Positions 1 to 64,000 of a stretch of 64,000 nt of DNA are shown here, in pieces. Source of the stretch: Actinomycetes bacterium (lineage in GTDB: Bacteria; Actinomycetota; Thermoleophilia; RBG-16-64-13). A program made the translations under genes and the position numbers. The notes beneath the pieces are model-generated. The model saw nothing but the letters and a program-made list of their open reading frames with translations. It made no database searches and was not told the DNA's origin. Within the stretch, counting starts at the first letter, position 1, and every line of letters starts with the position of its first letter. The DNA lies in NCBI GenBank assembly GCA_024637035.1, contig JAGXFW010000008.1:1-64000 (forward strand). The letters are read 5' to 3'.

Positions 1-135
1 CCGCACTCGGGCCCACCGCACTCGGGCCCACCGCACGCGGGCCCACCGCACTCGGGCCCACCGCACTCGGGCCCACCGCACTCGGGCCCACCGCACTCGG
101 GCCCACCGCACTCGGGGCCACCGCACTCGGGGCCG
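1..135. repeat. 15-bp tandem repeat, nine copies, coding
   Basis: Nine head-to-tail copies of ccgcactcgggccca fill the left edge of the window. The third copy has one change (T to G at position 7), the eighth has one change near its end, and the ninth ends ggccg. The period is a multiple of three and is read in frame on the minus strand as GPSAV units. The array may continue to the left of the window. Confidence 0.97.
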
Positions 136-322
136 TGGCAGGCGACTCGCGAGCTTCCCTTCCAGCCCAGAGGGTGGGTCCGTATGCAGGAGCCCCGACG
201 GAATCGAGGGCGCCATTCAATAGGAGCACGGGAAAACCCGCCTCGGCGGCGGCGAGAGCGCACGCACAGCCGGACACCCCAGCCCCCACCACGACGACCC
301 TCGGGTTGGCCAGGGGGCTCAC
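1..322 (-). CDS. GidA/MnmG-like FAD-dependent protein, N-terminal fragment running off the left edge
   Basis: The minus-strand reading frame opens with GTG at 322, preceded by an AGGTG SD-like element. It encodes MSPLANPRVVVVGAGVSGC, a Rossmann strand with the dinucleotide-binding GxGxxG motif. The next part, VLLLNGALDSVGAPAYGP, resembles the second strand of the MnmG/GidA family (LLL...D.LG). Lying directly after mnmE fits an mnmG-family gene, since MnmE and MnmG jointly modify the tRNA wobble uridine. However, the family's usual catalytic part lies outside the window, so a general FAD oxidoreductase is possible. From about residue 63 the frame enters nine in-frame five-residue repeats (A/GPSAV, one GPRAV) that reach the window edge. 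A repeat is not expected at this place in MnmG. No stop codon interrupts the frame in the visible 107 codons. Confidence 0.62.
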   Translation of the reverse strand, partial: MSPLANPRVVVVGAGVSGCACALAAAEAGFPVLLLNGALDSVGAPAYGPTLWAGREARESPATAPSAVAPSAVGPSAVGPSAVGPSAVGPSAVGPRAVGPSAVGPSA

Positions 323-449
323 GAGACCGCACCTGGGGAGAGCCCCGTCCCTGGCAGTCTGGCGTCGGCGGCGACGGAGGAAACACCGGCCGCCGGAACA
401 ACAGCGTTCCTCGTCTCTACCCCCACATGATGTCCGCCGCTAATACCCA

Positions 450-1937
450 TCACTTGCCTATGCAAAAGCGACTGAAGATCTCGTCAAGAAGATCCGGCAC
501 CAGTTCTTCCCCCGTTATTCGGCCAAGAGATCGGACGGCCGAGCGCACATCCTCGGCTACGAGCTCCTCCGATCTTGCCGACGCCAAGCCTTCGGCCGCG
601 GATTCGAGAGCCGTCAGCGACTCCTCCACGAGCATGCGTTGGCGTTCCGTAGCCAACATCGGCTCGTCCAGATCTACACCATGATCGCCGGCGACCATCC
701 GCTCGATGGTCTCACGGAGTGACTCCAACCCTTGGCCGGTGAGGGCCGACACCGCTCGGACCCTCCAACGATCAGGTGGGGACCCCGTTGCATCCAGTAG
801 GGGCGCCAAGAGGGCGGACATATGCTCGTCGGCCGGAATCTGTTCCGCGGTCCCGAGGGCGAGATCCATCTTGTTGACCACGATGATCGCACGGCCGGGG
901 TCGATCCCAGCCAAGATCTCGCAGTCAACCGGGTCCGGAGCGGTGGACCCGTCGAACACGGCGAGTACAAGGTCCGCATCGCGCGATGCCTCTCTCGACC
1001 TCTCGATGCCGAGGCGTTCGACGATGTCGTCACTCGCCCGCAGACCTGCGGTGTCAACTAAGTGTAGCGGGATGCCCGCGATCTCCACGAGATCTTCCAC
1101 GGTATCCCGAGTGGTCCCTGGGAACTCGGATACGATGGCTCGCTCTCGCATGAGGAGGGCGTTGAGCAGAGAACTCTTCCCCACATTCGGACGGCCGATG
1201 ATCGCAGTGCGAACGCCCTGTTCGAGGGCTCGACCGAGGAGGGCCGTGCGCAGAAGGCCCTCGATCTCCTCCCCAGCCAGACGGAGTTGGGCGAGTACTG
1301 TGTCTCGGTCGAGTTCATCCAGATCCTCGTCCGAGAAGTCGATGCCGGCTTCCACCTGCGCGAGCGCCCCTACCAACTGCCCGCGGATCGCTACGATCCT
1401 GGTTGAGAGACCTCCCGCGAGCTGACGGACCGACGCACGCAGCGCACTCGCCGACCGGGCTCTCACGATCGCCGCGACGCTCTCGGCCTGCGCAAGGTCG
1501 ATCCGACCGTTCAGGTATGCACGCTTGGTGAACTCCCCCGGCTCGGCGGGACGGGCCCCGAGTCTGATCAGCGTCTGCAAGACGCCGCGCTGGGCGGCCG
1601 GACCTCCGTGGCAGTGCACCTCGACGACGTCCTCACGTGTGTAGGTGGCAGGAGCCTTAAGGAGGACTGCCAGCACCTCGTCCAGAACGACACCCGTGCT
1701 TGGCTCGACGGCATGCCCATATCGAAGATGGGCGGCTTCACCCGATTCGAGGCTGGGTCCGATCGCAGGACGGAAGACCGCGGAGCCAAGCGTCGGGGCG
1801 CCGGGCCCACTCATGCGGACTATCCCGATCGCCCCCACGCCGGCAGGCGTAGAGAGGGCGACTATCGTCTCCTGGTCAGCCGTCACGGGAGGTATGGAGG
1901 CGGCGGTGCCGCCGACTGGATATCGGAAGGGGGACAC
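450..1937 (-). CDS. mnmE: tRNA uridine-5-carboxymethylaminomethyl modification GTPase MnmE
   Basis: MnmE (TrmE) is a GTPase that works with MnmG to install the cmnm5/nm5 group on U34 of certain tRNAs. The 495-residue product has the N-terminal folate-binding TrmE domain (GVGAIGIVRMSGP near residue 35), a helical domain, and an inserted G domain with the P-loop GRPNVGKSS, a DTAG switch II and NKMD. It ends in the family's invariant C-terminal FCIGK with the catalytic cysteine. The start used is a GTG at 1937 with only a weak SD. The family usually begins close to the VTADQETIVAL stretch, so a GTG at 1886 is an alternative, giving 478 residues. It lies downstream of jag with a 188-bp gap. Confidence 0.95.
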   Translation of the reverse strand: MSPFRYPVGGTAASIPPVTADQETIVALSTPAGVGAIGIVRMSGPGAPTLGSAVFRPAIGPSLESGEAAHLRYGHAVEPSTGVVLDEVLAVLLKAPATYTREDVVEVHCHGGPAAQRGVLQTLIRLGARPAEPGEFTKRAYLNGRIDLAQAESVAAIVRARSASALRASVRQLAGGLSTRIVAIRGQLVGALAQVEAGIDFSDEDLDELDRDTVLAQLRLAGEEIEGLLRTALLGRALEQGVRTAIIGRPNVGKSSLLNALLMRERAIVSEFPGTTRDTVEDLVEIAGIPLHLVDTAGLRASDDIVERLGIERSREASRDADLVLAVFDGSTAPDPVDCEILAGIDPGRAIIVVNKMDLALGTAEQIPADEHMSALLAPLLDATGSPPDRWRVRAVSALTGQGLESLRETIERMVAGDHGVDLDEPMLATERQRMLVEESLTALESAAEGLASARSEELVAEDVRSAVRSLGRITGEELVPDLLDEIFSRFCIGK

Positions 1938-2125
1938 ACTACTCTACTCTCGCTGGAATGCACGTATGGGGTGGCACGAGCCCGCCCGGGCATACTTCCG
2001 CGCCGCCAGGTGTGGCGCGGGATTGAGATGATGCCAGAAACGCTTCACTTCGAAAAGTGGACCCGCACTGCGGTTCGGTGCGCCCCGACGTGAGGCGCAT
2101 GCCATGCGGATCCTCTAGGGTTCGG

Positions 2126-3070
2126 CTACCTCGAGCGAATCGGCGAGATCACGACCGAGCGGCTCGGTTCCCGGCCCTGGCTCTCCGTCGAGACATCTGT
2201 GCGCTCCTTGAGCGCCAGGTGGACTATCTTGCGCTCGGCAGGAGTCATGGGCTCCATCTCAACCGGGCGCCCGCGGCGCGTTGCCTCCTGAGCCTTGCCG
2301 AACGCCATCCGCTCGATACTCTGGCGACGGCGGTCCTTGTAGCCTTCAGCGTCGATTTCCACGCGTTTCCGAGTGCCGGGGCGAGGATAGAGTATTAGGC
2401 TGGCTAAGTATTCGACTGCGTCGATAGTCTGGCCACGACGGCCGATGAACACGCCGACGTCGTCACCGGCTATATCAGCCCGAACGACATCCACCTCCTC
2501 GACGATGCGCACCCGCGCATCGATCCCCAGGGCGTCGATCACGACGCCGAGGAACTCCCTCAGGCGTGCGGAGCCCGCAGCCGGGAAATCGGGCTCATCC
2601 CCATCCTCAAGCAGTTCGAAAGCGTCTTCGTCGTCGACGTCGTCGACATCGGCGCGATTGCCCCGGTTGTCGTCGTCTTCATCGTCGGCATAATCGTCGT
2701 CGGCGCGATTGCCGAACGGACCGTCTTCGTCGTCGGCCTCAGTCGCGGAATACTCAACGCGGGAGCCGGGGGCTACGGTGCCACCGGAGGCGGAGGTATC
2801 GGGTCCGGAGGTATCGAGTCCGGATGTGTCAAGTCCGGAGGCGTCGGTCACCAAGGTCACCTCGACGACCGCGTCTGAGCCGCCCACGCTGAGAAAGCCC
2901 TCCTCAGGCTGGGAGATCACCCGCACCTCGTACTGCTCTTCGCTCAACTCCCCTGGTGCGAAGTCAAGTTCCGCGAGGGCGCGACTTACCGCTATCTCGA
3001 CCGTCTGACCGTTAGCGCTTGCGGTTCTTCGCCGGCTGACTCTGCTGCTTCTTCTTTCGGGTGCCACCAC
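2126..3070 (-). CDS. khpB: Jag/KhpB RNA-binding protein (Jag_N-KH-R3H)
   Basis: KhpB (Jag, SpoIIIJ-associated) is an RNA-binding protein, a partner of KhpA and linked in Gram-positives to cell elongation and YidC. The 314-residue product has a Jag_N domain (TVEIAVSRALAELDF), a type II KH domain with VFIGRRGQTIDAVEYL, and a C-terminal R3H domain (EATRRGRPVEMEPMTPAERKIVH). Between Jag_N and KH is a long acidic, low-complexity linker (about residues 75-160) that begins with the repeat GLDTSGLDTSGPDTS. No in-frame start exists after the yidC stop, so translation must begin inside yidC. The GTG at 3070 is preceded by a perfect GGAGG five bases upstream and is preferred; GTGs at 3082 and 3067 are alternatives. 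Confidence 0.88.
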   Translation of the reverse strand: MVAPERRSSRVSRRRTASANGQTVEIAVSRALAELDFAPGELSEEQYEVRVISQPEEGFLSVGGSDAVVEVTLVTDASGLDTSGLDTSGPDTSASGGTVAPGSRVEYSATEADDEDGPFGNRADDDYADDEDDDNRGNRADVDDVDDEDAFELLEDGDEPDFPAAGSARLREFLGVVIDALGIDARVRIVEEVDVVRADIAGDDVGVFIGRRGQTIDAVEYLASLILYPRPGTRKRVEIDAEGYKDRRRQSIERMAFGKAQEATRRGRPVEMEPMTPAERKIVHLALKERTDVSTESQGREPSRSVVISPIRSR

Positions 3071-3776
3071 TGTCGCCTCCACTCACGACTACCACCGCCG
3101 GTTCCGGCAGCGGTACGACCTTGGTGATGATGAGCTGCTGCGCGATGGTCCACAGGTTGGATGTGAACCAGTAGATGAAGAGGCCCGCGGGCCACTTGCC
3201 TATGTACATGATGACGCCGATCGCCACGGGCATAGCCAGCATCATATTTCGCTGAGCCGAGTCCTTCTGCACCATCATCAACGAACTCACAAACTGACTC
3301 GCTACATAGAGGAGCAGCAACGGTAGATCGAACTCCACGATGCTGGACGCCACCCAACTCGGCGCCCAACTCCAATCCTGCATCCAGAGCCACTGGTTGT
3401 CGGTAGCAAAGTGCCCTCCCACGCCGCTCTCCGCCTGCAACATGTAGAAGAGGGCGAAGAAGACGGGCATCTGGAGGATGAGGGGCAGGCACGACCCGAA
3501 CGGGTTGACCTTGTTCTCCTTATAGAACTCCATCATCTTCTGATTCAGGAGTTGGCGATCGTCTTTGTGCTTCTCCTGCAGCGCCTTCATTTGCGGCTGC
3601 ACCGCCTGCAGCGCCCGCATGCTCTTGAACTGTTTCCAGGTGAGGGGGATCAGCACAATCCGCACGACCACGGTAAGCACGACGATAGACCAACCCCAGT
3701 TCAGGCCGAGGTTGTCGTGCGCGTAGGTCAGTATGGCAAGGAGGATCTGGATAAGGGGATCGAGGATGGCCGTCAT
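3012..3776 (-). CDS. yidC: Membrane protein insertase YidC
   Basis: YidC/Oxa1 inserts and folds membrane proteins, alone or with SecYEG. At 254 residues this is the short Gram-positive type without the large periplasmic domain. Visible are several membrane spans (ILLAILTYAHDN, WGWSIVVLTVVVRIVLIPL, ILQMPVFFALFYMLQ, MMLAMPVAIGVIMYIG), the cytoplasmic hairpin (QPQMKALQEKHKDDRQLLNQ) and the conserved arginine in VVVRIVLIPLTWKQ that lines the hydrophilic groove. The tail is basic (RKKKQQSQPAKNRKR). Unlike SpoIIIJ-type proteins, no lipobox is evident at the N-terminus. It overlaps yidD by 4 bases (ATGA). Confidence 0.95.
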   Translation of the reverse strand: MTAILDPLIQILLAILTYAHDNLGLNWGWSIVVLTVVVRIVLIPLTWKQFKSMRALQAVQPQMKALQEKHKDDRQLLNQKMMEFYKENKVNPFGSCLPLILQMPVFFALFYMLQAESGVGGHFATDNQWLWMQDWSWAPSWVASSIVEFDLPLLLLYVASQFVSSLMMVQKDSAQRNMMLAMPVAIGVIMYIGKWPAGLFIYWFTSNLWTIAQQLIITKVVPLPEPAVVVVSGGDSGGTRKKKQQSQPAKNRKR

Positions 3777-4087
3777 CGAGCCGAGACCTCATGGTCGTGG
3801 TTGTGCTCAGAGCATGTGGGCTGGTGGGACTCGAGCGACGGCGACGTTCGGAACAGGCCCTGTTTCTCCACAGGGTCGTAGCCGCCGTGGCTCCATGGAT
3901 TGCAGCGCATCACACGCCACGCGGCCAGAACCGTGCCGTGGGCGACCCCGTGCTCCCGCACCGCGTCGACCGCGTACTGCGAACACGACGGGTGGTACTT
4001 ACACGAGCGAGGCAGCGCCGGCGAAACGACGCGCTGATACGCGCGGATCGGCGCTACGAAGATGTCTCTTATGGTGGTGTTTCTCAT
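3773..4087 (-). CDS. yidD: Membrane protein insertion efficiency factor YidD
   Basis: YidD is a small, amphipathic, membrane-associated protein that helps YidC-dependent insertion. The family core is intact: IRAYQRVVSPALPRSCKYHPSCSQYAVDAV with its cysteines, then RVMRCNPWSHGGYDPV. A histidine-rich tail (HQPTCSEHNHDHE) follows that is not part of the usual family core. The gene is translationally coupled at both ends, overlapping rnpA and yidC by 4 bases each. The total length of 104 residues is slightly more than usual because of the tail. Confidence 0.95.
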   Translation of the reverse strand: MRNTTIRDIFVAPIRAYQRVVSPALPRSCKYHPSCSQYAVDAVREHGVAHGTVLAAWRVMRCNPWSHGGYDPVEKQGLFRTSPSLESHQPTCSEHNHDHEVSAR

Positions 4088-4485
4088 CGCGACTGTCGAG
4101 GCTCCTCACGTGGGGCAAGCAAAGAGGCTTTTCCGTACACTTCGGTCAACTTCTCCTCCAGCCCCGACAACCCACGCTCACCGAGCAGGTCCGGCAGCGG
4201 CTCTCGGGCGATCAGCACGAAGTCCAGATCCACCGGCACGCGGTGTTCGATAAGTCGGTAGGCCTCTCGTAGAGCCCGCTTCACGCGATTGCGCTCGACG
4301 GACGAGCCGATGCGCTTCGACACAGAGAAGCCCACACGGGAAGGCTCACCCTCCAGTGCGGGATCGTCACTCTCCGATCTACGGAAATAATAGAGAACCA
4401 GATACCGGTTCGCAACGGAGCGTCCGGCCCGGTACACCCGATCGAAGTCCTGCGACCGGGAGAGACGACTCTTCCGGCGGATCAT
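4084..4485 (-). CDS. rnpA: Ribonuclease P protein component
   Basis: RnpA is the protein subunit that helps the RNase P ribozyme bind and cleave the 5' leader of pre-tRNA. The signature RNR region is present (SVERNRVKRALREAYR), as is the N-terminal RLSRSQDFDRVYRAGRSVA. The 133-residue length is a little above the usual 110-125, owing to an acidic insert (ESDDPALEGEPS) and a C-terminal tail. The ATG start lies 8 bases after the rpmH stop, the conserved rpmH-rnpA arrangement. No RNase P RNA gene was seen in the window. Confidence 0.95.
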   Translation of the reverse strand: MIRRKSRLSRSQDFDRVYRAGRSVANRYLVLYYFRRSESDDPALEGEPSRVGFSVSKRIGSSVERNRVKRALREAYRLIEHRVPVDLDFVLIAREPLPDLLGERGLSGLEEKLTEVYGKASLLAPREEPRQSR

Positions 4486-4493
4486 CGCCCGGG

Positions 4494-4628
4494 TCAGACG
4501 GTTAGGCGCTTGCGACCCTTGTCGCGCCGACGCTTCAGGATCGCGCGGCCCGCTTTGGTGCTCATGCGCTCGCGGAAGCCGTGTGTCTTCTTCCTCTTGC
4601 GCTTGTTAGGCTGATACGTGCGTTTCAC
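4494..4628 (-). CDS. rpmH: 50S ribosomal protein L34
   Basis: This 44-residue, very basic protein is L34 of the large ribosomal subunit. It is recognisable along its whole length: [20 protein letters not shown], then [19 protein letters not shown]. The start is GTG at 4628, where L34 alignments begin. The terminal RLTV replaces the commoner short end. It is the first gene of the rpmH-rnpA-yidD-yidC-jag-mnmE block and diverges from the dnaA side of the origin. Confidence 0.96.
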
Positions 4629-4696
4629 TGCACCCCTATCCTTCCTTCAACGACATGAGCGGATCGATCGACCCGCGGTTCCCTCAAAGGGCGGGA

Positions 4697-4725
4697 AGTA
4701 TACAAGCGCACTTGATGCTAGTCAA
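4697..4725 (-). promoter_or_regulatory. Sigma-70-type promoter of the rpmH operon
   Basis: On the minus strand TTGACT (4725-4720) and TATACT (4702-4697) are separated by exactly 17 bp, five of six matches in each hexamer. Transcription would begin near 4690 and run into rpmH after a leader of about 60 bases. It is one of the clearest promoters in the window. Confidence 0.8.
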
Positions 4726-4789
4726 TCAGCCTGCCGGACCACACCTCCCGGCATGTGTCCTCTCGTGGCGGTGAATCCGGTCTGTGCAT

Positions 4790-5270
4790 GATGTGGACAA
4801 CGTCTCCCCCCGTTGCGGCAACAGCGGATAGTCCCCCTCGCAACCTGTGGAAGGAAGCATCGGCGGACGCTGTCAGTGGACCACCTCCCGCTTCACTTCG
4901 CGACACAAGCCCGCAAATTGCAGGATTCCTTATTTTTGTTCCAGGTTCGATGGGCCGCGTCCTGTCCTTCGCGTCATCCGCGATCACCCGCTCTCGACTC
5001 GAACGGGTGTCTGGCGACGGTCTTCAGCGGTCTTCGCTGACGACTTCCTGGAATGGTGTATCCCCAGAATCCCCAGAAACCGCTCATCGACCCCGACCTC
5101 TGTTTCACGTTCCGGTTCTTTGTCCACAGATGTGGAACCGCTTGTGTATAAGCCAGAGTCTTCCCTGCTCCTGGACATTTATCAGTTACGGTTCCATATG
5201 AAACACGGGTCGCATAGGCGGCTCTGAGCGGTCGCCGGAGCCCTGCTGAGATGCTCATACCTGTGGAAAG
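4790..5270. other. oriC: Left part of the origin region: DnaA-box cluster between rpmH and the ATPase gene
   Basis: The non-coding stretch between the rpmH promoter and 5350 holds DnaA-box-like 9-mers. These are TTGTCCACA on the minus strand at 4792-4800, TTGTCCACA on the plus strand at 5120-5128, TTATACACA (perfect) on the minus strand at 5143-5151, and CTTTCCACA (one mismatch) on the minus strand at 5262-5270. It contains AT-richer patches such as ccttatttttgttcc near 4928. No gene of credible composition lies here; the overlapping short open frames look random. Confidence 0.6.
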
Positions 5271-5350
5271 AGTGCTTTGCGCAAGCTAGAATGGTCTTCG
5301 TGTTTCGGAAGGTCTGATACATGCCGGTGCGCACGCCGCAAAGGGGATGA

Positions 5351-6121
5351 ATGGAAGCGGAAATCGAGAGCACCACGGGAGAGGCGGTGATCACCTCGAC
5401 CCCCGGCCTGCCGGCCGAACCGGCGCTGCTTGTGGCCTACTACGTGGGTGAGAGGACGCCGCCCCGGGTGTACCGGATACCGGGAGACGACCTCGCCGCA
5501 GTGCTACACGCGACCGCCGAGCTCATCGAGGAACACATCCGGACCGCCGGGAGTCGCATGCCCACACTCGCCGTGCGCGAGCTCGTAGACAACCTGTCGC
5601 ACGCGGGCACGGCCGGCGCCGTGGTCAGCCTTCTCGATGGCGGCGACACGCTCCGCGTCTCAGATCGGGGCGCGGGCATCCAGGACAAGGCGCGGGCTCG
5701 TCTTCATGGATTCACAACGGCGAGTGCAGACCTGCGCGAGGTGATCCGGGGGGTCGGGTCGGGACTGGGGCTTGCCGCGGCAACGCTCGAGGCGCTGGGC
5801 GGCACTCTCGAGATAGACGACAATCTCGGCGGAGGCACCGTGGTCACGGCCCACGTGCCTCGAATGCCCGAAGCCACTGCACCCTCCACGACGGAGGCTG
5901 TAGGGCCCACGATCTCGGACCGTCAGCTACGCGCTCTTCTGCTGATCGTCGAGCTCGGACCCGTTGGTCCCACCGCGATCGCTCGTGAACTCGGCATCTC
6001 GGCTTCCACATCGTATCGAGACCTGGTGACCCTCCAGGAGGCCGGATACGTCGATACCGGCGGAGACGGTCACCGGCGGGCGACCGATCAAGGTCTCGCA
6101 TACGTGCAGGCTGTACTATAG
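5351..6121 (+). CDS. GHKL-type ATPase domain fused to a winged-helix DNA-binding domain, unknown function
   Basis: The 256-residue soluble protein has a histidine-kinase-like ATP-binding domain at about residues 55-175, with N box VRELVDNLSHA, G1 box VSDRGAGIQ and G2 box GVGSGLGLAAA. A helix-turn-helix follows at about 190-256 (RQLRALLLIVELGPVGPTAIARELGISASTSYRDLVTLQEAGYVD), similar in layout to IclR/MarR winged helices. There is no HisKA dimerisation helix, phospho-acceptor histidine or membrane segment, so it is not an ordinary kinase. An ATP-dependent transcription or origin factor, or an anti-sigma-like kinase, is possible. The ATG is preceded by aaagggga. It sits within the origin region and is co-directional with dnaA, 75 bp upstream. 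Its function is unknown. Confidence 0.75.
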   Translation: MEAEIESTTGEAVITSTPGLPAEPALLVAYYVGERTPPRVYRIPGDDLAAVLHATAELIEEHIRTAGSRMPTLAVRELVDNLSHAGTAGAVVSLLDGGDTLRVSDRGAGIQDKARARLHGFTTASADLREVIRGVGSGLGLAAATLEALGGTLEIDDNLGGGTVVTAHVPRMPEATAPSTTEAVGPTISDRQLRALLLIVELGPVGPTAIARELGISASTSYRDLVTLQEAGYVDTGGDGHRRATDQGLAYVQAVL

Positions 6122-6122
6122 T

Positions 6123-6141
6123 TGCCCGATCATCATCGGGT
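6123..6141 (+). terminator. Small hairpin between the ATPase gene and dnaA
   Basis: Immediately after the ATPase stop codon, CCCGAT and ATCGGG form a six-pair stem around catc. There is no run of T, so it may be a weak terminator or only a structured spacer. No clear promoter or SD could be assigned in the 75-bp gap before dnaA. Confidence 0.3.
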
Positions 6142-6196
6142 GCTCGGACGCCGACCGCGCCTCGAGTATCGACCGGCTTTGGAGTAGCACCGCCAC

Positions 6197-7651
6197 ATGG
6201 ACAAGAAGAACACTGAGACGATCTGGACGGAGGCGCTCGCGGTCATCGCGACCCGCGTCAACGAGGGCACGTACCGGATCTGGTTCCAGTCGACGGTCGG
6301 CTTGGAGTTCACCGGCGACACGTTCATGGTGGGCGTCCCGTCCGAGTTCGCTAGAGACTGGGTCCACTCGCGCTTCCTCGATCTGATGAGCGAATCCGTG
6401 TCGACGGTGGTGGGCGGCACTGTCAAGTGCCGTGTCGCCGTGTCGGCCGACTTGGCCCGCAGACTCGACGAGGAACCATCGGTGGCGACTGCCCCGCCGC
6501 CGTCCACTGTGACGGGAGCCCGGCCACCGTCTTCCGCGGCGGCGGAGATAGAGCCCCGGTACCGCACATCGGCCCCACCGGCCATGCCGATCACGCCGCA
6601 CGTGGTGCAGCCTTCCACCGAAGAGCTGGGACTCAACGGGAAGTACACGTTCGAATCATTCGTCATCGGCCCGTCGAATCGCTTCGCCCACGCGGCGGCG
6701 CTGGCTACCGCTGAGACTCCGGGCAGCAAGTACAACCCGCTTTTCATCTACGGAGGTGTGGGTCTGGGTAAGACCCATCTGCTCCAAGCCATCGGCCACT
6801 ACGTGGTCAGACACGCGCCCCATCTACGGGTGAAGTTCGTGACTATCGAGGCCTTCACCAACGAGTTCATCAACTCGCTTCGAGACGACTCGATCGAGGG
6901 TTTCAAGCGGCGCTATCGCGACAATGACGTCCTTCTCATGGACGACATCCAATTCTTGGAGCACAAGGAGCAGACGCAAGAGGAGTTCTTCCACACGTTC
7001 AACTCACTCTACGACGCCGGCAAGCAGATCGTCGTCTCGAGCGATCGCCCCCCGAAAGCTCTTCAGACCCTGGAGGACCGCCTTGTTTCCAGGTTCGCCT
7101 GGGGTCTGACCACCGACGTGCAGGCGCCGGATCTCGAAACGCGCATCGCAATCCTGCGCAAGAAGGTGCTCACCGACGGTGTGCGCCTCGACGACGGAGA
7201 GGTGCTCACGCACATCGCGTCCCGTGTCCCCACGAACATCCGCGAGTTGGAGGGGTGCCTCACTCGGGTGGTGGCCTACGCGTCGTTCAACAATCGGCCC
7301 ATCAGTGTGGATCTCGCCCGGGAGGTGCTGAAGGACATCCCCGAGGTCTCCGGCACCAGGGTCACGGTCGATCTGATCCTGAACGCGGTTTCTGCCACAC
7401 TCGGGATATCGATAGCTGAGATCCGGGGCGATCGTCGCACCCGATCGGTAGTGCAGGCGCGGCATCTCGCCATGTACTTGGCGCGAGAACTCACGGACTC
7501 GAGTCTCCCGAAGATCGGCGAGAAGATCGGCGGCAGGGATCACACGACCGTGCTTCACGCCGTGGACAAGATCGGCTCACTGCTTCGTGAAGACCGCGAG
7601 ACATACAACCTCGTGCAGCAACTCACCACCAAGATCAAGAGCGCGCGATGA
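6197..7651 (+). CDS. dnaA: Chromosomal replication initiator protein DnaA
   Basis: DnaA is the AAA+ initiator that binds DnaA boxes and melts oriC. The 484-residue protein has domain I (DKKNTETIWTEALAVIATRV), a proline-rich domain II (about 90-140), and the AAA+ domain with Walker A YGGVGLGKTHL, Walker B VLLMDDIQF and a sensor I region (QIVVSSDRPPK). Domain IV carries the DNA-binding signature GGRDHTTVLHAVDKI. The ATG at 6197 gives a normal domain I. DnaA-box clusters flank the locus on both sides. Confidence 0.98.
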   Translation: MDKKNTETIWTEALAVIATRVNEGTYRIWFQSTVGLEFTGDTFMVGVPSEFARDWVHSRFLDLMSESVSTVVGGTVKCRVAVSADLARRLDEEPSVATAPPPSTVTGARPPSSAAAEIEPRYRTSAPPAMPITPHVVQPSTEELGLNGKYTFESFVIGPSNRFAHAAALATAETPGSKYNPLFIYGGVGLGKTHLLQAIGHYVVRHAPHLRVKFVTIEAFTNEFINSLRDDSIEGFKRRYRDNDVLLMDDIQFLEHKEQTQEEFFHTFNSLYDAGKQIVVSSDRPPKALQTLEDRLVSRFAWGLTTDVQAPDLETRIAILRKKVLTDGVRLDDGEVLTHIASRVPTNIRELEGCLTRVVAYASFNNRPISVDLAREVLKDIPEVSGTRVTVDLILNAVSATLGISIAEIRGDRRTRSVVQARHLAMYLARELTDSSLPKIGEKIGGRDHTTVLHAVDKIGSLLREDRETYNLVQQLTTKIKSAR

Positions 7652-8002
7652 CCAGTGCGACGAACACGGGGATGCTTGTGAAGTGCGGGAAGACCGCGTA
7701 TCGGTCCGGTTACCCACATTGGGGGACTCTAGGAAGGCGTACCGTGTGGAATAGGGGGAGAACCACCCTGCTTCCGCGCGGGGCCGACTCCGAAGCTCCT
7801 CACTATCCTCGTAGCTTCACCACCTTCGCCCACAGCCCCGTGCCGCCCACGGCCCAGGTGCGCGGCACTTGTCCACGGTTCCCACATGCCCGATGATTAT
7901 CACTCTATTCTTTAGTAAGAAGATAGGGAGCATAGTTCTCCAGAGCCACGGTGCCCATCAGCATCAGACCCCACCCGTCGACCCTTCCGTCGAGGAGAGC
8001 CC
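7652..8002. other. oriC: dnaA-dnaN intergenic region, likely unwinding part of the origin
   Basis: No gene is seen in these 351 bp. They hold DnaA-box-like sites: TTACCCACA at 7710-7718, TATTCCACA on the minus strand at 7745-7753, TTGTCCACG at 7869-7877 and GTTCCCACA at 7878-7886. Straight after the last pair comes a five-base GC stretch (tgccc), then the AT-rich gatgattatcactctattc and tttagtaagaagata. Boxes, GC spacer and trinucleotide-like AT-rich tract match the order of the Bacillus basal unwinding system with its DnaA-trio. The dnaN SD (gaggagag) ends the region. Confidence 0.6.
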
Positions 8003-9112
8003 ATGAGAGTCGTCACCCGAAAAACAGATCTCGTCGAGTCCCTTGCTATCGTGAACAAAGCGGTTTCATCGCGCAGTTCGATCCAGGTGTTATCGGGAGT
8101 ACTTCTCGATTGCATGGGCGAGGTCCCGACCCTCTCGGCCACCGACATGGAGATATCTCTTCGCGCCCCTCTGGCCGGGCGTGTGGAGGAAACAGGGTCT
8201 CTAGTACTCCCTGCTCGCATCCTCACCGACATAGCGAAGAGCCTTCCGGCCGGTGAAGTGACCATCGAACAGAAGCCGGGGGAATCGCAGGTGGAAGTAC
8301 GCTCGAAAGAGTCGTTCTTCTCGCTTCATTCCATAGCGCCTACGGACTTCCCCCAGTTCCCCGTGTTCCCTCTCGAGCAAGGCTTCGAGGTCGAGAAGGC
8401 GGCTTTTCTTCAGACGATAGATCGCGTGGCACCGTCTGCGTCAAGAGACGAGACGAGGCCGGTGCTGACCGGCGTCTTGATCCATGTCTCGAAGAACTCG
8501 GTGAAGATGGTGGCTACCGACAGTTACCGCCTCAGTGTGATGGAGACCCCGATCGAAGCATCGGTCGCTGACAAGGTGCAGGCCATCGTGCCGGCCCGCT
8601 CGCTGCTCGAGCTCTCTCGGATAGGAGCGAGCAACCCTGCGGAGCGCATCCACATCGTGCCCACCAGCAACCAGGTGCTGTTCGAGGTGGGCGGAGTGAG
8701 ACTGATCTCTCGTCTGATCGACGGACAGTTCCCCAACTACCGGCAACTCCTGCCCGAGTCATTCGACTATGAGGTCGTGGTGGACAAGGCGGAGTTCCTC
8801 GAGGTGGTCCATCGCGTCGGCCTGCTCGCCCAGAAGAGCGCTCCCGTCCGGCTGCGGTTCGAGCCGAACACACTGACCGTGGCCGCCGAATCGCAGGACC
8901 TCGGAAGAGCGCGGGAGAGCGTGCCGATCAAGTACGATGGAGAAGTGCTCGAGATCGGGTTCAACCCGGAGTTCGTGGTGGCGGGTGCTGCAGCCGTCGA
9001 CGGCGACTCAGTCGTACTGCGCTTCATCAGTCCATTGCGGCCCGGATTGATCAAGGGCGTGGCAGACGACGACTTCCTGTACCTGATCATGCCTATTCGG
9101 CTGACGGACTGA
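8003..9112 (+). CDS. dnaN: DNA polymerase III beta sliding clamp
   Basis: The beta clamp encircles DNA and tethers DNA polymerase III and repair factors. The 369-residue product shows the three repeated clamp subdomains, beginning MRVVTRKTDLVESLAIVNKAV and ending in the typical C-terminal YLIMPIRLTD. Clamp motifs include FFSLHSIAPTDFP, RPVLTGVLI and VATDSYRLSV. The ATG follows a good SD (gaggagag). It comes after dnaA, the classical order. Confidence 0.97.
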   Translation: MRVVTRKTDLVESLAIVNKAVSSRSSIQVLSGVLLDCMGEVPTLSATDMEISLRAPLAGRVEETGSLVLPARILTDIAKSLPAGEVTIEQKPGESQVEVRSKESFFSLHSIAPTDFPQFPVFPLEQGFEVEKAAFLQTIDRVAPSASRDETRPVLTGVLIHVSKNSVKMVATDSYRLSVMETPIEASVADKVQAIVPARSLLELSRIGASNPAERIHIVPTSNQVLFEVGGVRLISRLIDGQFPNYRQLLPESFDYEVVVDKAEFLEVVHRVGLLAQKSAPVRLRFEPNTLTVAAESQDLGRARESVPIKYDGEVLEIGFNPEFVVAGAAAVDGDSVVLRFISPLRPGLIKGVADDDFLYLIMPIRLTD

Positions 9113-9126
9113 AGGCAGCGAGGGAT

Positions 9127-9369
9127 TTGAACCTGCGCACCGTAGAGGTAGATGAGGGGATCACCCTCGGCCAGTTCCTGAAGTTCGCCGGCATCGCGGG
9201 CACTGGTGGCCACGCCAAGGCCCTCATCGAAGATGCGGCGGTCGTCGTGAACGGAGACGCCGAGACCAGACGCGGGAGGAAGCTCCGGCATGGGGACGTG
9301 GTCCAGGTGGGCAACGACGAGCTGACGGTGGCGCGCCGACAGGGAGGCCGCGCCGGCACGTCGCAGTGA
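9127..9369 (+). CDS. S4-domain RNA-binding protein (YaaA/RlbA-like)
   Basis: This 80-residue protein consists almost entirely of one S4 RNA-binding domain: TLGQFLKFAGIAGTGGHAKALI, then VVVNGDAETRRGRKLRHGDVVQV. Small S4 proteins commonly sit between dnaN and recF. In Bacillus, YaaA (RlbA) associates with the 50S subunit, so a ribosome-related role is likely but not proven here. The start is TTG at 9127, with an SD-like gaggg very close to it. The gene lies 14 bp after dnaN and 23 bp before recF. Confidence 0.88.
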   Translation: MNLRTVEVDEGITLGQFLKFAGIAGTGGHAKALIEDAAVVVNGDAETRRGRKLRHGDVVQVGNDELTVARRQGGRAGTSQ

Positions 9370-9392
9370 CGCCGTGAAGGTCCTGTGAACGG

Positions 9393-10487
9393 GTGAGGGT
9401 GCGAGAGGTCCGGTTACACGATTTCCGTTGCCACTCGCAGCTTGATGTGCAGCTGGGGCCCGCCGTGACGGTGTTGGTCGGTTCGAACGGCACCGGCAAG
9501 ACCTCAGTGCTCGAAGCGATCCACCTGGTGCTGCAGGGTGCCTCACCCCGCACGTCGCAGACCAAGGAACTCATCTCGTGGGGGGCAGAAGCACTGCGGG
9601 TGGAGATCGAACTGCAGGACCCGGAGGGACGCGCGGTCGCGGCTGCCGCTGGGTACGCTTCCACTGGCGAACGGCGCAACACCGCCGGAGGGGCGCCTCT
9701 CACCGACCTCTCGCGTTGGGAGGAGACCTGCCCTGTGCGCGCATTCATCCCCGACGACGTACGCCTGATCAAAGGGAGTCCTCGGCGGCGAAGGCGCCTT
9801 CTCGACAGGTTGGCGACCGCCATCGACCCCTCGTACGGCCGCGAGCTCGCCGGGTACGAAGAGGCGTTGCTGCAACGTAACAGCTTGCTGCGGAAGGGGG
9901 TGGTGGGGCCTGACCACGACCCGTGGGAGGCACTGCTCGCCCGCTCCGGACTACGGCTGGCGGCGGCCCGCGAGAGCTCTTTGAGGAGTCTCTTCGGCCC
10001 GTACGCGTATATGCACAGCTTGCTGGCTCCGGCTCCCTCTGCACCGGCGAGCCTTCTGTACCGCACCAATGTGGCCGCTCTCGACGAACCCTCGTACCGG
10101 GAGCGACTCAACGACCAGCGTTTCGCCGACCGCCGACGCACCTTCACAAACCTCGGGCCGCATCGAGACGACGTGCGCTTCACCCTGGGCGGACGCGACC
10201 TCCGGGAATACGGATCCCAAGGGGAGCAGCGTACCGCCTTGCTCGCATTGGTGCTGGCCGAGCGCTCCTGGGTGTTCGAGACCTCGGGCCGCGAGCAGCT
10301 GCTGTTGCTCGACGACGTGATGAGCGAACTCGACGACGGACGCCGGCGGTCCCTGGTGGCACTGCTCAGTCGGGATGGACAGGTGGTCGTGACCACCACC
10401 GACCTGCACTACTTTACGTCCGAGGAGCTGTGTACGATGGAAGTGGTGGAGTTGACCGGCCCAGCGAAGCGGAGTGGCGGGAGCTGA
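9393..10487 (+). CDS. recF: DNA replication and repair protein RecF
   Basis: RecF is an SMC-like ABC ATPase that loads RecA at gaps together with RecO and RecR. The 364 residues include Walker A VGSNGTGKTSVLEAI, the ABC signature YGSQGEQRTALLALVLAE and Walker B LLLLDDVMSELD. The N-terminus (MRVREVRLHDFRCHSQLDV) is typical. The start is GTG at 9393 with a weak SD; a second in-frame GTG at 9399 is possible. Confidence 0.97.
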   Translation: MRVREVRLHDFRCHSQLDVQLGPAVTVLVGSNGTGKTSVLEAIHLVLQGASPRTSQTKELISWGAEALRVEIELQDPEGRAVAAAAGYASTGERRNTAGGAPLTDLSRWEETCPVRAFIPDDVRLIKGSPRRRRRLLDRLATAIDPSYGRELAGYEEALLQRNSLLRKGVVGPDHDPWEALLARSGLRLAAARESSLRSLFGPYAYMHSLLAPAPSAPASLLYRTNVAALDEPSYRERLNDQRFADRRRTFTNLGPHRDDVRFTLGGRDLREYGSQGEQRTALLALVLAERSWVFETSGREQLLLLDDVMSELDDGRRRSLVALLSRDGQVVVTTTDLHYFTSEELCTMEVVELTGPAKRSGGS

Positions 10488-10489
10488 AG

Positions 10490-11152
10490 TTGAACGGAGA
10501 TCGTGACAGGGCGCCACATCACCCGCGGCCCCCCGGGCCTCGGCGCGCGGGGCGTGGTGGATCTGCCGATCATCAGGCACACTACGGCATGCCTGATCGG
10601 CTCGGGGACCTCCTCCCAGGAGCGCTCGCGGCTCAGTCGCACGACGACGGTAGCCGGGTGTCTCGAACCTTGGCTCGGGTGTGGCCCGATGTCGTCGGGC
10701 TGGAGGGCGCGGCCAACTCGCAGCCCCATGTGCTCCGGAACGGAAGGCTTACGGTGGCGACTTCGTCGTCCGCGTGGGCGCAGGCCCTCCAAGACCGCAG
10801 CGGGGAGGTGGTGAAGAGGCTCGCGTTGGCTCTTGAGCCGGGCCTGGTGTCCTCCGTGCTATTCAGGCCGGCAGGTTGGGATCCGTGCGCCGGTGACGGA
10901 TCCGTGCGCCCGCTGAAGGCGGCCCCCCACGAGTGGCTTTCCTCCGATGATCAGACCCGGGAGGGCGGCACTGCGGGGGCTGCGCTGGGTCGGCCTCGGA
11001 AGAGGATGCTGAGTCGCGAAGAAGAGGAGGCCATCGAAGCGGTGCGAGGTTCGGCCGTAGAGGAGAGGCTCGGCGACCTCATGGCTCGCGCCATGCGGGC
11101 CGGTTTGGAGTATGGAACGCCCGAGGAGGACGGAGCGGAAGGGGGAGTGTGA
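10490..11152 (+). CDS. DUF721 protein, probable DciA-like helicase operator
   Basis: The product contains the DUF721/DciA core: a short helix (PDRLGDLLPGALA) followed by WPDVVGLEGAANSQPHVLRN and GRLTVATSSSAWAQALQD. DciA proteins are thought to load the replicative helicase DnaB in most bacteria, and actinobacterial members sit between recF and gyrB as here. The TTG at 10490, 2 bp after recF, has an SD (cgggag) and gives 220 residues; an ATG at 10589 lacks an SD. The C-terminal half is a low-complexity extension with an acidic, Arg-rich end (MLSREEEEAIEAVRG). The assignment to DciA is by family and position only. Confidence 0.8.
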   Translation: MNGDRDRAPHHPRPPGPRRAGRGGSADHQAHYGMPDRLGDLLPGALAAQSHDDGSRVSRTLARVWPDVVGLEGAANSQPHVLRNGRLTVATSSSAWAQALQDRSGEVVKRLALALEPGLVSSVLFRPAGWDPCAGDGSVRPLKAAPHEWLSSDDQTREGGTAGAALGRPRKRMLSREEEEAIEAVRGSAVEERLGDLMARAMRAGLEYGTPEEDGAEGGV

Positions 11153-11194
11153 CCCAGCCCTTGGGTCGGGCGGTCTGTCCGCTGCAGTCGGTGA

Positions 11195-13441
<2,247 letters not shown>

Positions 13442-13486
13442 CAGCTCGCCGGGCGCACAGTCGACATCGATCGGGGATAGGCGGCC

Positions 13487-15958
13487 ATGCTAGAGACGTT
13501 CGAGGGACGCATCGAGCAAATAGAGATCGCCGAGGAGATGCGTTCCTCGTATCTCGACTACGCCATGAGCGTGATCGTAGGTAGGGCACTGCCCGACGTA
13601 CGCGATGGGCTCAAGCCGGTGCACCGTCGCGTGCTCTACGGCATGCACGACTCCGGCATGCAGCCCTCCAAGCCGTATCGGAAGTGCGCCCGCATAGTGG
13701 GTGACGTGATGGGGAGCTTCCATCCGCACGGCGACCAGGCGATCTACGACACCTTGGTCCGCCTCGCGCAGCCGTTCTCCATTCGGTACTTGCTCGTCGA
13801 CGGCCACGGCAACTTCGGCAGTGTCGACGGCGACTCGGCCGCCGCCATGCGCTACACCGAGTGCCGTCTGTCGAAGCTCGCCACCGAGATGATGCGTGAC
13901 ATCGATGCCGACACCGTCGATTGGGTACCCAACTACGACGAGAGCCGCGAGGAGCCGACCGTGCTGCCCGCGCGCTTCCCGAACCTGCTGGTGAACGGCT
14001 CTTCGGGCATCGCGGTGGGCATGGCCACGAACATCCCGCCCCACAACCTGGGCGAGGCTATCGACGCCACCATCGCCATGATCGACAACCCGGCCATCGA
14101 TACGACCGAGTTGATGCAACACCTGCGTGGCCCCGACTTCCCCACGGGCGGCATCATCATGGGCATGTCGGGCATCCGCGATGCGTACGAGACCGGCCGG
14201 GGCAGGGTGGTCGTGCGGGCCAAAGCGCACAGCGAGCCGCTCAGGCAGGGCAAGACCGCCATCATCGTGAGCGAGATCCCCTACCAGGTGAACAAGGCAC
14301 TGCTGATCGAGAGGATCGCGGAGCTCGTTCGCGAGAAGAAGATCTCCGAGATCTCTGACCTCCGAGACGAGTCCGATCGCTCGGGCATGCGCGTCGTGAT
14401 CGAACTGAAGCGCGAAGCCATCCCCAAGGTGGTCTTGAACAAGCTCTACCGGCACACCGCTATGCAGAGCACCTTCGGTGTGAACACCATCGCGTTGGTG
14501 GACGGGGTGCCGCGCACCCTCTCGCTGCGCGAGATGCTACGTCACTACATCGCCCACCAGAAGAACGTGATCGTGCGGCGCACCCGCTTCGAGTTGGCGA
14601 AGGCGCGCAAACGAGCTCACATCCTCGAGGGCCTGCTCATCGCGATCGCGAATCTCGACGAGGTGATCCGCATCATCCGTTCGAGCGAAGACACAGAGGC
14701 CGCGCGAACCAACCTGATGGCGGTCTTCGCTCTCTCGGAGGAGCAGGCGCAGGCGATCGTCGACCTGCGGCTGCGGAATCTGACCGCTCTCGAGCGACAC
14801 AAGATCGAAGAGGAGCACAGCGACCTGCTCGAGCGGATACAGGGGCTCGAGGCCATCCTGGCCAACGAGCAACTCGTGTTCGACCTGATGAAGGAAGAGC
14901 TCCTCGAAGTGCGCGCCATGTATGCCGACGAACGTCGCACGGAACTCGCACCCTCCGAGGACGAGATCGACATCGAGGACATGATCGCCGTCGAGGAGAT
15001 GGTCATCTCTCTCACCAAGTCCGGCTATGTGAAGCGCCTGCCGGTGTCGACGTACCGCACACAGCATCGCGGCGGCGTGGGCGTCATCGGCATGGACACC
15101 AAGGACGGGGACTACCTCGAGCACCTCTTCATAACCAGCACGCACCATTTCCTGCTGTTCGTCAGCTCCCGGGGCAAGGTCTACCGGTTGAAGGTGCACG
15201 AGTTGCCGCTCGGCAGCAGACAGAGCAAGGGCCGGGCCATCATCAACCTGCTCCCGCTCCAGCAGGACGAGGAGATCAAGGCGGTCATCGCCACGAAGGA
15301 CTTCACCGACGCCAAGTACCTGGCGTTCGCCACGAAGCAGGGGATCGTCAAGAAGACGCGTTTCTTGGACTACAAGACCAACCTGAAGGCCGACGGCATC
15401 ATCGCCATCAACCTCGCCGACGCCGACGCTTTGGTGTCCGTACGGCACACCAACGGCGACGACGACCTGATCCTTGTCTCGTCGGAGGGCAAGAGCATCC
15501 GCTTCCACGAGTCCGACACGCGGCCGACCGGTCGCAACACCATGGGCGTCACCGGCATGCGGCTCGGCCGCGGTCATCGGGTGATCGGCATGGCGACCGC
15601 GAGCGACGACGCAGATCTCTTCTGCGTCACTACGGGGGGCTACGGCAAGCGCACCCCCATCTCTGCCTATCCCACGCAGAAGCGCGGAGGCCAGGGCGTG
15701 ATCACGATCAAGGACTCGCCGGACCGTGGCGACCTAGTGGCCGTGGCTTCGGTGCGCGACAACCACGAGATCATGCTGATGAGCACCGAGGGTCAGATGA
15801 TCCGTATGCCCGTCGGAAACATCCGCCCGACCGGTCGCAACACCATGGGTGTGCGCGTCATGAACCTACGTGGGAAGGACCGCGTGGCCAGCATGGCCCG
15901 TGTGGTCACTGAGAACATGCCCAACGGGACCGAGCAACTCGAGATCGAAGACATGTGA
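13487..15958 (+). CDS. gyrA: DNA gyrase subunit A
   Basis: GyrA carries the DNA-cleaving tyrosine and the DNA-wrapping C-terminal domain. The 823 residues include the quinolone-resistance region (GDVMGSFHPHGDQAIYDTLVR), the catalytic Tyr in AAMRYTECRLSKLATEM and a six-bladed beta-pinwheel C-terminus. The GyrA-box-like QHRGGVGV and QKRGGQGV in the pinwheel distinguish it from ParC. Ala replaces Ser at the classic quinolone site (HPHGDQA follows SF; no substitution is obvious otherwise). It lies 45 bp after gyrB, probably in the same transcript. Confidence 0.97.
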   Translation: MLETFEGRIEQIEIAEEMRSSYLDYAMSVIVGRALPDVRDGLKPVHRRVLYGMHDSGMQPSKPYRKCARIVGDVMGSFHPHGDQAIYDTLVRLAQPFSIRYLLVDGHGNFGSVDGDSAAAMRYTECRLSKLATEMMRDIDADTVDWVPNYDESREEPTVLPARFPNLLVNGSSGIAVGMATNIPPHNLGEAIDATIAMIDNPAIDTTELMQHLRGPDFPTGGIIMGMSGIRDAYETGRGRVVVRAKAHSEPLRQGKTAIIVSEIPYQVNKALLIERIAELVREKKISEISDLRDESDRSGMRVVIELKREAIPKVVLNKLYRHTAMQSTFGVNTIALVDGVPRTLSLREMLRHYIAHQKNVIVRRTRFELAKARKRAHILEGLLIAIANLDEVIRIIRSSEDTEAARTNLMAVFALSEEQAQAIVDLRLRNLTALERHKIEEEHSDLLERIQGLEAILANEQLVFDLMKEELLEVRAMYADERRTELAPSEDEIDIEDMIAVEEMVISLTKSGYVKRLPVSTYRTQHRGGVGVIGMDTKDGDYLEHLFITSTHHFLLFVSSRGKVYRLKVHELPLGSRQSKGRAIINLLPLQQDEEIKAVIATKDFTDAKYLAFATKQGIVKKTRFLDYKTNLKADGIIAINLADADALVSVRHTNGDDDLILVSSEGKSIRFHESDTRPTGRNTMGVTGMRLGRGHRVIGMATASDDADLFCVTTGGYGKRTPISAYPTQKRGGQGVITIKDSPDRGDLVAVASVRDNHEIMLMSTEGQMIRMPVGNIRPTGRNTMGVRVMNLRGKDRVASMARVVTENMPNGTEQLEIEDM

Positions 15959-15959
15959 T

Positions 15960-15994
15960 CCAGTCGCCGGCGGCTTGCAGCCGTCGGCGACTGG
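15960..15994 (+). terminator. Strong hairpin after gyrA
   Basis: CCAGTCGCCGgCGGC pairs with GCCGtCGGCGACTGG around the loop ttgca, starting two bases after the gyrA stop. It lacks a T run but is the obvious end of the gyrBA transcript facing the convergent cytochrome gene. A second hairpin (cggcgatc...gatcgccg, 16010-16036) could serve the opposite strand. Confidence 0.6.
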
Positions 15995-16044
15995 AAGAGC
16001 GTCAGCCCACGGCGATCACCCGGCGGGCGATCGCCGGGATGAGT

Positions 16045-16479
16045 CTACTCGAGGTCGACGACGAACTTGCCTAGCGCGGTGATGTCCTCAGCCGATAGCT
16101 TGTCGCCGAATGCGGGCATCGCGCCTCCACCATTCTTCACCTGGGCTTCGACTGCCGCGGCGTCGGTGTGCGCTTGGAGGTTGGGGCCGGCGCCGCCCTC
16201 GCCGAATGCGCCATGGCACGGGGCACAGTTCAGCGCGTAGGTCTCGCGTACATCGGTCGTCATGGACCCAGCCGTCGTCTCGGTAGATCCGGCCGTCGTT
16301 TCCGTGGACCCAGCCGTCGTCTCGGTAGATCCGGCCGTCGTTTCCGTGGACCCAGCCGTCGTCTCGGTCGTTGCTGCAGTGGTGGTCGTGGTCTCGCCGC
16401 CGCATCCCGCGACTCCCAGTACAAGAGCCGTCGTGATCGCGAGGGCGAAGACGAGCGACGATACGTGTCTGCGTTGCAT
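16045..16479 (-). CDS. Cytochrome c lipoprotein with a Thr-rich repeat linker
   Basis: The start at 16479 has an aaggagag SD. It gives a 144-residue protein with a signal peptide ending in the lipobox LGVAGC, so the mature protein is probably lipid-anchored on the outer face of the membrane. Next come a Thr-rich linker of five TETTAGS repeats and a class I cytochrome c domain. The domain has the haem site CAPCH, followed by a probable methionine ligand in GGGAMPAFGDKLS. It resembles short periplasmic electron carriers of the c5/c6 type. It stands alone, converging on gyrA, with no oxidase gene beside it, so its partner is unknown. Confidence 0.88.
   Translation of the reverse strand: MQRRHVSSLVFALAITTALVLGVAGCGGETTTTTAATTETTAGSTETTAGSTETTAGSTETTAGSTETTAGSMTTDVRETYALNCAPCHGAFGEGGAGPNLQAHTDAAAVEAQVKNGGGAMPAFGDKLSAEDITALGKFVVDLE
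16264..16368. repeat. Coding tandem repeat in the cytochrome linker
   Basis: Five 21-bp units encode TETTAGS. Odd and even units differ at several silent or near-silent positions (ggacccagcc... versus agatccggcc...), so the array really consists of two and a half copies of a 42-bp unit. The alternating pattern indicates recent duplication of a unit pair. Copy number may vary between strains. Confidence 0.9.
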
Positions 16480-16569
16480 CCTACTCTCCTTGTCGCAATG
16501 GTTTCTCGTGTCCGAGCGACGATACCCGGGCAAGGAGGCGGTGCAAACCGAAACGAGCGTTTCGGTCGA

Positions 16570-18300
16570 TCACATGGTGACCCGCTGCACCTCGTCGATG
16601 GTGGTGAGCTTCCGGAGGATCTTGCGCTTGCCATCCTGGCGGAGCGTGGTCATGCCCTCGTTGATGGCATAGTCGCGGATAGCGTCGGTATCAGCCGCGT
16701 CGCTGATCATGGACTTGAGTTCCTTCGTCACCGGCAGCACCTCATACAGGCCGATGCGTCCGCTGTAGCCTGTGCCGTAGCAGCGCCGGCAACCTACCGC
16801 CTTGGCGACCACCACCGGCGCGTCCCCGAAGAGGTCGAACTCCACCGCACTCATGCTCGACGGAACGAGTGTCACTTCCTTCATGCAGTGCGGGCACAGC
16901 TTTCGGGCCAGCCGCTGCGCGACAACGCACTCCAAGGCCGAGGCGATCAAGAAGGCCGGCACTCGCATCTCGACGAGGCGCGTGATGGTGGAGGCTGCGT
17001 CGTTCGTATGAAGGGTCGACATGACGAGGTGCCCGGTCAGAGCTGCTTCTGTGGCGATGGTGGCCGTCTCGAGGTCGCGTATCTCGCCTACCATGATCAC
17101 GTCTGGGTCACTCCGCACGAGGGAGCGTAGAGCGGCCGCGAACGTCAGGCCGATGTTGGACCTGATCTGGCTCTGGAGGATACCCGGCATCTTCCTCTCG
17201 ACCGGATCTTCGACGGTATAGATCTTGACTGTGGGTGAGTTGATCTCGGCGAGGGCCGAATAGAGAGTGGTCGATTTCCCAGAGCCGGTGGGCCCCGTGA
17301 TGAGTATCTGGCCGTACGGGCGGTTGAGGGCACGTCGGAACACCACGAGTTCCGCTTCATCCATGCCCAGTTCCTCCAGCGTGATCTCGAACATGGTCTC
17401 GTCCAAGAGCCGGATGGTGATGTTCTCACCGTACACGGTGGGGATACTGGCTATGCGAAGATCGACGGTCTGCTCGTCTGAGCGATAGGTGGCTCGTCCG
17501 TCCTGGGGAAGACGTTTCTCGGCGATGTCCATGTCGCCCATGATCTTGATGCGGGAGAGTACTCCGCCCTTGAGGTGGTTCGGGATCTCCGTGACGTGGT
17601 GCAGCACACCGTCGATGCGCATCCGCACGGGCATCTCGTACAGTTGAGGTTCGAAGTGCACGTCGGATGCCCGGCGCTTCAATGCAGTGTCCAGGATGTC
17701 ATCGACCAGCGTGATCACCGAGACGTCCTCGGCCACCCGCCTGTCGTCGGCGATGTCGGTGGCGCTGGCGCCTTTGTCGTCGGGCGCCGAACCCAGCGAG
17801 CCGCGGCCCGAGTACAGGTAGTCGACGGTGTCGCTGAACGCGGTAGTCGTGACCACTGCGGGTACGATCTCGTAGCCGGTGATGACTCGAACGTCGTCGA
17901 GCGTGACCACATCGAGCGGGTTCACCATGGCCACGACGAGCGCATCGCGATCGAAGTCGATGGGAAGTACCTGCCGAGAACGTACGAACTTCTCCGACAG
18001 CAGCGCGGTCGCCCGTGGGTTGGGGAGGATCTCGCCCAGAGGGATCACGGGAAGGCGTTTCTGCGAAGCGATTGCTTCGACTAGGTGGTCCTCGGTTATG
18101 TAGCCGAGCTTGACGAGAGCTTCGCCGAGCCGCGCTCCGTTCTCCTTCTGGTAGCTCAATGCCCGCCCGAGTTGCCCGGCGTTGATGTACTTCTTCTCAA
18201 CCAGGATATCCCCGAGTTTGCGGGACCCGTTTCCTGAACGCGCAGGACTCACGCGAGCCGCCGACTTCGGTGGGGGACGGAGAGCTGTCGTAGGTTCCAT
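16570..18300 (-). CDS. Type II secretion/type IV pilus assembly ATPase (GspE/PilB family)
   Basis: This hexameric ATPase powers polymerisation of pilins or pseudopilins. Visible are two MshEN/T2SSE-N-like modules (KLGDILVEKKYINAGQLGRAL; RLGEALVKLGYITEDHLVEA), Walker A GPTGSGKSTTLYSAL (about residue 336), the Asp box, Walker B DPDVIMVGEIRDLETA and a zinc-binding four-cysteine site (CPHC...CRRC). The frame is open to 18372. The ATG at 18300 (MEPTTALRP) is preferred on composition, though its SD (aagga) is distant. No pilus genes are adjacent; pilT lies 10 kb away on the same strand. The 114-bp gap to 18414 is divergent. Confidence 0.9.
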   Translation of the reverse strand: MEPTTALRPPPKSAARVSPARSGNGSRKLGDILVEKKYINAGQLGRALSYQKENGARLGEALVKLGYITEDHLVEAIASQKRLPVIPLGEILPNPRATALLSEKFVRSRQVLPIDFDRDALVVAMVNPLDVVTLDDVRVITGYEIVPAVVTTTAFSDTVDYLYSGRGSLGSAPDDKGASATDIADDRRVAEDVSVITLVDDILDTALKRRASDVHFEPQLYEMPVRMRIDGVLHHVTEIPNHLKGGVLSRIKIMGDMDIAEKRLPQDGRATYRSDEQTVDLRIASIPTVYGENITIRLLDETMFEITLEELGMDEAELVVFRRALNRPYGQILITGPTGSGKSTTLYSALAEINSPTVKIYTVEDPVERKMPGILQSQIRSNIGLTFAAALRSLVRSDPDVIMVGEIRDLETATIATEAALTGHLVMSTLHTNDAASTITRLVEMRVPAFLIASALECVVAQRLARKLCPHCMKEVTLVPSSMSAVEFDLFGDAPVVVAKAVGCRRCYGTGYSGRIGLYEVLPVTKELKSMISDAADTDAIRDYAINEGMTTLRQDGKRKILRKLTTIDEVQRVTM

Positions 18301-18413
18301 GTGCGGATCGTGTCCTTGCTGCCTCTGGTATAGTCTGTCGGCAGTGCTATCGGCACCAACCCGCGCGTACATGAACCCGATGTCCCGGCTGCGGGCACGA
18401 AGGAGATACCACC

Positions 18414-19088
18414 GTGCTCCCCATCTCGTTGGCCTTGTTGCTTCCGGCGCTCGCCCTCTCGCTCTACGCTCAATTCAAGGTGAGCTCCACGTTCAAACGC
18501 TACAGCCAAGTCCGTTCCGGGCAGGGTCTTACGGGCGCTGAGGGTGCACGGCGACTCCTTGACGCTGGGGGCCTCAGTCATGTCCCTATCGAGTTGAGCC
18601 AAGGCAGACTCTCCGACCACTACGACCCTCGCTCCAAGGTGCTCCGGCTGAGCGCCGACGTGGCCCAGAAGGACTCTCTAGCCGCGCTCGGCGTGGCCGC
18701 CCACGAGGTAGGCCACGCTCTGCAGGATGCCCAAGGGTACGCTCCTATGCGGGTGCGCTCCACCCTTGTGCCCGCGGCCTCCTTGGGCAGCAACCTGGGC
18801 ATGGGCCTCTTCATCGTTGGCCTCTTCTTCGGCGGCAACGTCGTGCTCATGAGCGTCGGGATACTACTCTTCTCCGCAGCCGTTCTCTTCACCCTTGTCA
18901 CCCTTCCGGTGGAGTTCGACGCATCGCGCCGCGCGCTCGACCTGCTGAGCTCTCATGGCATCCTTGTCGCGGGGGAGACCGAAGGTGCCCGCAAAGTCCT
19001 CAGGGCCGCCGGTCTGACGTACGTAGCAGCGGCCCTGATGGCGATCGCCCAACTGGCTCGACTCGTCCTCATCAGCAGGAATCGCTGA
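18414..19088 (+). CDS. Neutral zinc metallopeptidase, YugP family
   Basis: The 224-residue membrane protein has an N-terminal span (SLALLLPALALSLYAQF), the zincin motif AAHEVGHALQDAQGYAPM and two further hydrophobic segments after it. A distal motif, EFDASRRAL, matches the third zinc ligand region of the YugP family. YugP-type proteases are conserved, but their substrates are unknown. The GTG start follows a clear SD (aaggagataccacc). It converges with the receiver gene. Confidence 0.9.
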   Translation: MLPISLALLLPALALSLYAQFKVSSTFKRYSQVRSGQGLTGAEGARRLLDAGGLSHVPIELSQGRLSDHYDPRSKVLRLSADVAQKDSLAALGVAAHEVGHALQDAQGYAPMRVRSTLVPAASLGSNLGMGLFIVGLFFGGNVVLMSVGILLFSAAVLFTLVTLPVEFDASRRALDLLSSHGILVAGETEGARKVLRAAGLTYVAAALMAIAQLARLVLISRNR

Positions 19089-19100
19089 GGTCCCCATCCT

Positions 19101-19460
19101 TCAGAGGAGCTGCTCCACGACTTCGATGACCTGGGAGATGCGGAAGGGCTTCGTCACGTAGGCATCGACTCCTGCCTGGCGGCCCTTTTCCTCGTCGCCG
19201 CGCATCGCCTTGGCCGTGAGGGCAAGCACAGGAATCGAAGCGGTGGCCTCGTCGGCCTTCAGTTCGGCCGTGGCCTCGTACCCGTTGAGCTCCGGCATCA
19301 TGAGATCCATCACCACGAGGTCGGGCATGGTCAGCTTCGTCAGAGTCACGGCTTCGCGGCCGTTGACGGCCCGCGTCACCTCGTGTCCCATCGATTCCAA
19401 GGACAGCGACACGATGTTGAGGATATCGGGGTCGTCGTCTGCCACGACGATTCGAGCCAT
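19101..19460 (-). CDS. Single-domain response regulator
   Basis: This is a CheY-like receiver of 119 residues with no output domain. The acidic pocket is VVADDDPD, the phospho-acceptor aspartate is in LVVMDLMMPELNG, the conserved Thr is in VLALTAKAM and the Lys in YVTKPF. It lies 10 bp after the histidine kinase with its own strong SD (taggaggcgcag). It is therefore the likely phosphate acceptor of that kinase, and output would pass through protein-protein contact. Confidence 0.93.
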   Translation of the reverse strand: MARIVVADDDPDILNIVSLSLESMGHEVTRAVNGREAVTLTKLTMPDLVVMDLMMPELNGYEATAELKADEATASIPVLALTAKAMRGDEEKGRQAGVDAYVTKPFRISQVIEVVEQLL

Positions 19461-19470
19461 TCTGCGCCTC

Positions 19471-21336
19471 CTAACCTATCCTTGGGCGGGCACGGCTTTC
19501 TCTCTGCGTGCCGGCTTGCGGGATGCTGAACACGAAACTCGAGCCCTTTCCCACGCTGGATTGTACCGTGATTCGACCACCATGGAGTTGGATGAGGTCT
19601 CGCGTGATGGCGAGGCCGAGCCCCGTGCCCCCCTGCTGGCGCGTGCTGGAGCTGTCGATCTGAGTGAAGCGGTCGAAGATGCGCGCCTGGTCTTCCGCGG
19701 CGATGCCGATGCCTGTGTCGTTCACCCGGATCTCGATCATGCCGTCGGCGGTGGGCCGACCTTCGATACCGATGCGACCGGTCTCCGGCGTGTACTTGAT
19801 GGCGTTGCTGAGCAGGTTGAGCAGGATCTGGCTGAGCTTCGAGGAGTCGGCCCAGAGCGGGGGCAAGTCGGTAGGGAGGAAGGTACTTATCTGCAGCTCT
19901 TTCTCCTTCGCACGGGGTCGAACCACCGAGAGCACAGAGATCAGTGCTTCTCTCAGTTCGACCGGCTCCAGGTTCAACTCGAGCTTGCCCGCCTCGATCT
20001 TCGTGAGATCGAGGATGTCGTTGATCAGATTGAGCAGGGCTTCTCCGCTGTTGAGGATGCTTCGGAGGAAGCTGCGCTGCTTGTCTGAGATATCCCCGGT
20101 CATGCCCGAGAGCAGCATGTCGGAATATCCGATGATCGACGTGAGGGGAGTGCGGAACTCGTGGCTCATCGTAGCCAGGAAGTCGCTCTTGAGCTGGTCT
20201 ACGTTCACCAACTCCTCGTTGGCCTCTTTCAGCTCCTGGGTGAACGCCACGTTCTTGATGGCGATGGCGAGCTGAGAGCACAAGCTCTCCATCAGCACGA
20301 GGTCGCCCCGTTTGAAGGGGCTGCGGGCGTTGGTGAAGAGGTACATGTTGCCCAAGTACTCCGAGCCGATGCGGAGCGGGGCGGCGAGGAAGTCCTCGTA
20401 TCCTTTCGCCGCGATCGCCTTCAGGCCGGCCGTTCCCCGATTCTCGGGCTCCTCACTGCCTACGAGTGGACCTCGGGCGATGTCGAGTTGCAGCGGGAGT
20501 CCCTCGGCGAGGAAGGCCTGTGCGTGGCGATCCTCAAGCGACTGGCGTGCCACGATGCGCGCAGCCCCGTCACCCCTCGAGAACAGCACGATCATGCCCG
20601 CGTCCACGCTCATGAACGTGGCGACACGGCCGAGTGCCCGGGGCAGAAGCATCTCGAGCTCCTGGATGCGGCCTAAGATACGACCCACCTCGTCGAGAAG
20701 GGTGAGACGGCGGTTCGCCTGCTGCACGCGCCGCAGTTCGCGCTCGAGGTCACTCTTCGCGAGGGCAAGTTGGGCATTGGAGTTCAGCAGCGCGTTCGAC
20801 AACATCCCCGAGAGCAGGGCGATGAGCAAGAAGGCACTTATGCGCACGAGCACCGCATCGATGCCTTCCACGGCGCTCAGCCCGCGACTCTCCATCAGGT
20901 TCCTCGGTTCCCACCCGCCGGCTTCGGCGACGGCCAGACCGAGGTACAGAGCGACCGTGAACGCGGCGGTGAGATAGCTGGCCCGGGCGCCGAGCAGGAG
21001 GCTCGCGGAGATGATGGGCCACAGGTAGAAGACGGAGACGGCGCTCTGCGCTCCCGACGTGTTGTGAACGAGGAACGTGACCAGGAAGGCGTCGACAAAG
21101 ACCATCGCCCACGACACCGAACGGCGGTTGCCGCGCGAAGATAGGATGAAGAAGGGGATGTTGCTGAGGGCGACGAGGATGAGTGGCAGCGAGACCCACC
21201 AGCTGAATCCTTCGCCCCCGCGGGATTGCGCGAAGAGGACCGAGCCGACCGCCAGGACCCCGCTCAGGATGGAGCGGGCGATCAGCAGGTCGTCGAGCCT
21301 CCAATGATCGCCATATGTTCTATCGGTCAGCGCCAT
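19471..21336 (-). CDS. Membrane histidine kinase with GAF sensor domain
   Basis: The 621-residue kinase begins at the ATG at 21336 (MALTDRTYGDHWRLDDLLIA), with aaggg just upstream; the frame is open far beyond it but there overlaps the divergent gene. It has about six membrane spans (15-190), a coiled coil, a GAF domain (about 215-370), and HisKA with the phospho-acceptor His in ATMSHEFRTPLTSIIGYS. The HATPase domain has NLLSNAIKYTPETG, DTGIGIAAED and GGTGLGLAITRDL. The signal is unknown. It is transcribed ahead of the receiver gene. Confidence 0.92.
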   Translation of the reverse strand: MALTDRTYGDHWRLDDLLIARSILSGVLAVGSVLFAQSRGGEGFSWWVSLPLILVALSNIPFFILSSRGNRRSVSWAMVFVDAFLVTFLVHNTSGAQSAVSVFYLWPIISASLLLGARASYLTAAFTVALYLGLAVAEAGGWEPRNLMESRGLSAVEGIDAVLVRISAFLLIALLSGMLSNALLNSNAQLALAKSDLERELRRVQQANRRLTLLDEVGRILGRIQELEMLLPRALGRVATFMSVDAGMIVLFSRGDGAARIVARQSLEDRHAQAFLAEGLPLQLDIARGPLVGSEEPENRGTAGLKAIAAKGYEDFLAAPLRIGSEYLGNMYLFTNARSPFKRGDLVLMESLCSQLAIAIKNVAFTQELKEANEELVNVDQLKSDFLATMSHEFRTPLTSIIGYSDMLLSGMTGDISDKQRSFLRSILNSGEALLNLINDILDLTKIEAGKLELNLEPVELREALISVLSVVRPRAKEKELQISTFLPTDLPPLWADSSKLSQILLNLLSNAIKYTPETGRIGIEGRPTADGMIEIRVNDTGIGIAAEDQARIFDRFTQIDSSSTRQQGGTGLGLAITRDLIQLHGGRITVQSSVGKGSSFVFSIPQAGTQRESRARPRIG

Positions 21337-21363
21337 ACAACCCTTATTCGGCAGCCAGCCCCA

Positions 21364-21402
21364 GTTGGTGTAGGGATTCGGCACGCGGGCTCGGTTGGTG
21401 TA
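21364..21402. promoter_or_regulatory. Direct repeat GTTGGTGTA in the divergent kinase/CobB-like promoter region
   Basis: Two exact copies of GTTGGTGTA (21364-21372 and 21394-21402) are spaced 30 bp start to start, about three helical turns, in the 99-bp gap between divergent genes. The position and helical phasing suggest a possible operator, but no regulator is identified. Confidence 0.35.
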
Positions 21403-21435
21403 CGATTTGGTCGTCCCTACGAGGAGCGGAGTCAC

Positions 21436-22782
21436 GTGTCGGCATCCCGGATCTTGCTCGCCCCCACTCACCGCACCGGCGCAGCGATGGCGATCGCCTC
21501 CGCGCTCGCCGAGATAGTGGGTAAGCAGAAGCGCAACGTACGCTACCACACCGTCGGAGCCACCTGTCCTACCAGAGTATGGGACAGGTGGGAGGGTGCG
21601 TCGTTCCTCGACCCCGGTCTCTACGAGATGCCGCAGATGGTGGAACTTTACGAGGCCATCGTCCGTGGCGCCGACCTTTCCCTGCTCGCTTCGGAGCGCG
21701 GGGTCCTCGACACCGCGGACGGGCGGGGATGGACACCGGCAGATGTCGCTCGGGCGCTGGACTGCCCGATCGCACTCGTGGTCGACTGTCGCGGCTGGGG
21801 GGCCGGCCTGGCAGGACTTGTCGAGGGATTCCAGGCGCGACTCGGCGCCCATGGTCTCGCCGGCCTGCTGCTCACCGGCGTACGCGATCAGCGTCACCGC
21901 GAGATGTTGAGGAAGGCGCTGGCAGGATCGAACGTACCGATCGTGGGGTGCGTCTACGACGGGGAAGGGCCCGACTGGGACGGCGTCGCGCCGGGTCCAT
22001 GGGGCGTCCCCCTCGAGGCTGATTTCGTCGAGTCCGTGCATCGACAGGTGGACTCGCCTGGGATCGAGAGCCTCGCGGGGCAACGCGGGTTCCTCGCCGG
22101 CGCGTCGACCGGCCCGGCTGAACGCCAATCTGTCGATGGGCCGCTCATCCTCGTGGCCGGCGGCTGGGGATTCACCCCCTGGAGTCGTGATTCCATCGAA
22201 TTGCTGCGGTTGGCGGGCTCACGCGTGATGAGGCTCGACCTGGCGCACGACGACGGCCTGCCCGAAGAGACGGCGGGAGTTATCATTGCGGGCCACCTCT
22301 GGCCGGACGCCCTACCGGAGCTCGCGGGCAACTACTCGCTCATGAGAGACATCAGAGTGCGGGCGTCCGAAGGCATGCCCTTGCTCGCACTCGGCGGAGG
22401 GATGCTGTACACGATGCGCCGAGTGCACGACGATCGAGGTCGGTCGTTCGAGCTGGCGGGACTCCTGCCGGCCGAGGCCGAAGTGGTGGGCGAACCGGAA
22501 GAGCCGAGCTACCTCGACATGGAGGTCAAGCGCGACTGCCTTCTGTTCGCCGAGGGGGAACGACTCGTGGGATGGCTGACCACGGACGCCGAGATCATGG
22601 AGGCTCCGGCGAGTCGGAACTACCCGTTCGTGTTGTCCTCGGCGGAGTGGGACGCGCCGCTCTCGGAAGGCGCCGCGGTGCTCAACCTGCTGTGCTCCCG
22701 GGTGCTCGTGCACCTCGCATCGGTGCCGCAGAGTACCCGGCGGTTCGTGGCTGCCTGCGCGCGCTATCGCGATTCGCAATAG
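21436..22782 (+). CDS. CobB/CobQ-like protein lacking P-loop and glutaminase residues
   Basis: The 448-residue protein has the two-domain layout of cobyrinate a,c-diamide synthase (CobB): an N-terminal dethiobiotin-synthetase-like domain and a C-terminal class I glutamine amidotransferase-like domain. Both active sites look lost. The P-loop position reads LLAPTHRTGAAMAIAS with no GKT/S, and the nucleophile position reads LALGGGMLYTM where CobB has a cysteine. Segments such as YEMPQMVELYE and LVVDCRGWGAGLAGLVEGF are otherwise family-like. It may be a ligand-binding or regulatory paralogue. No cobalamin gene is adjacent. The start is GTG at 21436 with GGAG four bases upstream. Confidence 0.72.
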   Translation: MSASRILLAPTHRTGAAMAIASALAEIVGKQKRNVRYHTVGATCPTRVWDRWEGASFLDPGLYEMPQMVELYEAIVRGADLSLLASERGVLDTADGRGWTPADVARALDCPIALVVDCRGWGAGLAGLVEGFQARLGAHGLAGLLLTGVRDQRHREMLRKALAGSNVPIVGCVYDGEGPDWDGVAPGPWGVPLEADFVESVHRQVDSPGIESLAGQRGFLAGASTGPAERQSVDGPLILVAGGWGFTPWSRDSIELLRLAGSRVMRLDLAHDDGLPEETAGVIIAGHLWPDALPELAGNYSLMRDIRVRASEGMPLLALGGGMLYTMRRVHDDRGRSFELAGLLPAEAEVVGEPEEPSYLDMEVKRDCLLFAEGERLVGWLTTDAEIMEAPASRNYPFVLSSAEWDAPLSEGAAVLNLLCSRVLVHLASVPQSTRRFVAACARYRDSQ

Positions 22783-22806
22783 ACCCCGGAGAAGCCGCCG
22801 CCGGGC

Positions 22807-22992
22807 CTACTTCTCGAGGTAGATCTTGTGCTCGATCAGCGCGATCTCGCGAATGCGGGCTTCGAGCCGCATCTCGTCGCCGAAGAGGTCGGCCAATACC
22901 AAGTCATCGCCGTCGTAGCTGATATGCACGACGTTCTCCATGATCTTCTCCTGGCCCTGCTCCGTGACCAGGTACGCGTGAGCCTCACACAT
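22807..22992 (-). CDS. CooT family nickel-binding protein
   Basis: This 61-residue protein matches the CooT family along its full length: MCEAHAYLV with the Cys-2 Ni(II) ligand, MENVVHISYDGDD, LADLFGDEMRLEARIREI and a lysine-containing end. CooT dimers bind Ni(II); in Rhodospirillum this supports CO dehydrogenase maturation, and in other bacteria the role is less defined. It overlaps the end of trxA by 8 bases and is translated after it. No CO dehydrogenase gene is in the window. Confidence 0.88.
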   Translation of the reverse strand: MCEAHAYLVTEQGQEKIMENVVHISYDGDDLVLADLFGDEMRLEARIREIALIEHKIYLEK

Positions 22993-23326
22993 CGGATCGC
23001 TCCTCCAGCCATGGCGTGAGCTCGTCGGCCAACCTGGCCTTGGGCAGCGCGCCTATCAATCGCTTGACCTCGCGTCCACCCTCGAATAGCAGGAGGGTGG
23101 GTATCGAGAGCACCTCGAAATCAGCCGCGATCCTCCGATGGTCGTCGACGTTGAGCTTGCCGATGGTCAACCCTGGATGTTGGACCGCGATCTCGTCGAG
23201 GATGGGACCCATCGTGCGGCAGGGGCCGCACCACGGCGCCCAGAAATCCACCAGAACAGGTCCCTCGGCTTCTAGGACCGCCTGCCTAAAGCTGTGCTCG
23301 GTGAGTTCGATTGGTGCGCCCGGCAT
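22985..23326 (-). CDS. trxA: Thioredoxin
   Basis: This is a 113-residue thioredoxin, the disulfide reductant of the cytosol. The active site is WCGPC in VLVDFWAPWCGPCRTMGPIL; the cis-proline is in LSIPTLLLFEGG. The ATG at 23326 has an agagagg SD. A possible promoter upstream is listed separately. It is co-transcribed with cooT. Confidence 0.96.
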   Translation of the reverse strand: MPGAPIELTEHSFRQAVLEAEGPVLVDFWAPWCGPCRTMGPILDEIAVQHPGLTIGKLNVDDHRRIAADFEVLSIPTLLLFEGGREVKRLIGALPKARLADELTPWLEERSDV

Positions 23327-23356
23327 GTGGCATCCTCTCTCGACGGTACAGGCCCG

Positions 23357-23384
23357 ACTATAGCATGGGCGCCGTTCTTGACAG
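23357..23384 (-). promoter_or_regulatory. Candidate promoter of trxA-cooT
   Basis: On the minus strand CTGTCA (23384-23379) and TATAGT (23362-23357) are 16 bp apart. Transcription would start around 23350, about 25 bases before the trxA ATG. The -35 is weak. Confidence 0.4.
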
Positions 23385-23496
23385 CAGAGGCGGAGCGGGC
23401 GCCGGTGCCCCACGGTCTCCGGGCGTGGTAGGCTTCATGGCCCTGTCGGCGGGGTTATCCGAACGGCCCCGCCCCGTCCTACGGAGGAACGAAAGA

Positions 23497-23787
23497 GTGA
23501 GTGCTCCAGCAACCGACCCGGTGATCAGCATGTACCGGGAGCAGATCTCAGACAACGATCTCAAGATCGTAGAGGCTCTCAACAAGCGTATCCAACTTGT
23601 GGAGAAGTTGAAGCGGCACAAGGAAAGCCACGGCATCGAGTTCAACGACCCGAAGCAGGAGGACTGGGTGCTCACCTACCTGGTCCGTTCGAACAGAGGC
23701 CCGCTCAGCAGCGAGGGGCTGCGGGAGGTCTTCGGCGTGATCATCGAGGTGGCCAAGCGCGAGGCCGCCGAATTGTCCCGCACGTAG
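23497..23787 (+). CDS. Chorismate mutase (AroQ type)
   Basis: The 96-residue all-helical protein converts chorismate to prephenate for Phe/Tyr synthesis. The AroQ pattern is seen: MYREQISDNDLKIVEALNKRIQLVEKLKRHKESHG (helix 1 with the active-site Arg and Lys), then an EVFGVIIEVAKREA helix. The GTG at 23497 has GGAGG nine bases upstream. It stands alone rather than beside other aromatic genes. Its last codons and stop lie in a perfect tandem duplication. Confidence 0.85.
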   Translation: MSAPATDPVISMYREQISDNDLKIVEALNKRIQLVEKLKRHKESHGIEFNDPKQEDWVLTYLVRSNRGPLSSEGLREVFGVIIEVAKREAAELSRT

Positions 23788-23808
23788 GCAATTGTCCCGC
23801 ACGTAGGC
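23771..23808. repeat. Perfect 19-bp tandem duplication over the chorismate mutase stop
   Basis: The unit aattgtcccgcacgtaggc occurs twice in direct contact (23771-23789 and 23790-23808). The first copy encodes the end of the gene including TAG; the second is untranslated. The absence of any mismatch indicates a recent event. Confidence 0.95.
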
Positions 23809-23854
23809 GATACAGAGGCCGAAGGCGCTCGGGAGGGCGCGCTCGCGGGTACCC

Positions 23855-24340
23855 CTAGAAGTCGTCCGGCGTCACGGAATCGAGGAAGTCCTTGAACTCC
23901 GTGACCACCTCTTCGATGTCCTCGGGCTCTTGATCGAACTCCACCCCGTTGGCATCGAGAAGCTCGAGCGAGGCGAAGATGGGGGCGTTTGTGCGGACGG
24001 CCAGGGCGATCGCGTCAGACGGGCGGGAGTCGACGTCTATCTCGGTCTCGCCGGTTTGAAGGTGCAGCACCGCGTAGAACGTATTGTCGCGCAACTCGGT
24101 CACCAGCACGTGCTCCAACGAGGCAGCAAGCGAACCAAGGACGTTGGTGAACAGGTCGTGAGTCATCGGGCGTGGGAGTTCGGCCTCCTGCAGCCTCATG
24201 AGGATAGCGGCCGCCTCGGGGTGCCCTATCCAGATGGGCAGGAAGCGGTTCGCGTGCTCCGACTTGAGCAGCACGATCGGTTGCTTGCTGGCGACATCGA
24301 AGCTGACGCCGTACACCACCATCTTCTCGAAGCCGTCCAT
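23855..24340 (-). CDS. Bifunctional nuclease family protein (DUF151)
   Basis: The 161-residue protein matches DUF151: VYGVSFDVASKQPIVLLKS, LPIWIGHPEAAAI, then DVDSRPSDAIALAVRTNAPIFA. Plant members have DNase/RNase activity, while the bacterial role is unclear. The C-terminal acidic tail (EFDQEPEDIEEVV) is common in the family. It is a single gene upstream of tRNA-Ile on the opposite strand. Confidence 0.9.
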   Translation of the reverse strand: MDGFEKMVVYGVSFDVASKQPIVLLKSEHANRFLPIWIGHPEAAAILMRLQEAELPRPMTHDLFTNVLGSLAASLEHVLVTELRDNTFYAVLHLQTGETEIDVDSRPSDAIALAVRTNAPIFASLELLDANGVEFDQEPEDIEEVVTEFKDFLDSVTPDDF

Positions 24341-24526
24341 CAGACCCCCATGACGCGGCCGACCGCTTCTAGGTTAGCTTACGCTCCTCTCCTCTTCTAC
24401 CCAAGGCCCGCGTGTTCTACATGGTCCGAGGTGGCGTCGCGCGTCGGAGAGGGCGCGACCGTGGTCGCGTTGCTGCGGGGCGCTGCCCGCGGGACGGGGC
24501 CTGCGGGACGGGGCCTGCGCGTATGC

Positions 24527-24554
24527 TTGACATGGGCACGAATGCCGGTAAACT
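24527..24554 (+). promoter_or_regulatory. Promoter of tRNA-Ile
   Basis: A perfect TTGACA (24527-24532) is followed after 16 bp by TAAACT (24549-24554), 17 bp ahead of the tRNA. A short direct repeat (gcgggacggggcct, twice) lies just upstream at 24489-24516. Confidence 0.75.
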
Positions 24555-24571
24555 ACTTCTCCGTTCCCGGG

Positions 24572-24645
24572 GGGCCTGTAGCTCAGTTGGTTAGAGCGCA
24601 TCCCTGATAAGGATGAGGTCCGTGGTTCGACTCCACGCAGGCCCA
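24572..24645 (+). tRNA. tRNA-Ile (anticodon GAT)
   Basis: The full cloverleaf can be folded: acceptor GGGCCTG/CAGGCCC, D-arm GCTC..GAGC, anticodon arm CATCC-CTGATAA-GGATG with anticodon GAT, and T-arm CGTGG-TTCGACT-CCACG with discriminator A. The CCA end is not encoded (ACT follows). It is a single gene, not part of an rRNA operon. Confidence 0.97.
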
Positions 24646-24668
24646 CTCCCCGCCCCAGCCCTGCAGGC

Positions 24669-26834
24669 TCAATGCAGTTGCGCGCTCCCAGGCTGTTGCG
24701 GGCCGCGCGTGATGGGGATCGCCAGCCGCGAAGCTACGAGCGTGTCTTCGACTTCCTCGGACCGCTCGAGGAACACGGCGACCAGGTCGGGATCGAACTG
24801 CGTGCCCGCGCAGAGCGTGACCTCGCCCAGGGCCTCATGTGCGCTGCGAGCCGACCGGTACGGGCGGTGTGACGTCATGGCGTCGAAGGAATCGGCGACC
24901 GCGAGGATGCGCGCGTGCAGTGGGATATCTGCGCCGGCGAGGTTGTCGGGGTACCCGGCTCCGTCCCACCGCTCATGATGGTGCCGCACCGCCTCGACGA
25001 CGGGCCATGGGAACACGATCTTCTCCAGGATCTGCGATCCCATCAGCGCATGGGTCTCGACGACCTGCCGCTCCACCGGGGTGAGCATGGCGGGCTTGGT
25101 GAGCACCGCGTCTCGCACTCCGATCTTGCCGATGTCGTGCAGGTAGGCCGCTGTCTCCAGCCCCTTGAGCTCGTCGCCGTCGAATCCGATCCTCTCGCCC
25201 AGCAACAACGCGTATTTCGAGACCATCTCCGAGTGGCCGTACGTGTAACGGTCTTTGGCGTCGATGGCGCCGGAGAGGGCCCGCACGAGCCCCGAGTAGA
25301 GCTGGTTGACTTGCCGGTGGTGTCTGGCCTTGTCGATGGCCATCGCGGTGTGGTTCGCCAGCGTGGTCGCGAAGGTGAGTGTGTGCCGGTCGAAGCGATG
25401 GTCGGATGTGAGGGTGTTGAGATTGAGCACCCCGAGAACCGCGTTGCGGGTCTCGATGGGCACGCTCACGCTGCTGGCGATCTCGGGCCGGACCAGATTG
25501 ACGAGACCTTCGTCACGACTGTCGTGAAGGTCGTCGGGGAGGAGGAGAGCGCGGCGATTGCGCACCACCCACCCCGCCGGCCCCTCCAACACAGAGCCGG
25601 TCTGATAGACGAGACCGCTGGTGTCCTTACCTCGGGCCGCCTTGATCTCGAGGCGCTGCTTGGTTTCGTCGAGCAGCATGATCGACCCTGAGTCCGCCTG
25701 CAGAACCTTGACCGCACTGTCGAGCAACGTCTCGAGCACGTATTCGAGCTCGAGGGAGCTGTTCGTGGCAAGGCTCACCTGGTGGAGGAGTCCCAGTTCC
25801 TGGAGCTGCCCGGCGAGGCTTCCTGTCATGGTGGACATCGATTTCGCCAACACGCCGACCTCGTCGGTACCACGCACCTCGATCCGCGCACCGAGATTGC
25901 CCGACGCGATGTCCTCGCTCGCCTGGGCAAGGAGCTCCAGAGGCCGGGTGATACTACGGCTGATGAAGATCTCCACGCCCAGCAAGATGGAGAAGAACAG
26001 GGCGCCGACTGCGAATACGAGGTTCCGGGTGTCAGTCTGTGCGGCGATGACGCCGTCCAAGGGGAGCATGACGGTGTAGACACCCTCGACTTGTCCCATG
26101 ATCCTGAACGGGGAGTGTTGCATGAGGTAGGGCGTTCCGGACATGTCGGCCCGCGTCATGCTCGTGTGGGAGGTCACCGCCGAACCGATGGCCACACCCA
26201 GGGCCGCGTGGCATGCATTGCACTGCATTATCGTGTCGTGCCCCGCGGAGGCGCCCACGACTTCACTTCCCACCGATAAGGCGACCAGCATCTCCTTTCC
26301 GGCGAGTTCGCGCAGGATGTTGAGGAGATCGTTGCTCAGCAGGCGGCCACCGGTGGCCCGGATCTCTGAGCCGTTGGCGTCAACAGCGATGGACGAGGTC
26401 TGGAGCGCCCACTCATCCCGCACGCGAACGAACCCGGTATCCTCGACCGAGAACGCAGGATCCGGCTGCACACCCTCTCGTACGACCGTTCCCCCCGAGT
26501 ACGCGAGCGACGCGTAGTCTAGTCGCCCCCGGTCGAGGTCGGCTCGCAATGCGGGCCGCAAGTGCTCAGCCGATTCATGGCTCATCGCGGCCGCCTGGTC
26601 GGAGAGTTGCTCGACGGTGGACCCGAGATCCTTCTCCCAGGCGCGGATCTGGAGGTCGACCGCCCGCTGGTTGTCGCGAAGGCTGTTCGCCGCAGAGCCC
26701 TCGATGCGATCGCCGATGTAGTTCGAGGCGAGAGGCGCCGTCACGGCGATCAGCGCGAGCACCACTACCAACAGAGGGATGAGGATCTTGTTCGCGATCC
26801 GCATATCGCGAAAGCGGGGGAACATGCGTTTCAT
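24669..26834 (-). CDS. HD-GYP phosphodiesterase with a haem-c motif in its extracytoplasmic sensor
   Basis: The 721-residue membrane protein is a probable cyclic di-GMP phosphodiesterase. In order it shows an N-terminal span (ILIPLLVVVLALIAVTAPL), an extracytoplasmic domain of about 260 residues, a second span (LVFAVGALFFSILLGVEIFI), HAMP, GAF (about 365-515) and a C-terminal HD-GYP domain. The HD-GYP domain has LHDIGKIGV, the HHERWDGAGYP signature and DSFDAMTSHRPYR. The outer domain contains CNACH (residues 205-209), a canonical covalent haem site, suggesting redox or gas sensing. The ATG at 26834 has aagg upstream. It lies between two tRNA genes on the other strand. Confidence 0.9.
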   Translation of the reverse strand: MKRMFPRFRDMRIANKILIPLLVVVLALIAVTAPLASNYIGDRIEGSAANSLRDNQRAVDLQIRAWEKDLGSTVEQLSDQAAAMSHESAEHLRPALRADLDRGRLDYASLAYSGGTVVREGVQPDPAFSVEDTGFVRVRDEWALQTSSIAVDANGSEIRATGGRLLSNDLLNILRELAGKEMLVALSVGSEVVGASAGHDTIMQCNACHAALGVAIGSAVTSHTSMTRADMSGTPYLMQHSPFRIMGQVEGVYTVMLPLDGVIAAQTDTRNLVFAVGALFFSILLGVEIFISRSITRPLELLAQASEDIASGNLGARIEVRGTDEVGVLAKSMSTMTGSLAGQLQELGLLHQVSLATNSSLELEYVLETLLDSAVKVLQADSGSIMLLDETKQRLEIKAARGKDTSGLVYQTGSVLEGPAGWVVRNRRALLLPDDLHDSRDEGLVNLVRPEIASSVSVPIETRNAVLGVLNLNTLTSDHRFDRHTLTFATTLANHTAMAIDKARHHRQVNQLYSGLVRALSGAIDAKDRYTYGHSEMVSKYALLLGERIGFDGDELKGLETAAYLHDIGKIGVRDAVLTKPAMLTPVERQVVETHALMGSQILEKIVFPWPVVEAVRHHHERWDGAGYPDNLAGADIPLHARILAVADSFDAMTSHRPYRSARSAHEALGEVTLCAGTQFDPDLVAVFLERSEEVEDTLVASRLAIPITRGPQQPGSAQLH

Positions 26835-26992
26835 GAGCCTTGATCCTCGCCCTCGGCTGCCGAAGGCAGACCTGGTGCCGGAGTCACAGCGGCATGCCTC
26901 GGCCGGCCTCGACTCGGGCATGGTCCACCGTGGTTGGCGAAACATCTGCGCATCGTCATTCCTATTCGGCATTCCTGAGCTCGAACCTGAGC

Positions 26993-26998
26993 TAGAAT
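26993..26998 (+). promoter_or_regulatory. Candidate -10 of tRNA-Ala
   Basis: TAGAAT in the context gctagaatg lies 18 bp before tRNA-Ala. The same gctagaatg string precedes the ATPase gene (5285-5293) and the first CAP-domain gene (52915-52923), and gatagaatc precedes the DUF4330 gene. No convincing -35 hexamer goes with any of them. Confidence 0.45.
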
Positions 26999-27015
26999 GT
27001 CCAGGAGAGCGTCGT

Positions 27016-27088
27016 GGGGGATTAGCTCAGCTGGGAGAGCGCCGCCTTTGCAAGGCGGAGGTCGCCGGTTCGATCCCGGTATCCTCCA
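27016..27088 (+). tRNA. tRNA-Ala (anticodon TGC)
   Basis: The acceptor GGGGGAT pairs with ATCCTCC. The D-arm is GCTC..GAGC; the anticodon arm is CCGCC-TTTGCAA-GGCGG with anticodon TGC; the T-arm is GCCGG-TTCGATC-CCGGT; the discriminator is A. The CCA end is not encoded. Confidence 0.97.
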
Positions 27089-27131
27089 CCTGATCGACCG
27101 ATCGCACGACGCGCCGTATGAAGGAGGGGTC

Positions 27132-27557
27132 ATGTTCCGCCGCATCCTCGTACCCGTGGACGGTTCTGAGCACGCGCTGAGGGCCGCGGCGGTCGCCGCG
27201 GAGCTGGCGCGTCGCTTCGACTCAGAAGTCATCGTGCTGACAGTCGTGTCCGTGCCCCAGGCACTTGTGATGGTGGCTGGGTTGGGCGACAGTGTGGTGG
27301 AGGAGTATGTAGAGAGCGTCGGCCGCGAAGCTCTGGCGCCCACATTGCTCCTCTTGGCCGAAGGCGAGATCGGAGCCGAGACCAAGGTGGAGGTGGGCGT
27401 GGCAGCCGAAGTCATCATCCATCAAGCGGAAGAGACGGGCGCCGATGTCGTGGTCATGGGCAAGCGCGGACTGGGTGAGCTCAAGGGGCTCTTGCTGGGC
27501 AGCGTGAGCGACCGGGTCACGCACGGGCTGTCCGTCCCCGTGGTGCTCGTCCCCTAG
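27132..27557 (+). CDS. Universal stress protein (UspA family)
   Basis: The 141-residue single Usp domain starts with the standard MFRRILVPVDGSEHALRAA and ends with SVPVVLVP. The ATP-binding loop GKRGLGELKGLLLGSVSDRV is complete, so it is probably of the ATP-binding subtype. The ATG has a near-perfect SD (aaggagggg). It is 43 bp after tRNA-Ala and may share its transcript. Confidence 0.94.
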   Translation: MFRRILVPVDGSEHALRAAAVAAELARRFDSEVIVLTVVSVPQALVMVAGLGDSVVEEYVESVGREALAPTLLLLAEGEIGAETKVEVGVAAEVIIHQAEETGADVVVMGKRGLGELKGLLLGSVSDRVTHGLSVPVVLVP

Positions 27558-27570
27558 CCGGCGCCTCCGC

Positions 27571-28893
27571 TCAGCGGCCGGGAGGCGTGCCCCCGGGCAC
27601 CCGGGAGCCGAGGCCGGGTTGCCCCGCAGGCGTCGGCGGCCGCGGATTCATGCCCTGTTGGGGCGCCATCCCGGGCTGCGGTACTCCATTCGGGCGCATC
27701 CCGGGTGGGGCTTGCTGAGGCGGGCCGCCCGGTCCGGGGGGGCCGCCGCGCGCGGGGGTGCCGCTCGCAGGGCGCTTGCCCTCCGCCTGCGCCCACGGGT
27801 TCTGTGTCGGAGCCTGACGTCGGCCCTTGAACTGACCACACTGAGCCTCGAAGCCGGCCTGGTCCTGGGCCTTGCTTTCGGCCTCTTCGTACGTGACCTT
27901 GCCTTCACTCACCAGCTCGGCCAACCGTTGATCGAGCGTATGCATGCCGTGGCGAGAGCCGGACTGGATGATGTTGACCATCTGGTGGGTCTTCGCTTCG
28001 CGGATGAGGTTCGAGATCGATGTGAGGCAGACCATCACCTCGTGGGCGGCCACGCGGCCCCCCCCGATCTTGGGGAGCAATGTCTGAGAGATCACGCCCT
28101 GCAATGTGATGGAGAGCTGCATACGGATCTGTTCTTGCTGGTGGGGTGGGAACACATCGATCATGCGGTCGATCGTCGACGGTGCCGAAGTCGTGTGCAG
28201 CGTCCCGAACACCAGGTGGCCGGTCTCCGCGGCGGTGCATGCGGCCGATATCGTCTCGAGATCGCGAAGTTCGCCTACGAGGATCACATCGGGATCTTGG
28301 CGCAGCACCCGCTTCAGCGCTTGGTTGAAGCCCTTCGTGTCCGCTCCCACTTCCCGCTGGTTGACTATGCAGAGTTGATCCCGATGCAGGAACTCGATCG
28401 GGTCCTCGATGGTCATGATGTGCGCCTTCTTGTTCTTGTTGATGTGATCGACCATCGCGGCCAGCGTGGTCGACTTGCCCGACCCGGTCGGTCCCGTCAC
28501 GAGGACGAGACCGCGGGGACGCATCGCCAGATCGATCACGATCTGAGGCAGCCCGAGTTCCTCAACGGTCGGGATCTTGATCGGGATGGTACGGAAGACT
28601 CCGCCTATCGAGCCGCGTTGGAAGAACGCGTTCACTCGGAAGCGCGAAAGTCCGGGGATCGCGTATGCGAAGTCGAGTTCGTGCTCCTCCTCGAGTTCTT
28701 TGCGCTGGGCCGTGTTCATGAGGCCCATGAGCATCTCCTGCGTGTCATCGGGGCGCAGCATCTCTGTGCCGTCGACGCGCTCCAGGTCGCCGTTGACGCG
28801 GATGCAGGGGGCGCTTCCCACCTTGATGTGAAGGTCGGACCCGCCCTTTTCGATCATCATGTGAAGCAATCTGCCGACTTCCGGCTGATACAC
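27571..28893 (-). CDS. pilT: Type IV pilus retraction ATPase PilT, with a Pro/Gly-rich tail
   Basis: PilT powers pilus disassembly and twitching. The 440-residue product has an N-terminal PilT PAS-like region (EKGGSDLHIKVGSAPCIRVNG), Walker A GPTGSGKSTTLAAMV, Walker B DPDVILVGELRDLETI, a His box (FGTLHTTSAPSTIDRMID) and the retraction-type AIRNLIRE-like motif (SISNLIREAKTHQ). After about residue 355 a tail rich in Pro, Gly and Gln (PPGPGGPPQQAPPGM) extends it by some 85 residues beyond the usual end. The GTG at 28893 has a GGAGG SD. It is likely to work with the PilB-type ATPase at 16.6-18.3 kb. Confidence 0.94.
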   Translation of the reverse strand: MYQPEVGRLLHMMIEKGGSDLHIKVGSAPCIRVNGDLERVDGTEMLRPDDTQEMLMGLMNTAQRKELEEEHELDFAYAIPGLSRFRVNAFFQRGSIGGVFRTIPIKIPTVEELGLPQIVIDLAMRPRGLVLVTGPTGSGKSTTLAAMVDHINKNKKAHIMTIEDPIEFLHRDQLCIVNQREVGADTKGFNQALKRVLRQDPDVILVGELRDLETISAACTAAETGHLVFGTLHTTSAPSTIDRMIDVFPPHQQEQIRMQLSITLQGVISQTLLPKIGGGRVAAHEVMVCLTSISNLIREAKTHQMVNIIQSGSRHGMHTLDQRLAELVSEGKVTYEEAESKAQDQAGFEAQCGQFKGRRQAPTQNPWAQAEGKRPASGTPARGGPPGPGGPPQQAPPGMRPNGVPQPGMAPQQGMNPRPPTPAGQPGLGSRVPGGTPPGR

Positions 28894-29095
28894 GATTCCT
28901 CCTGGTGACGCCTTGACGTGTGCGTCGTTCGCGGCGAGGCCGAGACGGCGCCACCTGGATGTTGAACGGAGGCGCCCTCGGTGGGGAAGCAGGGCGCGCG
29001 CCTGTTCGGGTATCGGCAACTGGCGGGTCCGGCTTGACGAGCGCCGTCGAGCCGGACCGGTCGGGCGGCGGTCCCGATGTTACCATCGGTCGGTC

Positions 29096-29809
29096 ATGGC
29101 TGAGACAGAAGAGACCAGAGTGAGCGCCAGGGCGCTCGGGCTACGCGATGGAGTGCGGGAGGCCCTGCCCGCGGTGCTCGGTTACGTGCCCATCGGGTTC
29201 GCCTACGGCGTGGTGGGGACCGCCGCCGGCATCCCGTTGTGGGCCGTCGTCGCCATGTCCGTGCTCGTGTACGCGGGCTCGGCCCAGTTCATTGCCGTGT
29301 CGCTGATCTCACAGGGGGCCTCCGTCGCGGTGCTTGTTGTGACCACGTTCCTCGTGAACGTGCGGCATCTTCTCTATTCTCTGGCATTGTCGCCGCGCCT
29401 CGAACGCATGAGCCGGCGGCGTCTGGCTTGGGTCGCCGCCGAACTCACCGACGAGAGCTTCGTCATGGCCGCCCGAACTTCCACTTCGCGAGACACGCGC
29501 TTGTCGTTTTCATTCATGGTCGGACTCAATGGAGTGCTTCAAATCGTCTGGATCATGAGTTCCGCAGTGGGTGGGGTGTTGGGCGGTTTCGTGGGAGACC
29601 CCCTCGCCCTCGGCCTCGACTACGCGCTCATCGCGATGTTCATCGGTCTGCTCACGCTTCAGATGCGCGGATCCACGGGGGTGATCGTTGCCGCGGTCGC
29701 CGGAGTTGTCTCGCTGGGACTGCACCTGCTTGGAGCAGGCATGCTGGGCATCATCGTGGCAACGGTCGTGGCCGGCGGGACCGGCCTCGTTTGGGCGGAG
29801 CGGCGATGA
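29096..29809 (+). CDS. azlC: Branched-chain amino acid exporter subunit AzlC
   Basis: AzlC is the large subunit of the AzlCD exporter of branched-chain amino acids. The 237 residues form about seven membrane spans and carry the family pattern ALPAVLGYVPIGFAYGVVG, VYAGSAQFIAVSL and LVNVRHLLYSLALSP. The start is ATG at 29096 and the stop overlaps the azlD start. Confidence 0.94.
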   Translation: MAETEETRVSARALGLRDGVREALPAVLGYVPIGFAYGVVGTAAGIPLWAVVAMSVLVYAGSAQFIAVSLISQGASVAVLVVTTFLVNVRHLLYSLALSPRLERMSRRRLAWVAAELTDESFVMAARTSTSRDTRLSFSFMVGLNGVLQIVWIMSSAVGGVLGGFVGDPLALGLDYALIAMFIGLLTLQMRGSTGVIVAAVAGVVSLGLHLLGAGMLGIIVATVVAGGTGLVWAERR

Positions 29810-30120
29810 GACTTCTCGCGGCCTTCGTCGCGATGGGTGCGGTCACCTACGTCTCGCGACTGCTCCCTCTGCTCATCCTGGCGCACCGCACCCTTCCGCC
29901 GCGGGTCCTACGCTTCCTGGAAGCCGTACCGGTCGCCGTGCTGGCCGCGTTCGTCGCCCCGCTTGTACTCGCCCCCCAGGGCGTCCTTGACATCTCTCTG
30001 GCGAACCAAGGGCTCCTGGTGACGCTGCCGACCGTGGTCGTCGCCGCGCGCACTCGCAGCCTGATAGCCACCGTTGCCGCGGGTACTTTACTCATGATGG
30101 CGTTGCGGGCGTTCGGCTGA
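29806..30120 (+). CDS. azlD: Branched-chain amino acid exporter subunit AzlD
   Basis: This 104-residue protein with about four membrane spans (LLAAFVAMGAVTYVSRLLPL; FLEAVPVAVLAAFVAPLVL) is the small partner of AzlC. It starts in a 4-base ATGA overlap, showing translational coupling. A strong hairpin follows. Confidence 0.92.
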   Translation: MRLLAAFVAMGAVTYVSRLLPLLILAHRTLPPRVLRFLEAVPVAVLAAFVAPLVLAPQGVLDISLANQGLLVTLPTVVVAARTRSLIATVAAGTLLMMALRAFG

Positions 30121-30132
30121 TCGTCTCGCGTT

Positions 30133-30169
30133 CCGACGACCCCGCGGCTGGTGGTCGCGGGGTCGTCGG
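30133..30169 (+). terminator. Terminator hairpin after azlCD
   Basis: A perfect 14-bp inverted repeat (CCGACGACCCCGCG / CGCGGGGTCGTCGG) with a nine-base loop lies 12 bp after azlD. There is no T run. It can act on both strands, facing the convergent membrane-protein gene. Confidence 0.75.
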
Positions 30170-30212
30170 TCGTTGCCGGGCCGCGCGGGCGTCGCCCGAG
30201 GCCTACTTCCGA

Positions 30213-31553
30213 TCAGATGTGGAACCTCGGGCCGCCCTCGGGGGGGCTTGGCATCTCGGGCGCCGTGGGTTCGAGTGTGGCGGGAGGCGCTTCGACCACG
30301 GGCTCGACGAAAGGCGCCTCAGGAGTCGAGAAATCCGGAGCCGTAGAGGCGCCGGGCGCCTCCGTGAACATGGGCGGTTCCGTGAACATCGGTGGTTCCG
30401 TACTTGGAGGCGTTGCCGGCACCGGGGGCGTTGAGGGAGGAGCCGGGGTCGCGTTCTCCGACGGCGCGTATGGCACCTGCGGCACCTGCGGCGCGTATGG
30501 CACCTGCGGCGCCTGCGGCAGCTCCGGCGCGGCAGGCTGCGGTGCTCCGGGCGCCTGGGGCGTATCCGGCTCATACGGCCCGGGGGTCGGCGGCGCCCCC
30601 GTCGGTTGCCCGCCTCCTTGATACGCGGCGCTTTTGATCATTCGGCGGGTCTGGTACGCATCCCAGATGCGGGTGAAGGTGGCGCCCAAACCGAGGAACG
30701 CGGCGGTCATCAGCACGAGCGCGCCCAAGACAGGCACGAGGCTGATGATGGATAGCAGGATGGTGCCGGCGACCATGGACCACGCTGGTCCCGCGTCCTC
30801 TCGGCCCACGAGCTTGAGTAGACGCTCTCCTACCAGGAGCGCGATCGCGAAGATGCCGAACATCGACACGAGCGGTACTGCGGGGATCATAAGCAGAGCG
30901 ATAGGGATGCCCACGACCGAGATCAAGAGGACCACCCAGAGGATCGGCAGACCAAGTGCTGCGCCGAGGCTGACCAGGGCGCTACGCCCCGGACGCTCCA
31001 TCAGTTCCTGCCCCACACCGCGTAGGCTCGTGCCCGCGATCAAGACCAGGAGCAGCCCGAGCCCCAGAGTGCCCAGGAGGAAGAAGAACCAGCCGAACGC
31101 GCTACGCTCATCGACCACTTGGATCGGCCGGGCCGGTGGCGGTTCGGCCACGGCAGAGTCGCCTCCTACAGACATGATCTGGGTTCCGCCGAGCTCGACG
31201 ATCTCGCCGCCCACGAAGCCGCCCTCATCCACCAGCACGTGGCCGGTGAGGCTGACCGCCTCTCCGTCGACCCGCCCGCCCGATCTCACTTCGATGTCGC
31301 CGTTGGCCGCAAAGGCGCTTTCGAGTACGTGCCCCTCGATGACGATGTCGCCGTTCAGGGTGGAGGCGGTGTCGACCACCTGGTCGGGGCCGACATACAC
31401 ATCGCCGTTCAGCCGGAACACCGTGGCGGCGTATGCGGCATCGGTCGAGCCGGCTGCGAACAACGTCAAGGTGAGGACGATGGCCACCGCCAGACCGCTC
31501 GCACTGTGAACGGCTCTGCCAAGTCGTCGGTTGGGCCGAGAGTCGTTCCGCAT
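30213..31553 (-). CDS. Membrane protein with bactofilin-like N-domain and long Pro-rich tail
   Basis: The 446-residue protein begins at an ATG with a strong SD (aggaggaggcgtacc). A signal-like segment comes first (GLAVAIVLTLTLFAAG). Next is a beta-rich repeat region (LNGDVYVGPDQVVDTASTLNG; ANGDIEVRSGGRVDGEAV) of the polymer-forming/bactofilin style, then about four membrane spans (FGWFFFLLGTLGLGLLLVLIAG; ALGLPILWVVLLISVVGIPIAL). The 130-residue tail is rich in Pro/Ala/Glu, with the repeats APQVPQVPYAP and EPPMFTEPPMFTE. It lies downstream of the sigma/anti-sigma pair in the same direction and is probably controlled by it. The exact function is unknown. Confidence 0.7.
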   Translation of the reverse strand: MRNDSRPNRRLGRAVHSASGLAVAIVLTLTLFAAGSTDAAYAATVFRLNGDVYVGPDQVVDTASTLNGDIVIEGHVLESAFAANGDIEVRSGGRVDGEAVSLTGHVLVDEGGFVGGEIVELGGTQIMSVGGDSAVAEPPPARPIQVVDERSAFGWFFFLLGTLGLGLLLVLIAGTSLRGVGQELMERPGRSALVSLGAALGLPILWVVLLISVVGIPIALLMIPAVPLVSMFGIFAIALLVGERLLKLVGREDAGPAWSMVAGTILLSIISLVPVLGALVLMTAAFLGLGATFTRIWDAYQTRRMIKSAAYQGGGQPTGAPPTPGPYEPDTPQAPGAPQPAAPELPQAPQVPYAPQVPQVPYAPSENATPAPPSTPPVPATPPSTEPPMFTEPPMFTEAPGASTAPDFSTPEAPFVEPVVEAPPATLEPTAPEMPSPPEGGPRFHI

Positions 31554-31618
31554 GGTACGCCTCCTCCTGGGGGTGATCAGCACAGTCGCCGCAGCGACTT
31601 GGTTGGCGTTGTCGAGCT

Positions 31619-32182
31619 TCATTTGGACGCCATCACGCGCCGGGCCATCGACCACAACAGCGCATTGGCCGCCACCGCGACCATAGCCGCAGCCAAGAAC
31701 CAGCCCAACAATAGCGTGGGGGACCCGCTGGCAGTATCCACAGCGACGGAAGCCGCCTCTGCAACGCGGAACCAGGTCTGTGGGTCGGCGAGCGCGTCCA
31801 TCACACTGAGTACGGTGATCGTGAGATCACGCCCGGCGTGGACGAACGCGGCTCCCGCCCCCGAAAGGGTTAGGTCGGACCCCACGAGCCATTGTGCTCC
31901 GGACAAGACAAGAAGGCCGGCCCCCACCAACCACCACCACGGCGAGGCTCTGAGTGCTCCCTGGCGTCTGATCGCCCGGGTCACGTCGGCGACAAGGGCG
32001 GGCGCCGACGTCGGGGCCGGCAGCGACCTCAGGGAGACGGTGAGTTCCGCCTCCTCTCGGTAGCGTTCTGCGCAGTCCGCGCACGTGATCAGATGAGCCG
32101 CCATCAGTCGATGCGGTTCGTCCTCGAGTAGGCCTTCGGCGTAGAGGAAGAGGTCTTCCGCGGTGGCGTGGGTCTTGGTCAT
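31619..32182 (-). CDS. Zinc-finger anti-sigma factor, membrane-bound
   Basis: The 187-residue protein has an N-terminal cytoplasmic ZAS domain with the HxxxCxxC motif (HLITCADC). Two membrane segments follow (WWWLVGAGLLVLSGAQWLV; LLGWFLAAAMVAVAANALLW). It would bind and hold the ECF sigma factor encoded just upstream until signalled. The ATG at 32182 overlaps the sigma stop by 4 bases (ATGA), which fixes the start. Confidence 0.88.
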   Translation of the reverse strand: MTKTHATAEDLFLYAEGLLEDEPHRLMAAHLITCADCAERYREEAELTVSLRSLPAPTSAPALVADVTRAIRRQGALRASPWWWLVGAGLLVLSGAQWLVGSDLTLSGAGAAFVHAGRDLTITVLSVMDALADPQTWFRVAEAASVAVDTASGSPTLLLGWFLAAAMVAVAANALLWSMARRVMASK

Positions 32183-32763
32183 CGCGCTTCTCCCTCCACG
32201 ATGTCCGGGCGCAGGCGCTGTCTCAGCATCTCGCGACCTCTGAATATGCGGGTCTTCACCGAGCCCATAGGCAGGTCGAGCAGTTCGGAGATCTCCTCGT
32301 AGCTCAACTCTTCGAGGAATCGCAGGACGATCACTTGGCGGTAGTGATCCGGCAGCTCTCGGAGGCGGCTGAGAAGTTCTCGCTGCTGCTCGTTCTGGAT
32401 GGTGGCCGCAGCGGGACCGGGGCCGCTGGTCGCCAAGGTCGCCTCCATATCTTCGATATCGGTGGTACGCGGGCGTCGCGAGTCGGCTCGATGTCGATCG
32501 ATCGCGAGGTTCCCGGCGATCCGCGCGATCCACGCCTTGAACGGTCGGGACGGGTCGTACGTGTCGAGGTGTTCCCAGGCCCTCACGAATGTCTCTTGGG
32601 TGAGGTCCTCAGCGTCCTCCTGCGACCACGCCCCCCGCGCCCAGACGATCCTCAGTATGAGCCTCTGGTGGCGCGCGACGAGTTCCTCGTACGCACGGAG
32701 GTCGCCCCTGGCCGATCTGGCCGCAAGACGTTCATCGGTCTCGGGGTTCACGGGTTCGATCAT
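32179..32763 (-). CDS. ECF-type RNA polymerase sigma factor
   Basis: The 194-residue protein carries region 2 (YEELVARHQRLILRIVW, DLTQETFVRAWEHLDTYD) and region 4 (LPDHYRQVIVLRFLEELSYEEISELLDLPMGSVKTRIFRG), the RpoE/SigW layout. The start at ATG 32763 is preferred; a GTG at 32808 with an SD (gggag) would add 15 residues. It heads the sigma-anti-sigma-membrane protein operon, which it probably autoregulates. Confidence 0.9.
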   Translation of the reverse strand: MIEPVNPETDERLAARSARGDLRAYEELVARHQRLILRIVWARGAWSQEDAEDLTQETFVRAWEHLDTYDPSRPFKAWIARIAGNLAIDRHRADSRRPRTTDIEDMEATLATSGPGPAAATIQNEQQRELLSRLRELPDHYRQVIVLRFLEELSYEEISELLDLPMGSVKTRIFRGREMLRQRLRPDIVEGEAR

Positions 32764-33071
32764 CGCGGATCGCGCTCCGCTCCGAGTTGATATGACTGCC
32801 GCGTCCACTCTACTAGCTCCCGCGTACGATGTGGTGCCGCCTCGACGGCGGACCGTCTGGTACAGGCCCTTTCATCTTCTCTACGGACGGCCGTCACAGG
32901 ATGTTCCACGACGTGCTTGAAGGGTCGCTCGAGTGGAGGCTCGGCCGGCCGGAGGATCGCAGACCGACGGTACTAGCTCTCCCCTTGGAGAGGTGCTTCA
33001 TTTCATTTTCATGATTTGGCAATTTCTCTTGCAATGGTATTTCACATGTCTTATAGTGCAAGCAGAATCAC
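32764..33071. other. Divergent intergenic region
   Basis: About 300 bp separate the sigma factor from the GGDEF-like gene. No gene is supported. The right-hand third (about 32995-33070) is an AT-rich island unlike the rest of the window and holds the promoter listed separately. No conserved RNA structure was recognised. Confidence 0.6.
33029..33057 (+). promoter_or_regulatory. Promoter of the degenerate GGDEF gene
   Basis: TTGCAA (33029-33034) and TATAGT (33052-33057) are exactly 17 bp apart in an AT-rich island. The expected start of transcription (about 33064) is less than 10 bases from the ATG, so the mRNA would be nearly leaderless, and indeed no SD is present. Confidence 0.65.
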
Positions 33072-33956
33072 ATGGATGCCACTATCACATCCAAGCGTCA
33101 GCGCTCAGGAGAGCACTCCAAGGGGAGATATCGTCTACCTCTCCTCGGCCTCGTCGCTCTATTGGGCCCATCCGCATTCGGACTGCGGGTGGGCCTTCTT
33201 TCTGGCCTCTACTCCTTCATCCTGATCGCGTACGCGCTCTGGTCGCTGCGCCTGACCGTGACCTTCCGTGATGACGTCGGCCTCGGGTATCTTCTCTGCC
33301 TGTTCGATGTCGCCTTGACTCTCCCACTGGCCATGTGGGGCAATCCGACCTGGCTCACGGGCCTGCTGGTCGGAGCATGGGTGCTCAGCGTCGGGTCCTC
33401 CGTTGCGATCCGACGCCGGGAGGACCACGCGGAACGTTCGAGGAAGAGAGGCCCGCGACTCGTGGATCAGGCCACCGGACTGCGCACATCAGTCTGTTTC
33501 CGCGACGTCGTACGGGAGCAGGCAGAGGTCGCTGAGGACGGCGGACCCGCGTTCGGCGTGATGATAGTCCGTGTCCACAGGTTCGAAGAACTGGTGGCGT
33601 ACTACGGTCGTGATGCCGCGGAGAGGGCTCTTGGCGCCGTGGCCCGTCGGGCGACACGAGAGGTGGGGCGGAATGTGGAGGCATTTCGTCTGGCCTCGGA
33701 TCTCGTGGCTCTGGCTTGGCCCGTAGCGGGCTCTGTGGTGGCCTCGGAGCTAGCTGCGGTGGTCTCGAAGGCTGTGAACCAAAGGCTGGTCGAGGGTCGA
33801 AAGATCGACAGCTTCGTCGGCTATGCCATGTATCCGCGTGACGGCCGGACGGTCGACGACCTGCTAGCCAGCGCCGATGCGTCCACCTCGGTGCGTGGAA
33901 CCAGGCGCTCTATCGCCTCATCGGTGGTGCGGCCGAGGGCGTCGCTGGCCCGCTAG
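33072..33956 (+). CDS. Membrane protein with degenerate GGDEF domain
   Basis: The 294-residue protein has a basic N-terminus, about four membrane spans (residues 20-115: LPLLGLVALLGPSAFGL, LSGLYSFILIAYALWSL, LLCLFDVALTLPLAMWG, GLLVGAWVLSVGSSVAI) and a C-terminal region laid out like a GGDEF domain. The opening DQATGLRTSVCFRDVV matches the D.LTGL.NR..F pattern. The catalytic site reads RLASDLVAL where an active cyclase has RxGGDEF, and the end (GYAMYPRDGRTVDDLLASAD) matches the usual G.A.YP.DG.....LL..AD. It is therefore unlikely to make cyclic di-GMP but may bind nucleotide or act as a scaffold. Confidence 0.75.
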   Translation: MDATITSKRQRSGEHSKGRYRLPLLGLVALLGPSAFGLRVGLLSGLYSFILIAYALWSLRLTVTFRDDVGLGYLLCLFDVALTLPLAMWGNPTWLTGLLVGAWVLSVGSSVAIRRREDHAERSRKRGPRLVDQATGLRTSVCFRDVVREQAEVAEDGGPAFGVMIVRVHRFEELVAYYGRDAAERALGAVARRATREVGRNVEAFRLASDLVALAWPVAGSVVASELAAVVSKAVNQRLVEGRKIDSFVGYAMYPRDGRTVDDLLASADASTSVRGTRRSIASSVVRPRASLAR

Positions 33957-33999
33957 TATCCCCCGAAGACCCCGCGCCGGGCTGTGTTACAGTTCCCGT

Positions 34000-34953
34000 G
34001 TGGACTTCAAAGCCAAGAGAATCGGTGTCCTCATGGGGGGGCTGTCGGTGGAGCGCGAGGTCTCTCTGAGGTCGGGGGAGAACTGCTTTCGCGCTCTCGC
34101 CTCATTGGGCTACGACGTCGTGCGCATCGATGCTCTGCGGGACGTGGGCACCCGCCTTGTCGAAGCTAGGGTCGATGTAGCGTTCCTCGCACTTCACGGT
34201 CGGTACGGTGAAGATGGGACCATCCAGGGACTGCTCGACATCATGGGCATCCCGTACACCGGCTCGGGGGTCCTCGCGTCTGCGCTCGGCATGCACAAGA
34301 TCGCCGCCAAGAAGGTAGTCGCGCAGAGCGGTGTCCCTACTCCCGACTTCTACGAGCTCGGACCGCACGAGGACGTACGCGTGGCGGCGGCCGCGATCAT
34401 CGACCGCATGGGGGTGCCTGTCATGGTGAAGCCCGTGCAGGAGGGGTCGAGCCTCGGTGTCACCAAGTGCGCTGACGAGGACACACTCGCGGAGTGCCTC
34501 GAGAACGGCCGGCAGCAGTTCGGTCAGATGTTCGTGGAACGGTTCATCGCCGGCAGGGAGATCACGGTGGGGGTGCTCGAGCGACCAGAAGGGCTGCAGG
34601 TGCTGCCCACCTTGGAGCTCGTGCCCAAGAACGAGTTCTACGACTATGAGGCGAAGTACACGCACGGCATGACGGAGTTCATACTGCCGGCCCGCCTGTC
34701 GGCGGAGACGGCTGCAGAGGTGGATCGGCTCAGTGTGGCCGCGTTCCAGGCTATCGGGTGCCGAGGCTTTGGTAGGGTGGACTTCATGGTGGCGGCGGAC
34801 GAGACACCGTATTTCACGGAGATCAACACGTTGCCGGGCATGACGGACCTCTCCGATCTCCCCGCGCAGGCTCGGGAGGCGGGCATCAGCTACTCTGAGC
34901 TGGTGGAACTCATCCTGCTGAGCGTCGATGTGGGCGCTCGCGTCCCCGCTTGA
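34000..34953 (+). CDS. ddl: D-alanine-D-alanine ligase
   Basis: Ddl joins two D-Ala for peptidoglycan precursors. The 317-residue ATP-grasp protein has RIGVLMGGLSVEREVSLRSG, FLALHGRYGEDGTIQGLLD, VKPVQEGSSLGVTKC and the metal site FGRVDFMV...YFTEINTLPGMT. The start is GTG at 34000 (MDFKAKRIGV); no SD is evident, and the frame is open upstream. It heads a run of tightly spaced genes up to 36974. Confidence 0.95.
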   Translation: MDFKAKRIGVLMGGLSVEREVSLRSGENCFRALASLGYDVVRIDALRDVGTRLVEARVDVAFLALHGRYGEDGTIQGLLDIMGIPYTGSGVLASALGMHKIAAKKVVAQSGVPTPDFYELGPHEDVRVAAAAIIDRMGVPVMVKPVQEGSSLGVTKCADEDTLAECLENGRQQFGQMFVERFIAGREITVGVLERPEGLQVLPTLELVPKNEFYDYEAKYTHGMTEFILPARLSAETAAEVDRLSVAAFQAIGCRGFGRVDFMVAADETPYFTEINTLPGMTDLSDLPAQAREAGISYSELVELILLSVDVGARVPA

Positions 34954-34966
34954 GGTAGGTGCCGCG

Positions 34967-35878
34967 ATGATGACCGATGCGTCGTTCCCCCACAGATCGT
35001 CTCAGGTGCAGGGTCCCGTGATCGACTCCCACGTGCACCTGTTCTCCCCTGAGGTCATCGAGTCGCGCGTGGATCACCTGGGTTGTGACGATTGGTTCTG
35101 CGCGCTGTACACCGATCCGAAGTCGCGCATGGTCACGTTCGAGCGCGTCATCGAAGAGATGGACGCCACAGGGGTCGATCGCTCGGTGGTCTTCGGGTTC
35201 GCCTATCGTGATCAAGGACGCTGCCGAGACACCAACGACTACGTGATCGAAGCCGTGCGTGCCCACCCGGACAGGTTCATCGGCTTCGCCTGTGTCTCGC
35301 CGGAGGTGCCGGGAGCCATCCCCGAACTCGAGAGGTGCCTCGACGCCGGGCTGGTCGGCTGCGGAGAACTCTTCCCTGACGGCCAGGCCTTCGACTTGGT
35401 CGAGTCGCGTGGGCTGGACGAGGTGGCCGGCGTGCTCGTCGAGCGGGGGCTGCCGCTCAACGTGCACTCGAATGAACCCGTGGGTCACAAGTACCCTGGG
35501 AAGGGCGAGACCACCCCCGGACCGTGCTATGAGTTCGCGAGTCGCCACCCCGATCTAGTCACGATCTTCGCCCACATGGGCGGCGGGTTGTTCCTGTACG
35601 AGATGATGACGGAACCACGGAGGGTCCTGGCGAACGTGTACTACGACACGTCCGCAGTGCCGTACTTGTACCGGCGAGATATCTACTCCGTAGCTGCGGC
35701 CGCGGCGGGGCCCGAGAAGCTGTTGTTCGGCAGCGACTTCCCTCTCATCTCCCCCCGCCGCTACCTCGAGGACACGTTCGACCTGGACCAGACGATCAGG
35801 GCGGCGATCTTCGGCGGCAACGCTGCCACCGTCCTCGGTCTGGACGGAGCCGCCGAACGGCTAGGACGCGGCACATGA
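34967..35878 (+). CDS. Amidohydrolase family protein (amidohydrolase_2)
   Basis: The 303-residue TIM-barrel metal hydrolase shows the HxH motif in VIDSHVHLFSPE. Later metal-site residues include a His in LPLNVHSNEPVGHKYPG, a His in TIFAHMGGG and an Asp in LLFGSDFPLISPRR. Its substrate is unknown; related proteins are decarboxylases or lactonases. The stop overlaps larB by 4 bases, so the two are coupled. The ATG at 34967 is followed by a second at 34970. Confidence 0.88.
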   Translation: MMTDASFPHRSSQVQGPVIDSHVHLFSPEVIESRVDHLGCDDWFCALYTDPKSRMVTFERVIEEMDATGVDRSVVFGFAYRDQGRCRDTNDYVIEAVRAHPDRFIGFACVSPEVPGAIPELERCLDAGLVGCGELFPDGQAFDLVESRGLDEVAGVLVERGLPLNVHSNEPVGHKYPGKGETTPGPCYEFASRHPDLVTIFAHMGGGLFLYEMMTEPRRVLANVYYDTSAVPYLYRRDIYSVAAAAAGPEKLLFGSDFPLISPRRYLEDTFDLDQTIRAAIFGGNAATVLGLDGAAERLGRGT

Positions 35879-36702
35879 CTTCCAGTGACTCCGACATGCG
35901 CACCATCCTGGAGGGGGTGGCGACAGGTGCTGTGGGAGTAGAGGATGCACTCGCACGGCTGCCATTGCTTCAAGTGAGCCGGTTGGGAGAGTTCGCGCGC
36001 CTCGACCTTGGCAGGGCGGCGCGCAAGGGAGTGCCCGAGGTGGTGTACGCGCCTGGCAAGACCGATGAGGCCCTGCGGGAGATCGTGCGGAGGTTTCTCG
36101 CCGAGATCGGCTTGGCTCTCGTAAGCCGACTTGAGCCCGAACGCGCCGCGATCCTCTCCGATGCTCTGAGTACGGATCTGGACCCTGAGGCGGAACTACT
36201 CTACGACCCGGTGACCCGGGTGCTCGAGGCGTCTACCGCCGTCTACCGGCGACCTGTGGACAACGGGGTGGTGGGAATCCTCACGGCGGGCACATCCGAC
36301 GTGGGTGTGGCGGAGGAGGCGGCCCTCGTGGCCGCTCACATGGGATGCCGGGTGCTCAAGGCCTACGACGTGGGCGTTGCCGGAGTGCACCGGCTCTTCG
36401 AGCCGCTCAGCGAGATGATCAAGGAGCGGGCGTCGGTGCTCGTGGTGGTCGCGGGCATGGAAGGAGCGCTGCCTTCGCTCGTGAGCGGGTTGGTGGATGT
36501 GCCGGTGATCGGGGTGCCGAAGTCCGGGGGCTACGGGCTCGGAGGGGACGGCTCCGCGGCTCTGTATTCCATGCTGCAGTCATGTTCGCCTGGACTGGTC
36601 ACGGTCAACGTGGACAACGGCATCGGAGCCGGCGCGACCGCCGGTCTGATCGCTCGTCGGGTCGCACGCGCTGGTCGGTCGGAAGAAGGGAGTGCGCCAT
36701 AG
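35875..36702 (+). CDS. larB: LarB, nickel-pincer cofactor biosynthesis
   Basis: LarB carboxylates and hydrolyses nicotinic acid adenine dinucleotide, the first step of the nickel-pincer cofactor of lactate racemase. The 275 residues show the family blocks: LGRAARKGVPEVVYAPGKT, GILTAGTSDVGVAEEAALVA, VVVAGMEGALPSLVSGLV and GVPKSGGYGLGG. LarC and LarE, needed for the later steps, are not in the window. Some LarB proteins occur without them. Confidence 0.93.
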   Translation: MTSSDSDMRTILEGVATGAVGVEDALARLPLLQVSRLGEFARLDLGRAARKGVPEVVYAPGKTDEALREIVRRFLAEIGLALVSRLEPERAAILSDALSTDLDPEAELLYDPVTRVLEASTAVYRRPVDNGVVGILTAGTSDVGVAEEAALVAAHMGCRVLKAYDVGVAGVHRLFEPLSEMIKERASVLVVVAGMEGALPSLVSGLVDVPVIGVPKSGGYGLGGDGSAALYSMLQSCSPGLVTVNVDNGIGAGATAGLIARRVARAGRSEEGSAP

Positions 36703-36974
36703 ATATCGGGCACGAGCGCGAACCCCGGCTGCAGATCGACGAAGCAGAGCCCTTCCCCATCCACTGCGCGCGGGTGGATCACGAGATGGAGTCGGCCTAC
36801 CTGCGGGGGATCATCGGACTCGGCGGGGGGAAGGTCGTCCTGCCCGTGGGTGCGAAGATCACGCTCTACACGGGACCCTCTGAGGTGTACCAGGGCATCG
36901 TGCAGGAGGACGGCTCCGTACTCGACATGCTCTCGAGCACTCACGAAGACGATGGGGAGTACGTGGACTTCTAG
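36699..36974 (+). CDS. Small protein of unknown family, start uncertain
   Basis: An open frame of up to 91 codons follows larB. It reads GGGKVVLPVGAKITLYTGPS, QGIVQEDGSVLDML and a strongly acidic end (HEDDGEYVDF). I do not recognise a family. The frame lacks ATG, GTG or TTG at the larB junction. However, an ATA overlaps the larB stop as ATAG and is preceded by aagggag six bases upstream, exactly where an ATGA-type coupled start would be. Without a non-standard start, a GTG at 36774 or ATG at 36786 gives about 62 residues. Confidence 0.5.
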   Translation: MDIGHEREPRLQIDEAEPFPIHCARVDHEMESAYLRGIIGLGGGKVVLPVGAKITLYTGPSEVYQGIVQEDGSVLDMLSSTHEDDGEYVDF

Positions 36975-36992
36975 GGACCGGATTCGGCGGGG

Positions 36993-38141
36993 CTATCGAC
37001 TGCCGAAAGGTGCGGGTGGCGCGGGGCGCAGCCCGAACAGGTGCTCCAGATGGTCGGCGATGCGCTCAGCCGCTCGGCCGTCGCCGTACGGGTTCACTGC
37101 GGAAGCCATGGCTCGGTAGGCATCCTCGTCGGTGAGCAGTCGGGTCAGCGAATCCCGGATAGCCGTGGTGTCGGTGCCCACCAACTGCGCGGTCCCCGCC
37201 TCGATCCCCTCGGGCCGCTCGGTGGTGTCGCGCATCACGAGCACGGGCTTGCCCAGGGTCGGCGCCTCCTCCTGGATCCCGCCGGAGTCCGTGATGACAA
37301 GGTCCACCGCCTTCATCAAGTGCACGAAGGGACGATAGGAGAGGGGTTCTGCGAAGACCACGCCCCGCACCTCGTCGAGGATGTCGCGGAAGATCTCGCG
37401 CACGACCGGGTTGAGGTGGATGGGGAAGATGAAGGTGGTGTCGGGTTGTTCGCGGCACACGTCCTTGATGGCCCGCGCGATCGATCGCATGGGCTCGCCC
37501 CAGCTCTCTCGACGATGCACGGTCACCAGCACTTTTCGCCCCGGCCTCGCTAGTGCTTCTTCCACGGTCGGCGGGAAGTGTGGAGGTTCGCCTTCGGCCG
37601 TGGTCAACAGCGCGTCTATGACGGTGTTCCCCGTCACGAGGATGCGCCCTTGTTCGGCGCCCTCGGCCAAGAGGGCCGAGCGGGCCGCGGGGGTCGGGGC
37701 CCAGAGCACCTCGGCCAGCCTGTCGGCGAGGCGGCGGTTGGCCTCCTCCGGGTAGGGGTTGTAGAGCGATTCCGTGCGCAACCCGGCCTCGACGTGAGCC
37801 ACCGGTATCTGTTGGTAGAAGGCGGCGAGCGCGGTGGCGAAGGTGGTGGTGGTGTCGCCGTGCACGAGCACCATGTCTGGAGCTTCGGCGGCGAGCAACC
37901 CCTCCATACCGGTGAGCACTGCCGTGGTGATATGGGTGAGCGACTGAGCCGTCTTCATGACGTTCAGGTCGTGGTCGACCGTGAGGTCGAATGCTTCGAT
38001 CACCTGGTCGAGCATCTCGCGGTGCTGCCCGGTGAGGCAGGTGACAACGCGGAACCCCTTGCGGCGGTGTAGTTCACGCACCACGGGAGCCATCTTGATG
38101 GCCTCGGGCCGCGTGCCGAAGCTCACGAAAAGCGTGCGCAT
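36993..38141 (-). CDS. wecB: UDP-N-acetylglucosamine 2-epimerase
   Basis: WecB converts UDP-GlcNAc to UDP-ManNAc, the ManNAc donor used by WecG/TagA enzymes. The 382 residues show GTRPEAIKMAPVV, HGDTTTTFATALAAFY, VAHVEAGLRT, PEEANRR and ITDSGGIQEEAPTLGKPVLVMRD. The start is ATG at 38141; the frame is open further upstream but without a good SD. It is convergent with the larB run and divergent from the polysaccharide operon. That operon encodes a WecG domain which could use its product. Confidence 0.95.
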   Translation of the reverse strand: MRTLFVSFGTRPEAIKMAPVVRELHRRKGFRVVTCLTGQHREMLDQVIEAFDLTVDHDLNVMKTAQSLTHITTAVLTGMEGLLAAEAPDMVLVHGDTTTTFATALAAFYQQIPVAHVEAGLRTESLYNPYPEEANRRLADRLAEVLWAPTPAARSALLAEGAEQGRILVTGNTVIDALLTTAEGEPPHFPPTVEEALARPGRKVLVTVHRRESWGEPMRSIARAIKDVCREQPDTTFIFPIHLNPVVREIFRDILDEVRGVVFAEPLSYRPFVHLMKAVDLVITDSGGIQEEAPTLGKPVLVMRDTTERPEGIEAGTAQLVGTDTTAIRDSLTRLLTDEDAYRAMASAVNPYGDGRAAERIADHLEHLFGLRPAPPAPFGSR

Positions 38142-38333
38142 TCCGTTCCCATTCCTTCGCCAGCAGTCAAGCCGTGATGTTACCAGTCCTGGACCACAGG
38201 CGCGCTCTGCGTGGCGACGCCTCGGGCCCGGTGGTGAGCCCATCGAGTGTGGTGCCTCCAAACCCCGTCTGATAGAATCGCGCCGATCTTCTCCCACTGC
38301 CCGCTGTGCCGGGCGAGCCCTCGGAGCGTTCAT

Positions 38334-38816
38334 ATGAGCCCGTTTCTCGATGATCGTGGGCGGCTGTTCGGCAAGGTGAGCGTTGTCGATCTCTTCGTCG
38401 TAGTGCTGCTCTTGGCTGCGGCCCTGTTCGGCTACGTGCGGTTCGCCGGCGGTGACTCGGATCCCGAGCGCTTCCGGCTCACCTTGGTCGTCGAACGTCT
38501 ACGCGATGCCAACATGGTGCAGTTCAAGGCGGGCGACCTCGCCAAGGACGATGGCGGCACCGAACTCGGCGACGTGGTCTCCGTCTCGATCCAGCCGACC
38601 ATCACCGAGGTGCCCACGGCAGACGGGCGTCTGATGTCGGCGGAGTCCATCGTGTACTCCGACGTGGTGATCGTGATCGAGGGGATGGGGCGGGCGTCGT
38701 CGTCGACCATAAGCGCCGGCAGCGTACCCCTACGGGTGGGACGGAACATCACGCTTATCGGCCCTGGCTACGAGGTGAGGGGACAGATCAGGGGCGTCGA
38801 GCTCATCGGCGAGTGA
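38334..38816 (+). CDS. DUF4330 family membrane-anchored protein
   Basis: The 160-residue protein has one N-terminal membrane span (VVDLFVVVLLLAAALFGYVRF) after MSPFLDDRGRLFGKVS. An extracytoplasmic beta-rich domain of the DUF4330 type follows (FRLTLVVERLRDANMVQFKAGD; LRVGRNITLIGPGYEVRGQI). DUF4330 proteins often begin polysaccharide loci, but their role is unknown. A possible -10 (TAGAAT) is at 38273-38278. Confidence 0.8.
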   Translation: MSPFLDDRGRLFGKVSVVDLFVVVLLLAAALFGYVRFAGGDSDPERFRLTLVVERLRDANMVQFKAGDLAKDDGGTELGDVVSVSIQPTITEVPTADGRLMSAESIVYSDVVIVIEGMGRASSSTISAGSVPLRVGRNITLIGPGYEVRGQIRGVELIGE

Positions 38817-38823
38817 TGCCGGC

Positions 38824-40881
38824 GTGGATCCTCTCCTGACTTCATCCGTATCGGGCCGACTCTATCTCGCCGCCGAGCGCCGGCTGAATCCCTTCTGGCA
38901 CGCATCCCTCATAGGCAGGCTGGTCGTTCGTCTGGGAGCCGTCCTCCGTGCTGTGCTGGGCGGAAGCTCCCTGCTCTCCCTCGCCGGGGCTCGTTCGCGC
39001 ACGCTCTCCGAACCCGCAGACTCGTTGGTGGGGCGGACTGCCGCCTCTCTGTATGGGGGAGCGCTCGCGCGCCTTGGTGGCAGCGCGCTTGGACGGACCG
39101 CTCGGGGGATCGGGGCGGGTGCCTCCGGGTCGCTCATGGGGGCCGGAGGGTCCGCGCGCCTGGCCGGATCGTTCGTGGCGGCTTTCGCCGTCGCGAAAGC
39201 CGCCACCTCCGGGGCCGCCACTAGCTCGATGCGGCCGCTGGAGATCGTGGCTCTGACCCTGACTGCTGCGGCGGGTCTCGTCTTGGTCGTGGCCGGATCG
39301 CGGGCGGTGCCGTTCCTCGGCGCGCGTCAGGCCCACCCCGCCGCGCGCACCGCGACGCCGGTCCTGACGCCGGCCCCGACGCCGGCTCCGACGCCGGCTC
39401 CGATGGACGCTCCCGCGACAGGCGCCGAACCGCCGGATGCTGCCACCGCAGAGGCGTCGCCGCTGGATGCCTCGTCGAGACGCGGTGTCGGCTCCCTGCT
39501 TCTATGGGCGATCGCTCTCGTGGCCATGGCTGTCATAGGTGTACTCGCCGCCGTTGCCGGCTGGCCGATGGGTTGGCTCCCCTTCTTCGCCGTGGTGGCC
39601 GTGGTACTCGCCGGCGCAGTGTTCTACCGGTCGGAGGCCCTCTTGCTTGTGATCGCGGCGTTTCCCTGGATCGACTGGGCTGCCCGGCGCGCCTTGGGGG
39701 GCGGAGGCTTGAGCGCGGTCTGGGACGAGGCCTTCCTCCTCGGGAGCTTCCTCGCCCTGTTCTTCGCCGTGGTCTTCACGCGTCGTACGAATCTGGTAGT
39801 CACGCCGATACTCGCCCCTCTCGCGCTGGCCGTGGTCGCCGCGATAGGCTCGGTGGTGCTGATGGACGTTCCCACGGAAGTGGGGGTGTTCGCGCTCAGA
39901 GTGACGTTCCAGCCGCTGCTTTTCTTCTTCCTCGCCCAGATGCTGCCGCGGGACCGCAGGTGGGTGAAGGCGGCGGTCACTGTATTCCTCGCGGCGAGCG
40001 TACTCCTCGCGCTGCATGGTCTTTTCCAGTATGTGACGAAGGCGCCGATGCCCGCGCGGTGGGTGGATGCGAGCGAGACCGCGATCACCACGCGCGCCTA
40101 TTCGATCGTCGAGAACCCCAACGGGCTTGGGGCGCTCCTCCTTCTTGGGGCGCTTCTCTCCGTGAGTGTCGCTCTGGCTCAGGTGCAGATCTACGCGCGT
40201 CTGGCCGCCGCGGCCGCGGCGGTCGTGCTTGCGGCGGGCTTGGCCGTGACATTCAGCAGAGGTGCTTGGCTCGGCTTCGTCTTCGGTGTGGTGTGCTACG
40301 CGATCCTCACGAACCGTCGGCTACTTGTGGCGATCTTCGCCGCCGCGGCAGCTTCGCCGTTCGTGGTCCCGTCGGTGCTGCTCGATCGGCTCACTTTCGC
40401 GCTCAGTCCAGACTATCTGGTGAAGAGCGCCGCCGCCGGACGGCTCTATATCTGGAGGGTCGCCCTGCAGCGGATAGCCGAGAACCCGTGGTTCGGCGTG
40501 GGTCTGGGCACGTTCGGAGGGACCAGTTCGTACCTGTTCGGCTATACCTCTCTGTGGGTCGACCAGTACTACCTCCAACTCGCCGCCGAGGGCGGGATCA
40601 TCCTGCTCCTCGCCTTCTTATGGCTGCTCCTGCGGGTGGCGAAGGGGATGGTCGCGGCTCACCGCGATCAGCCCGACCCGTTCCTTCGAGCCGTCGTGGC
40701 CGGCGCGCTCGGCGGGTGCGCCGCTGTAGCGTTCGCCAATCTCACGGCCAGTGTCTGGGAGACCTTGGTCGTGGGAGCCGGCTTCTGGTTCTTGGCGGGG
40801 CTCGCCACCGGCATCGGGCGCGACCCGGGCGCGCTTCTTCCCGCGCTCGCCGAGGCGGGCGCGAACACGGAGGAAGCATGA
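38824..40881 (+). CDS. O-antigen ligase/polymerase-like membrane protein with N-terminal extension
   Basis: The 685-residue protein is a polytopic membrane protein with an O-antigen ligase (Wzy_C) region: FSRGAWLGFVFGVVCYAIL, AAGRLYIWRVALQRIAENPWFGVGLGTFG and YYLQLAAEGGIILLLAFLW. It would polymerise repeat units or ligate a polysaccharide outside the membrane. Residues 1-215 are unusual: a Gly/Ala/Ser-rich region with Arg, then a proline-rich spacer (PVLTPAPTPAPTPAP) before the multi-span core. The start is GTG at 38824, 7 bp after the DUF4330 gene. Confidence 0.85.
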   Translation: MDPLLTSSVSGRLYLAAERRLNPFWHASLIGRLVVRLGAVLRAVLGGSSLLSLAGARSRTLSEPADSLVGRTAASLYGGALARLGGSALGRTARGIGAGASGSLMGAGGSARLAGSFVAAFAVAKAATSGAATSSMRPLEIVALTLTAAAGLVLVVAGSRAVPFLGARQAHPAARTATPVLTPAPTPAPTPAPMDAPATGAEPPDAATAEASPLDASSRRGVGSLLLWAIALVAMAVIGVLAAVAGWPMGWLPFFAVVAVVLAGAVFYRSEALLLVIAAFPWIDWAARRALGGGGLSAVWDEAFLLGSFLALFFAVVFTRRTNLVVTPILAPLALAVVAAIGSVVLMDVPTEVGVFALRVTFQPLLFFFLAQMLPRDRRWVKAAVTVFLAASVLLALHGLFQYVTKAPMPARWVDASETAITTRAYSIVENPNGLGALLLLGALLSVSVALAQVQIYARLAAAAAAVVLAAGLAVTFSRGAWLGFVFGVVCYAILTNRRLLVAIFAAAAASPFVVPSVLLDRLTFALSPDYLVKSAAAGRLYIWRVALQRIAENPWFGVGLGTFGGTSSYLFGYTSLWVDQYYLQLAAEGGIILLLAFLWLLLRVAKGMVAAHRDQPDPFLRAVVAGALGGCAAVAFANLTASVWETLVVGAGFWFLAGLATGIGRDPGALLPALAEAGANTEEA

Positions 40882-42110
40882 GAGGGAGGTCGGTCTCCCT
40901 GCGCGCCCTCCACGTCATCGGCGGCGGAGACGTGGGTGGGGCGATGTCGCACCTCCTCGCGCTGCTGCCGGCCCTCCGGTCGGCCGGGTGTGACGCACAC
41001 CTGCTGTGTCTTGGTGAAGGAGGGCTCGCCAGAGCGGCGCGAGACCTCGACCTGCCGGTTCGGGTGGTGCCGATGTCCGGACCCTGGGACCCGCGTGCCC
41101 TCCGCCCGGTGTGGCGCGCGCTCACCGGCCAACGCTGGGATGTGGTGCACACGCACGGCATGCGGGCGAACCTGCCGGTTCGAGCCATGTGGCGCGCCGG
41201 AGCCGGCTCTCACGCCGGGTGCCTGTTCGTCACCGTCCACTCGGACCTTGGTCTAGACTACGAGGATGCTCTGCGGGCCCGGCTCTTCCCGACTCTTGAC
41301 CGCTTCTCGGTCGGGGTGGTGGACCGCGTGCTCTGCGTGTCCGAGGACCTCAGGGATCGTCTCGTCGCGCGAGGCGGCGACCCCTCGCGGCTCCGCGTGG
41401 TGCGTTCGGGATTGACCGTGGTGGCCGGAGCGCCGACCGCCACGCAGGCGGGCGACGCGGGTATCGGCGGCCGCGCCGCCGCCGCCGTGGCCAACGAGGT
41501 GTGGGCGGGCGATGTCCCGCGCTTTGACGTCCCGCGCCTCGGGACGGTGGCACGCCTTGTGCCGGTGAAGGACATCGACCTGTTCCTCGAAGTCTCGACG
41601 CTCGTCGCGCGGGAGGTCGCCGGTCTTCGGGTGGCGGTCGTGGGCGAGGGTCCCGAACTGGACAGGCTCCGCGCGCGGGCGGCGGCGCTGGCACTGGGGC
41701 GGGTGGTAACCTTCCCCGGCGAAGTCCGGCCTGGGTCGGAAGTCGTGCGCGAGTTCGACGTGTTCCTGCTCACCTCGGTATCGGAGGGAGTGCCCATCTC
41801 TGTGCTCGAAGCCATGGCCGCAGGTGTCCCGGTGGTCGCCACCGATGTGGGAGGCATCTCGGAAGCGGTGGAGGACGGCGTGACCGGACTCCTGGTGACG
41901 CGAGACGCCGACCGTGAGGCGGTGGCGCGCGAACTGGCGGACGAGGTGGTGTCGCTGCTGAGCGACCCGGTCAAGAGGGAAGCCATGGGCAGCCGCGCCG
42001 CCGAGCGTGCCAGAAAGGTCTTCGGGGCGGAAGCCGCGGCGGCGGCGACTCTGGCCGAGTACAGATCGTGCCTCCGGGTTCGGGGCCACGGCGTCGAGCG
42101 GAGCGGGTGA
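40878..42110 (+). CDS. Glycosyltransferase family 4
   Basis: The 410-residue GT-B enzyme starts in an ATGA overlap with the polymerase gene. The N-domain has LHVIGGGDVGGAMSHLLAL and DVVHTHGMRANLPVR. The C-domain has the donor-binding GTVARLVPVKDIDLFLE, VVGEGPELDRL and the EX7E motif in TSVSEGVPISVLEAMAAGVPVV. It probably adds a sugar to the lipid-linked repeat unit in the cytoplasm; the sugar is unknown. Confidence 0.9.
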   Translation: MRGRSVSLRALHVIGGGDVGGAMSHLLALLPALRSAGCDAHLLCLGEGGLARAARDLDLPVRVVPMSGPWDPRALRPVWRALTGQRWDVVHTHGMRANLPVRAMWRAGAGSHAGCLFVTVHSDLGLDYEDALRARLFPTLDRFSVGVVDRVLCVSEDLRDRLVARGGDPSRLRVVRSGLTVVAGAPTATQAGDAGIGGRAAAAVANEVWAGDVPRFDVPRLGTVARLVPVKDIDLFLEVSTLVAREVAGLRVAVVGEGPELDRLRARAAALALGRVVTFPGEVRPGSEVVREFDVFLLTSVSEGVPISVLEAMAAGVPVVATDVGGISEAVEDGVTGLLVTRDADREAVARELADEVVSLLSDPVKREAMGSRAAERARKVFGAEAAAAATLAEYRSCLRVRGHGVERSG

Positions 42111-42116
42111 TCGGCG

Positions 42117-43397
42117 GTGTTACGCGGACACGACATCGTATGCGTCTCTTCCCTCGACTGGGACGCTCACTGGACCAGCAAGCAGCAGATCATGAGTCGC
42201 CTGGCCCGCACGAACCGGGTGCTCTACATCGAGGAGCCCGTGACCATGCTGGCGCCGTTCCGGGTGCGGGAACGATGGTCGCGTTGGGGGTCGGTGGTCC
42301 CTCGTCTGCGTCGTGTCTCGTCGGGCATGTGGGTGCTCACGCCGCCCCCGCTGCTGCCCTTCGGCAATCTCCAACCCTGGTTGAACCGGGCCAATCAGCG
42401 GGCACTGGGCTGGTATATCGGCTGGGCCGTACATCGCCTCGGCTTCCGCGACCCTCTGTTCTGGACCTATCTGCCCACCAGCGTGCATCTGCTCTCCCGC
42501 TTCCCCGCGTCCCCAGTGGTGTATCACTGCGTGGACGAGCACTCGGCCTTCCCTGGGTTCGTGTCACCCGACGTGGTGCGGGCCTACGACGACGAACTCA
42601 CCGCGCGCGCGGACCTCGTGATCACCACGGCGGCCAACCTTCGGGCCTCACGATTGCACCTGAATGGATGCACACATCACGTGCCCAACGCCGCCGATGT
42701 GGACCACTTCGGTGCCGCCCTCGATCCGGCCCTGGCCATCCCCGCAGACGCGGCCGCGATACCTTCGCCGCGCATCGGCGTGATCGGTGTGCACGACGAG
42801 CGGTTGGACGAGGCGGCCATCGAGGCCATCGCCGCACACGACCCCAGCTGGAACGTCCTCCTGGTGGGGCCGGTCCGTCCCGGGGACGTCGATGAGGCCC
42901 GCCTGCGTCGGCTACCGAACGTGCACTTCCTCGGCGGCCGGCCCTTGGCCGAGCTTCCCGCGTACCTCAAGGCGCTCGACGTCGCCCTGATCCCGTACAA
43001 GCTGAACGAACTGAGCCGGAACATCTTCCCTCTGAAGCTGTTCGAGTACTTGGCGGGTGGGGTCCCGGTGGTATCGGCGGCCCTCCCGGAACTCGCGCAT
43101 ATGGGGGAGCACATCTTGCTTGCGCGAACGCCGACGGAATACCCAGCATTGGTGAGCCGCGCTCTCGCGGAGGATTCGCCTGCTCGGCGCGCCGAACGGG
43201 TGGCGCTGGCGGCTGGCAACACCTGGGACGATCGGGTGGAAGAGATATCGAGTCTGGTGGAGACTACCCTTTCGCACCGGGTGGCTGGCCGGGCGATGCC
43301 CCATGCCTGCCCGCATGGCCGGGAAGACGATGCCATCCTCGGTCGGATCCCGGTGGGCACCGCCGCCCACGACCACGACTCGGAGGAGCGTGCGTGA
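42117..43397 (+). CDS. Glycosyltransferase (TuaH-like)
   Basis: The 426-residue GT-B protein begins MLRGHDIVCVSSLDWDAHWT and continues with SRLARTNRVLYIEEP, VYHCVDEHSAFPG, VGPVRPGDVDEARL and ALIPYKLNELSRNIFPLKLFEYLAGGVPVVS. This arrangement is typical of glycosyltransferases in exopolysaccharide and teichuronic acid loci. It starts at GTG 42117 and overlaps the next gene by 4 bases (GTGA). Confidence 0.86.
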   Translation: MLRGHDIVCVSSLDWDAHWTSKQQIMSRLARTNRVLYIEEPVTMLAPFRVRERWSRWGSVVPRLRRVSSGMWVLTPPPLLPFGNLQPWLNRANQRALGWYIGWAVHRLGFRDPLFWTYLPTSVHLLSRFPASPVVYHCVDEHSAFPGFVSPDVVRAYDDELTARADLVITTAANLRASRLHLNGCTHHVPNAADVDHFGAALDPALAIPADAAAIPSPRIGVIGVHDERLDEAAIEAIAAHDPSWNVLLVGPVRPGDVDEARLRRLPNVHFLGGRPLAELPAYLKALDVALIPYKLNELSRNIFPLKLFEYLAGGVPVVSAALPELAHMGEHILLARTPTEYPALVSRALAEDSPARRAERVALAAGNTWDDRVEEISSLVETTLSHRVAGRAMPHACPHGREDDAILGRIPVGTAAHDHDSEERA

Positions 43398-45544
43398 GGA
43401 TACTCCTGCCCACCATCCGCGACCCCGGCCAGATCGGGGGCACCACCACCCATCTGGACATGCTGACCAGGGGCTTGGACGAGAACGGCCACGAGTCGAG
43501 GGTGTTCTACCTCGGCGGTGCCATCCCCCGAGCTGTCGGCCTGGGTGGGGTCGTCTGGCCGGCCGGGATGCTCAATCGACTGCACCGCGGATGGGGCATG
43601 GTGTACGCGGCCGTCGTTCGTGGGAGGCTCCTCGCGAGCGCTGTGGAGCGCGAGCTGGCCCGAGCCCTTGCCGCCGGCGAGCCGTGGGATGTCTTGAACG
43701 CTCAGGAGGTCTATTCGGTTCCCAGTCTGCGCGCGGTGGCCGACCGCTACGACATCCCGCTCGTGCTCACGCTGCACGGGTACCCGCTCTTCGAGTCGAT
43801 GTCGGAGGGGTACACAACTGCCTCTCCCGGTGGGCGTTCGTTCCTCATGGGGTCCGAGCTTCGAGCTCTTCGCATCGCCGATGCCGTGATCACTGTGGAC
43901 AGCAGGCTGCATCGACACGTGCTCCGGCTTGCCCCCGAGCGATCCTCGACCACTACGTCGCTGATGAACTTCATCGATACGTCGTCGTATCAGCCGGGTG
44001 TCGAGGGGCGCGAGGAGTTGCGTCGCGCGTGGAACGTGCCCGAGGGCGCGACCGTGCTCTTCTGCCCGCGCCGATTGGTGAAGAAGAACGGTGTGACGTC
44101 GCCCTCGCGGGCGCTGGCCACCATGACGCCCCAGCAGCGTGGACGCTTCCTGCTGCTGCACGCCGGTGAGGGCGGCGAGCGGGAGGAGATCGAACGAGTG
44201 GTCCGTGAGGAGGGTCTGGGGCACGAGGTCCGGCTACTCGGTGGGCAGGACCGCGACGCGATACTCCAGCTGTATCGCCTGGCCGACATCGTCCTGGTGC
44301 CTTCGGTCCACAGCGAGAACGTCGAAGAGGCCACATCGCTTTCGGCCCTGGAGGCGATGGCCTGCGGGCGTCCCCTTATCGCCGGTGCGGTGGGAGGCTT
44401 GGCCGAGATGGTCGAAGATGGCAAGAACGGGCTCCTCGTGCCCGCGGCCGAACCCTCGGCCCTGGCTGCCGCGATCATGCGGTTGGCCGACGACCCCGAC
44501 TTGGGGATTCGTCTGGCACATGAAGCCCGCACATACGTGGTTCTGAACCACTCGCATCTTCACGCGGCCTCGCGCTTCGTCGACGTGTACGGCAAGGCGG
44601 CGGCTCGGCAGGGGTCGGACCAGATGCCGTCAGAGCTTGGGGGGCCGCGACCCGGCGGACCCACGGTCGACGGCGCCACGCCGCCCCATGCGGCCTCAGG
44701 CGGCCCCGCACAGCACGCCGACGCCATCGTCGCCGGCCTCCCCCTGATCTCCGTGCTCGGGTCGCCACTGCACGGGGTCGGGTTGGAAGAGGCCGCCGCC
44801 ATCGTCCTCGGTTGGGCGCGAGATGATACTGCTCCCGTCCACGGTGATGAGTCGCGGCTCGGCGGTCGGCGGGGGTCGCCCCGCGTGGCGACCTCGTTCA
44901 ATCCCGAGCTGGCAGTGAAGGCTCAGCGGGATCCCCTGGTCGCGGAGGCGCTGCTCGCCGCGGACCTGCGCTACCCGGATGGAGTGGGGGTCGTGTGGGC
45001 GGCTGGCCGGCGAGGCGCGGTCGGCTTGGAACGGGTGCCCGGGATCGAGCTCGCGGAGCGCGTGCTCGAGAAGGCGGCGGCAGAGAGCCTTTCGGCCTAT
45101 CTGCTCGGCGCCGCACCGGGGGTGGCGGAGCAGGCAGCCGAAGCGCTGCGCGCCCGCATGCCGGGCCTCGATATCGTCGGAGCTCACCACGGATATTTCT
45201 CGGCGACCGATGAGACGGCGATACTTGCTGGGATCCGTGACTCCGGTGCCGTCCTACTTCTCGTGGCCCTTGGGGCGCCTCGCCAAGAGCTGTTCATCCA
45301 CAGGCATCTGGGTGACCTCGGGGTGCGGGTCGCCTTGGGTGTGGGGGGCAGCTTCGACGTATGGTCTGGTCGCGTCCGCCGGGCGCCGGGGTGGACCCGG
45401 ACTCTGGGCGTAGAGTGGCTCTACCGGCTCGTCACCGACCCTCGTCGGGCTCGGCGGCAGCTCGCTCTACCGCTGTTCGCCTGGCGTGCCCTTCGTGACG
45501 TGGCTTCCGACTACCACCCGCCGCGCGGATCTCGGGGGCGCTGA
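43394..45544 (+). CDS. Fusion of a GT4 glycosyltransferase and a WecG/TagA/CpsF (GT26) domain
   Basis: The 716-residue protein has two enzymes in one chain. Residues 1-400 are a GT4 enzyme (IGGTTTHLDMLTRGLDENGH; PRRLVKKNGVTSPSRAL; SVHSENVEEATSLSALEAMACGRPLI). After a Gly/Pro-rich linker (about 405-450), residues 460-700 are a WecG/TagA domain: SFNPELAVKAQRDPLVAEAL, RYPDGVGVVWAA, RVPGIELAERVLE, VALGAPRQELFIHR, GVGGSFDVWSGRVRRAP and GVEWLYRLVTDPRR. TagA enzymes transfer ManNAc to GlcNAc-lipid, consistent with wecB nearby. The start is GTG at 43394 with a GGAGGAGC SD. Confidence 0.9.
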   Translation: MRILLPTIRDPGQIGGTTTHLDMLTRGLDENGHESRVFYLGGAIPRAVGLGGVVWPAGMLNRLHRGWGMVYAAVVRGRLLASAVERELARALAAGEPWDVLNAQEVYSVPSLRAVADRYDIPLVLTLHGYPLFESMSEGYTTASPGGRSFLMGSELRALRIADAVITVDSRLHRHVLRLAPERSSTTTSLMNFIDTSSYQPGVEGREELRRAWNVPEGATVLFCPRRLVKKNGVTSPSRALATMTPQQRGRFLLLHAGEGGEREEIERVVREEGLGHEVRLLGGQDRDAILQLYRLADIVLVPSVHSENVEEATSLSALEAMACGRPLIAGAVGGLAEMVEDGKNGLLVPAAEPSALAAAIMRLADDPDLGIRLAHEARTYVVLNHSHLHAASRFVDVYGKAAARQGSDQMPSELGGPRPGGPTVDGATPPHAASGGPAQHADAIVAGLPLISVLGSPLHGVGLEEAAAIVLGWARDDTAPVHGDESRLGGRRGSPRVATSFNPELAVKAQRDPLVAEALLAADLRYPDGVGVVWAAGRRGAVGLERVPGIELAERVLEKAAAESLSAYLLGAAPGVAEQAAEALRARMPGLDIVGAHHGYFSATDETAILAGIRDSGAVLLLVALGAPRQELFIHRHLGDLGVRVALGVGGSFDVWSGRVRRAPGWTRTLGVEWLYRLVTDPRRARRQLALPLFAWRALRDVASDYHPPRGSRGR

Positions 45545-45547
45545 GTT

Positions 45548-47146
45548 GTGATCGGCTCGGGGGAGGACGGGTTCCGCTCGACGCTGCGGAACGCTGCGCT
45601 CCTGATCCTGGCGGCGTCTGTCTTCGGACGCTTCCTGGGCCTGGCTCGCGATCTGGCGGTCGCCTACTACTTCGGCGCTGGGGCCGACACCGACGCGTTC
45701 TTCCTGGCGAATCGCCTCCCCACTCTGGTCTCGGTGTCGATCGCCGGAGCCCTCACCGCCAGCCTGATTCCCGTGTTCACACAGCGGTACGTGGTCGGGA
45801 AGCGCGAGGAGGCGTGGCGTCTGACGGTGAGCATGTTCAACGTCACCGGCCTCGCGCTCCTTGCGTTCGCGGCGGTCTGTGTCGTCGCGGCGCCGTGGCT
45901 GGTGCCCCTCATCGGCCCGGGGTTCGACGCTTCCACGACCGAGCGGGCCGTCCACCTGTTCCGCATCCTGATGCCACTCATCGTCTTCGCGGGATTGTCG
46001 GGCCTCGCCACCGGCGTGCTCAACTCCATGCGCAAGTTCGGCCTGCCCGCCGTGTCCACGTCGTTAGGCACCCTGGTGACGCTCTTCGTCCTTCTGGGCT
46101 CTGCTCGCGCGTGGGGTCTCACCGGCCTTGCCATTGCGACCACAGTGGGGGCGGCCACGTGCTTTCTCGTGCTCGTGCCGCAATTGCTCAAGAGCGGCCT
46201 GCCCTATCGGCCGAGGATAGCGTGGGAAGACCCAGGTCTTCGACAGGTCGGCGGCATGATCTGGCCCATCCTGCTGGGCTCCGCCGTGGGTGCGGCGAGC
46301 ACGTTCGCCGACCAGGTGTTGGGCAGCTTCCTCGAGCCGGGGTCGATATCGGCGCTCAGCTTCTCCGAGAAGCTGTTCCATTTGCCTCTCGGGCTGCTGG
46401 TCGCGGCGGTCGCCGTGCCCTTGTTCCCGCTGCTCTCCGAGCACGTCGCAAGGGACGAGCCCGAACTTCTGAAGACCCACCTGGGGTTCTCCCTGCGCAT
46501 CATCGCCTTCATGCTCATCCCGGCGAGTCTTGGGCTCATCGTGCTTCGCGCACCGGTGGTCGCGCTCTTGTTCGAGCACGGGGAGTTCACGGCGGAAGAC
46601 ACGGCCCGCACCGCGTGGGCGCTGCTCTTCTACTCCATGGGCCTCTTCTCGTACGCGGGGCGCGACATCCTGACACGGGTGTTTTACGCATACCATGACA
46701 CGCGGACTCCGATCGGCATCAGTGTGGGTGCGGTCGTGCTGAATGTGGGAGCCTCCATCGTGCTCATGCAGTTCTTGGGGGTGGGAGGTCTGGCGCTGGG
46801 CACCACCATCGCCTTCACTGCCAACTTCGGTGTGCTGTTCTATCTCTTGAGGAGAAAGATCGGTCCCTTGGGGATCGTGGTATTGATGCGCTCCTTCGCG
46901 CGCATCGTCGTAGCGGCTGCCGTCATGAGCGGGGCGGTGTGGGCGATCGACCGGGGTCTCGATGGCGCCGTGCCATCGTCCAACCTCGGGCTCGCAGTGC
47001 GCGTCGCCGTGGCTGTGGCGGGCGGCGTGGTGGTCTATGCGGCCGCGGCCGCCCTGGGTCGGCTGCCCGAGATCTCCGAACTCAAGGGGATGTTGACGAG
47101 TATGAGGAAGGGACGAGGGGCGCTTCCGGCAGGCCCGGTGGAATGA
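45548..47146 (+). CDS. murJ: MurJ/MviN-family lipid flippase
   Basis: The 532-residue protein has about 14 membrane spans and the MurJ signature: LGLARDLAVAYYFGAGADTDAFFLANRLPTL, then DQVLGSFLEPGSISALSFSEKL and VFYAYHDTRTP. MurJ flips lipid II. In this operon, 3 bp behind a WecG fusion, it may flip a polysaccharide repeat unit, as suggested for MviN homologues in clostridial wall-polymer loci. The C-terminal tail is charged. Confidence 0.9.
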   Translation: MIGSGEDGFRSTLRNAALLILAASVFGRFLGLARDLAVAYYFGAGADTDAFFLANRLPTLVSVSIAGALTASLIPVFTQRYVVGKREEAWRLTVSMFNVTGLALLAFAAVCVVAAPWLVPLIGPGFDASTTERAVHLFRILMPLIVFAGLSGLATGVLNSMRKFGLPAVSTSLGTLVTLFVLLGSARAWGLTGLAIATTVGAATCFLVLVPQLLKSGLPYRPRIAWEDPGLRQVGGMIWPILLGSAVGAASTFADQVLGSFLEPGSISALSFSEKLFHLPLGLLVAAVAVPLFPLLSEHVARDEPELLKTHLGFSLRIIAFMLIPASLGLIVLRAPVVALLFEHGEFTAEDTARTAWALLFYSMGLFSYAGRDILTRVFYAYHDTRTPIGISVGAVVLNVGASIVLMQFLGVGGLALGTTIAFTANFGVLFYLLRRKIGPLGIVVLMRSFARIVVAAAVMSGAVWAIDRGLDGAVPSSNLGLAVRVAVAVAGGVVVYAAAAALGRLPEISELKGMLTSMRKGRGALPAGPVE

Positions 47147-47375
47147 TCCCGCTCCCGCGCCACGTGGCGTTCGCTCGTGCAACGCCGCCGCCGCTTGCCG
47201 GTCGATGCGGCTTCCGCGCACTCCCGTGCGACTCCCACCCAGGGTCGGCGTCGTATCTCTGGCTCCCTCGGACTCGTTCGAAGAACCGCATATCCATGCC
47301 CGGTCGGCACCCGCTTGGCTGGGTGGTCGGGCAGGAACCTCGGGCTTTGCCGAGAAATTGAACAGGATGGTCGTC
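47147..47375. other. Intergenic region ahead of the CWB2 gene series
   Basis: About 230 bp without a supported gene. The reading frame of the next gene stays open here, but the signal peptide fixes a start near 47376. No clear promoter, terminator or known riboswitch was seen. Confidence 0.5.
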
Positions 47376-48980
47376 ATGAACGCGTATAGGTCGTCGCGCA
47401 TCTCAGTCAATAGGGAATGTCTGGTCTGGTTCGTCGCCGGAGTACTGGCGGTGATCATGGTGCTCGCGTGGAGCGGAGTGGCCAGAGCGGGCGCGGGCGA
47501 TCCCGCGGCGCTCGCCGCCGAGGACGGCTTCGGCATCGCACCGGGCGAGCGAGTCACCTTCTCCACCTCCTCATCCGCTCCCGTGGTGCCCATCCTCTTT
47601 CCCTTCGACTACAAGGCGACGTGGACCGACACCTGGGGGGCTCCTCGCAGTGGAGGGCGGACCCACGCCGGGAACGACCTCATGGCGCCGAAGATGACCC
47701 GGATCTACGCAGTGGCCGACGGTGTCCTCGACTGGATGAACGACACCGCTCCCTACACGAAGTCCACCTACAACGGGGTGCCGTACTTCAACATCCTGCT
47801 GCGCGGGGATGACGGCAACGTCTACTTCTACATCCACCTGAACAATGACACTCCGCCAGCTTCTCCGGGCGCCCCCGACACCGACGACGGGCTCGGCGGG
47901 GCCGAGAACGCCTATGCCCCGGGCCTGAAGAACGGGAGCCGGGTGACGGCCGGTCAGTTCATCGGTTATGTTGGAGACAGCGGCAATGCCGAGGATTCCG
48001 GGAGCCACCTGCACTTCGAACTGCACCTGGGCGGGTACGGCAATCCGATCGACCCCTACAACAGCCTGATGGCCGCCCCGCTGTTCAACGAGTGGTCTCC
48101 CGACTTCCAGACGATGACCGGCGCCGACCGCTACGAGACCGCTATCCTGGTCTCGAAGAAGGCCTTCCCCGACGGCGCTCCGGTGGTGATCGTGGTGAAG
48201 GGCGATGACTTCCCCGATGCGCTCGCCGCCGCGCCCCTGGCTTACGCCTACGGAGGTCCGGTCCTGCTCACACCCTCGTCGGGCCTCACCGACGCCGTGA
48301 AGGAAGAACTGCTTCGCCTCAAGCCCGGGAAGGTGTTCTTCGTGGGGCTGCCTCCCGCGGTGCGTCCGGGCATCGTGAGCACTCTTCCCGACGCGGAGAT
48401 CGTCACGGTGCGCGGCCGTAACCGGTACGAGACGGCAGCGTTCCTCGCCGAACAGCTGAAGCTGAAGCTTGGGAAGGTCGAGAAGATCGTGCTCGCTTCC
48501 GGCGATAGCTTCCCTGACGCCCTCTCTGTCGCCCCACTCGCGGCGAAGAAGGGGTGGGCCATCCTTCTCACCCCGCAGGCGGGACCGCTGCCCGGGGTCA
48601 CCGCCGCGCAGATCGATGCGCTCGGAGCCACCTTCGCCCTGTGCGTGGGCACCTACGTGAAGCCGCCGGCTTCAGTGACGCAGGTGGTGTCCCAGATCGG
48701 CACCGACCGCTACAACACGAGCGCCCTGGTGGCTGAGTTCGCCCTTACCCGCGGCCTCTCGTTCACCCGAGTGGCGTTGGCGACGGGCGAGAACTACCCC
48801 GACGCGCTCGTCGTGGGGCCCTACTTGGCGAGTGACGGCGGGATCCTCCTGCTCACGATGCCGACCGGAGTGCCCACCTGCATAAGAGAACAGCTCTCGA
48901 CGAACAAGGAGAGCATCGAGACCGTGGATCTCGTCGGGCTGTCGGGAGTCATTGAGAGCGCCCTGAGGAGACTTCGCTAG
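47376..48980 (+). CDS. Secreted M23 peptidase with triple CWB2 wall-binding module
   Basis: The 534-residue protein has a signal segment (CLVWFVAGVLAVIMVLAWSG). A LytM/M23 domain follows with zinc ligands in GRTHAGNDLMAP (His97, Asp101) and in GSHLHFELH, so it should cleave peptidoglycan cross-bridges. Residues 245-534 are three CWB2 repeats, each with a DRYETA/DRYNTS opening and an FPDAL/YPDAL centre, which bind a wall polymer. The start is ATG 47376 (MNAYRSS); an ATG three codons upstream is possible. It is the first of six CWB2 genes. Confidence 0.9.
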   Translation: MNAYRSSRISVNRECLVWFVAGVLAVIMVLAWSGVARAGAGDPAALAAEDGFGIAPGERVTFSTSSSAPVVPILFPFDYKATWTDTWGAPRSGGRTHAGNDLMAPKMTRIYAVADGVLDWMNDTAPYTKSTYNGVPYFNILLRGDDGNVYFYIHLNNDTPPASPGAPDTDDGLGGAENAYAPGLKNGSRVTAGQFIGYVGDSGNAEDSGSHLHFELHLGGYGNPIDPYNSLMAAPLFNEWSPDFQTMTGADRYETAILVSKKAFPDGAPVVIVVKGDDFPDALAAAPLAYAYGGPVLLTPSSGLTDAVKEELLRLKPGKVFFVGLPPAVRPGIVSTLPDAEIVTVRGRNRYETAAFLAEQLKLKLGKVEKIVLASGDSFPDALSVAPLAAKKGWAILLTPQAGPLPGVTAAQIDALGATFALCVGTYVKPPASVTQVVSQIGTDRYNTSALVAEFALTRGLSFTRVALATGENYPDALVVGPYLASDGGILLLTMPTGVPTCIREQLSTNKESIETVDLVGLSGVIESALRRLR

Positions 48981-49005
48981 GGAGTCTCCGGAAGGAGAAC
49001 ACGGC

Positions 49006-50958
49006 GTGATTTTGAGTTCGGATGGGAGGTCGCTTGACCGACTCGGGCTTTCCGGTGGAAGCGCGCGCCGGCCGATCCTGCTCGTCCTCTTCGCGCTGGT
49101 CGCGTCGCTGATCGCTGTGTGGGCGGCGCCTGGGTCTGCCGAAGCGACCTCCGTCTACACCACCCTCACCGGCGCCGACCGCTACGAGACCGCCATCCTC
49201 GTCTCGAAGCAGGCCTACCCCTCCGGAGCCCCCGCCGTCGCTCTGGTCAAAGGTGACGACTTCCCCGACGCCCTCTCCGCCGCCCCCCTGGCCTATGCCT
49301 TCGGCGGCCCGGTGATCCTCACCCCCTCGGGTGGTCTCACCCCGGCCGTGAAGGCGGAGTTGCAGCGCCTCAAGCCCGGGAAGGTCTTCTTCATCGGTCT
49401 TCCTGAGTCAGTGCGGCCTGGTCTGGTGGATGCCGTGGGGAATGCAGAGATCGTCACCATCCGCGGAAAGGACCGCTACGAGACCGCTGCTCTGCTCGCC
49501 GCGGAACTGAAGAAGAAACGCGGCACCGTCGAGAAGTTCGTACTTGCCCCGGGGAACACCTTCCCCGACGCCCTCTCCGTGGCCCCCCTGGCCGCCAAGA
49601 AGGGCTGGCCTATCCTCCTCACCCCCCAAGCAGGACCGCTACCCAAGGTCACCTCCACCCAGATACAGGCTCTTGGTGTCACCTCCGCCCTGGTGGTGGG
49701 CACCTACGTGAAGCCTGCCGGGATCTCGGTGACCTCCAAGATCGGCAAAGACCGCTACCACACCAGTGCCCTGGTAGCCGAGTACGGCACGAGCATGGGC
49801 CTCTCCTTCGCCCACCTGGCCCTGGCCACGGGGGAGAATTATCCGGATGCGTTGGTGGCGGGTCCCTATTTGGCGAAGGGTGGGGGGGTGTTGTTGCTGG
49901 TGTGGTCTCGGGGGCTCCCGACCACGGTCAGGGACGTTCTCGTGGACAACCGGACCGCGGTGCGAGGCGTTGATTTCGTAGGCCTGGGTCCCGAGGTGGG
50001 ATTGATCGTCGGCCAACTTGGCGCGACTGCGACCGTCATGGGGGTGCGGGCCAGCGGCTCACACCCAGACAAGACCCGCACCGTGATCGACCTTTCGGGT
50101 CCGCCGGGAGCCGTGCACACCGAGGTCACGCCCGACGGGTTCCTGCAGGTGGACATCGCCTCGGTGTTCGTGGTGGGAGCCGGTGGCCGTGTACCGGTCG
50201 GCACCGCGGAGGTGGTCGACGTGGGCATAGGTGTGGCGCAGGTGCTCCCCTCGAGAGCCCGCATCAAGGTGCGGCTCGGGCGTTTCAGCCGCTTCGAGGT
50301 CTCGGCCTTGGCTCCATCCGGAGATTCCGGTGACCGGGTGGTCATCGACGTGTTCACGCGCACCGATGGACCTCCCGACCCGGGTGCCCCGCTCGTGGTG
50401 CTCGACGCGGGCCACGGTGGCAGCGACCCCGGAGCCACCGGGGTCACCGGCGTTCTCGAGAAGAACGTCAACCTACAACTCGTGTTGCGGGTCGATGTGC
50501 TCTTGCGACAGGCGGGGTTGCGCACGCTGCTCACCCGCTCCACCGACGTCGACGTGTCGCTCAAACAACGCACGGATACCGCGAACAACGCCAAGGCCAA
50601 CGTTTTCGTCGCGGTGCACAACAACGCCTCGGGTGACCCAACGGCGAAAGGGGTCGAGACTTTCTACTGGGGCAGCAGCTCAGGGGCGTACTCGGTAGAG
50701 GGCAAGCTCCTCGCTGAGTCGATCCAGACAAGTCTCGTGGCCGCCCTCGGGGCCAAGGACAGAGGCGCACGCACCCATTGGAGCACCCTGTACGTACTGG
50801 ACAAGAGCCTGATGCCGGCTGCACTCACGGAGGTCGGCTTCTTGACGAACGCGGACGAAGAGGCGAAACTGAAGGACCCTGCGTACCTTGATCGTGCCGC
50901 CAATGCGATCTCGCTTGGGATTCTCGGATACTTCGGCTGGGCGAACGGAACAATCTAG
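49006..50958 (+). CDS. Secreted N-acetylmuramoyl-L-alanine amidase with triple CWB2 module
   Basis: The 650-residue protein has an N-terminal signal (LLVLFALVASLIAVWAAPGSAEA), three CWB2 repeats (50-335), an AMIN-like beta domain (about 345-460), and a C-terminal amidase_3 domain. The amidase shows VVLDAGHGGSDPGATG with the zinc His, the metal Glu in EKNVNLQLVLRV, a second His in FVAVHNNASGD and catalytic Glu in ALTEVGFLTNADEE. It splits the MurNAc-L-Ala bond. The GTG at 49006 follows aaggag. Its CWB2 DNA is nearly identical to that of the SpoIID-type gene at 58.4-59.2 kb. Confidence 0.93.
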   Translation: MILSSDGRSLDRLGLSGGSARRPILLVLFALVASLIAVWAAPGSAEATSVYTTLTGADRYETAILVSKQAYPSGAPAVALVKGDDFPDALSAAPLAYAFGGPVILTPSGGLTPAVKAELQRLKPGKVFFIGLPESVRPGLVDAVGNAEIVTIRGKDRYETAALLAAELKKKRGTVEKFVLAPGNTFPDALSVAPLAAKKGWPILLTPQAGPLPKVTSTQIQALGVTSALVVGTYVKPAGISVTSKIGKDRYHTSALVAEYGTSMGLSFAHLALATGENYPDALVAGPYLAKGGGVLLLVWSRGLPTTVRDVLVDNRTAVRGVDFVGLGPEVGLIVGQLGATATVMGVRASGSHPDKTRTVIDLSGPPGAVHTEVTPDGFLQVDIASVFVVGAGGRVPVGTAEVVDVGIGVAQVLPSRARIKVRLGRFSRFEVSALAPSGDSGDRVVIDVFTRTDGPPDPGAPLVVLDAGHGGSDPGATGVTGVLEKNVNLQLVLRVDVLLRQAGLRTLLTRSTDVDVSLKQRTDTANNAKANVFVAVHNNASGDPTAKGVETFYWGSSSGAYSVEGKLLAESIQTSLVAALGAKDRGARTHWSTLYVLDKSLMPAALTEVGFLTNADEEAKLKDPAYLDRAANAISLGILGYFGWANGTI

Positions 50959-50989
50959 AATATGCTGGTACTTGAATATGCTGGTACTT
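50958..50989. repeat. Perfect 16-bp tandem duplication after the amidase gene
   Basis: gaatatgctggtactt occurs twice in direct contact, beginning at the last base of the amidase stop codon. Each copy contains TATGCT, which could serve as a -10 element for the next gene, 36 bp downstream of the array. Confidence 0.93.
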
Positions 50990-51025
50990 GGTGTTCGCTG
51001 ACTACTGACATGTGAGGAGAGCCCG

Positions 51026-52768
51026 ATGGTCGGTTCGGTTCGGTGGATGGCAGTCCTGCGCGTGGCGGTCGTGTTTGTCTTGCTAGTCGCGTTCGTGGTT
51101 CTTCTTGTGTCATTGGTACCGACGACCGCCTCGGCCGTGGGACCTGTCACAACGACGGCTGACACCACCGACCCGTCAACGAGCACCACTGACACCACCA
51201 ACTCATCAACGAGCACCACCGACACCTCGGCCACCACGTCGACCACCGACACCACTCTCTCTCCCACCACCACTACGACGGCCCCAGGGCGCGTCGATAC
51301 CTACTTCACCGGCTCTGATCGCTACGCGACAGCGATCCTGGTGTCCGAGAAGGCATACCCTTCAGGGGCGCCCGCTGTGATCTTGGTCAAAGGCACCGAC
51401 TTCCCCGATGCTCTCGCGGCCGCCCCTCTCGCCGTGGCGTACGGAGGCCCTGTCATCCTCGTGCCGCCCACCGGTCTGACTCAGCCTGTCAAGGACGAAC
51501 TGAGGCGCCTCAAGCCCGACACCGTCTTCTTCATCGGGCTGCCGATAAGCCTGCGCGATGTGGTCTCGCGCGTCCTGCCCGCCGCAGACGTGCGCACGGT
51601 CATCGGACGCGATCGCTACGAGACCGCGGCGCTGATCGCAGGCGAGCTCAAGGCGAAGGTCGGCGCGATATCGAAGATCGTTCTCGTCCCCGGGGACAAG
51701 TTCCCCGATGCTCTCGCCGTGGCACCCCTGGCGGCCCAGAAGGGCTGGCCGATCCTGCTGACTCCGCAGGCCGGGCCACTGCCGGCGGTCACCTCGGCCA
51801 GGATCCAGACCCTGGGCGCGACCTCCGCCTTGGTGGTGGGTACCTACGTCAAGCCGCCGCTCCCAATACCCGCGGCCAACGTCGTGGCCAAAGTAGGCCG
51901 CGACCGCTACTACACCGCTGCCATGGCGGCTGAGTACTCGAAGTCGATGGGGTCCACCTTCGTGCACATCGCCCTGGCTACGGGCGAGAACTACCCGGAT
52001 GCGTTGGTGATCGGACCGTACCTCGCGATGGACTCGGGGATACTGCTGCTCACGCGCTCCACGTCCTTCTCGCCGCCTGTCAACAACCTCTTGGCCACGT
52101 ACCAAGACGATCTCAAGATGGTCGACTTCGTGGGGATGGCCAAGAGCTCCCTCCTCAGCAAGCGTCTGGTCACCGTGCCGATCCCGCCGCCCCCTCCCGT
52201 CTATCCGGAGCTCAGATGGGGCTCCACGGGTGCGGCGGTCTCGACCTTGGAGGCGAAGCTATCCGCGCTCCGGTACGACATCGGTCGGGCGGACGGGGTG
52301 TACGACGAGGCCTTGAGAGACGCGGTCATGGCCTTCCAGAAGGCCGAGTGGCTCAGCCGCGACGGTGTAGCCGGCATCGCCGTGTGGAAGCGGCTCGAGA
52401 CCGCCCGCACTCCGGCGGCCAAATACTACTCGAGCTCCACCCACATCGAGATCGACCTCTCCCGGCAGGTGCTCTTCCTGGTATCGCAGGGCAGGGTAGT
52501 GAAGATCCTCCCCGTCTCCACGGGCACCTCCGCCACCCGCACCCCCGCTGGCTCCTTCCATATCACGCGGAAGCTCGACTACTGGCGTAGGAGTTCCCTC
52601 GGGCTGCTGTACATGCCCTCGTATTTCTATGGAGGTATCGCGATCCACGGTAGCTATTCGATTCCCAACTACCCGGCGAGCCACGGGTGCGTGCGCATAC
52701 CGGTGTGGGCTACCGCGGGCATCTACTACCAGATGCCGGTGGGCATGAGCGTTCGCGTGTACTACTAG
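51026..52768 (+). CDS. Secreted L,D-transpeptidase with CWB2 and peptidoglycan-binding domains
   Basis: The 580-residue protein has a signal segment (VAVVFVLLVAFVVLLVSLVP), a Thr/Ser/Asp-rich linker (TTADTTDPSTSTTDTT), three CWB2 repeats (about 90-380) and a PG_binding_1 domain (LRWGSTGAAVSTLEAKLSAL). It ends in a YkuD L,D-transpeptidase domain with the catalytic motif HGSYSIPNYPASHGCVRIP. Such enzymes form 3-3 cross-links or attach proteins to peptidoglycan. The ATG has the SD gaggagagccc. Confidence 0.93.
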   Translation: MVGSVRWMAVLRVAVVFVLLVAFVVLLVSLVPTTASAVGPVTTTADTTDPSTSTTDTTNSSTSTTDTSATTSTTDTTLSPTTTTTAPGRVDTYFTGSDRYATAILVSEKAYPSGAPAVILVKGTDFPDALAAAPLAVAYGGPVILVPPTGLTQPVKDELRRLKPDTVFFIGLPISLRDVVSRVLPAADVRTVIGRDRYETAALIAGELKAKVGAISKIVLVPGDKFPDALAVAPLAAQKGWPILLTPQAGPLPAVTSARIQTLGATSALVVGTYVKPPLPIPAANVVAKVGRDRYYTAAMAAEYSKSMGSTFVHIALATGENYPDALVIGPYLAMDSGILLLTRSTSFSPPVNNLLATYQDDLKMVDFVGMAKSSLLSKRLVTVPIPPPPPVYPELRWGSTGAAVSTLEAKLSALRYDIGRADGVYDEALRDAVMAFQKAEWLSRDGVAGIAVWKRLETARTPAAKYYSSSTHIEIDLSRQVLFLVSQGRVVKILPVSTGTSATRTPAGSFHITRKLDYWRRSSLGLLYMPSYFYGGIAIHGSYSIPNYPASHGCVRIPVWATAGIYYQMPVGMSVRVYY

Positions 52769-52786
52769 GGCCCGAACGCGGTTTCG

Positions 52787-52812
52787 GCGGCCTTCGCCTT
52801 GGCGAAGGCCGC
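52787..52812 (+). terminator. Terminator hairpin after the L,D-transpeptidase gene
   Basis: GCGGCCTTCGCC and GGCGAAGGCCGC form a perfect inverted repeat with almost no loop, 18 bp after the stop codon. There is no T run downstream. Confidence 0.6.
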
Positions 52813-52916
52813 ACCGGGACCGTGGGGGTGGCGGCCGATCGAGTAGTGTCTTCTGGGTCTTTCACAGCCTGACGAGACCGCTCATCTGCCCGCCGGACGC
52901 CCACCATCGTCTTTGC

Positions 52917-52962
52917 TAGAATGGCGACCGGCCGTACCCGGAAGGGTGGGCCGGTCTCTTTT
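52917..52962 (+). promoter_or_regulatory. Candidate -10 and intrinsic terminator within the CAP-gene leader
   Basis: A TAGAAT (52917-52922) is followed at once by a hairpin (GACCGGCC at 52926-52933 pairs with GGCCGGTC at 52949-52956, with an inner ACCC/GGGT stem around ggaa). The T-rich tctttt (52957-52962) comes next. This is the only hairpin with a T tract noted in the cluster. It lies 125 bp before the CAP gene and could be an attenuator, or an extra terminator for the gene upstream. The leader from 52963 to 53087 has no recognised riboswitch. Confidence 0.5.
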
Positions 52963-53087
52963 CGTTCCAGTGCAATCCGCACTAAAGCACGTGTTGTTGT
53001 TTGTCGATGAGGCGAGTGCAGGTGTTCGCTTGGCGTCTGCGGCTGGACAAGGTCCGACCGCCGGCGGAACGGTTGTGAGGAGTATGG

Positions 53088-54542
53088 ATGAGCATCACGT
53101 TTCGAGTGGGTTCGAGTCGGCGCATCCTGGTGGCGGCCCTGCTCGCGCTGGTGATCATCGTAGGCCTGGCCGTGTGGCCGGGCGCTCAGACTCCGTCGCA
53201 TGCGGCGGTCTACGACGCTGACGAGCTCGGAGTCGTCCGGTTGATCAATCAGTACCGGGCGAGTCATGGGCTGGGGGCGCTGCAGGTGTCGGATGCCCTC
53301 TCCAAGGCGAGCACTCGACACAATCTCGATATGGGGCGCTACAACTTCATCTCCCACTCCAGCGAGAGCTCTGACTACTTCCCCTCCGGTTATCAGTTCT
53401 GGCAACGACTCGCCGCCATGGGGTACGGCAGCGGGGTCTTGGGCGAGAACATCGCCGCGGGTCTTCCGGTGATGACCGCGGAATCCGTGTTCGCCGCGTG
53501 GAAGAGCTCGCCGGGACACAACAGCCAGATGCTCGGTGCCGACTACAAGGTCATCGGGGTCTCGTGCGACTACGTGGCCGGTTCGGAGTTCGGGGTCTAC
53601 TGGACCACGGACTTCGGCGGCTCGGTCGATCCCACCGCCCGGCCGGTGGATAGTGCGGGGGTCCGGACGACGATAACCGGTCAAGACCGGTACCAGACCG
53701 CCGTGATGGTCTCTCAGAAAGCATTCCCGAAAGGCGCCCCGGTTGTAGTGGTCGTAAAGGGGGACGACTTCCCCGACGCCCTGGCGGCGGCCCCGTTGGC
53801 GGCAGCCTTCGGCGGTCCCGTACTACTGACGCCCTCCAGTGGTCTCACCACGGCCGTGAAGGCGGAACTCAGGCGCCTCGGTGCGCACACCGTCTTCTTC
53901 ATCGGGCTGAAGGATTCCGTGAAGAGCGGTATCGTGAGCGCCCTTCCGAATGCGACCATCACGACCATCCGCGGGAGCGATCGCTACGAGACCGCGTCTC
54001 TGATCGCGGGGCGGCTGCGCGTCAAGCTTGGAGCAATCGGCACTGTGGTGCTCGTTCCAGGGGACCGGTATCCCGATGCCCTCTCGGTGGCTCCGCTGGC
54101 GGCGAAGAAGGGCTGGGCGATACTCCTCACCCCGCAATCGGGACGAATCCCCGCGGTGACGGCACGCACGATCCAGAGTCTTGGCGCCACGTCGGCACTG
54201 GTCGTGGGCACCTGGGCCAAGCCGGCCTTGGCGGCCTCGCGGGTGACCTACAAGGTCGGGAACGACAGATACCACACGAGCGCTCTCGTCGCCGCGTATG
54301 CCGCGAGCCAGGGACTCTCATTCAGGCACGTAGCCTTGGCCACCGGAGAGAACTACCCGGACGCCCTCGTGGTGGGGCCGTATCTCGTTGGAGACGGCGG
54401 CATCCTTCTGCTCACTCAGAGCAACGGGATCCCCACCCCGGTCGCAGACCAGCTCGCGGCTCATCGAGTCGGGGTTTCGAGCCTCGATCTCGTCGGGCTC
54501 CCCGGCAGCGTCTCGACCCGAGCCAAGATGATCCTGCAGTAG
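53088..54542 (+). CDS. Secreted CAP/SCP-domain protein with triple CWB2 module (copy 1)
   Basis: The 484-residue protein has a signal peptide (ILVAALLALVIIVGLAVWPGAQ). The CAP domain (about 42-180) shows VVRLINQYRASHGLGALQVS, the putative active-site His in FISHSSESS, GENIAAG and SSPGHNSQML. Three CWB2 repeats follow (about 195-484). Bacterial CAP proteins are secreted and of uncertain activity; some are sporulation- or wall-related. The ATG has the SD gaggagtatgg. It is a paralogue of the next gene. Confidence 0.92.
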   Translation: MSITFRVGSSRRILVAALLALVIIVGLAVWPGAQTPSHAAVYDADELGVVRLINQYRASHGLGALQVSDALSKASTRHNLDMGRYNFISHSSESSDYFPSGYQFWQRLAAMGYGSGVLGENIAAGLPVMTAESVFAAWKSSPGHNSQMLGADYKVIGVSCDYVAGSEFGVYWTTDFGGSVDPTARPVDSAGVRTTITGQDRYQTAVMVSQKAFPKGAPVVVVVKGDDFPDALAAAPLAAAFGGPVLLTPSSGLTTAVKAELRRLGAHTVFFIGLKDSVKSGIVSALPNATITTIRGSDRYETASLIAGRLRVKLGAIGTVVLVPGDRYPDALSVAPLAAKKGWAILLTPQSGRIPAVTARTIQSLGATSALVVGTWAKPALAASRVTYKVGNDRYHTSALVAAYAASQGLSFRHVALATGENYPDALVVGPYLVGDGGILLLTQSNGIPTPVADQLAAHRVGVSSLDLVGLPGSVSTRAKMILQ

Positions 54543-54975
54543 CGGGGCCGTACGGCTTCTCCTTGCGGTGGCGATCGCGCCACATGACGACTTCCTCACC
54601 CGACTCTAATCTAGCCGTCACGTGCACTTCCTATTCTCGTGACATGAGTGTGGCAAGTCCGATCACCACGACAAACGCACGATCGTCATGTGCCTGGCGT
54701 GCGAGATGTGCCCGGCGTGCGAACGTTCCTTCGATCCCCCCCAGCCTGGTTTGACTGCAGAGCTGGCCCCCGCAGAGCCGTGGTCGTTCGGCTCCATCCC
54801 CAGCGATTCCCCAGCGGATACGTGTGCCCGACGCCTCTTCAAGGCTTTTCGTAACTCGAAAGGGAATTGCACGTTAAAGAAATCGGAGCGGTCCCCCGAT
54901 AGGACAGATGGGGACGATGACGAGCGAGGCCTGCCGAGTGCTCCAGGGGGCCGAGACGGTGAAGAGGCGGATGTT
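54543..54975. other. 433-bp leader region between the two CAP genes
   Basis: No separate gene is supported. The next gene's frame is open back to 54688, but that extension has a non-secretory, Cys-rich start and is probably untranslated. A hairpin GTCCCC (54891-54896) / GGGGAC (54910-54915) and further G/C-rich complementary segments lie in the last 90 bases, so a structured 5' leader is possible. No known riboswitch class was matched. Confidence 0.45.
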
Positions 54976-56454
54976 ATGCAAGCGAAGAGGAAGCGACCGG
55001 ACATGATTGCAAGACGAGGACGGCGAGGGTCGCTGATCGTGGCTCTCTTCGCAACGTTGGCGCTGTTGATCCTGCTCATGGCCCCGGCCATGGCATGGGC
55101 GACGGGCACGACCGCCCCGACCGCCACGGAAGAGGTCGAATTCGTCCGGCTGATCAACCAGTATCGGGTGGCCAATGGAGCCGGCCCGCTCTTGGTCTCC
55201 GACCCGGTGGCGCTCGCGGCGTTCAAGCACAATCGGGACATGGCCACGTACGGGTTCTTCTCCCACACCACCGCGAAGTCGAGCGTCTTCCCCGTCGGTT
55301 CCCAACCATGGGACCGCATGAGGGCCACGGGATACAACTACAACACCACCATGGCCGAGAACCTCGCTGGTGGATACCCCACCGCAGCGGAAGCGTTCAA
55401 TGCGTGGAAGAACTCCCCGGGCCACAATCGGAACATGCTCGACCCGGACTTCAAGGTCATCGGTGTGTCGCTCTTCTTTGCCCCGGACACGTCCTACGGC
55501 TGGTTCTGGACGACCGACTTCGGCGCCTACGTCGATCCGAGCGCGCACGGCACGAGCACGGGTCCCGCCCCTAACTACAGCACCATCAAGGGTGATGACC
55601 GATACCTCACGGCCATAATGATCTCTCAGAAGGCGTACCCGAAGGGTGCTCCGGCGGTGTTCCTGGTGAAGGGAGACAACTTCCCCGACGCCCTGGCGGC
55701 CGCGCCTTTGGCCACCGCGTACGGCGGCCCGGTGATCCTCACTCCATCAACCGGACTCACACCGGCCGTGAAGGACGAACTCAAGCGTCTGAACCCCAAC
55801 AAGATCTTCTACATCGGTCTGCCGGCGAAGCTCGAGTCCGAATTGCAGGCTTTGCTCCCGAACGCGATCATCAAGACGGTACGCGGGAAGGACCGCTACG
55901 AGACCGCGACCATGCTCGCCGACGAACTGAAGAACAAGCTCGGCCGCATCGACAAAGTGGTCATCACCCCGGGCGACAAGTTCCCCGATGCCCTCTCGGT
56001 GGCTCCCTTGGCCGCGTCGAAGGGTTGGGCCATCATGCTTGCCCCGGCGACCGGGCCGCTGCCGGGAGTGACGTCGGCGAAGATCAAGGAGCTCGGCATC
56101 ACGAAAGCACTGGTGGTGGGCAGCTACGTCAAGCCTCCGGCCACCGTGACAGAAGTGGTCTACAAGGTGGGCAAGGACCGCTATCAGACCAGCGCGCAGA
56201 TCGCCGTGTACGCTAAGTCCCAGGGCCTCTCCTTCGCCCACGTGGCTTTGGCGACAGGCGAGAACTACCCCGACGCCCTCGTCGTCGGGCCCTACCTGGT
56301 GCCCCAGAAGGGCATCCTTCTGCTCACCCAGTCCACATATTTGCCGGGGTACATCAACGATCAGCTCATCGCCAACCGAGACGGCATCGACCAGTTGGAC
56401 TTCGTAGGCCTGCCGAACGGCGTGACCGGTCAGACGAAGGCCCTCCTGCAGTAG
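54976..56454 (+). CDS. Secreted CAP/SCP-domain protein with triple CWB2 module (copy 2)
   Basis: The 492-residue protein starts at ATG 54976 (MQAKRKRPDMIARRGRRG), followed by a signal segment (LIVALFATLALLILLMAPAMA). The CAP domain has FVRLINQYRVANGAGPLLVS, FFSHTTAKS, AENLAGGYPTAAEAFNAWKN and SPGHNRNMLDPDFKVIGV. Three CWB2 repeats follow, with NFPDAL, KFPDAL and NYPDAL cores. It is a paralogue of the gene at 53088 but clearly diverged in sequence, so the duplication is not recent. Confidence 0.92.
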   Translation: MQAKRKRPDMIARRGRRGSLIVALFATLALLILLMAPAMAWATGTTAPTATEEVEFVRLINQYRVANGAGPLLVSDPVALAAFKHNRDMATYGFFSHTTAKSSVFPVGSQPWDRMRATGYNYNTTMAENLAGGYPTAAEAFNAWKNSPGHNRNMLDPDFKVIGVSLFFAPDTSYGWFWTTDFGAYVDPSAHGTSTGPAPNYSTIKGDDRYLTAIMISQKAYPKGAPAVFLVKGDNFPDALAAAPLATAYGGPVILTPSTGLTPAVKDELKRLNPNKIFYIGLPAKLESELQALLPNAIIKTVRGKDRYETATMLADELKNKLGRIDKVVITPGDKFPDALSVAPLAASKGWAIMLAPATGPLPGVTSAKIKELGITKALVVGSYVKPPATVTEVVYKVGKDRYQTSAQIAVYAKSQGLSFAHVALATGENYPDALVVGPYLVPQKGILLLTQSTYLPGYINDQLIANRDGIDQLDFVGLPNGVTGQTKALLQ

Positions 56455-56509
56455 GCTGACCAACCGCTCTCGGCTCACTACCTGCCGAAAGCCGATCACC
56501 CTCCCCATC

Positions 56510-56537
56510 GGGGCCGCGCTTCTGTGAGTGCGGCCCC
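56510..56537 (+). terminator. Hairpin after the second CAP gene
   Basis: GGGGCCGC (56510-56517) pairs with GCGGCCCC (56530-56537). It lies in a 380-bp gap (56455-56834) that otherwise shows three imperfect copies of a ggttctg-gagtgc element (about 56517-56577) and a TAGACT -10-like site at 56776. No gene is supported in the gap. Confidence 0.5.
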
Positions 56538-56834
56538 GGTTCTGCGAGTGCAGCCCGGTTCTGAGCATGCGGGCGGTCAATGGCCACCGCGCTCGAGCAG
56601 GAGTAGGCCGGGCCATGGAGAAGGAGACCAAGCGACCGGAGTGCGCGAACGTGGCGATCCAGCCAGCCATGCCGATCACCGCGTAGTGCCCACAGGGCTC
56701 GACTCGCCGCTTCCGGCTCTGGGAGCCGGTTCGGCGTGTTCGACTCTTGGCCCCCGACTCCCACGACTCCGGCGGTGTAGACTTTCGGCATTGTCCGGCG
56801 CGTCCGGCAGAGCAGTCAAGGAGCATCGATACTC

Positions 56835-59324
56835 ATGTTGAACCCACGCCTTCCCCTCGTCCGTACGGGCTTCGCCCTCGTGTTGCTGGCCAGTCTTGTG
56901 GTCGCGTCTCTGGCGGCTCCGCCCCCGGCCGACGCCGCCTCAGAGTTCAAGTTCACAGGCCGCGGCTACGGCCATGCCGTCGGGATGAGCCAATGGGGCG
57001 CTTGGGCTGCGGCCAAGGATGGCGTGGGCTTCCGCGAGATCATCGCCCATTACTACCCCAACACCACGCTCGACGCGCTGTCGCCCGCGAACCCGGATGT
57101 CACGGTGAAGCTTTCGAGCCAGCCGTGGCTCAGCGTCTACACGATCACGCAGTACTTCGCCGGGGTCGGTCTGTACCCGGTGGGCGGTCCGATGACCCTG
57201 GTCAAGTACGACGGCTCGGGAGAGTCCCAAGAGACGATACCCATGGGTTCCTTCCTTTCCGCCTCTCAGGAGGGCTCAGGGGTCTACGTGACCACTCCGG
57301 CCGGGAAACAGGGTCCGTTCACAAAGGTCGAAGCCCGTCCGGCGGTCGGTGGGCGGGTGACGGTGCAGTTTCGCACCAGCGCCACCTCATCCCCGCTCGA
57401 CGCGCGCGAGTATTGGGGCAAGATCCGTCTACAGCCCTCTTCGATATCCGGCAAACTCCATACCTACAACATCGTCCCCCTTGAACTCTATCTTCGCAGC
57501 ATCGGCGAGGTCGAGTACGACTGGGGTCAGCCGAGCAGCGGCAACTATGCCCTGGAGGCCGTCAAGGCTCAGGCCGTGGCCGCCCGCTCGTATGCCATGA
57601 CCCACAAGGACCCCTACCTCCAGGACAATCAGTATCACCAGGTGTATCTCGGGTACACGGGACGCTCGAAGATCGGGGCGGCCAGGCCGTTCGAGCTGCT
57701 CTATCCGGGCATCCCGGCGGCGGCCGAGCAGACCGCCGGTCTCGTGGCACGGTACAACGGCAAGATCATCTCAACCTTCTTCTCGTCGCACTCGGGTGGG
57801 TGGACCTCGGATACCTCCATCTGGCAGTCGAACCCCACTGCCCACACGCCGGAACCCTACCTGATCGCCAAGGCCGACCCCTGGAGCCTGAAGGCCCCGT
57901 TGAGCAACCCGGGGTTCAACTGGACGTTCACCATCTCGGCCTCGTCTCTCTCGAGCGCGGTGGCGGGGATGAGGGACATCTACGGTCTGTCCGTGAACGT
58001 GGGCAGCGTGAGCGAGGTGGAGGTGTGGTCCAGAGACACGAGCGATCCGACGAGCCACGCCCGCACCATCAAGCTCACCGGGGACAGGGGGAGCGCGGTC
58101 GTCGGCGCCGAGCGGTTCCGGAGTCTATTCGGGTACGACAAGATGCGATCCACTCTCATCCTCGACATCAACGGCTCCTCCGGCGTGGTGGCCGAGAAGT
58201 GGCTCTCTCACGTCGTCGTCACCACCGGGGCGCCGGGCTCCGTTCCCAGTGGGGACCAACCGCTTACCCCGGTCGTCTTCCAAACGAAGACCATCAATGC
58301 TTCCTCTATCAACGTGCGGAGCGGGCCGGGCACGAACTATCCGGTAGTCGAGGTCCTGGGGCCGAACGTGCCGATAACCGTCTACGCGTGGCAGCACGGT
58401 CTGGCTGTTGGTAGCGAAGAGCGATGGTACCGGCTCGACAAGCCCATCTACACTACCCTCACCGGCGCCGACCGCTACGAGACCGCCATCCTGGTCTCCA
58501 AGCAGGCCTACCCCTCCGGAGCCCCTGCCGTCGCTCTGGTCAAAGGTGACGACTTCCCCGACGCCCTCTCCGCCGCCCCCCTGGCCTATGCCTTCGGCGG
58601 CCCTGTCATCCTCACCCCCTCGGGTGGTCTCACGTCGGCAGTCAAGGCCGAACTCAAGCGCCTCAAGCCCGGGAAGGTCTTCTTCATCGGCCTTCCTGAG
58701 TCAGTGCGGCCTAGTCTGGTGGATGCCGTCGGTAGTGCGGATATCGTCACTATCCGCGGAAAAGATCGCTACGAGACCGCCGCTCTGCTCGCCGCGGAAC
58801 TGAAGACGAAGGTCGGCACTGTCGAGAAGTTCGTACTCGCCCCCGGGAACAAGTTTCCCGACGCCCTCTCCGTGGCCCCCCTGGCCGCCAAGAAGGGCTG
58901 GCCTATCCTCCTCACCCCCCAGGCATCCGGGTCTCTTCCCAAGGTCACCTCTGCCCAGATAAAGGCGCTCGGTGCCACCTCGGCCCTGGTGGTGGGCACC
59001 TATGAAAAGCCCCCCGGGATCCAGGTGGTCTCCAAGGTCGGCAAAGACCGCTACGACACCAGTGCCCTCATCGCCGAGTACGGCAAGTCCTTGGGACTCT
59101 CCTTCGCCCACCTGGCCCTGGCCACAGGGGAGAACTATCCCGATGCCTTGGTGGCGGGTCCCTACCTGGCGAAGGGTGGGGGGGTGTTGTTGCTCACGCA
59201 TCCGGACTACGTGCCGTCGTACGTGAGGACGCAGCTCGTCAACAACCGTGATGCGATGACTTGGGTGGAGCTCATAGGCATGGCCGACAGTGTGATCCCG
59301 GTGATCGTGAAAGCCCTGATGTAG
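56835..59324 (+). CDS. Secreted SpoIID/LytB-domain protein with SH3b and triple CWB2 modules
   Basis: The 829-residue protein has a signal peptide (TGFALVLLASLVVASLAAPP), then a SpoIID region (FTGRGYGHAVGMSQWGAWAAA; YLRSIGEVEYDWGQPS; LEAVKAQAVAARSYAM; FFSSHSGGWTSDTSIW). SpoIID is a lytic transglycosylase acting on denuded glycan. Residues about 485-535 are an SH3b domain (INVRSGPGTNYPVVEVLGP) and 536-829 are three CWB2 repeats. The order is unusual in that the GYGHAVGMSQWG segment, which normally closes the domain, lies at the N-terminus. The CWB2 DNA is nearly identical to that of the amidase gene at 49.1-49.9 kb. Confidence 0.92.
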   Translation: MLNPRLPLVRTGFALVLLASLVVASLAAPPPADAASEFKFTGRGYGHAVGMSQWGAWAAAKDGVGFREIIAHYYPNTTLDALSPANPDVTVKLSSQPWLSVYTITQYFAGVGLYPVGGPMTLVKYDGSGESQETIPMGSFLSASQEGSGVYVTTPAGKQGPFTKVEARPAVGGRVTVQFRTSATSSPLDAREYWGKIRLQPSSISGKLHTYNIVPLELYLRSIGEVEYDWGQPSSGNYALEAVKAQAVAARSYAMTHKDPYLQDNQYHQVYLGYTGRSKIGAARPFELLYPGIPAAAEQTAGLVARYNGKIISTFFSSHSGGWTSDTSIWQSNPTAHTPEPYLIAKADPWSLKAPLSNPGFNWTFTISASSLSSAVAGMRDIYGLSVNVGSVSEVEVWSRDTSDPTSHARTIKLTGDRGSAVVGAERFRSLFGYDKMRSTLILDINGSSGVVAEKWLSHVVVTTGAPGSVPSGDQPLTPVVFQTKTINASSINVRSGPGTNYPVVEVLGPNVPITVYAWQHGLAVGSEERWYRLDKPIYTTLTGADRYETAILVSKQAYPSGAPAVALVKGDDFPDALSAAPLAYAFGGPVILTPSGGLTSAVKAELKRLKPGKVFFIGLPESVRPSLVDAVGSADIVTIRGKDRYETAALLAAELKTKVGTVEKFVLAPGNKFPDALSVAPLAAKKGWPILLTPQASGSLPKVTSAQIKALGATSALVVGTYEKPPGIQVVSKVGKDRYDTSALIAEYGKSLGLSFAHLALATGENYPDALVAGPYLAKGGGVLLLTHPDYVPSYVRTQLVNNRDAMTWVELIGMADSVIPVIVKALM

Positions 59325-59328
59325 GCTT

Positions 59329-59355
59329 GGCGACGGGGCCCAACGCCCCGCCGCC
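59329..59355 (+). terminator. Hairpin closing the CWB2 gene series
   Basis: GGCGACGGGGC and GCCCCGCCGCC pair with a single mismatch around ccaac, just after the SpoIID-type stop. The convergent gene lies beyond a gap of about 145 bp that also holds two copies of GCGCGCCCCACAG (59397-59424). Confidence 0.55.
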
Positions 59356-59470
59356 ATGTTCGTGCCCGTGGCTCACATGTCGCCTATCGGATTGTGCGCG
59401 CCCCACAGTCAGCGCGCCCCACAGATGGCATCACCCACAGTTGACGCCGTCCACGCACCGCGTGATCCCA

Positions 59471-60550
59471 CTACTGCGTGGGGGCGAACAGCACGGCATC
59501 TGCCACCACGTATCCGTTCGCTCCCGTGGCGCTCAGAGTGACACTCCCCTTGGTGGGCGAGTAGCCGGCGCCGAAGTAGTACCGCCCGATCTTGTACCAA
59601 GCACCATTGCCCGTGCGCTGATTGACGTAGCTCGTCACGACGCCGGTCGCGGTCGAGACGGAGACTTTCGCCGACGAAGCGCGGTCGGCGCCGCTCGTCC
59701 AACGCATGTACACGTTGTAGTAGCCGGTGGTGGGCAGACGCGGTGTCCACCGTGCCCACGCCGATGCGGTCGTGGGCGCGCGCACCTGGTAGTCGTGCCC
59801 GTAGTAACCGGTGACCGAGGTGGAGCGCGTCCACGTGCCCGACACGTCCGACCCCCCCACTGAATGCGTGCTTGGGTTGTCGACAAGGATGCTGTTGTCG
59901 GTGAGGCCGGTGCGTCGCCGCGGCTGGTAGGCGTTCCCCAGGTAGCGCGAAGCTCGTCGTACGGTCGCACCCGTGTACGGGGCCTCGTACACGATGGGAT
60001 AGTTCCAGGCGTCGCCTTCAGCGTAGAGCACTATGTGCCCGGCCGAACCGTCGTTGTAGACCAGGGCGTCACCTGGAAGGAGCGAGGAACGGCTGGTCAG
60101 CGAGGTCCACGGTCCCGACCCGTTCAGGAACGAGTACGTGGTGTACCGGGGACTGATGGTGGAGTTCACGCCGTCTTCCTCTTGGTAGAGGAGGGTGCGG
60201 GGCACTTCCCAGCACTTGAGAACGAAGCCCGAGCAGTCGGGGCCCTTGCCGGCCGCGTTGGGCACCCAGCTCTCGCTGCCCCAGGTGTACGCACTGCCGA
60301 TCGCGGATTCGGCTCGAGCGATGATCTCATGCCGACCTATCGGTGGAGCCGCCGCTGCGGCCTGCGCGGGCCACGCGGAGAGTGCCGCGCACGCGAGGAG
60401 GGCAACGTGGCCCGCTCGGGTGATGGCGCGCCCGCGGGGAAGCGCACGCCCGCGGAGAACCCCACGCGCGCGGAGAACATCACGCACGAGCTCCGCGAGT
60501 CGCGACCCTCGCGGTCCGCAGTTCTTCAGTGTTCTGTGCGACCCGCTCAT
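59471..60550 (-). CDS. Secreted NlpC/P60-like protein with golvesin-type C-terminal domain
   Basis: The 359-residue protein has an Arg-rich N-terminus and a signal segment (HVALLACAALSAWPAQAAA). A papain-like NlpC/P60-type domain follows (AESAIGSAYTWGSESW; catalytic Cys in GPDCSGFVLKCWEV; His in SAGHIVLYAEG). The C-terminal beta-sandwich (YYGHDYQVRAPTTASAWARW; GYYNVYMRWTSGADRA) is like the golvesin/xanthan-lyase domain. Peptidoglycan or other amide hydrolysis is likely. It overlaps the upstream gene by 4 bases. Confidence 0.82.
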   Translation of the reverse strand: MSGSHRTLKNCGPRGSRLAELVRDVLRARGVLRGRALPRGRAITRAGHVALLACAALSAWPAQAAAAAPPIGRHEIIARAESAIGSAYTWGSESWVPNAAGKGPDCSGFVLKCWEVPRTLLYQEEDGVNSTISPRYTTYSFLNGSGPWTSLTSRSSLLPGDALVYNDGSAGHIVLYAEGDAWNYPIVYEAPYTGATVRRASRYLGNAYQPRRRTGLTDNSILVDNPSTHSVGGSDVSGTWTRSTSVTGYYGHDYQVRAPTTASAWARWTPRLPTTGYYNVYMRWTSGADRASSAKVSVSTATGVVTSYVNQRTGNGAWYKIGRYYFGAGYSPTKGSVTLSATGANGYVVADAVLFAPTQ

Positions 60551-61692
60551 CGTGCGGCCTCCTCGAAGGTGTGGATGACGACGCTGTAGCCGTCCGCGCC
60601 CGCGATCGGCTGGTAGACGCGGCCGTCGGGGCCAACGACGTACGGTTGGCCAACGTACACGGAACTCCGTTCTTCAAGGAGCAGGGGAGGTGCGATGGCC
60701 CCGAGCTTGGTCAGCAGGAGTTCGCCGCGCTCGGAGCGTCCCAAGTCCGCCCGGTCCGGCGGGCCCATGATGCGCATGCCGAGTATCAGGCCGTCAGATC
60801 CATCCGGATCGAGTGAGACGAGATGGTCCAGCTTCGAGCCTCGACCGATGTCGACGTCCCAGCCCCGGTGACGCCCTCTCGATGTGTCGGAGTCTTCCAC
60901 GAAGGGTTGCCTCCCGGGGGTCAGAGATGCGTGGGCACGTCGTCCCGGTTGCCGAGGCATCGGCCTGCCCGAGGTGACCTCGGTGGCAGTCACACCGTCG
61001 TCTTCCTGACCGACCCCGCGGCCCGGGCTCAACGTGCCGCGGTGAGCGACCTCGATCACGGGGGCGTCACCGTCGATGAGGAGTGCGGTCACCGGTTCCG
61101 GGAAAGGCCCAGCGGGACTACTCGAAAGCTGCGTGCCCTCCCACGAGAAGGTCGACAGGAGGTAGTCATCGTCAGCATCAAGCACGTGGATGGCCTCGTT
61201 CGTGGCCGCAAGGAACCGCGGAGAACGCAGGTCGAGGGGGATGACTCCGGCCGGCACTCCGGACCCGTCCACCAGGACGAGCCGCGAGTTCAACGAATCG
61301 AGGATCGCGATTCGCCCGTCTGGCGCTACCGCAAGGCATTCGGGCCCGCGGCCCTCTGAGTCGGCCTCCGTCGTGACGCCCACCTGCCCCGGGCCGTCAC
61401 CCCACGGAAGCGTGAAGAGCGTGGCGCCCTTCGAGACGAGGCGGGGGGCGGTGGCCCGCACCAGTTCGCGCACCAGCGGGGTGCGCTCGGAACCCGCTGA
61501 GGACGCATCGCCGGGGGCCGCGCCGGCAGGGTCCGGACCGGCGCCGCCGGCCCCCTGAGCTACGAGTGCGAGAAGCACGAATGCGAGGCCCGCACACCCG
61601 ACCAGGAAGCCGGTAGTGGTCCTCAGACTACTCGACCCGACCGCTCGCGAGGGTCCTCGGATCGCCGCCCGTGGAGTCTTGGATAGTCTCAT
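60547..61692 (-). CDS. Membrane-anchored secreted protein, probable beta-propeller
   Basis: The 381-residue protein has a strong SD (gaggaggaacc), an N-terminal membrane segment (GFLVGCAGLAFVLLALVAQG) and an NHL/propeller-like part (GPECLAVAPDGRIAILDSLNSRLVLVDGSG; LAATNEAIHVLDADDDYLLSTF). It has further blade-like stretches to the end (YVVGPDGRVYQPIAGADGYSVV). A low-complexity charged middle (about 235-290) interrupts it. No catalytic motif was seen. It is transcribed with, and coupled to, the NlpC-golvesin gene, suggesting a shared extracellular role. Confidence 0.68.
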   Translation of the reverse strand: MRLSKTPRAAIRGPSRAVGSSSLRTTTGFLVGCAGLAFVLLALVAQGAGGAGPDPAGAAPGDASSAGSERTPLVRELVRATAPRLVSKGATLFTLPWGDGPGQVGVTTEADSEGRGPECLAVAPDGRIAILDSLNSRLVLVDGSGVPAGVIPLDLRSPRFLAATNEAIHVLDADDDYLLSTFSWEGTQLSSSPAGPFPEPVTALLIDGDAPVIEVAHRGTLSPGRGVGQEDDGVTATEVTSGRPMPRQPGRRAHASLTPGRQPFVEDSDTSRGRHRGWDVDIGRGSKLDHLVSLDPDGSDGLILGMRIMGPPDRADLGRSERGELLLTKLGAIAPPLLLEERSSVYVGQPYVVGPDGRVYQPIAGADGYSVVIHTFEEAAR

Positions 61693-61854
61693 GGTTCCTC
61701 CTCTGTCGCGCTGATGTGTACGATCTGAGGCTAGAGAGGCCTTCCAATCGGGAGCCATACGACTATGGTCGGAGGCTGGCTCGACGGTCGTCGACGCTGC
61801 GGGTAGACTGTGGAGCGCGGGCCGGGACCGGTCCGCGGGACGGAGGTATCGCAC

Positions 61855-62634
61855 ATGATCGTTCTCTTCTTCGGTGACGTGGTCGGCAAGCCCGGGCGAC
61901 AGGCGTTGGCGAAACGACTGCCCGAGCTGCGCAAACGGTACGCAGCCGACGCTGTGGTGGCGAACGGCGAGAACTCGGCATCGCAGGGGGTAGGGATCTC
62001 GCCGGACATCGCTGAGGCACTCCTGAAGGCCGGCGTGGACGTGATCACCACCGGGAACCACGTCTACCGCCGCCGAGAGATCTACTCGTATCTCGACAGT
62101 CAACCCCGCATCATCAGACCCTACAACTACCCGGCGTCGAACCCGGGACGAGGGGTCACCGTTGTCGACACTCCGGCCGGTCGGCTCGGGGTGGTCAACC
62201 TGAGCGGAGAACTGTTCATGAATCCCGGCCGTTCCCCGTTCGAAGCCGTTGATGAGGCGCTCGAGCAACTCCAAGGCGTACGGAACGTGATCGTCGACTT
62301 GCACGCCGAGGCGACCAGCGAGAAGGTCGCGATGGGCCACCACCTGGATGGCCGCGTGAGCGCGGTCCTGGGCACCCACACCCACGTGCGCACGGGCGAC
62401 GCCCGAGTACTCCCCGGCGGCACCGCATACATCACAGACGTGGGTATGTGCGCCGTGCGCGACTCGGTGATCGGCGTGAAGAAGGAGCAGGTGCTCGAAC
62501 GCTTCCTGACCCGTATGCCAGCTCGCTTCGACGTCGCCGAGGGCGACGTGTGGCTCGAGGGAGTGGTCTTGCGCCTCGGGGAGAACGGCAGAGCCGAGGC
62601 CATCGAACCGTTCGAGGAGACCGTCGCCCGCTGA
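61855..62634 (+). CDS. YmdB-family metallophosphoesterase
   Basis: The 259-residue protein matches the TIGR00282/YmdB family: MIVLFFGDVVGKPGRQAL, VVANGENSASQGVGIS, ITTGNHVYRR, IVDLHAEATSEK and LGTHTHVRTGDARVLPGGTAYITDVGM. In Bacillus, YmdB hydrolyses 2',3'-cyclic nucleotides and affects biofilm and motility decisions. All metal-binding blocks are intact. The ATG has GGAGG eight bases upstream; a -10-like TAGACT is at 61804. Confidence 0.93.
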   Translation: MIVLFFGDVVGKPGRQALAKRLPELRKRYAADAVVANGENSASQGVGISPDIAEALLKAGVDVITTGNHVYRRREIYSYLDSQPRIIRPYNYPASNPGRGVTVVDTPAGRLGVVNLSGELFMNPGRSPFEAVDEALEQLQGVRNVIVDLHAEATSEKVAMGHHLDGRVSAVLGTHTHVRTGDARVLPGGTAYITDVGMCAVRDSVIGVKKEQVLERFLTRMPARFDVAEGDVWLEGVVLRLGENGRAEAIEPFEETVAR

Positions 62635-62693
62635 CGGGGCCCTGTCGAGGTCGCGTCTGAGTTCGGGCGACGCCCGAGCGGCGGGTCCCTCGG

Positions 62694-64000
62694 CTACTCG
62701 CCGCTCAGGTCGTGGAAGAGCAGCCCCGTGGGTAGCTTGGGGTAGAAGTATGTGGATTTCTGCGGCAGCCGCTCGCCTCCGAAGGCCACCTCGCTCACCT
62801 GCCGCAGTTTGATGGGGTTCATGAACAGCCCCACCTGGGACTCGCCGGTGCGAAGGCGTTCGAAACCGCGGTCCCAGCCCTTCACGAAGGTGACGTACTG
62901 CTCGGCCGCGACATCTTCCTTCGTGATGCCAAGGATCTCAGCGAGGATGATGTTGTGCAGGATGGCGACGTCCAAACGGTGGTACGCCTGACTGTGCATG
63001 TCGTCGGCGGCGGTCTCGGGCGCGTTCGGGTCGCGCAGGGCCAACCCGTATGCCGCGCCGAGCATCGGAGCATAGAGACCGAATGCTCCCCCTTGGACGA
63101 GGCGTGCCTCGAGGAACGCGGCGATGGCCTCGGGCACGACCTCGGGGTCCTCCGTGAGGGTCTCCACGGTGAAGTATCCGGTGAGAGCCTCGGGAAGCGA
63201 GCGGATCATGTCCTCGTTCAGACTGTCGAGGAGCCGGTGCGTGGCGAAGATCGCGAGACCGGGGTCTTCCATGTTGCAGAGATACACGAGTGTGTAGTCC
63301 CAAGGACCGGGACCGTCTCCGCGCTCATGCCGAGCGTCCCGGTAGCGGAGCGCGGTCTCGTAGCGATGGTGACCGTCTGCGATCAGGAGGGGCGACTCCG
63401 TCAGTCGGCTCGTGACCGCGGCCAGTACCGCGGGGTCCGACGTCGGCCACAAGCGGGTGGTCGTACCGGCCGGGTCGGCCATGGAGGCGAAAGGCGGCGC
63501 GGCGCCCGATACGGCGTCCCAGGTGCCCATGATGGAGTCATCGGGAAGCGAGTAGAGCATGAAGACCGGGCTCAGGTTCATCTGGGTCGCGTCCATGAGG
63601 CGATACCGGTCTTGCTTGGGGCCGGAAAGAGTCGTCTCGTGGGGGAAGACCACGTTCTCCGCGAAGTCCTGCAGCTTGACCAGCGCAAGGAATCCGCGAC
63701 GGCTGCGGGGACGCCCGTCGGGCCCCACGTACGACTCCTCCACGATGGTGACGGATGGCTCCTCGTCGCGGACGAGTACTCGTTCCGCCTTCCACGACGC
63801 GATCGCGGTGGCGGCTCGCGTGTAACGGTTGTCGGCGTCGGTGTCCTGGGGGGAGGTCTTCCCCAGATCGACGCGCACCACGTTGTACGGGCTGAGTTCG
63901 TACAGTTCGTCCCGGAAGATGTGGCCCATGACATCGTAGGGTGGAGCGGTCACCTGGTAGATGCCGCCGGTGCGTTCGAGATCGTATCTCCACGCGCGGG
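62694..64000 (-). CDS. DUF1015 family protein, N-terminus beyond the right edge
   Basis: The frame continues past the ORF-like GTG at 63953 to the window edge, reading RAWRYDLERTGGIYQVTAPP, which matches the usual DUF1015 beginning (RYDPE...V.APPYDV). Thus about 434 residues are visible and the start is missing. Conserved parts include SPYNVVRVDLGK, LLIADGHHRYETALRYRD, FATHRLLDSL and YHRLDVAILHNIILAEILGI. An archaeal homologue (SerK) phosphorylates free serine, and the GHHRYET motif is characteristic of the family. The function in this organism is unproven. Confidence 0.93.
   Translation of the reverse strand, partial: RAWRYDLERTGGIYQVTAPPYDVMGHIFRDELYELSPYNVVRVDLGKTSPQDTDADNRYTRAATAIASWKAERVLVRDEEPSVTIVEESYVGPDGRPRSRRGFLALVKLQDFAENVVFPHETTLSGPKQDRYRLMDATQMNLSPVFMLYSLPDDSIMGTWDAVSGAAPPFASMADPAGTTTRLWPTSDPAVLAAVTSRLTESPLLIADGHHRYETALRYRDARHERGDGPGPWDYTLVYLCNMEDPGLAIFATHRLLDSLNEDMIRSLPEALTGYFTVETLTEDPEVVPEAIAAFLEARLVQGGAFGLYAPMLGAAYGLALRDPNAPETAADDMHSQAYHRLDVAILHNIILAEILGITKEDVAAEQYVTFVKGWDRGFERLRTGESQVGLFMNPIKLRQVSEVAFGGERLPQKSTYFYPKLPTGLLFHDLSGE

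Follow-up and report, generated by a model that had tools for sequence, protein, structure and literature searches.

The window is the whole 64,000-nucleotide stretch of DNA that was analysed. It contains, on the forward strand, an open reading frame which starts with ATG and, stop codon included, spans positions 5351-6121, encoding a protein of 256 amino acids. On one side of this gene lie rpmH, rnpA, yidC, and jag in divergent orientation. On the other side dnaA follows on the same strand, and beyond it dnaN, recF, dciA, gyrB, and gyrA. Between the stop codon of the gene and the ATG of dnaA (position 6197) there are 75 nt, the distance given by an earlier reading of the letters without database searches (the sequence-only reading). 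No promoter-like site is present in this gap, and no terminator-like site was detected in the region scanned. In the window, cumulative GC skew is lowest at position 8374, near dnaN; this minimum is compatible with an origin here and is not sharp.

Pfam assigns two domains to the protein, both over the curated cut-offs, namely HATPase_c (PF02518; residues 73-171, E 2e-11) and an IclR/MarR-type helix-turn-helix (residues 203-235, E 3e-6); the domain searches place the latter among winged helices of the IclR/MarR/TrmB type. The sequence-only reading had described a GHKL ATP-binding domain joined to a winged helix, with no sensor, HisKA, or receiver domain. Both parts of this description hold, as Pfam finds none of these three domains in the 256 residues, and neither HisKA nor STAS has a match among 44 family members. 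The domain order is hairpin-GHKL-winged helix, and the GHKL domain passes into the winged helix by a short linker, with no transducer (S5-like) domain in between. NCBIfam gives only generic kinase and helix-turn-helix matches, weak and far under their cut-offs. Within its own genome the sole close match is the gene itself; the others align over only a part of it with at most 39% identity, and the ATPase motifs of those inspected are like those of histidine kinases. A structure model was built from the window protein and one relative (L038) only. Its confident part is the winged helix (pLDDT 82-93, residues 191-256), whereas confidence is low for the ATP domain (mean pLDDT 55), so that a dimer geometry is unsupported by the model and Foldseek ranks are weak evidence.

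Table 1. Features at the GHKL gene and its surroundings (positions in the window; "." denotes no strand).
Feature	Position	Strand	Basis
GHKL ATPase-winged helix gene	5351..6121	+	ORF, Pfam domains, 136 relatives, dN/dS 0.20
N-terminal beta hairpin, conserved, residues 25-44 (consensus R-I-A-V-Y ... P-R-V)	5423..5482	+	alignment; strands 25-32 and 39-44 in low-confidence model
N box, residues 70-88 (MPTLAVRELVDNLSHAGTA)	5558..5614	+	E77, N81, H84 invariant, 137/137
G1 box, residues 105-109 (DRGAG)	5663..5677	+	D105, G107, G109 invariant
G2 box / ATP lid, residues 133-140 (RGVGSGLG)	5747..5770	+	G134, G138 invariant; G136 in 136/137
C-terminal winged helix, residues 187-256; R223 (recognition helix) in 129/137	5909..6118	+	Pfam, pLDDT, alignment
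dnaA, downstream gene	6197..7651	+	Pfam (three domains); probably same transcript as GHKL gene
dciA, separate gene	10562-11149		PF05258
Exact DnaA box TTATACACA	5143..5151	-	box search
DnaA box TTGTCCACA, 1 mismatch, one arm of palindrome CCACAGATGTGG	5120..5128	+	box search, congener, k-mer enrichment
Two adjoining DnaA boxes, TCATGCACA + TTGTCCACA, 1 mismatch each	4783..4800	-	box search
Probable promoter of GHKL-dnaA transcript, TGGAAA-17-TAGAAT	5264..5292	+	promoter scan; conserved in congener
30-nt block, direct repeat TCCCCAGAATCCCCAGAA / TCCCCAGAA, identical in congener; possible operator (candidate)	5050..5079	.	congener comparison
Block CGACACAAGCCCGCAAATTGCAGGATTCC, identical in congener	4901..4929	.	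congener comparison

The distribution of the protein was followed within the Actinomycetota only. It is present in 49 of 99 relatives searched, and a phylum-wide draw of 397 genomes gave further matches in about 25 family-level groups. One of the relative genomes (G137) is presumably that of Rubrobacter xylanophilus. Altogether, 136 loci besides the window carry the GHKL protein, and orthologues include those of Eggerthella lenta (L084; PMC3035228), Atopobium parvulum (L130; PMC3035223), and Cryptobacterium curtum (L134; PMC3035227). A single-protein scan of named public genomes yielded at least one relative, in a "Coriobacteriales bacterium" (L038).

The 137 loci read, the window included, comprise seven in which the contig ends 3-214 nt past the GHKL gene; several of the seven belong to genomes of one contig that seem to have been opened at dnaA. 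At each of the remaining loci (130/130) dnaA is the next identified gene on the same strand. The conservation beside dnaA in other Actinomycetota, which the sequence-only reading had proposed to check, is therefore found, and the scatter of homologues with no link to dnaA that it had considered is excluded. The median distance to dnaA is 21 nt, and 102/121 distances are at most 100 nt, with a few 4-nt overlaps of the ATGA type; the start codons used are estimates, least reliable for divergent DnaA proteins. Such short gaps and overlaps point to co-transcription and, in places, to translational coupling. On the other side of the gene rnpA or yidC is found in most loci. In family f3 neither was found upstream (3 kb of upstream sequence are available in L065 and L067), and the GHKL gene still adjoins dnaA. 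In family f19 (e.g., L099, L103, and L104) the dnaA-dnaN interval holds 17-20 DnaA boxes, 11-17 of them exact, as compared to 3-5 upstream. The two families together indicate that what stays constant is the link to the dnaA gene rather than a link to the rnpA side or the box cluster. In several deep lineages of the phylum the dnaA operon probably begins with the GHKL gene.

Families f1, f2, and f3 of the window's class, probably Thermoleophilia, carry exactly one copy per genome (E < 1e-60), whereas in families f4-f8 of the same class a profile search gave no orthologue at E 1e-15. In these latter families the stretch between rpmH and dnaA, in genomes where both ends were found, is plain intergenic DNA of roughly 220-500 nt. 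Relocation of the gene in f4-f8 was considered and rejected, given the profile search without orthologue and the rpmH-dnaA stretch without a relative. Trees of the GHKL protein and of DnaA were compared over the 124 loci having both proteins. Every testable family (at least two members) is monophyletic in both trees, with the exception of f1 in the GHKL tree. The mirror-tree correlation is 0.54, against a maximum of 0.18 in 500 shuffles, and 0.42 when taken between families only. In comparison with a congener, dN/dS is 0.20 for the GHKL gene and 0.08 for dnaA. This dN/dS and the 136 further loci set the gene well apart from a chance reading frame. The agreement of the trees shows that the gene has been inherited vertically with dnaA, and some families have lost it. 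Plasmid copies gave no tblastn match, and the pattern matches seen in viral sequences include no relative.

The hallmarks of the GHKL superfamily, that is, the Asn of the N box, the DxGxG of G1, and the glycines of G2, are all found in the protein. Eleven positions are invariant in 137/137 sequences and likewise in the 44-member alignment: E77, N81, H84, D105, G107, G109, G120, G134, G138, G151, and G162. N81 is preceded by Asp or Glu in 132/137, as in MutL (ELVEN) and GyrB (EVVDN). The residue four positions before it (N-4) is Glu in 137/137, and the Asn of histidine kinases is not found there. Glu at this position is the general base in GyrB, MutL, MORC, and SpoIIAB, whereas histidine kinases have Asn. 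The E77-x3-N81 motif matches that of GHL proteins which hydrolyse ATP and of Ser/Thr kinases of the SpoIIAB type, and differs from that of histidine kinases. The "kinase-like" label of the sequence-only reading, with intact N, G1, and G2 boxes, was right as to the motifs and needs amendment as to type, since the N box does not read N-x3-N and is GHL/SpoIIAB-like. The lid RGVGSGL is similar to those of histidine kinases and SpoIIAB, and a profile search against solved structures matches sporulation kinase B, BCKDK, CheA, MutL, and SpoIIAB. From motif, lid, and profile matches together, the protein is expected to hydrolyse ATP or to transfer phosphate to Ser/Thr, and not to phosphorylate histidine. 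H84 (window 5600-5602) is an invariant His in the N-box helix with no obvious counterpart; MutL-type proteins have Asp there.

DnaA boxes in the window were counted at up to one mismatch. Four lie upstream of the GHKL gene (4783, 4792, 5120, and 5143, only the last being exact), none within it, and a single weak one beyond dnaA (7710). The location "between DnaA-box clusters" of the sequence-only reading is therefore correct for the upstream side only. The dnaA-dnaN box count of family f19 is far above that of the other families, the window included. The palindrome CCACAGATGTGG (window 5120-5137) consists of two head-to-head DnaA-box-like sequences, and its core CACAGATGTG occurs in 17/128 upstream regions across the phylum, with 0.07 expected. 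The words enriched upstream are DnaA boxes, with TGTGGATAA in 73/128 regions (0.28 expected) and TGTGGAAAA in 66/128 (1.0 expected), and DnaA-box-like words reach 3.8 per kb upstream versus 0.08 per kb inside the gene (about 50-fold). An operator common to all lineages was not found, k-mer enrichment of the upstream regions giving DnaA boxes almost only. The probable promoter in the window overlaps a DnaA-box-like sequence, TGTGGAAAG, at 5262. The blocks at 4901-4929 and 5050-5079, which contain no good DnaA box and derive their conservation from a single genome pair, are candidate binding sites of the GHKL protein itself. The word CTGGGGATA/TATCCCCAG, taken from the second block, occurs upstream of the gene in 5/18 genomes of family f1 (0.02 expected). 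The repeat in this block looks like a DnaA-box variant or the site of another protein.

The reading preferred here, to which a probability of roughly one half is given, is that the GHKL protein may be an ATP-switched DNA-binding regulator which is made with DnaA and acts on the dnaA promoter or on oriC. Directly supported are the two folds, an ATP site that is intact, the unchanging place before dnaA, the vertical inheritance, and the upstream density of DnaA boxes. We infer the ATP switch, the binding site, and the effect on initiation. The sequence-only reading had suggested an ATP-responsive regulator of dnaA or of initiation, and this suggestion finds support in part. Binding of ATP would close the GHKL lid and pair two protomers. 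This pairing would fix how far apart the two winged helices lie and would in this way gate binding to a predicted site in the dnaA promoter/oriC region, and hydrolysis via E77 would reset the switch. Co-production with DnaA could then tune dnaA transcription, orisome assembly, or both to ATP status or to the DnaA level. The evidence in favour consists of the 130/130 linkage to dnaA, the short gaps, the single copy, the parallel trees, the invariant ATP site, the 94% conservation of R223, the box density, and the promoter overlapping a DnaA-like box. Against it, the only words common to the upstream regions are DnaA boxes and no target site was found; moreover, neighbourhood alone is no proof of function. 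Indeed, rnpA, rpmH, and yidC have long adjoined dnaA and play no part in initiation. Related families lack the gene and replicate normally, so there is no universal need for it. A bolder and only tentative form of the proposal, judged improbable on balance, is a lineage-specific initiation factor, in which a winged-helix protein that is gated by ATP and translated together with DnaA would bind oriC next to DnaA and set the start of replication. If true, it would represent a class of DnaA partner described for no bacterium.

The strongest rival is a Ser/Thr kinase like SpoIIAB or CapK, which its winged helix would bring to oriC and whose substrate would be DnaA or a partner, or else the DNA-binding domain of the kinase itself. 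It is considered unlikely, even though GHKL Ser/Thr kinases show the E-x3-N pattern of E77 and N81 and the profile matches SpoIIAB (anti-sigma F; 1til/1l0o, E 9e-5) and BCKDK (E 4e-8). SpoIIAB and RsbW also share with the GHKL protein a similar N-terminal strand and a helix before the N box, but they have no winged helix. The anti-sigma kinase, which the sequence-only reading had named as a known family of unrelated role, finds no family match, although the motif is compatible with a kinase of SpoIIAB type. Single-stranded DNA arises at an opening origin. A precedent exists in CapK-CapS, found beside immune operons, where an HTH-STAS-GHKL kinase activated by single-stranded DNA controls a STAS-winged-helix repressor (PMC13373217). 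In both cases a GHKL ATPase/kinase is coupled to winged-helix DNA binding that controls the adjacent operon, the control being predicted for the protein studied here. However, CapK-CapS are two proteins with STAS, whereas the GHKL protein is one chain without it, always beside dnaA and with a domain order other than that of CapK. No STAS-domain or sigma/anti-anti-sigma partner adjoins the gene, whose fixed neighbours are rpmH, rnpA, yidC, and dnaA (an unlinked partner is possible), and the winged helix has no invariant Ser/Thr acceptor, T220 being present in 111/137.

An ordinary transcription regulator, which would autoregulate the operon or control genes elsewhere with no direct role in initiation, is suggested by the IclR/MarR/TrmB type of the winged helix; it is judged quite unlikely, because a free-standing regulator would not usually show so invariable a linkage to dnaA or be inherited in parallel with DnaA. 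The N box RELVDN resembles the E-L-V-[DE]-N of GHL proteins, with its general-base glutamate, and the D-x-G-x-G is shared as well. Together with a profile match to MutL residues 11-78 (E 2e-6) and a phmmer match to PMS2 (E 4e-5), this would suit an ATP-gated clamp of the MutL/GyrB/MORC kind, serving origin architecture or segregation rather than gene control. Such a clamp is very unlikely, as no transducer domain follows the ATPase and the G2 box RGVGSGL is nearer to the lids of histidine kinases and SpoIIAB than to the different GHL lids. An orphan histidine kinase or its remnant, for which HATPase_c being the best Pfam match would speak, is largely refuted by the lack of HisKA and receiver domains, the invariant Glu at N-4, the fused winged helix, and the constraint over the whole protein.

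No description of a GHKL-winged helix gene beside dnaA was found in the open-access literature, nor a named family; the single domains are well known, and their fusion as an obligate neighbour of dnaA appears to be undescribed. DnaA regulation is taxon-specific, and the protein regulators listed for it, among them DiaA, HobA, SirA, and Hda, are those of E. coli, H. pylori, and B. subtilis (PMC13270200); none of these four families is among the Pfam/NCBIfam matches of the GHKL protein. The latter makes a good candidate for a so far unrecognised protein that controls dnaA or DNA replication, and a directly testable one for its deep lineages, among which are bacteria of the human gut and mouth. 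A precedent for reasoning from an unknown gene of the replication operon to an initiation factor is DciA, whose conserved, uncharacterised gene was later shown to be essential for initiation (PMC5109545); the analogy is of position only, and the proteins are unrelated.

The best Foldseek match of the low-confidence model is DIP2311 of Corynebacterium diphtheriae (PDB 3lmm; E 2e-6), presumably a larger protein that also pairs a GHKL-type domain with a winged helix. It differs in its length of 477-555 residues and in an extra domain missing from the GHKL protein; the TM-score is 0.39 and the identity 15%, and sequence searches do not detect it. A variant of the domain arrangement occurs in Coriobacteriales (L084, L122, and L123; e.g., E. 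lenta), where a long Pro/Gln-rich linker, of more than 100 residues in L084, separates the GHKL domain from the winged helix and both domains are kept. In the same three genomes the N-terminus of DnaA is strongly diverged.

Follow-up and report, generated by a model that had tools for sequence, protein, structure and literature searches.

Results

SLH, CWB2, and csaB across the Family

Our analyses indicate that positions 36993 to 59324 of the window, the whole 64,000-nucleotide stretch of DNA that was analyzed, are likely the family's secondary-cell-wall-polymer locus, found here in an uncultured actinobacterial genus whose wall anchors have changed from SLH to CWB2. This genus is sampled by two genomes only, that of the window (G000) and that of a sister species (G001), the latter being the only true relative recovered when genome contigs were searched with the GT4-WecG fusion protein of the locus. 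In 11 relatives, csaB, which encodes a polysaccharide pyruvyltransferase, lies immediately after the GT4-WecG gene in an operon of conserved order, and the genomes of these relatives contain 37 to 93 SLH domains. G000 and G001 have no SLH domains and no match to PF04230 (csaB) anywhere in either genome; their CWB2 domains number 78 and 60, respectively, compared to 0 to 11 elsewhere in the family. At least 30 SLH domains were found in 11/11 genomes with csaB versus 0/7 without it, a comparison uncorrected for the relatedness of the genomes. G007 and G009, both without a PF04230 match, carry 24 and 15 SLH domains. Thus, either SLH is not strictly csaB-dependent in the family or csaB was missed in these two genomes. 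The csaB proteins of the relatives are syntenic homologs, 52 to 61% identical to the G003 protein, and TIGR03609 is the best family for all of them. Relative to its curated equivalog cutoff of 213, the G012 protein scored above (221) and the nine other full-length csaB proteins scanned scored below (189 to 210).

Organization of the Polymer Locus

All genes named for this region in a sequence-only reading of the DNA were found, and Pfam and NCBIfam searches bore out its central observation, namely a polymer operon followed by six secreted, triple-CWB2 proteins with M23, Amidase_3, YkuD, CAP, CAP, and SpoIID heads (Table 1). The epimerase gene diverges from the remaining genes of the locus and is separated from the Wzy gene by that of the DUF4330 protein. 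Its true start is probably near 38150, the position where relatives begin, as the epimerases of relatives align only from residue about 58 to 67 of the window protein. The GT4 open reading frame as listed (from 39504) overlaps Wzy in a different frame, and its actual start lies near 40878. Spacing between the polymer genes is −4 to +7 bp (overlapping or abutting), and the gaps along MurJ, M23, amidase, and L,D-transpeptidase (LDT) are 58, 25, and 67 bp; because these gaps are short, some of the hydrolase genes may be cotranscribed with the polymer operon. Promoter and terminator signals showed no excess over shuffled sequences, and an Rfam RNA search returned two tRNAs and nothing else.

Table 1. 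Features of the polymer locus, by window position
Feature	Position	Strand	Evidence or remark
UDP-GlcNAc 2-epimerase (WecB/MnaA)	36993..38333	-	PF02350 E 7e-117; TIGR00236 wecB 472 bits, cutoff 210
DUF4330 protein	38334..38816	+	PF14221 E 3e-24; orthologs at equivalent place in relatives
Wzy_C polymerase/ligase	38824..40881	+	PF04932 E 1e-14; 52-65% identity in relatives
GT4 glycosyltransferase	40878..42110	+	PF00534/PF13439
Glycosyltransferase	42117..43397	+	PF13692 E 2e-11; 60-69% in relatives; missing in G001
GT4-WecG/TagA fusion	43394..45544	+	PF03808 E 1e-59; matches TagA 7mpk E 9e-47
Empty csaB slot, fusion stop to MurJ start	45545..45547		3 bp; csaB here in 11 relatives
MurJ-type flippase	45548..47146	+	PF03023 E 3e-99; TIGR01695 murJ above cutoff
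M23 peptidase head, C-terminal CWB2 x3 (about 48117-48938)	47205..48980	+	Relatives: SLH x3 on orthologous head
N-terminal CWB2 x3 (about 49168-49983), Amidase_3	49006..50958	+	Ortholog with N-terminal SLH; matches Cwp6 5j72
N-terminal CWB2 x3 (about 51308-52135), PG_binding_1, L,D-transpeptidase YkuD	51026..52768	+	Pfam
CAP head, C-terminal CWB2 x3 (about 53676-54497)	53088..54542	+	Pfam
CAP head, C-terminal CWB2 x3 (about 55588-56409)	54688..56454	+	Pfam
SpoIID/LytB head, weak SH3_3, C-terminal CWB2 x3 (about 58461-59279)	56835..59324	+	Orthologous to SLH-bearing SpoIID

The WecG domain of the fusion protein is the sole WecG in the window genome. When compared with the catalytic residues of TagA (PMC6493773), the WecG half retains N39, D65, R83, Q167, E168, and R221 in the family genomes compared, with T37 replaced by serine in all of them except one. 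The flippase of the locus is one of two full-length MurJ proteins in the window genome. Encoded away from the locus, on contig C6, are a second PF00953 protein, which matches wecA better than mraY at a score below the curated cutoff, and the genome's single LCP protein. No UDP-ManNAc dehydrogenase was found in the G000 stretches examined.

The sister genome retains the polymer operon, MurJ-type flippase included, beside CWB2 wall enzymes, and the proposed physical tie between the two was supported. The G001 locus is, however, partly replaced: one glycosyltransferase has no ortholog, another is poorly matched, and the csaB slot holds a UDP-sugar dehydrogenase, a second WecB, and a glycosyltransferase; in G001, ManNAcA would be predicted to take the place of pyruvate. 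Despite these changes, the CWB2 cassettes are 87 to 90% alike between G000 and G001, suggesting that what CWB2 recognizes may not be the variable part of the operon.

CWB2 Proteins and Their SLH-Bearing Orthologs

Three tandem PF04122 stretches, above the curated cutoff, were detected in each of the six window proteins, with whole-protein E values of 1e-37 to 2e-45. Genome-wide, the CWB2 domains fall in 26 proteins with three apiece, 20 of which are encoded outside the locus. The heads of these 20 include RCC1, NHL, subtilase, solute-binding, and Ig-rich domains, and the suggestion that the system is dedicated to peptidoglycan remodeling was therefore not sustained. In Clostridioides difficile, a P[ILV][ILV][LV] motif in each CWB2 repeat is required for anchoring. 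Among the six window proteins, this motif is present in repeat 1 of all six, in repeat 2 of three, and in repeat 3 of none, where G replaces P; a slightly relaxed form occurs in 34/78 repeats genome-wide versus 7.6% in shuffles.

Pfam analysis revealed that the M23, amidase, and SpoIID orthologs in relatives bear SLH and no CWB2, and the csaB relatives also include SLH-bearing homologs of the CAP, LDT, and subtilase heads. The window heads are 41 to 67% identical to their SLH-bearing counterparts for M23, amidase, and SpoIID and 47 to 60% for CAP and LDT. The head alignments reach the CWB2 edge in most cases, and the CWB2 and SLH anchors occupy matching protein ends. In the limited set searched, 19 of these 26 proteins had no SLH-bearing homolog.

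Direction of Change

In an rpoB tree, G000 and G001 are nested with G005 and G013, and then G010 and G014, all four of which bear SLH and are without CWB2. As the genus is thus nested among SLH-bearing lineages, an ancestor with SLH and csaB is the likelier starting state. The root state rests on parsimony, since the outgroup families are mostly without either module. A tree of the heads puts G000 with G005, G003, and G010. The exact sister of G000 is poorly resolved in the concatenated trees (polymer genes; heads), which we take as consistent with this placement only.

The CWB2 cassettes of the family form one clade (support 100/100) in a phylum-sample tree from which clostridial sequences were left out; within that sampling, the single clade disfavors a recent donor, whether clostridial or other-actinobacterial. 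The cassettes of the amidase, SpoIID, and subtilase proteins are 86 to 90% identical in DNA over about 710 to 750 bp, other pairs being 67 to 74% identical, and the likeness ends at the CWB2 edge. The high identity of these three suggests that cassettes spread partly via gene-to-gene copying.

Discussion

In the explanation that we favor, a TagO-like enzyme (contig C6) would initiate synthesis by forming GlcNAc-PP-undecaprenol, WecB would supply UDP-ManNAc, and the TagA/WecG half of the fusion would add ManNAc. The GT4 enzymes would extend the chain, the MurJ-type flippase export it, Wzy polymerize it, and the single LCP protein ligate the polymer to peptidoglycan. The data themselves show the gene content, synteny, head orthology, module exchange, loss of csaB, and cassette similarity; we infer these activities, the direction in which the change ran, and the binding of CWB2 to the polymer of the adjoining operon. 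In the ancestor, CsaB would have pyruvylated the polymer, and heads such as M23, amidase, and SpoIID would have been attached to it by SLH trimers. The genus of the window would then have lost csaB and all recognizable SLH domains, and triple CWB2 cassettes, previously a minor module in the family, would have taken the SLH places on the same heads and at the same ends, in part through copying between genes. CWB2 probably now retains the enzymes via an unpyruvylated or otherwise modified polymer. A broader proposal, which we advance tentatively and would not yet call probable, is that SLH and CWB2 are interchangeable on one TagA-type polymer, with CWB2 reading a pyruvate-independent form or part of it, and that loss of CsaB together with takeover by a minor module re-anchored the whole surface proteome.

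The swap may be real and the ligand of CWB2 nevertheless be peptidoglycan or another polymer, the adjoining operon being a relic of the SLH era. We consider this rather unlikely, though several observations fit it: CWB2 proteins occur without the fusion gene in three family members (G002, G007, and G009), most CWB2 proteins are encoded away from the polymer operon, and the glycosyltransferase sets of G000 and G001 differ while their cassettes are still about 88% alike. However, the operon has been kept directly next to the hydrolase genes (intergenic gaps of 25 to 67 bp); in G158 and G374, of an unrelated family, CWB2 genes likewise directly adjoin a ManNAc-derivative polymer operon; and in C. 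difficile CWB2 binds wall polymer (PMC4973711).

Whole-gene replacement, in which imported CWB2 enzyme genes displaced each SLH enzyme gene, appears very improbable. G016 and G007 do have CWB2-bearing LDT genes of equal layout, yet the window LDT head is 59% identical to the SLH-bearing LDT of G005 versus 41 to 46% to these two, and it is nearer to the former than to any CWB2-bearing LDT outside the genus. This argues for a module swap rather than gene replacement and led us to reject an imported CWB2-LDT gene as the seed of the swap. Moreover, the heads hold the locus order and clearly resemble SLH-bearing heads, they group with those of SLH-bearing relatives (exact placement unsettled), and cassette similarity is confined to CWB2.

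We assign a slightly smaller chance still to the model of the sequence-only reading, a PSII-like system in which CWB2 anchors to polymer for peptidoglycan remodeling only, arisen independently or transferred from Clostridia. As in C. difficile, triple CWB2 modules sit at one protein end (PMC4973711), and a MurJ/MviN homolog, a polymerase, and glycosyltransferases adjoin the CWB2 proteins (PMC5065235). The gene comparison speaks against PSII as the model, however: the PSII locus contains pgm2, manC, uppS2, and LCP genes (PMC4973711, PMC5065235), and the window locus has none of these, mannose supply included, and instead has WecB/TagA-type genes, the latter not reported for the PSII locus. TagO is reported absent from C. 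difficile (PMC4973711), whereas the window genome has a TagA-like domain and the wecA-like PF00953 protein, below cutoff. The operon neighbors are enzymes in the window and S-layer proteins in C. difficile. Transfer of the system is further opposed by the synteny and conservation of operon and heads throughout the family, where they come with SLH and csaB, and by the single clade of family cassettes within the phylum sample (clostridial sequences left out); many CWB2 proteins also lack a wall-enzyme head. Strict co-occurrence of polymer genes and CWB2, by which that reading was to be judged, failed in part: besides the three genomes with CWB2 and no fusion gene, six (G003, G005, G008, G010, G012, and G014) have the fusion gene without CWB2. 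Finally, an assembly or binning artifact, by which contamination or gaps in two drafts, one of them (G001) metagenome-assembled, would explain the CWB2 genes or the missing csaB and SLH, is extremely improbable, as the two separate assemblies (100% and 99% complete) agree, the csaB slot is closed within a 180-kb contig, and flanking genes are 84 to 90% identical between G000 and G001.

The exchange of SLH for CWB2 that we favor can be set against known systems. With the SLH/pyruvylated-ManNAc anchoring of Bacillus anthracis and Paenibacillus alvei (TagO-TagA-MnaA-CsaB), the window shares a WecB/MnaA-type epimerase, a TagA-type ManNAc transferase, and a TagO-like enzyme, and sister lineages bear csaB and enzymes with triple SLH at the equivalent locus; in contrast to that system, the genus of the window is without csaB and recognizable SLH and has CWB2 instead. 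In Bacillus subtilis, the wall-hydrolyzing amidase LytC/CwlB likewise bears CWB2 (PMC5817068). In that protein, the module is not described as substituting for SLH. The anchor polymers of SbsB and SbsC from Geobacillus stearothermophilus reportedly differ. This pair, SLH-bearing and non-SLH, respectively, provides a case of related bacteria with differing wall-polymer anchors (PMC12175726), but they are unrelated S-layer proteins without CWB2, whereas in the family studied here different modules sit on the same enzymes.

Earlier comparisons of SLH and CWB2 rested on a shared property, the binding of anionic wall polymers as trimers, and the two have been proposed to share an origin (PMC6081394). 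We found no published description of a replacement of SLH by CWB2. In this family, orthologous enzymes at one syntenic locus bear either module, with the pyruvylation gene present or absent to match. They therefore provide matched pairs, the same head and operon with a different anchor and ligand enzyme, and hence a natural module-swap experiment with which SLH and CWB2 ligand specificity could be tested directly. In our reading, CWB2 has naturally supplanted SLH/pyruvate anchoring wholesale in the genus of the window, which would thus exemplify the re-anchoring of surface proteins by a bacterium.

A polymer operon and CWB2 proteins that do not co-occur across the family

The sequence-only reading had described a wall-polymer operon followed by six secreted proteins with triple CWB2 modules, and all of these are present, far from chance. 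The 22-kb stretch carries a WecB-type epimerase on the minus strand and, on the plus strand in order, DUF4330, Wzy_C, GT4, GT, GT4-WecG fusion and MurJ-type flippase genes, then six genes for proteins with M23, Amidase_3, YkuD (L,D-transpeptidase, LDT), CAP, CAP and SpoIID heads, each with three CWB2 repeats. The genome (G000; 3.57 Mb, 34 contigs, 100% complete) encodes 78 CWB2 domains in 26 proteins, two full-length MurJ proteins, one WecG domain, one LCP protein and two PF00953 enzymes, one of which adjoins the atp operon and matches wecA better than mraY, yet below the curated cut-off. RCC1 beta-propeller repeats are also fused to CWB2 triple cassettes (L073, L074; contigs C4, C7), with at least three such fusions clustered on C4.

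The proposed co-occurrence of polymer genes and CWB2 fails among 18 family genomes. The fusion gene is present in most, including six without any CWB2 (G003, G005, G008, G010, G012, G014), and three family genomes have CWB2 without it. CWB2 is ordinary in Actinomycetota, since 59 of 397 phylum-sample genomes carry it. First-look counts in three genomes of phylum family f32 (G210, G287, G297), at 323-360 CWB2 candidates per genome, far exceed that of Clostridioides difficile, which has 29 CWB2 proteins.

Coordinates of the features analyzed
Feature	Stretch	Coordinates
Polymer and CWB2 locus	window	36993-59324
GT4-WecG fusion gene	window	43394..45544
Golvesin-domain protein and 612-residue protein without Pfam match	window	59471-62385
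UDP-ManNAc-type UDP-sugar dehydrogenase, second WecB and GT in csaB slot, sister species G001	L053	3766-8003
GT4-GT-WecG triple fusion in one frame, same locus, relative G006	L064	1-3327
ManNAc-uronic-type polymer operon, CWB2 genes directly 3', G158 (another family)	L200	174-9092

Relatives carry SLH modules and csaB at the same locus

The CWB2-free relatives anchor with SLH modules. Eleven relatives having the fusion gene and csaB encode 37-93 SLH domains each, with the CsaB-family polysaccharide pyruvyltransferase gene directly 3' of the fusion gene. Both genomes of the window's genus, G000 and G001, have zero SLH domains and no PF04230 match anywhere; in the window, 3 bp separate the fusion stop from the MurJ start. 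Because of the genes in its csaB slot (Table), the G001 polymer may contain ManNAcA. Pyruvylated ManNAc, made by CsaB, is the established ligand of SLH trimers in B. anthracis and P. alvei (PMC4973711, PMC6081394). All 11 genomes with csaB have at least 30 SLH domains, and none of the 7 without it does (Fisher p 3e-5, a value that ignores kinship among genomes). The exceptions are G007 (24 SLH domains) and G009 (15; proteins on L210, L211), which encode SLH proteins without a detectable PF04230 pyruvyltransferase.

The relatives' locus is the same as the window's: they keep the polymer genes, the order M23-amidase-SpoIID, one flank (GGDEF, Ddl, amidohydrolase, AIR-carboxylase family) and, where that side was read, the opposite flank (Golvesin and DUF1015). 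Homologues of both proteins encoded at 59471-62385 of the window (Table) adjoin DUF1015 there. G003 has no MurJ at this locus. By Pfam, the M23, amidase and SpoIID heads carry SLH rather than CWB2 in both G003 and G010, as does the CAP head in G010.

With anchors masked before alignment, CWB2- and SLH-bearing heads shared 50-67% identity for M23, 41-56% for amidase, 42-58% for SpoIID, 47-56% for CAP, 60% for LDT and 38% for subtilase, and the anchor occupied the same protein end in every pair compared. Similarity mostly stops no more than ~20 residues from the CWB2 boundary; the SpoIID head is separated from CWB2 by a linker that weakly matches SH3. The G000 LDT head is 59% identical to the SLH-LDT of sister genome G005 versus 41-46% to the CWB2-LDTs of G016 and G007, which speaks for module exchange. 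SLH and CWB2 are each already known modules, and a shared origin has been suggested (PMC6081394); in the portion of the literature available to us on CWB2, SLH and csaB together, we found no published description of an SLH-to-CWB2 swap.

Predicted polymer synthesis and CWB2 binding

The WecG half retains TagA residues N39, D65, R83, Y137, Q167, E168, R214, R221 and R224, with T37 replaced by S (PMC6493773), so synthesis of a GlcNAc-ManNAc lipid, supplied by WecB, is the likely first step. From their families, Wzy would polymerize, the MurJ-type protein export and LCP ligate the polymer. We infer that CWB2 binds this polymer. Against this stand the altered G001 operon and the CWB2 proteins of genomes lacking the fusion gene. 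An independent hint comes from G158, where CWB2 genes lie directly 3' of an operon (Table) encoding a dehydrogenase, oxidoreductase, acetyltransferase (hexapeptide transferase), aminotransferase (DegT), WecB, DUF354, Wzz and Wzy. An epimerase and Wzy likewise adjoin CWB2 genes in G374.

Probable direction of the switch and possible spread of CWB2

In the rpoB tree, where the family is well supported, G000/G001 group with G005/G013 and next with G010/G014, and SLH and csaB are also present in G003/G008, the deepest branch. SLH plus csaB is thus the likelier ancestral state, and a single switch within the window's genus suffices. A second loss is possible in G006, which lacks csaB and has few SLH domains; its SpoIID and CAP heads bear CE2_N-type modules, possibly a third anchor type in place of SLH or CWB2.

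In a tree that also included 41 cassettes of other Actinomycetota families, the CWB2 cassettes of this family fall into one clade (100/100 support). Clade-B family members have one to four minor CWB2 proteins alongside SLH. G016 has csaB and combines SLH-bearing M23, amidase and SpoIID proteins with a CWB2-bearing LDT, which indicates that one wall can use both modules. Within G000, the amidase, SpoIID and distant subtilase cassettes share 86-90% DNA identity over ~710-750 bp, compared with 67-74% for the remaining locus cassettes, which suggests that CWB2 cassettes spread by copying from gene to gene.
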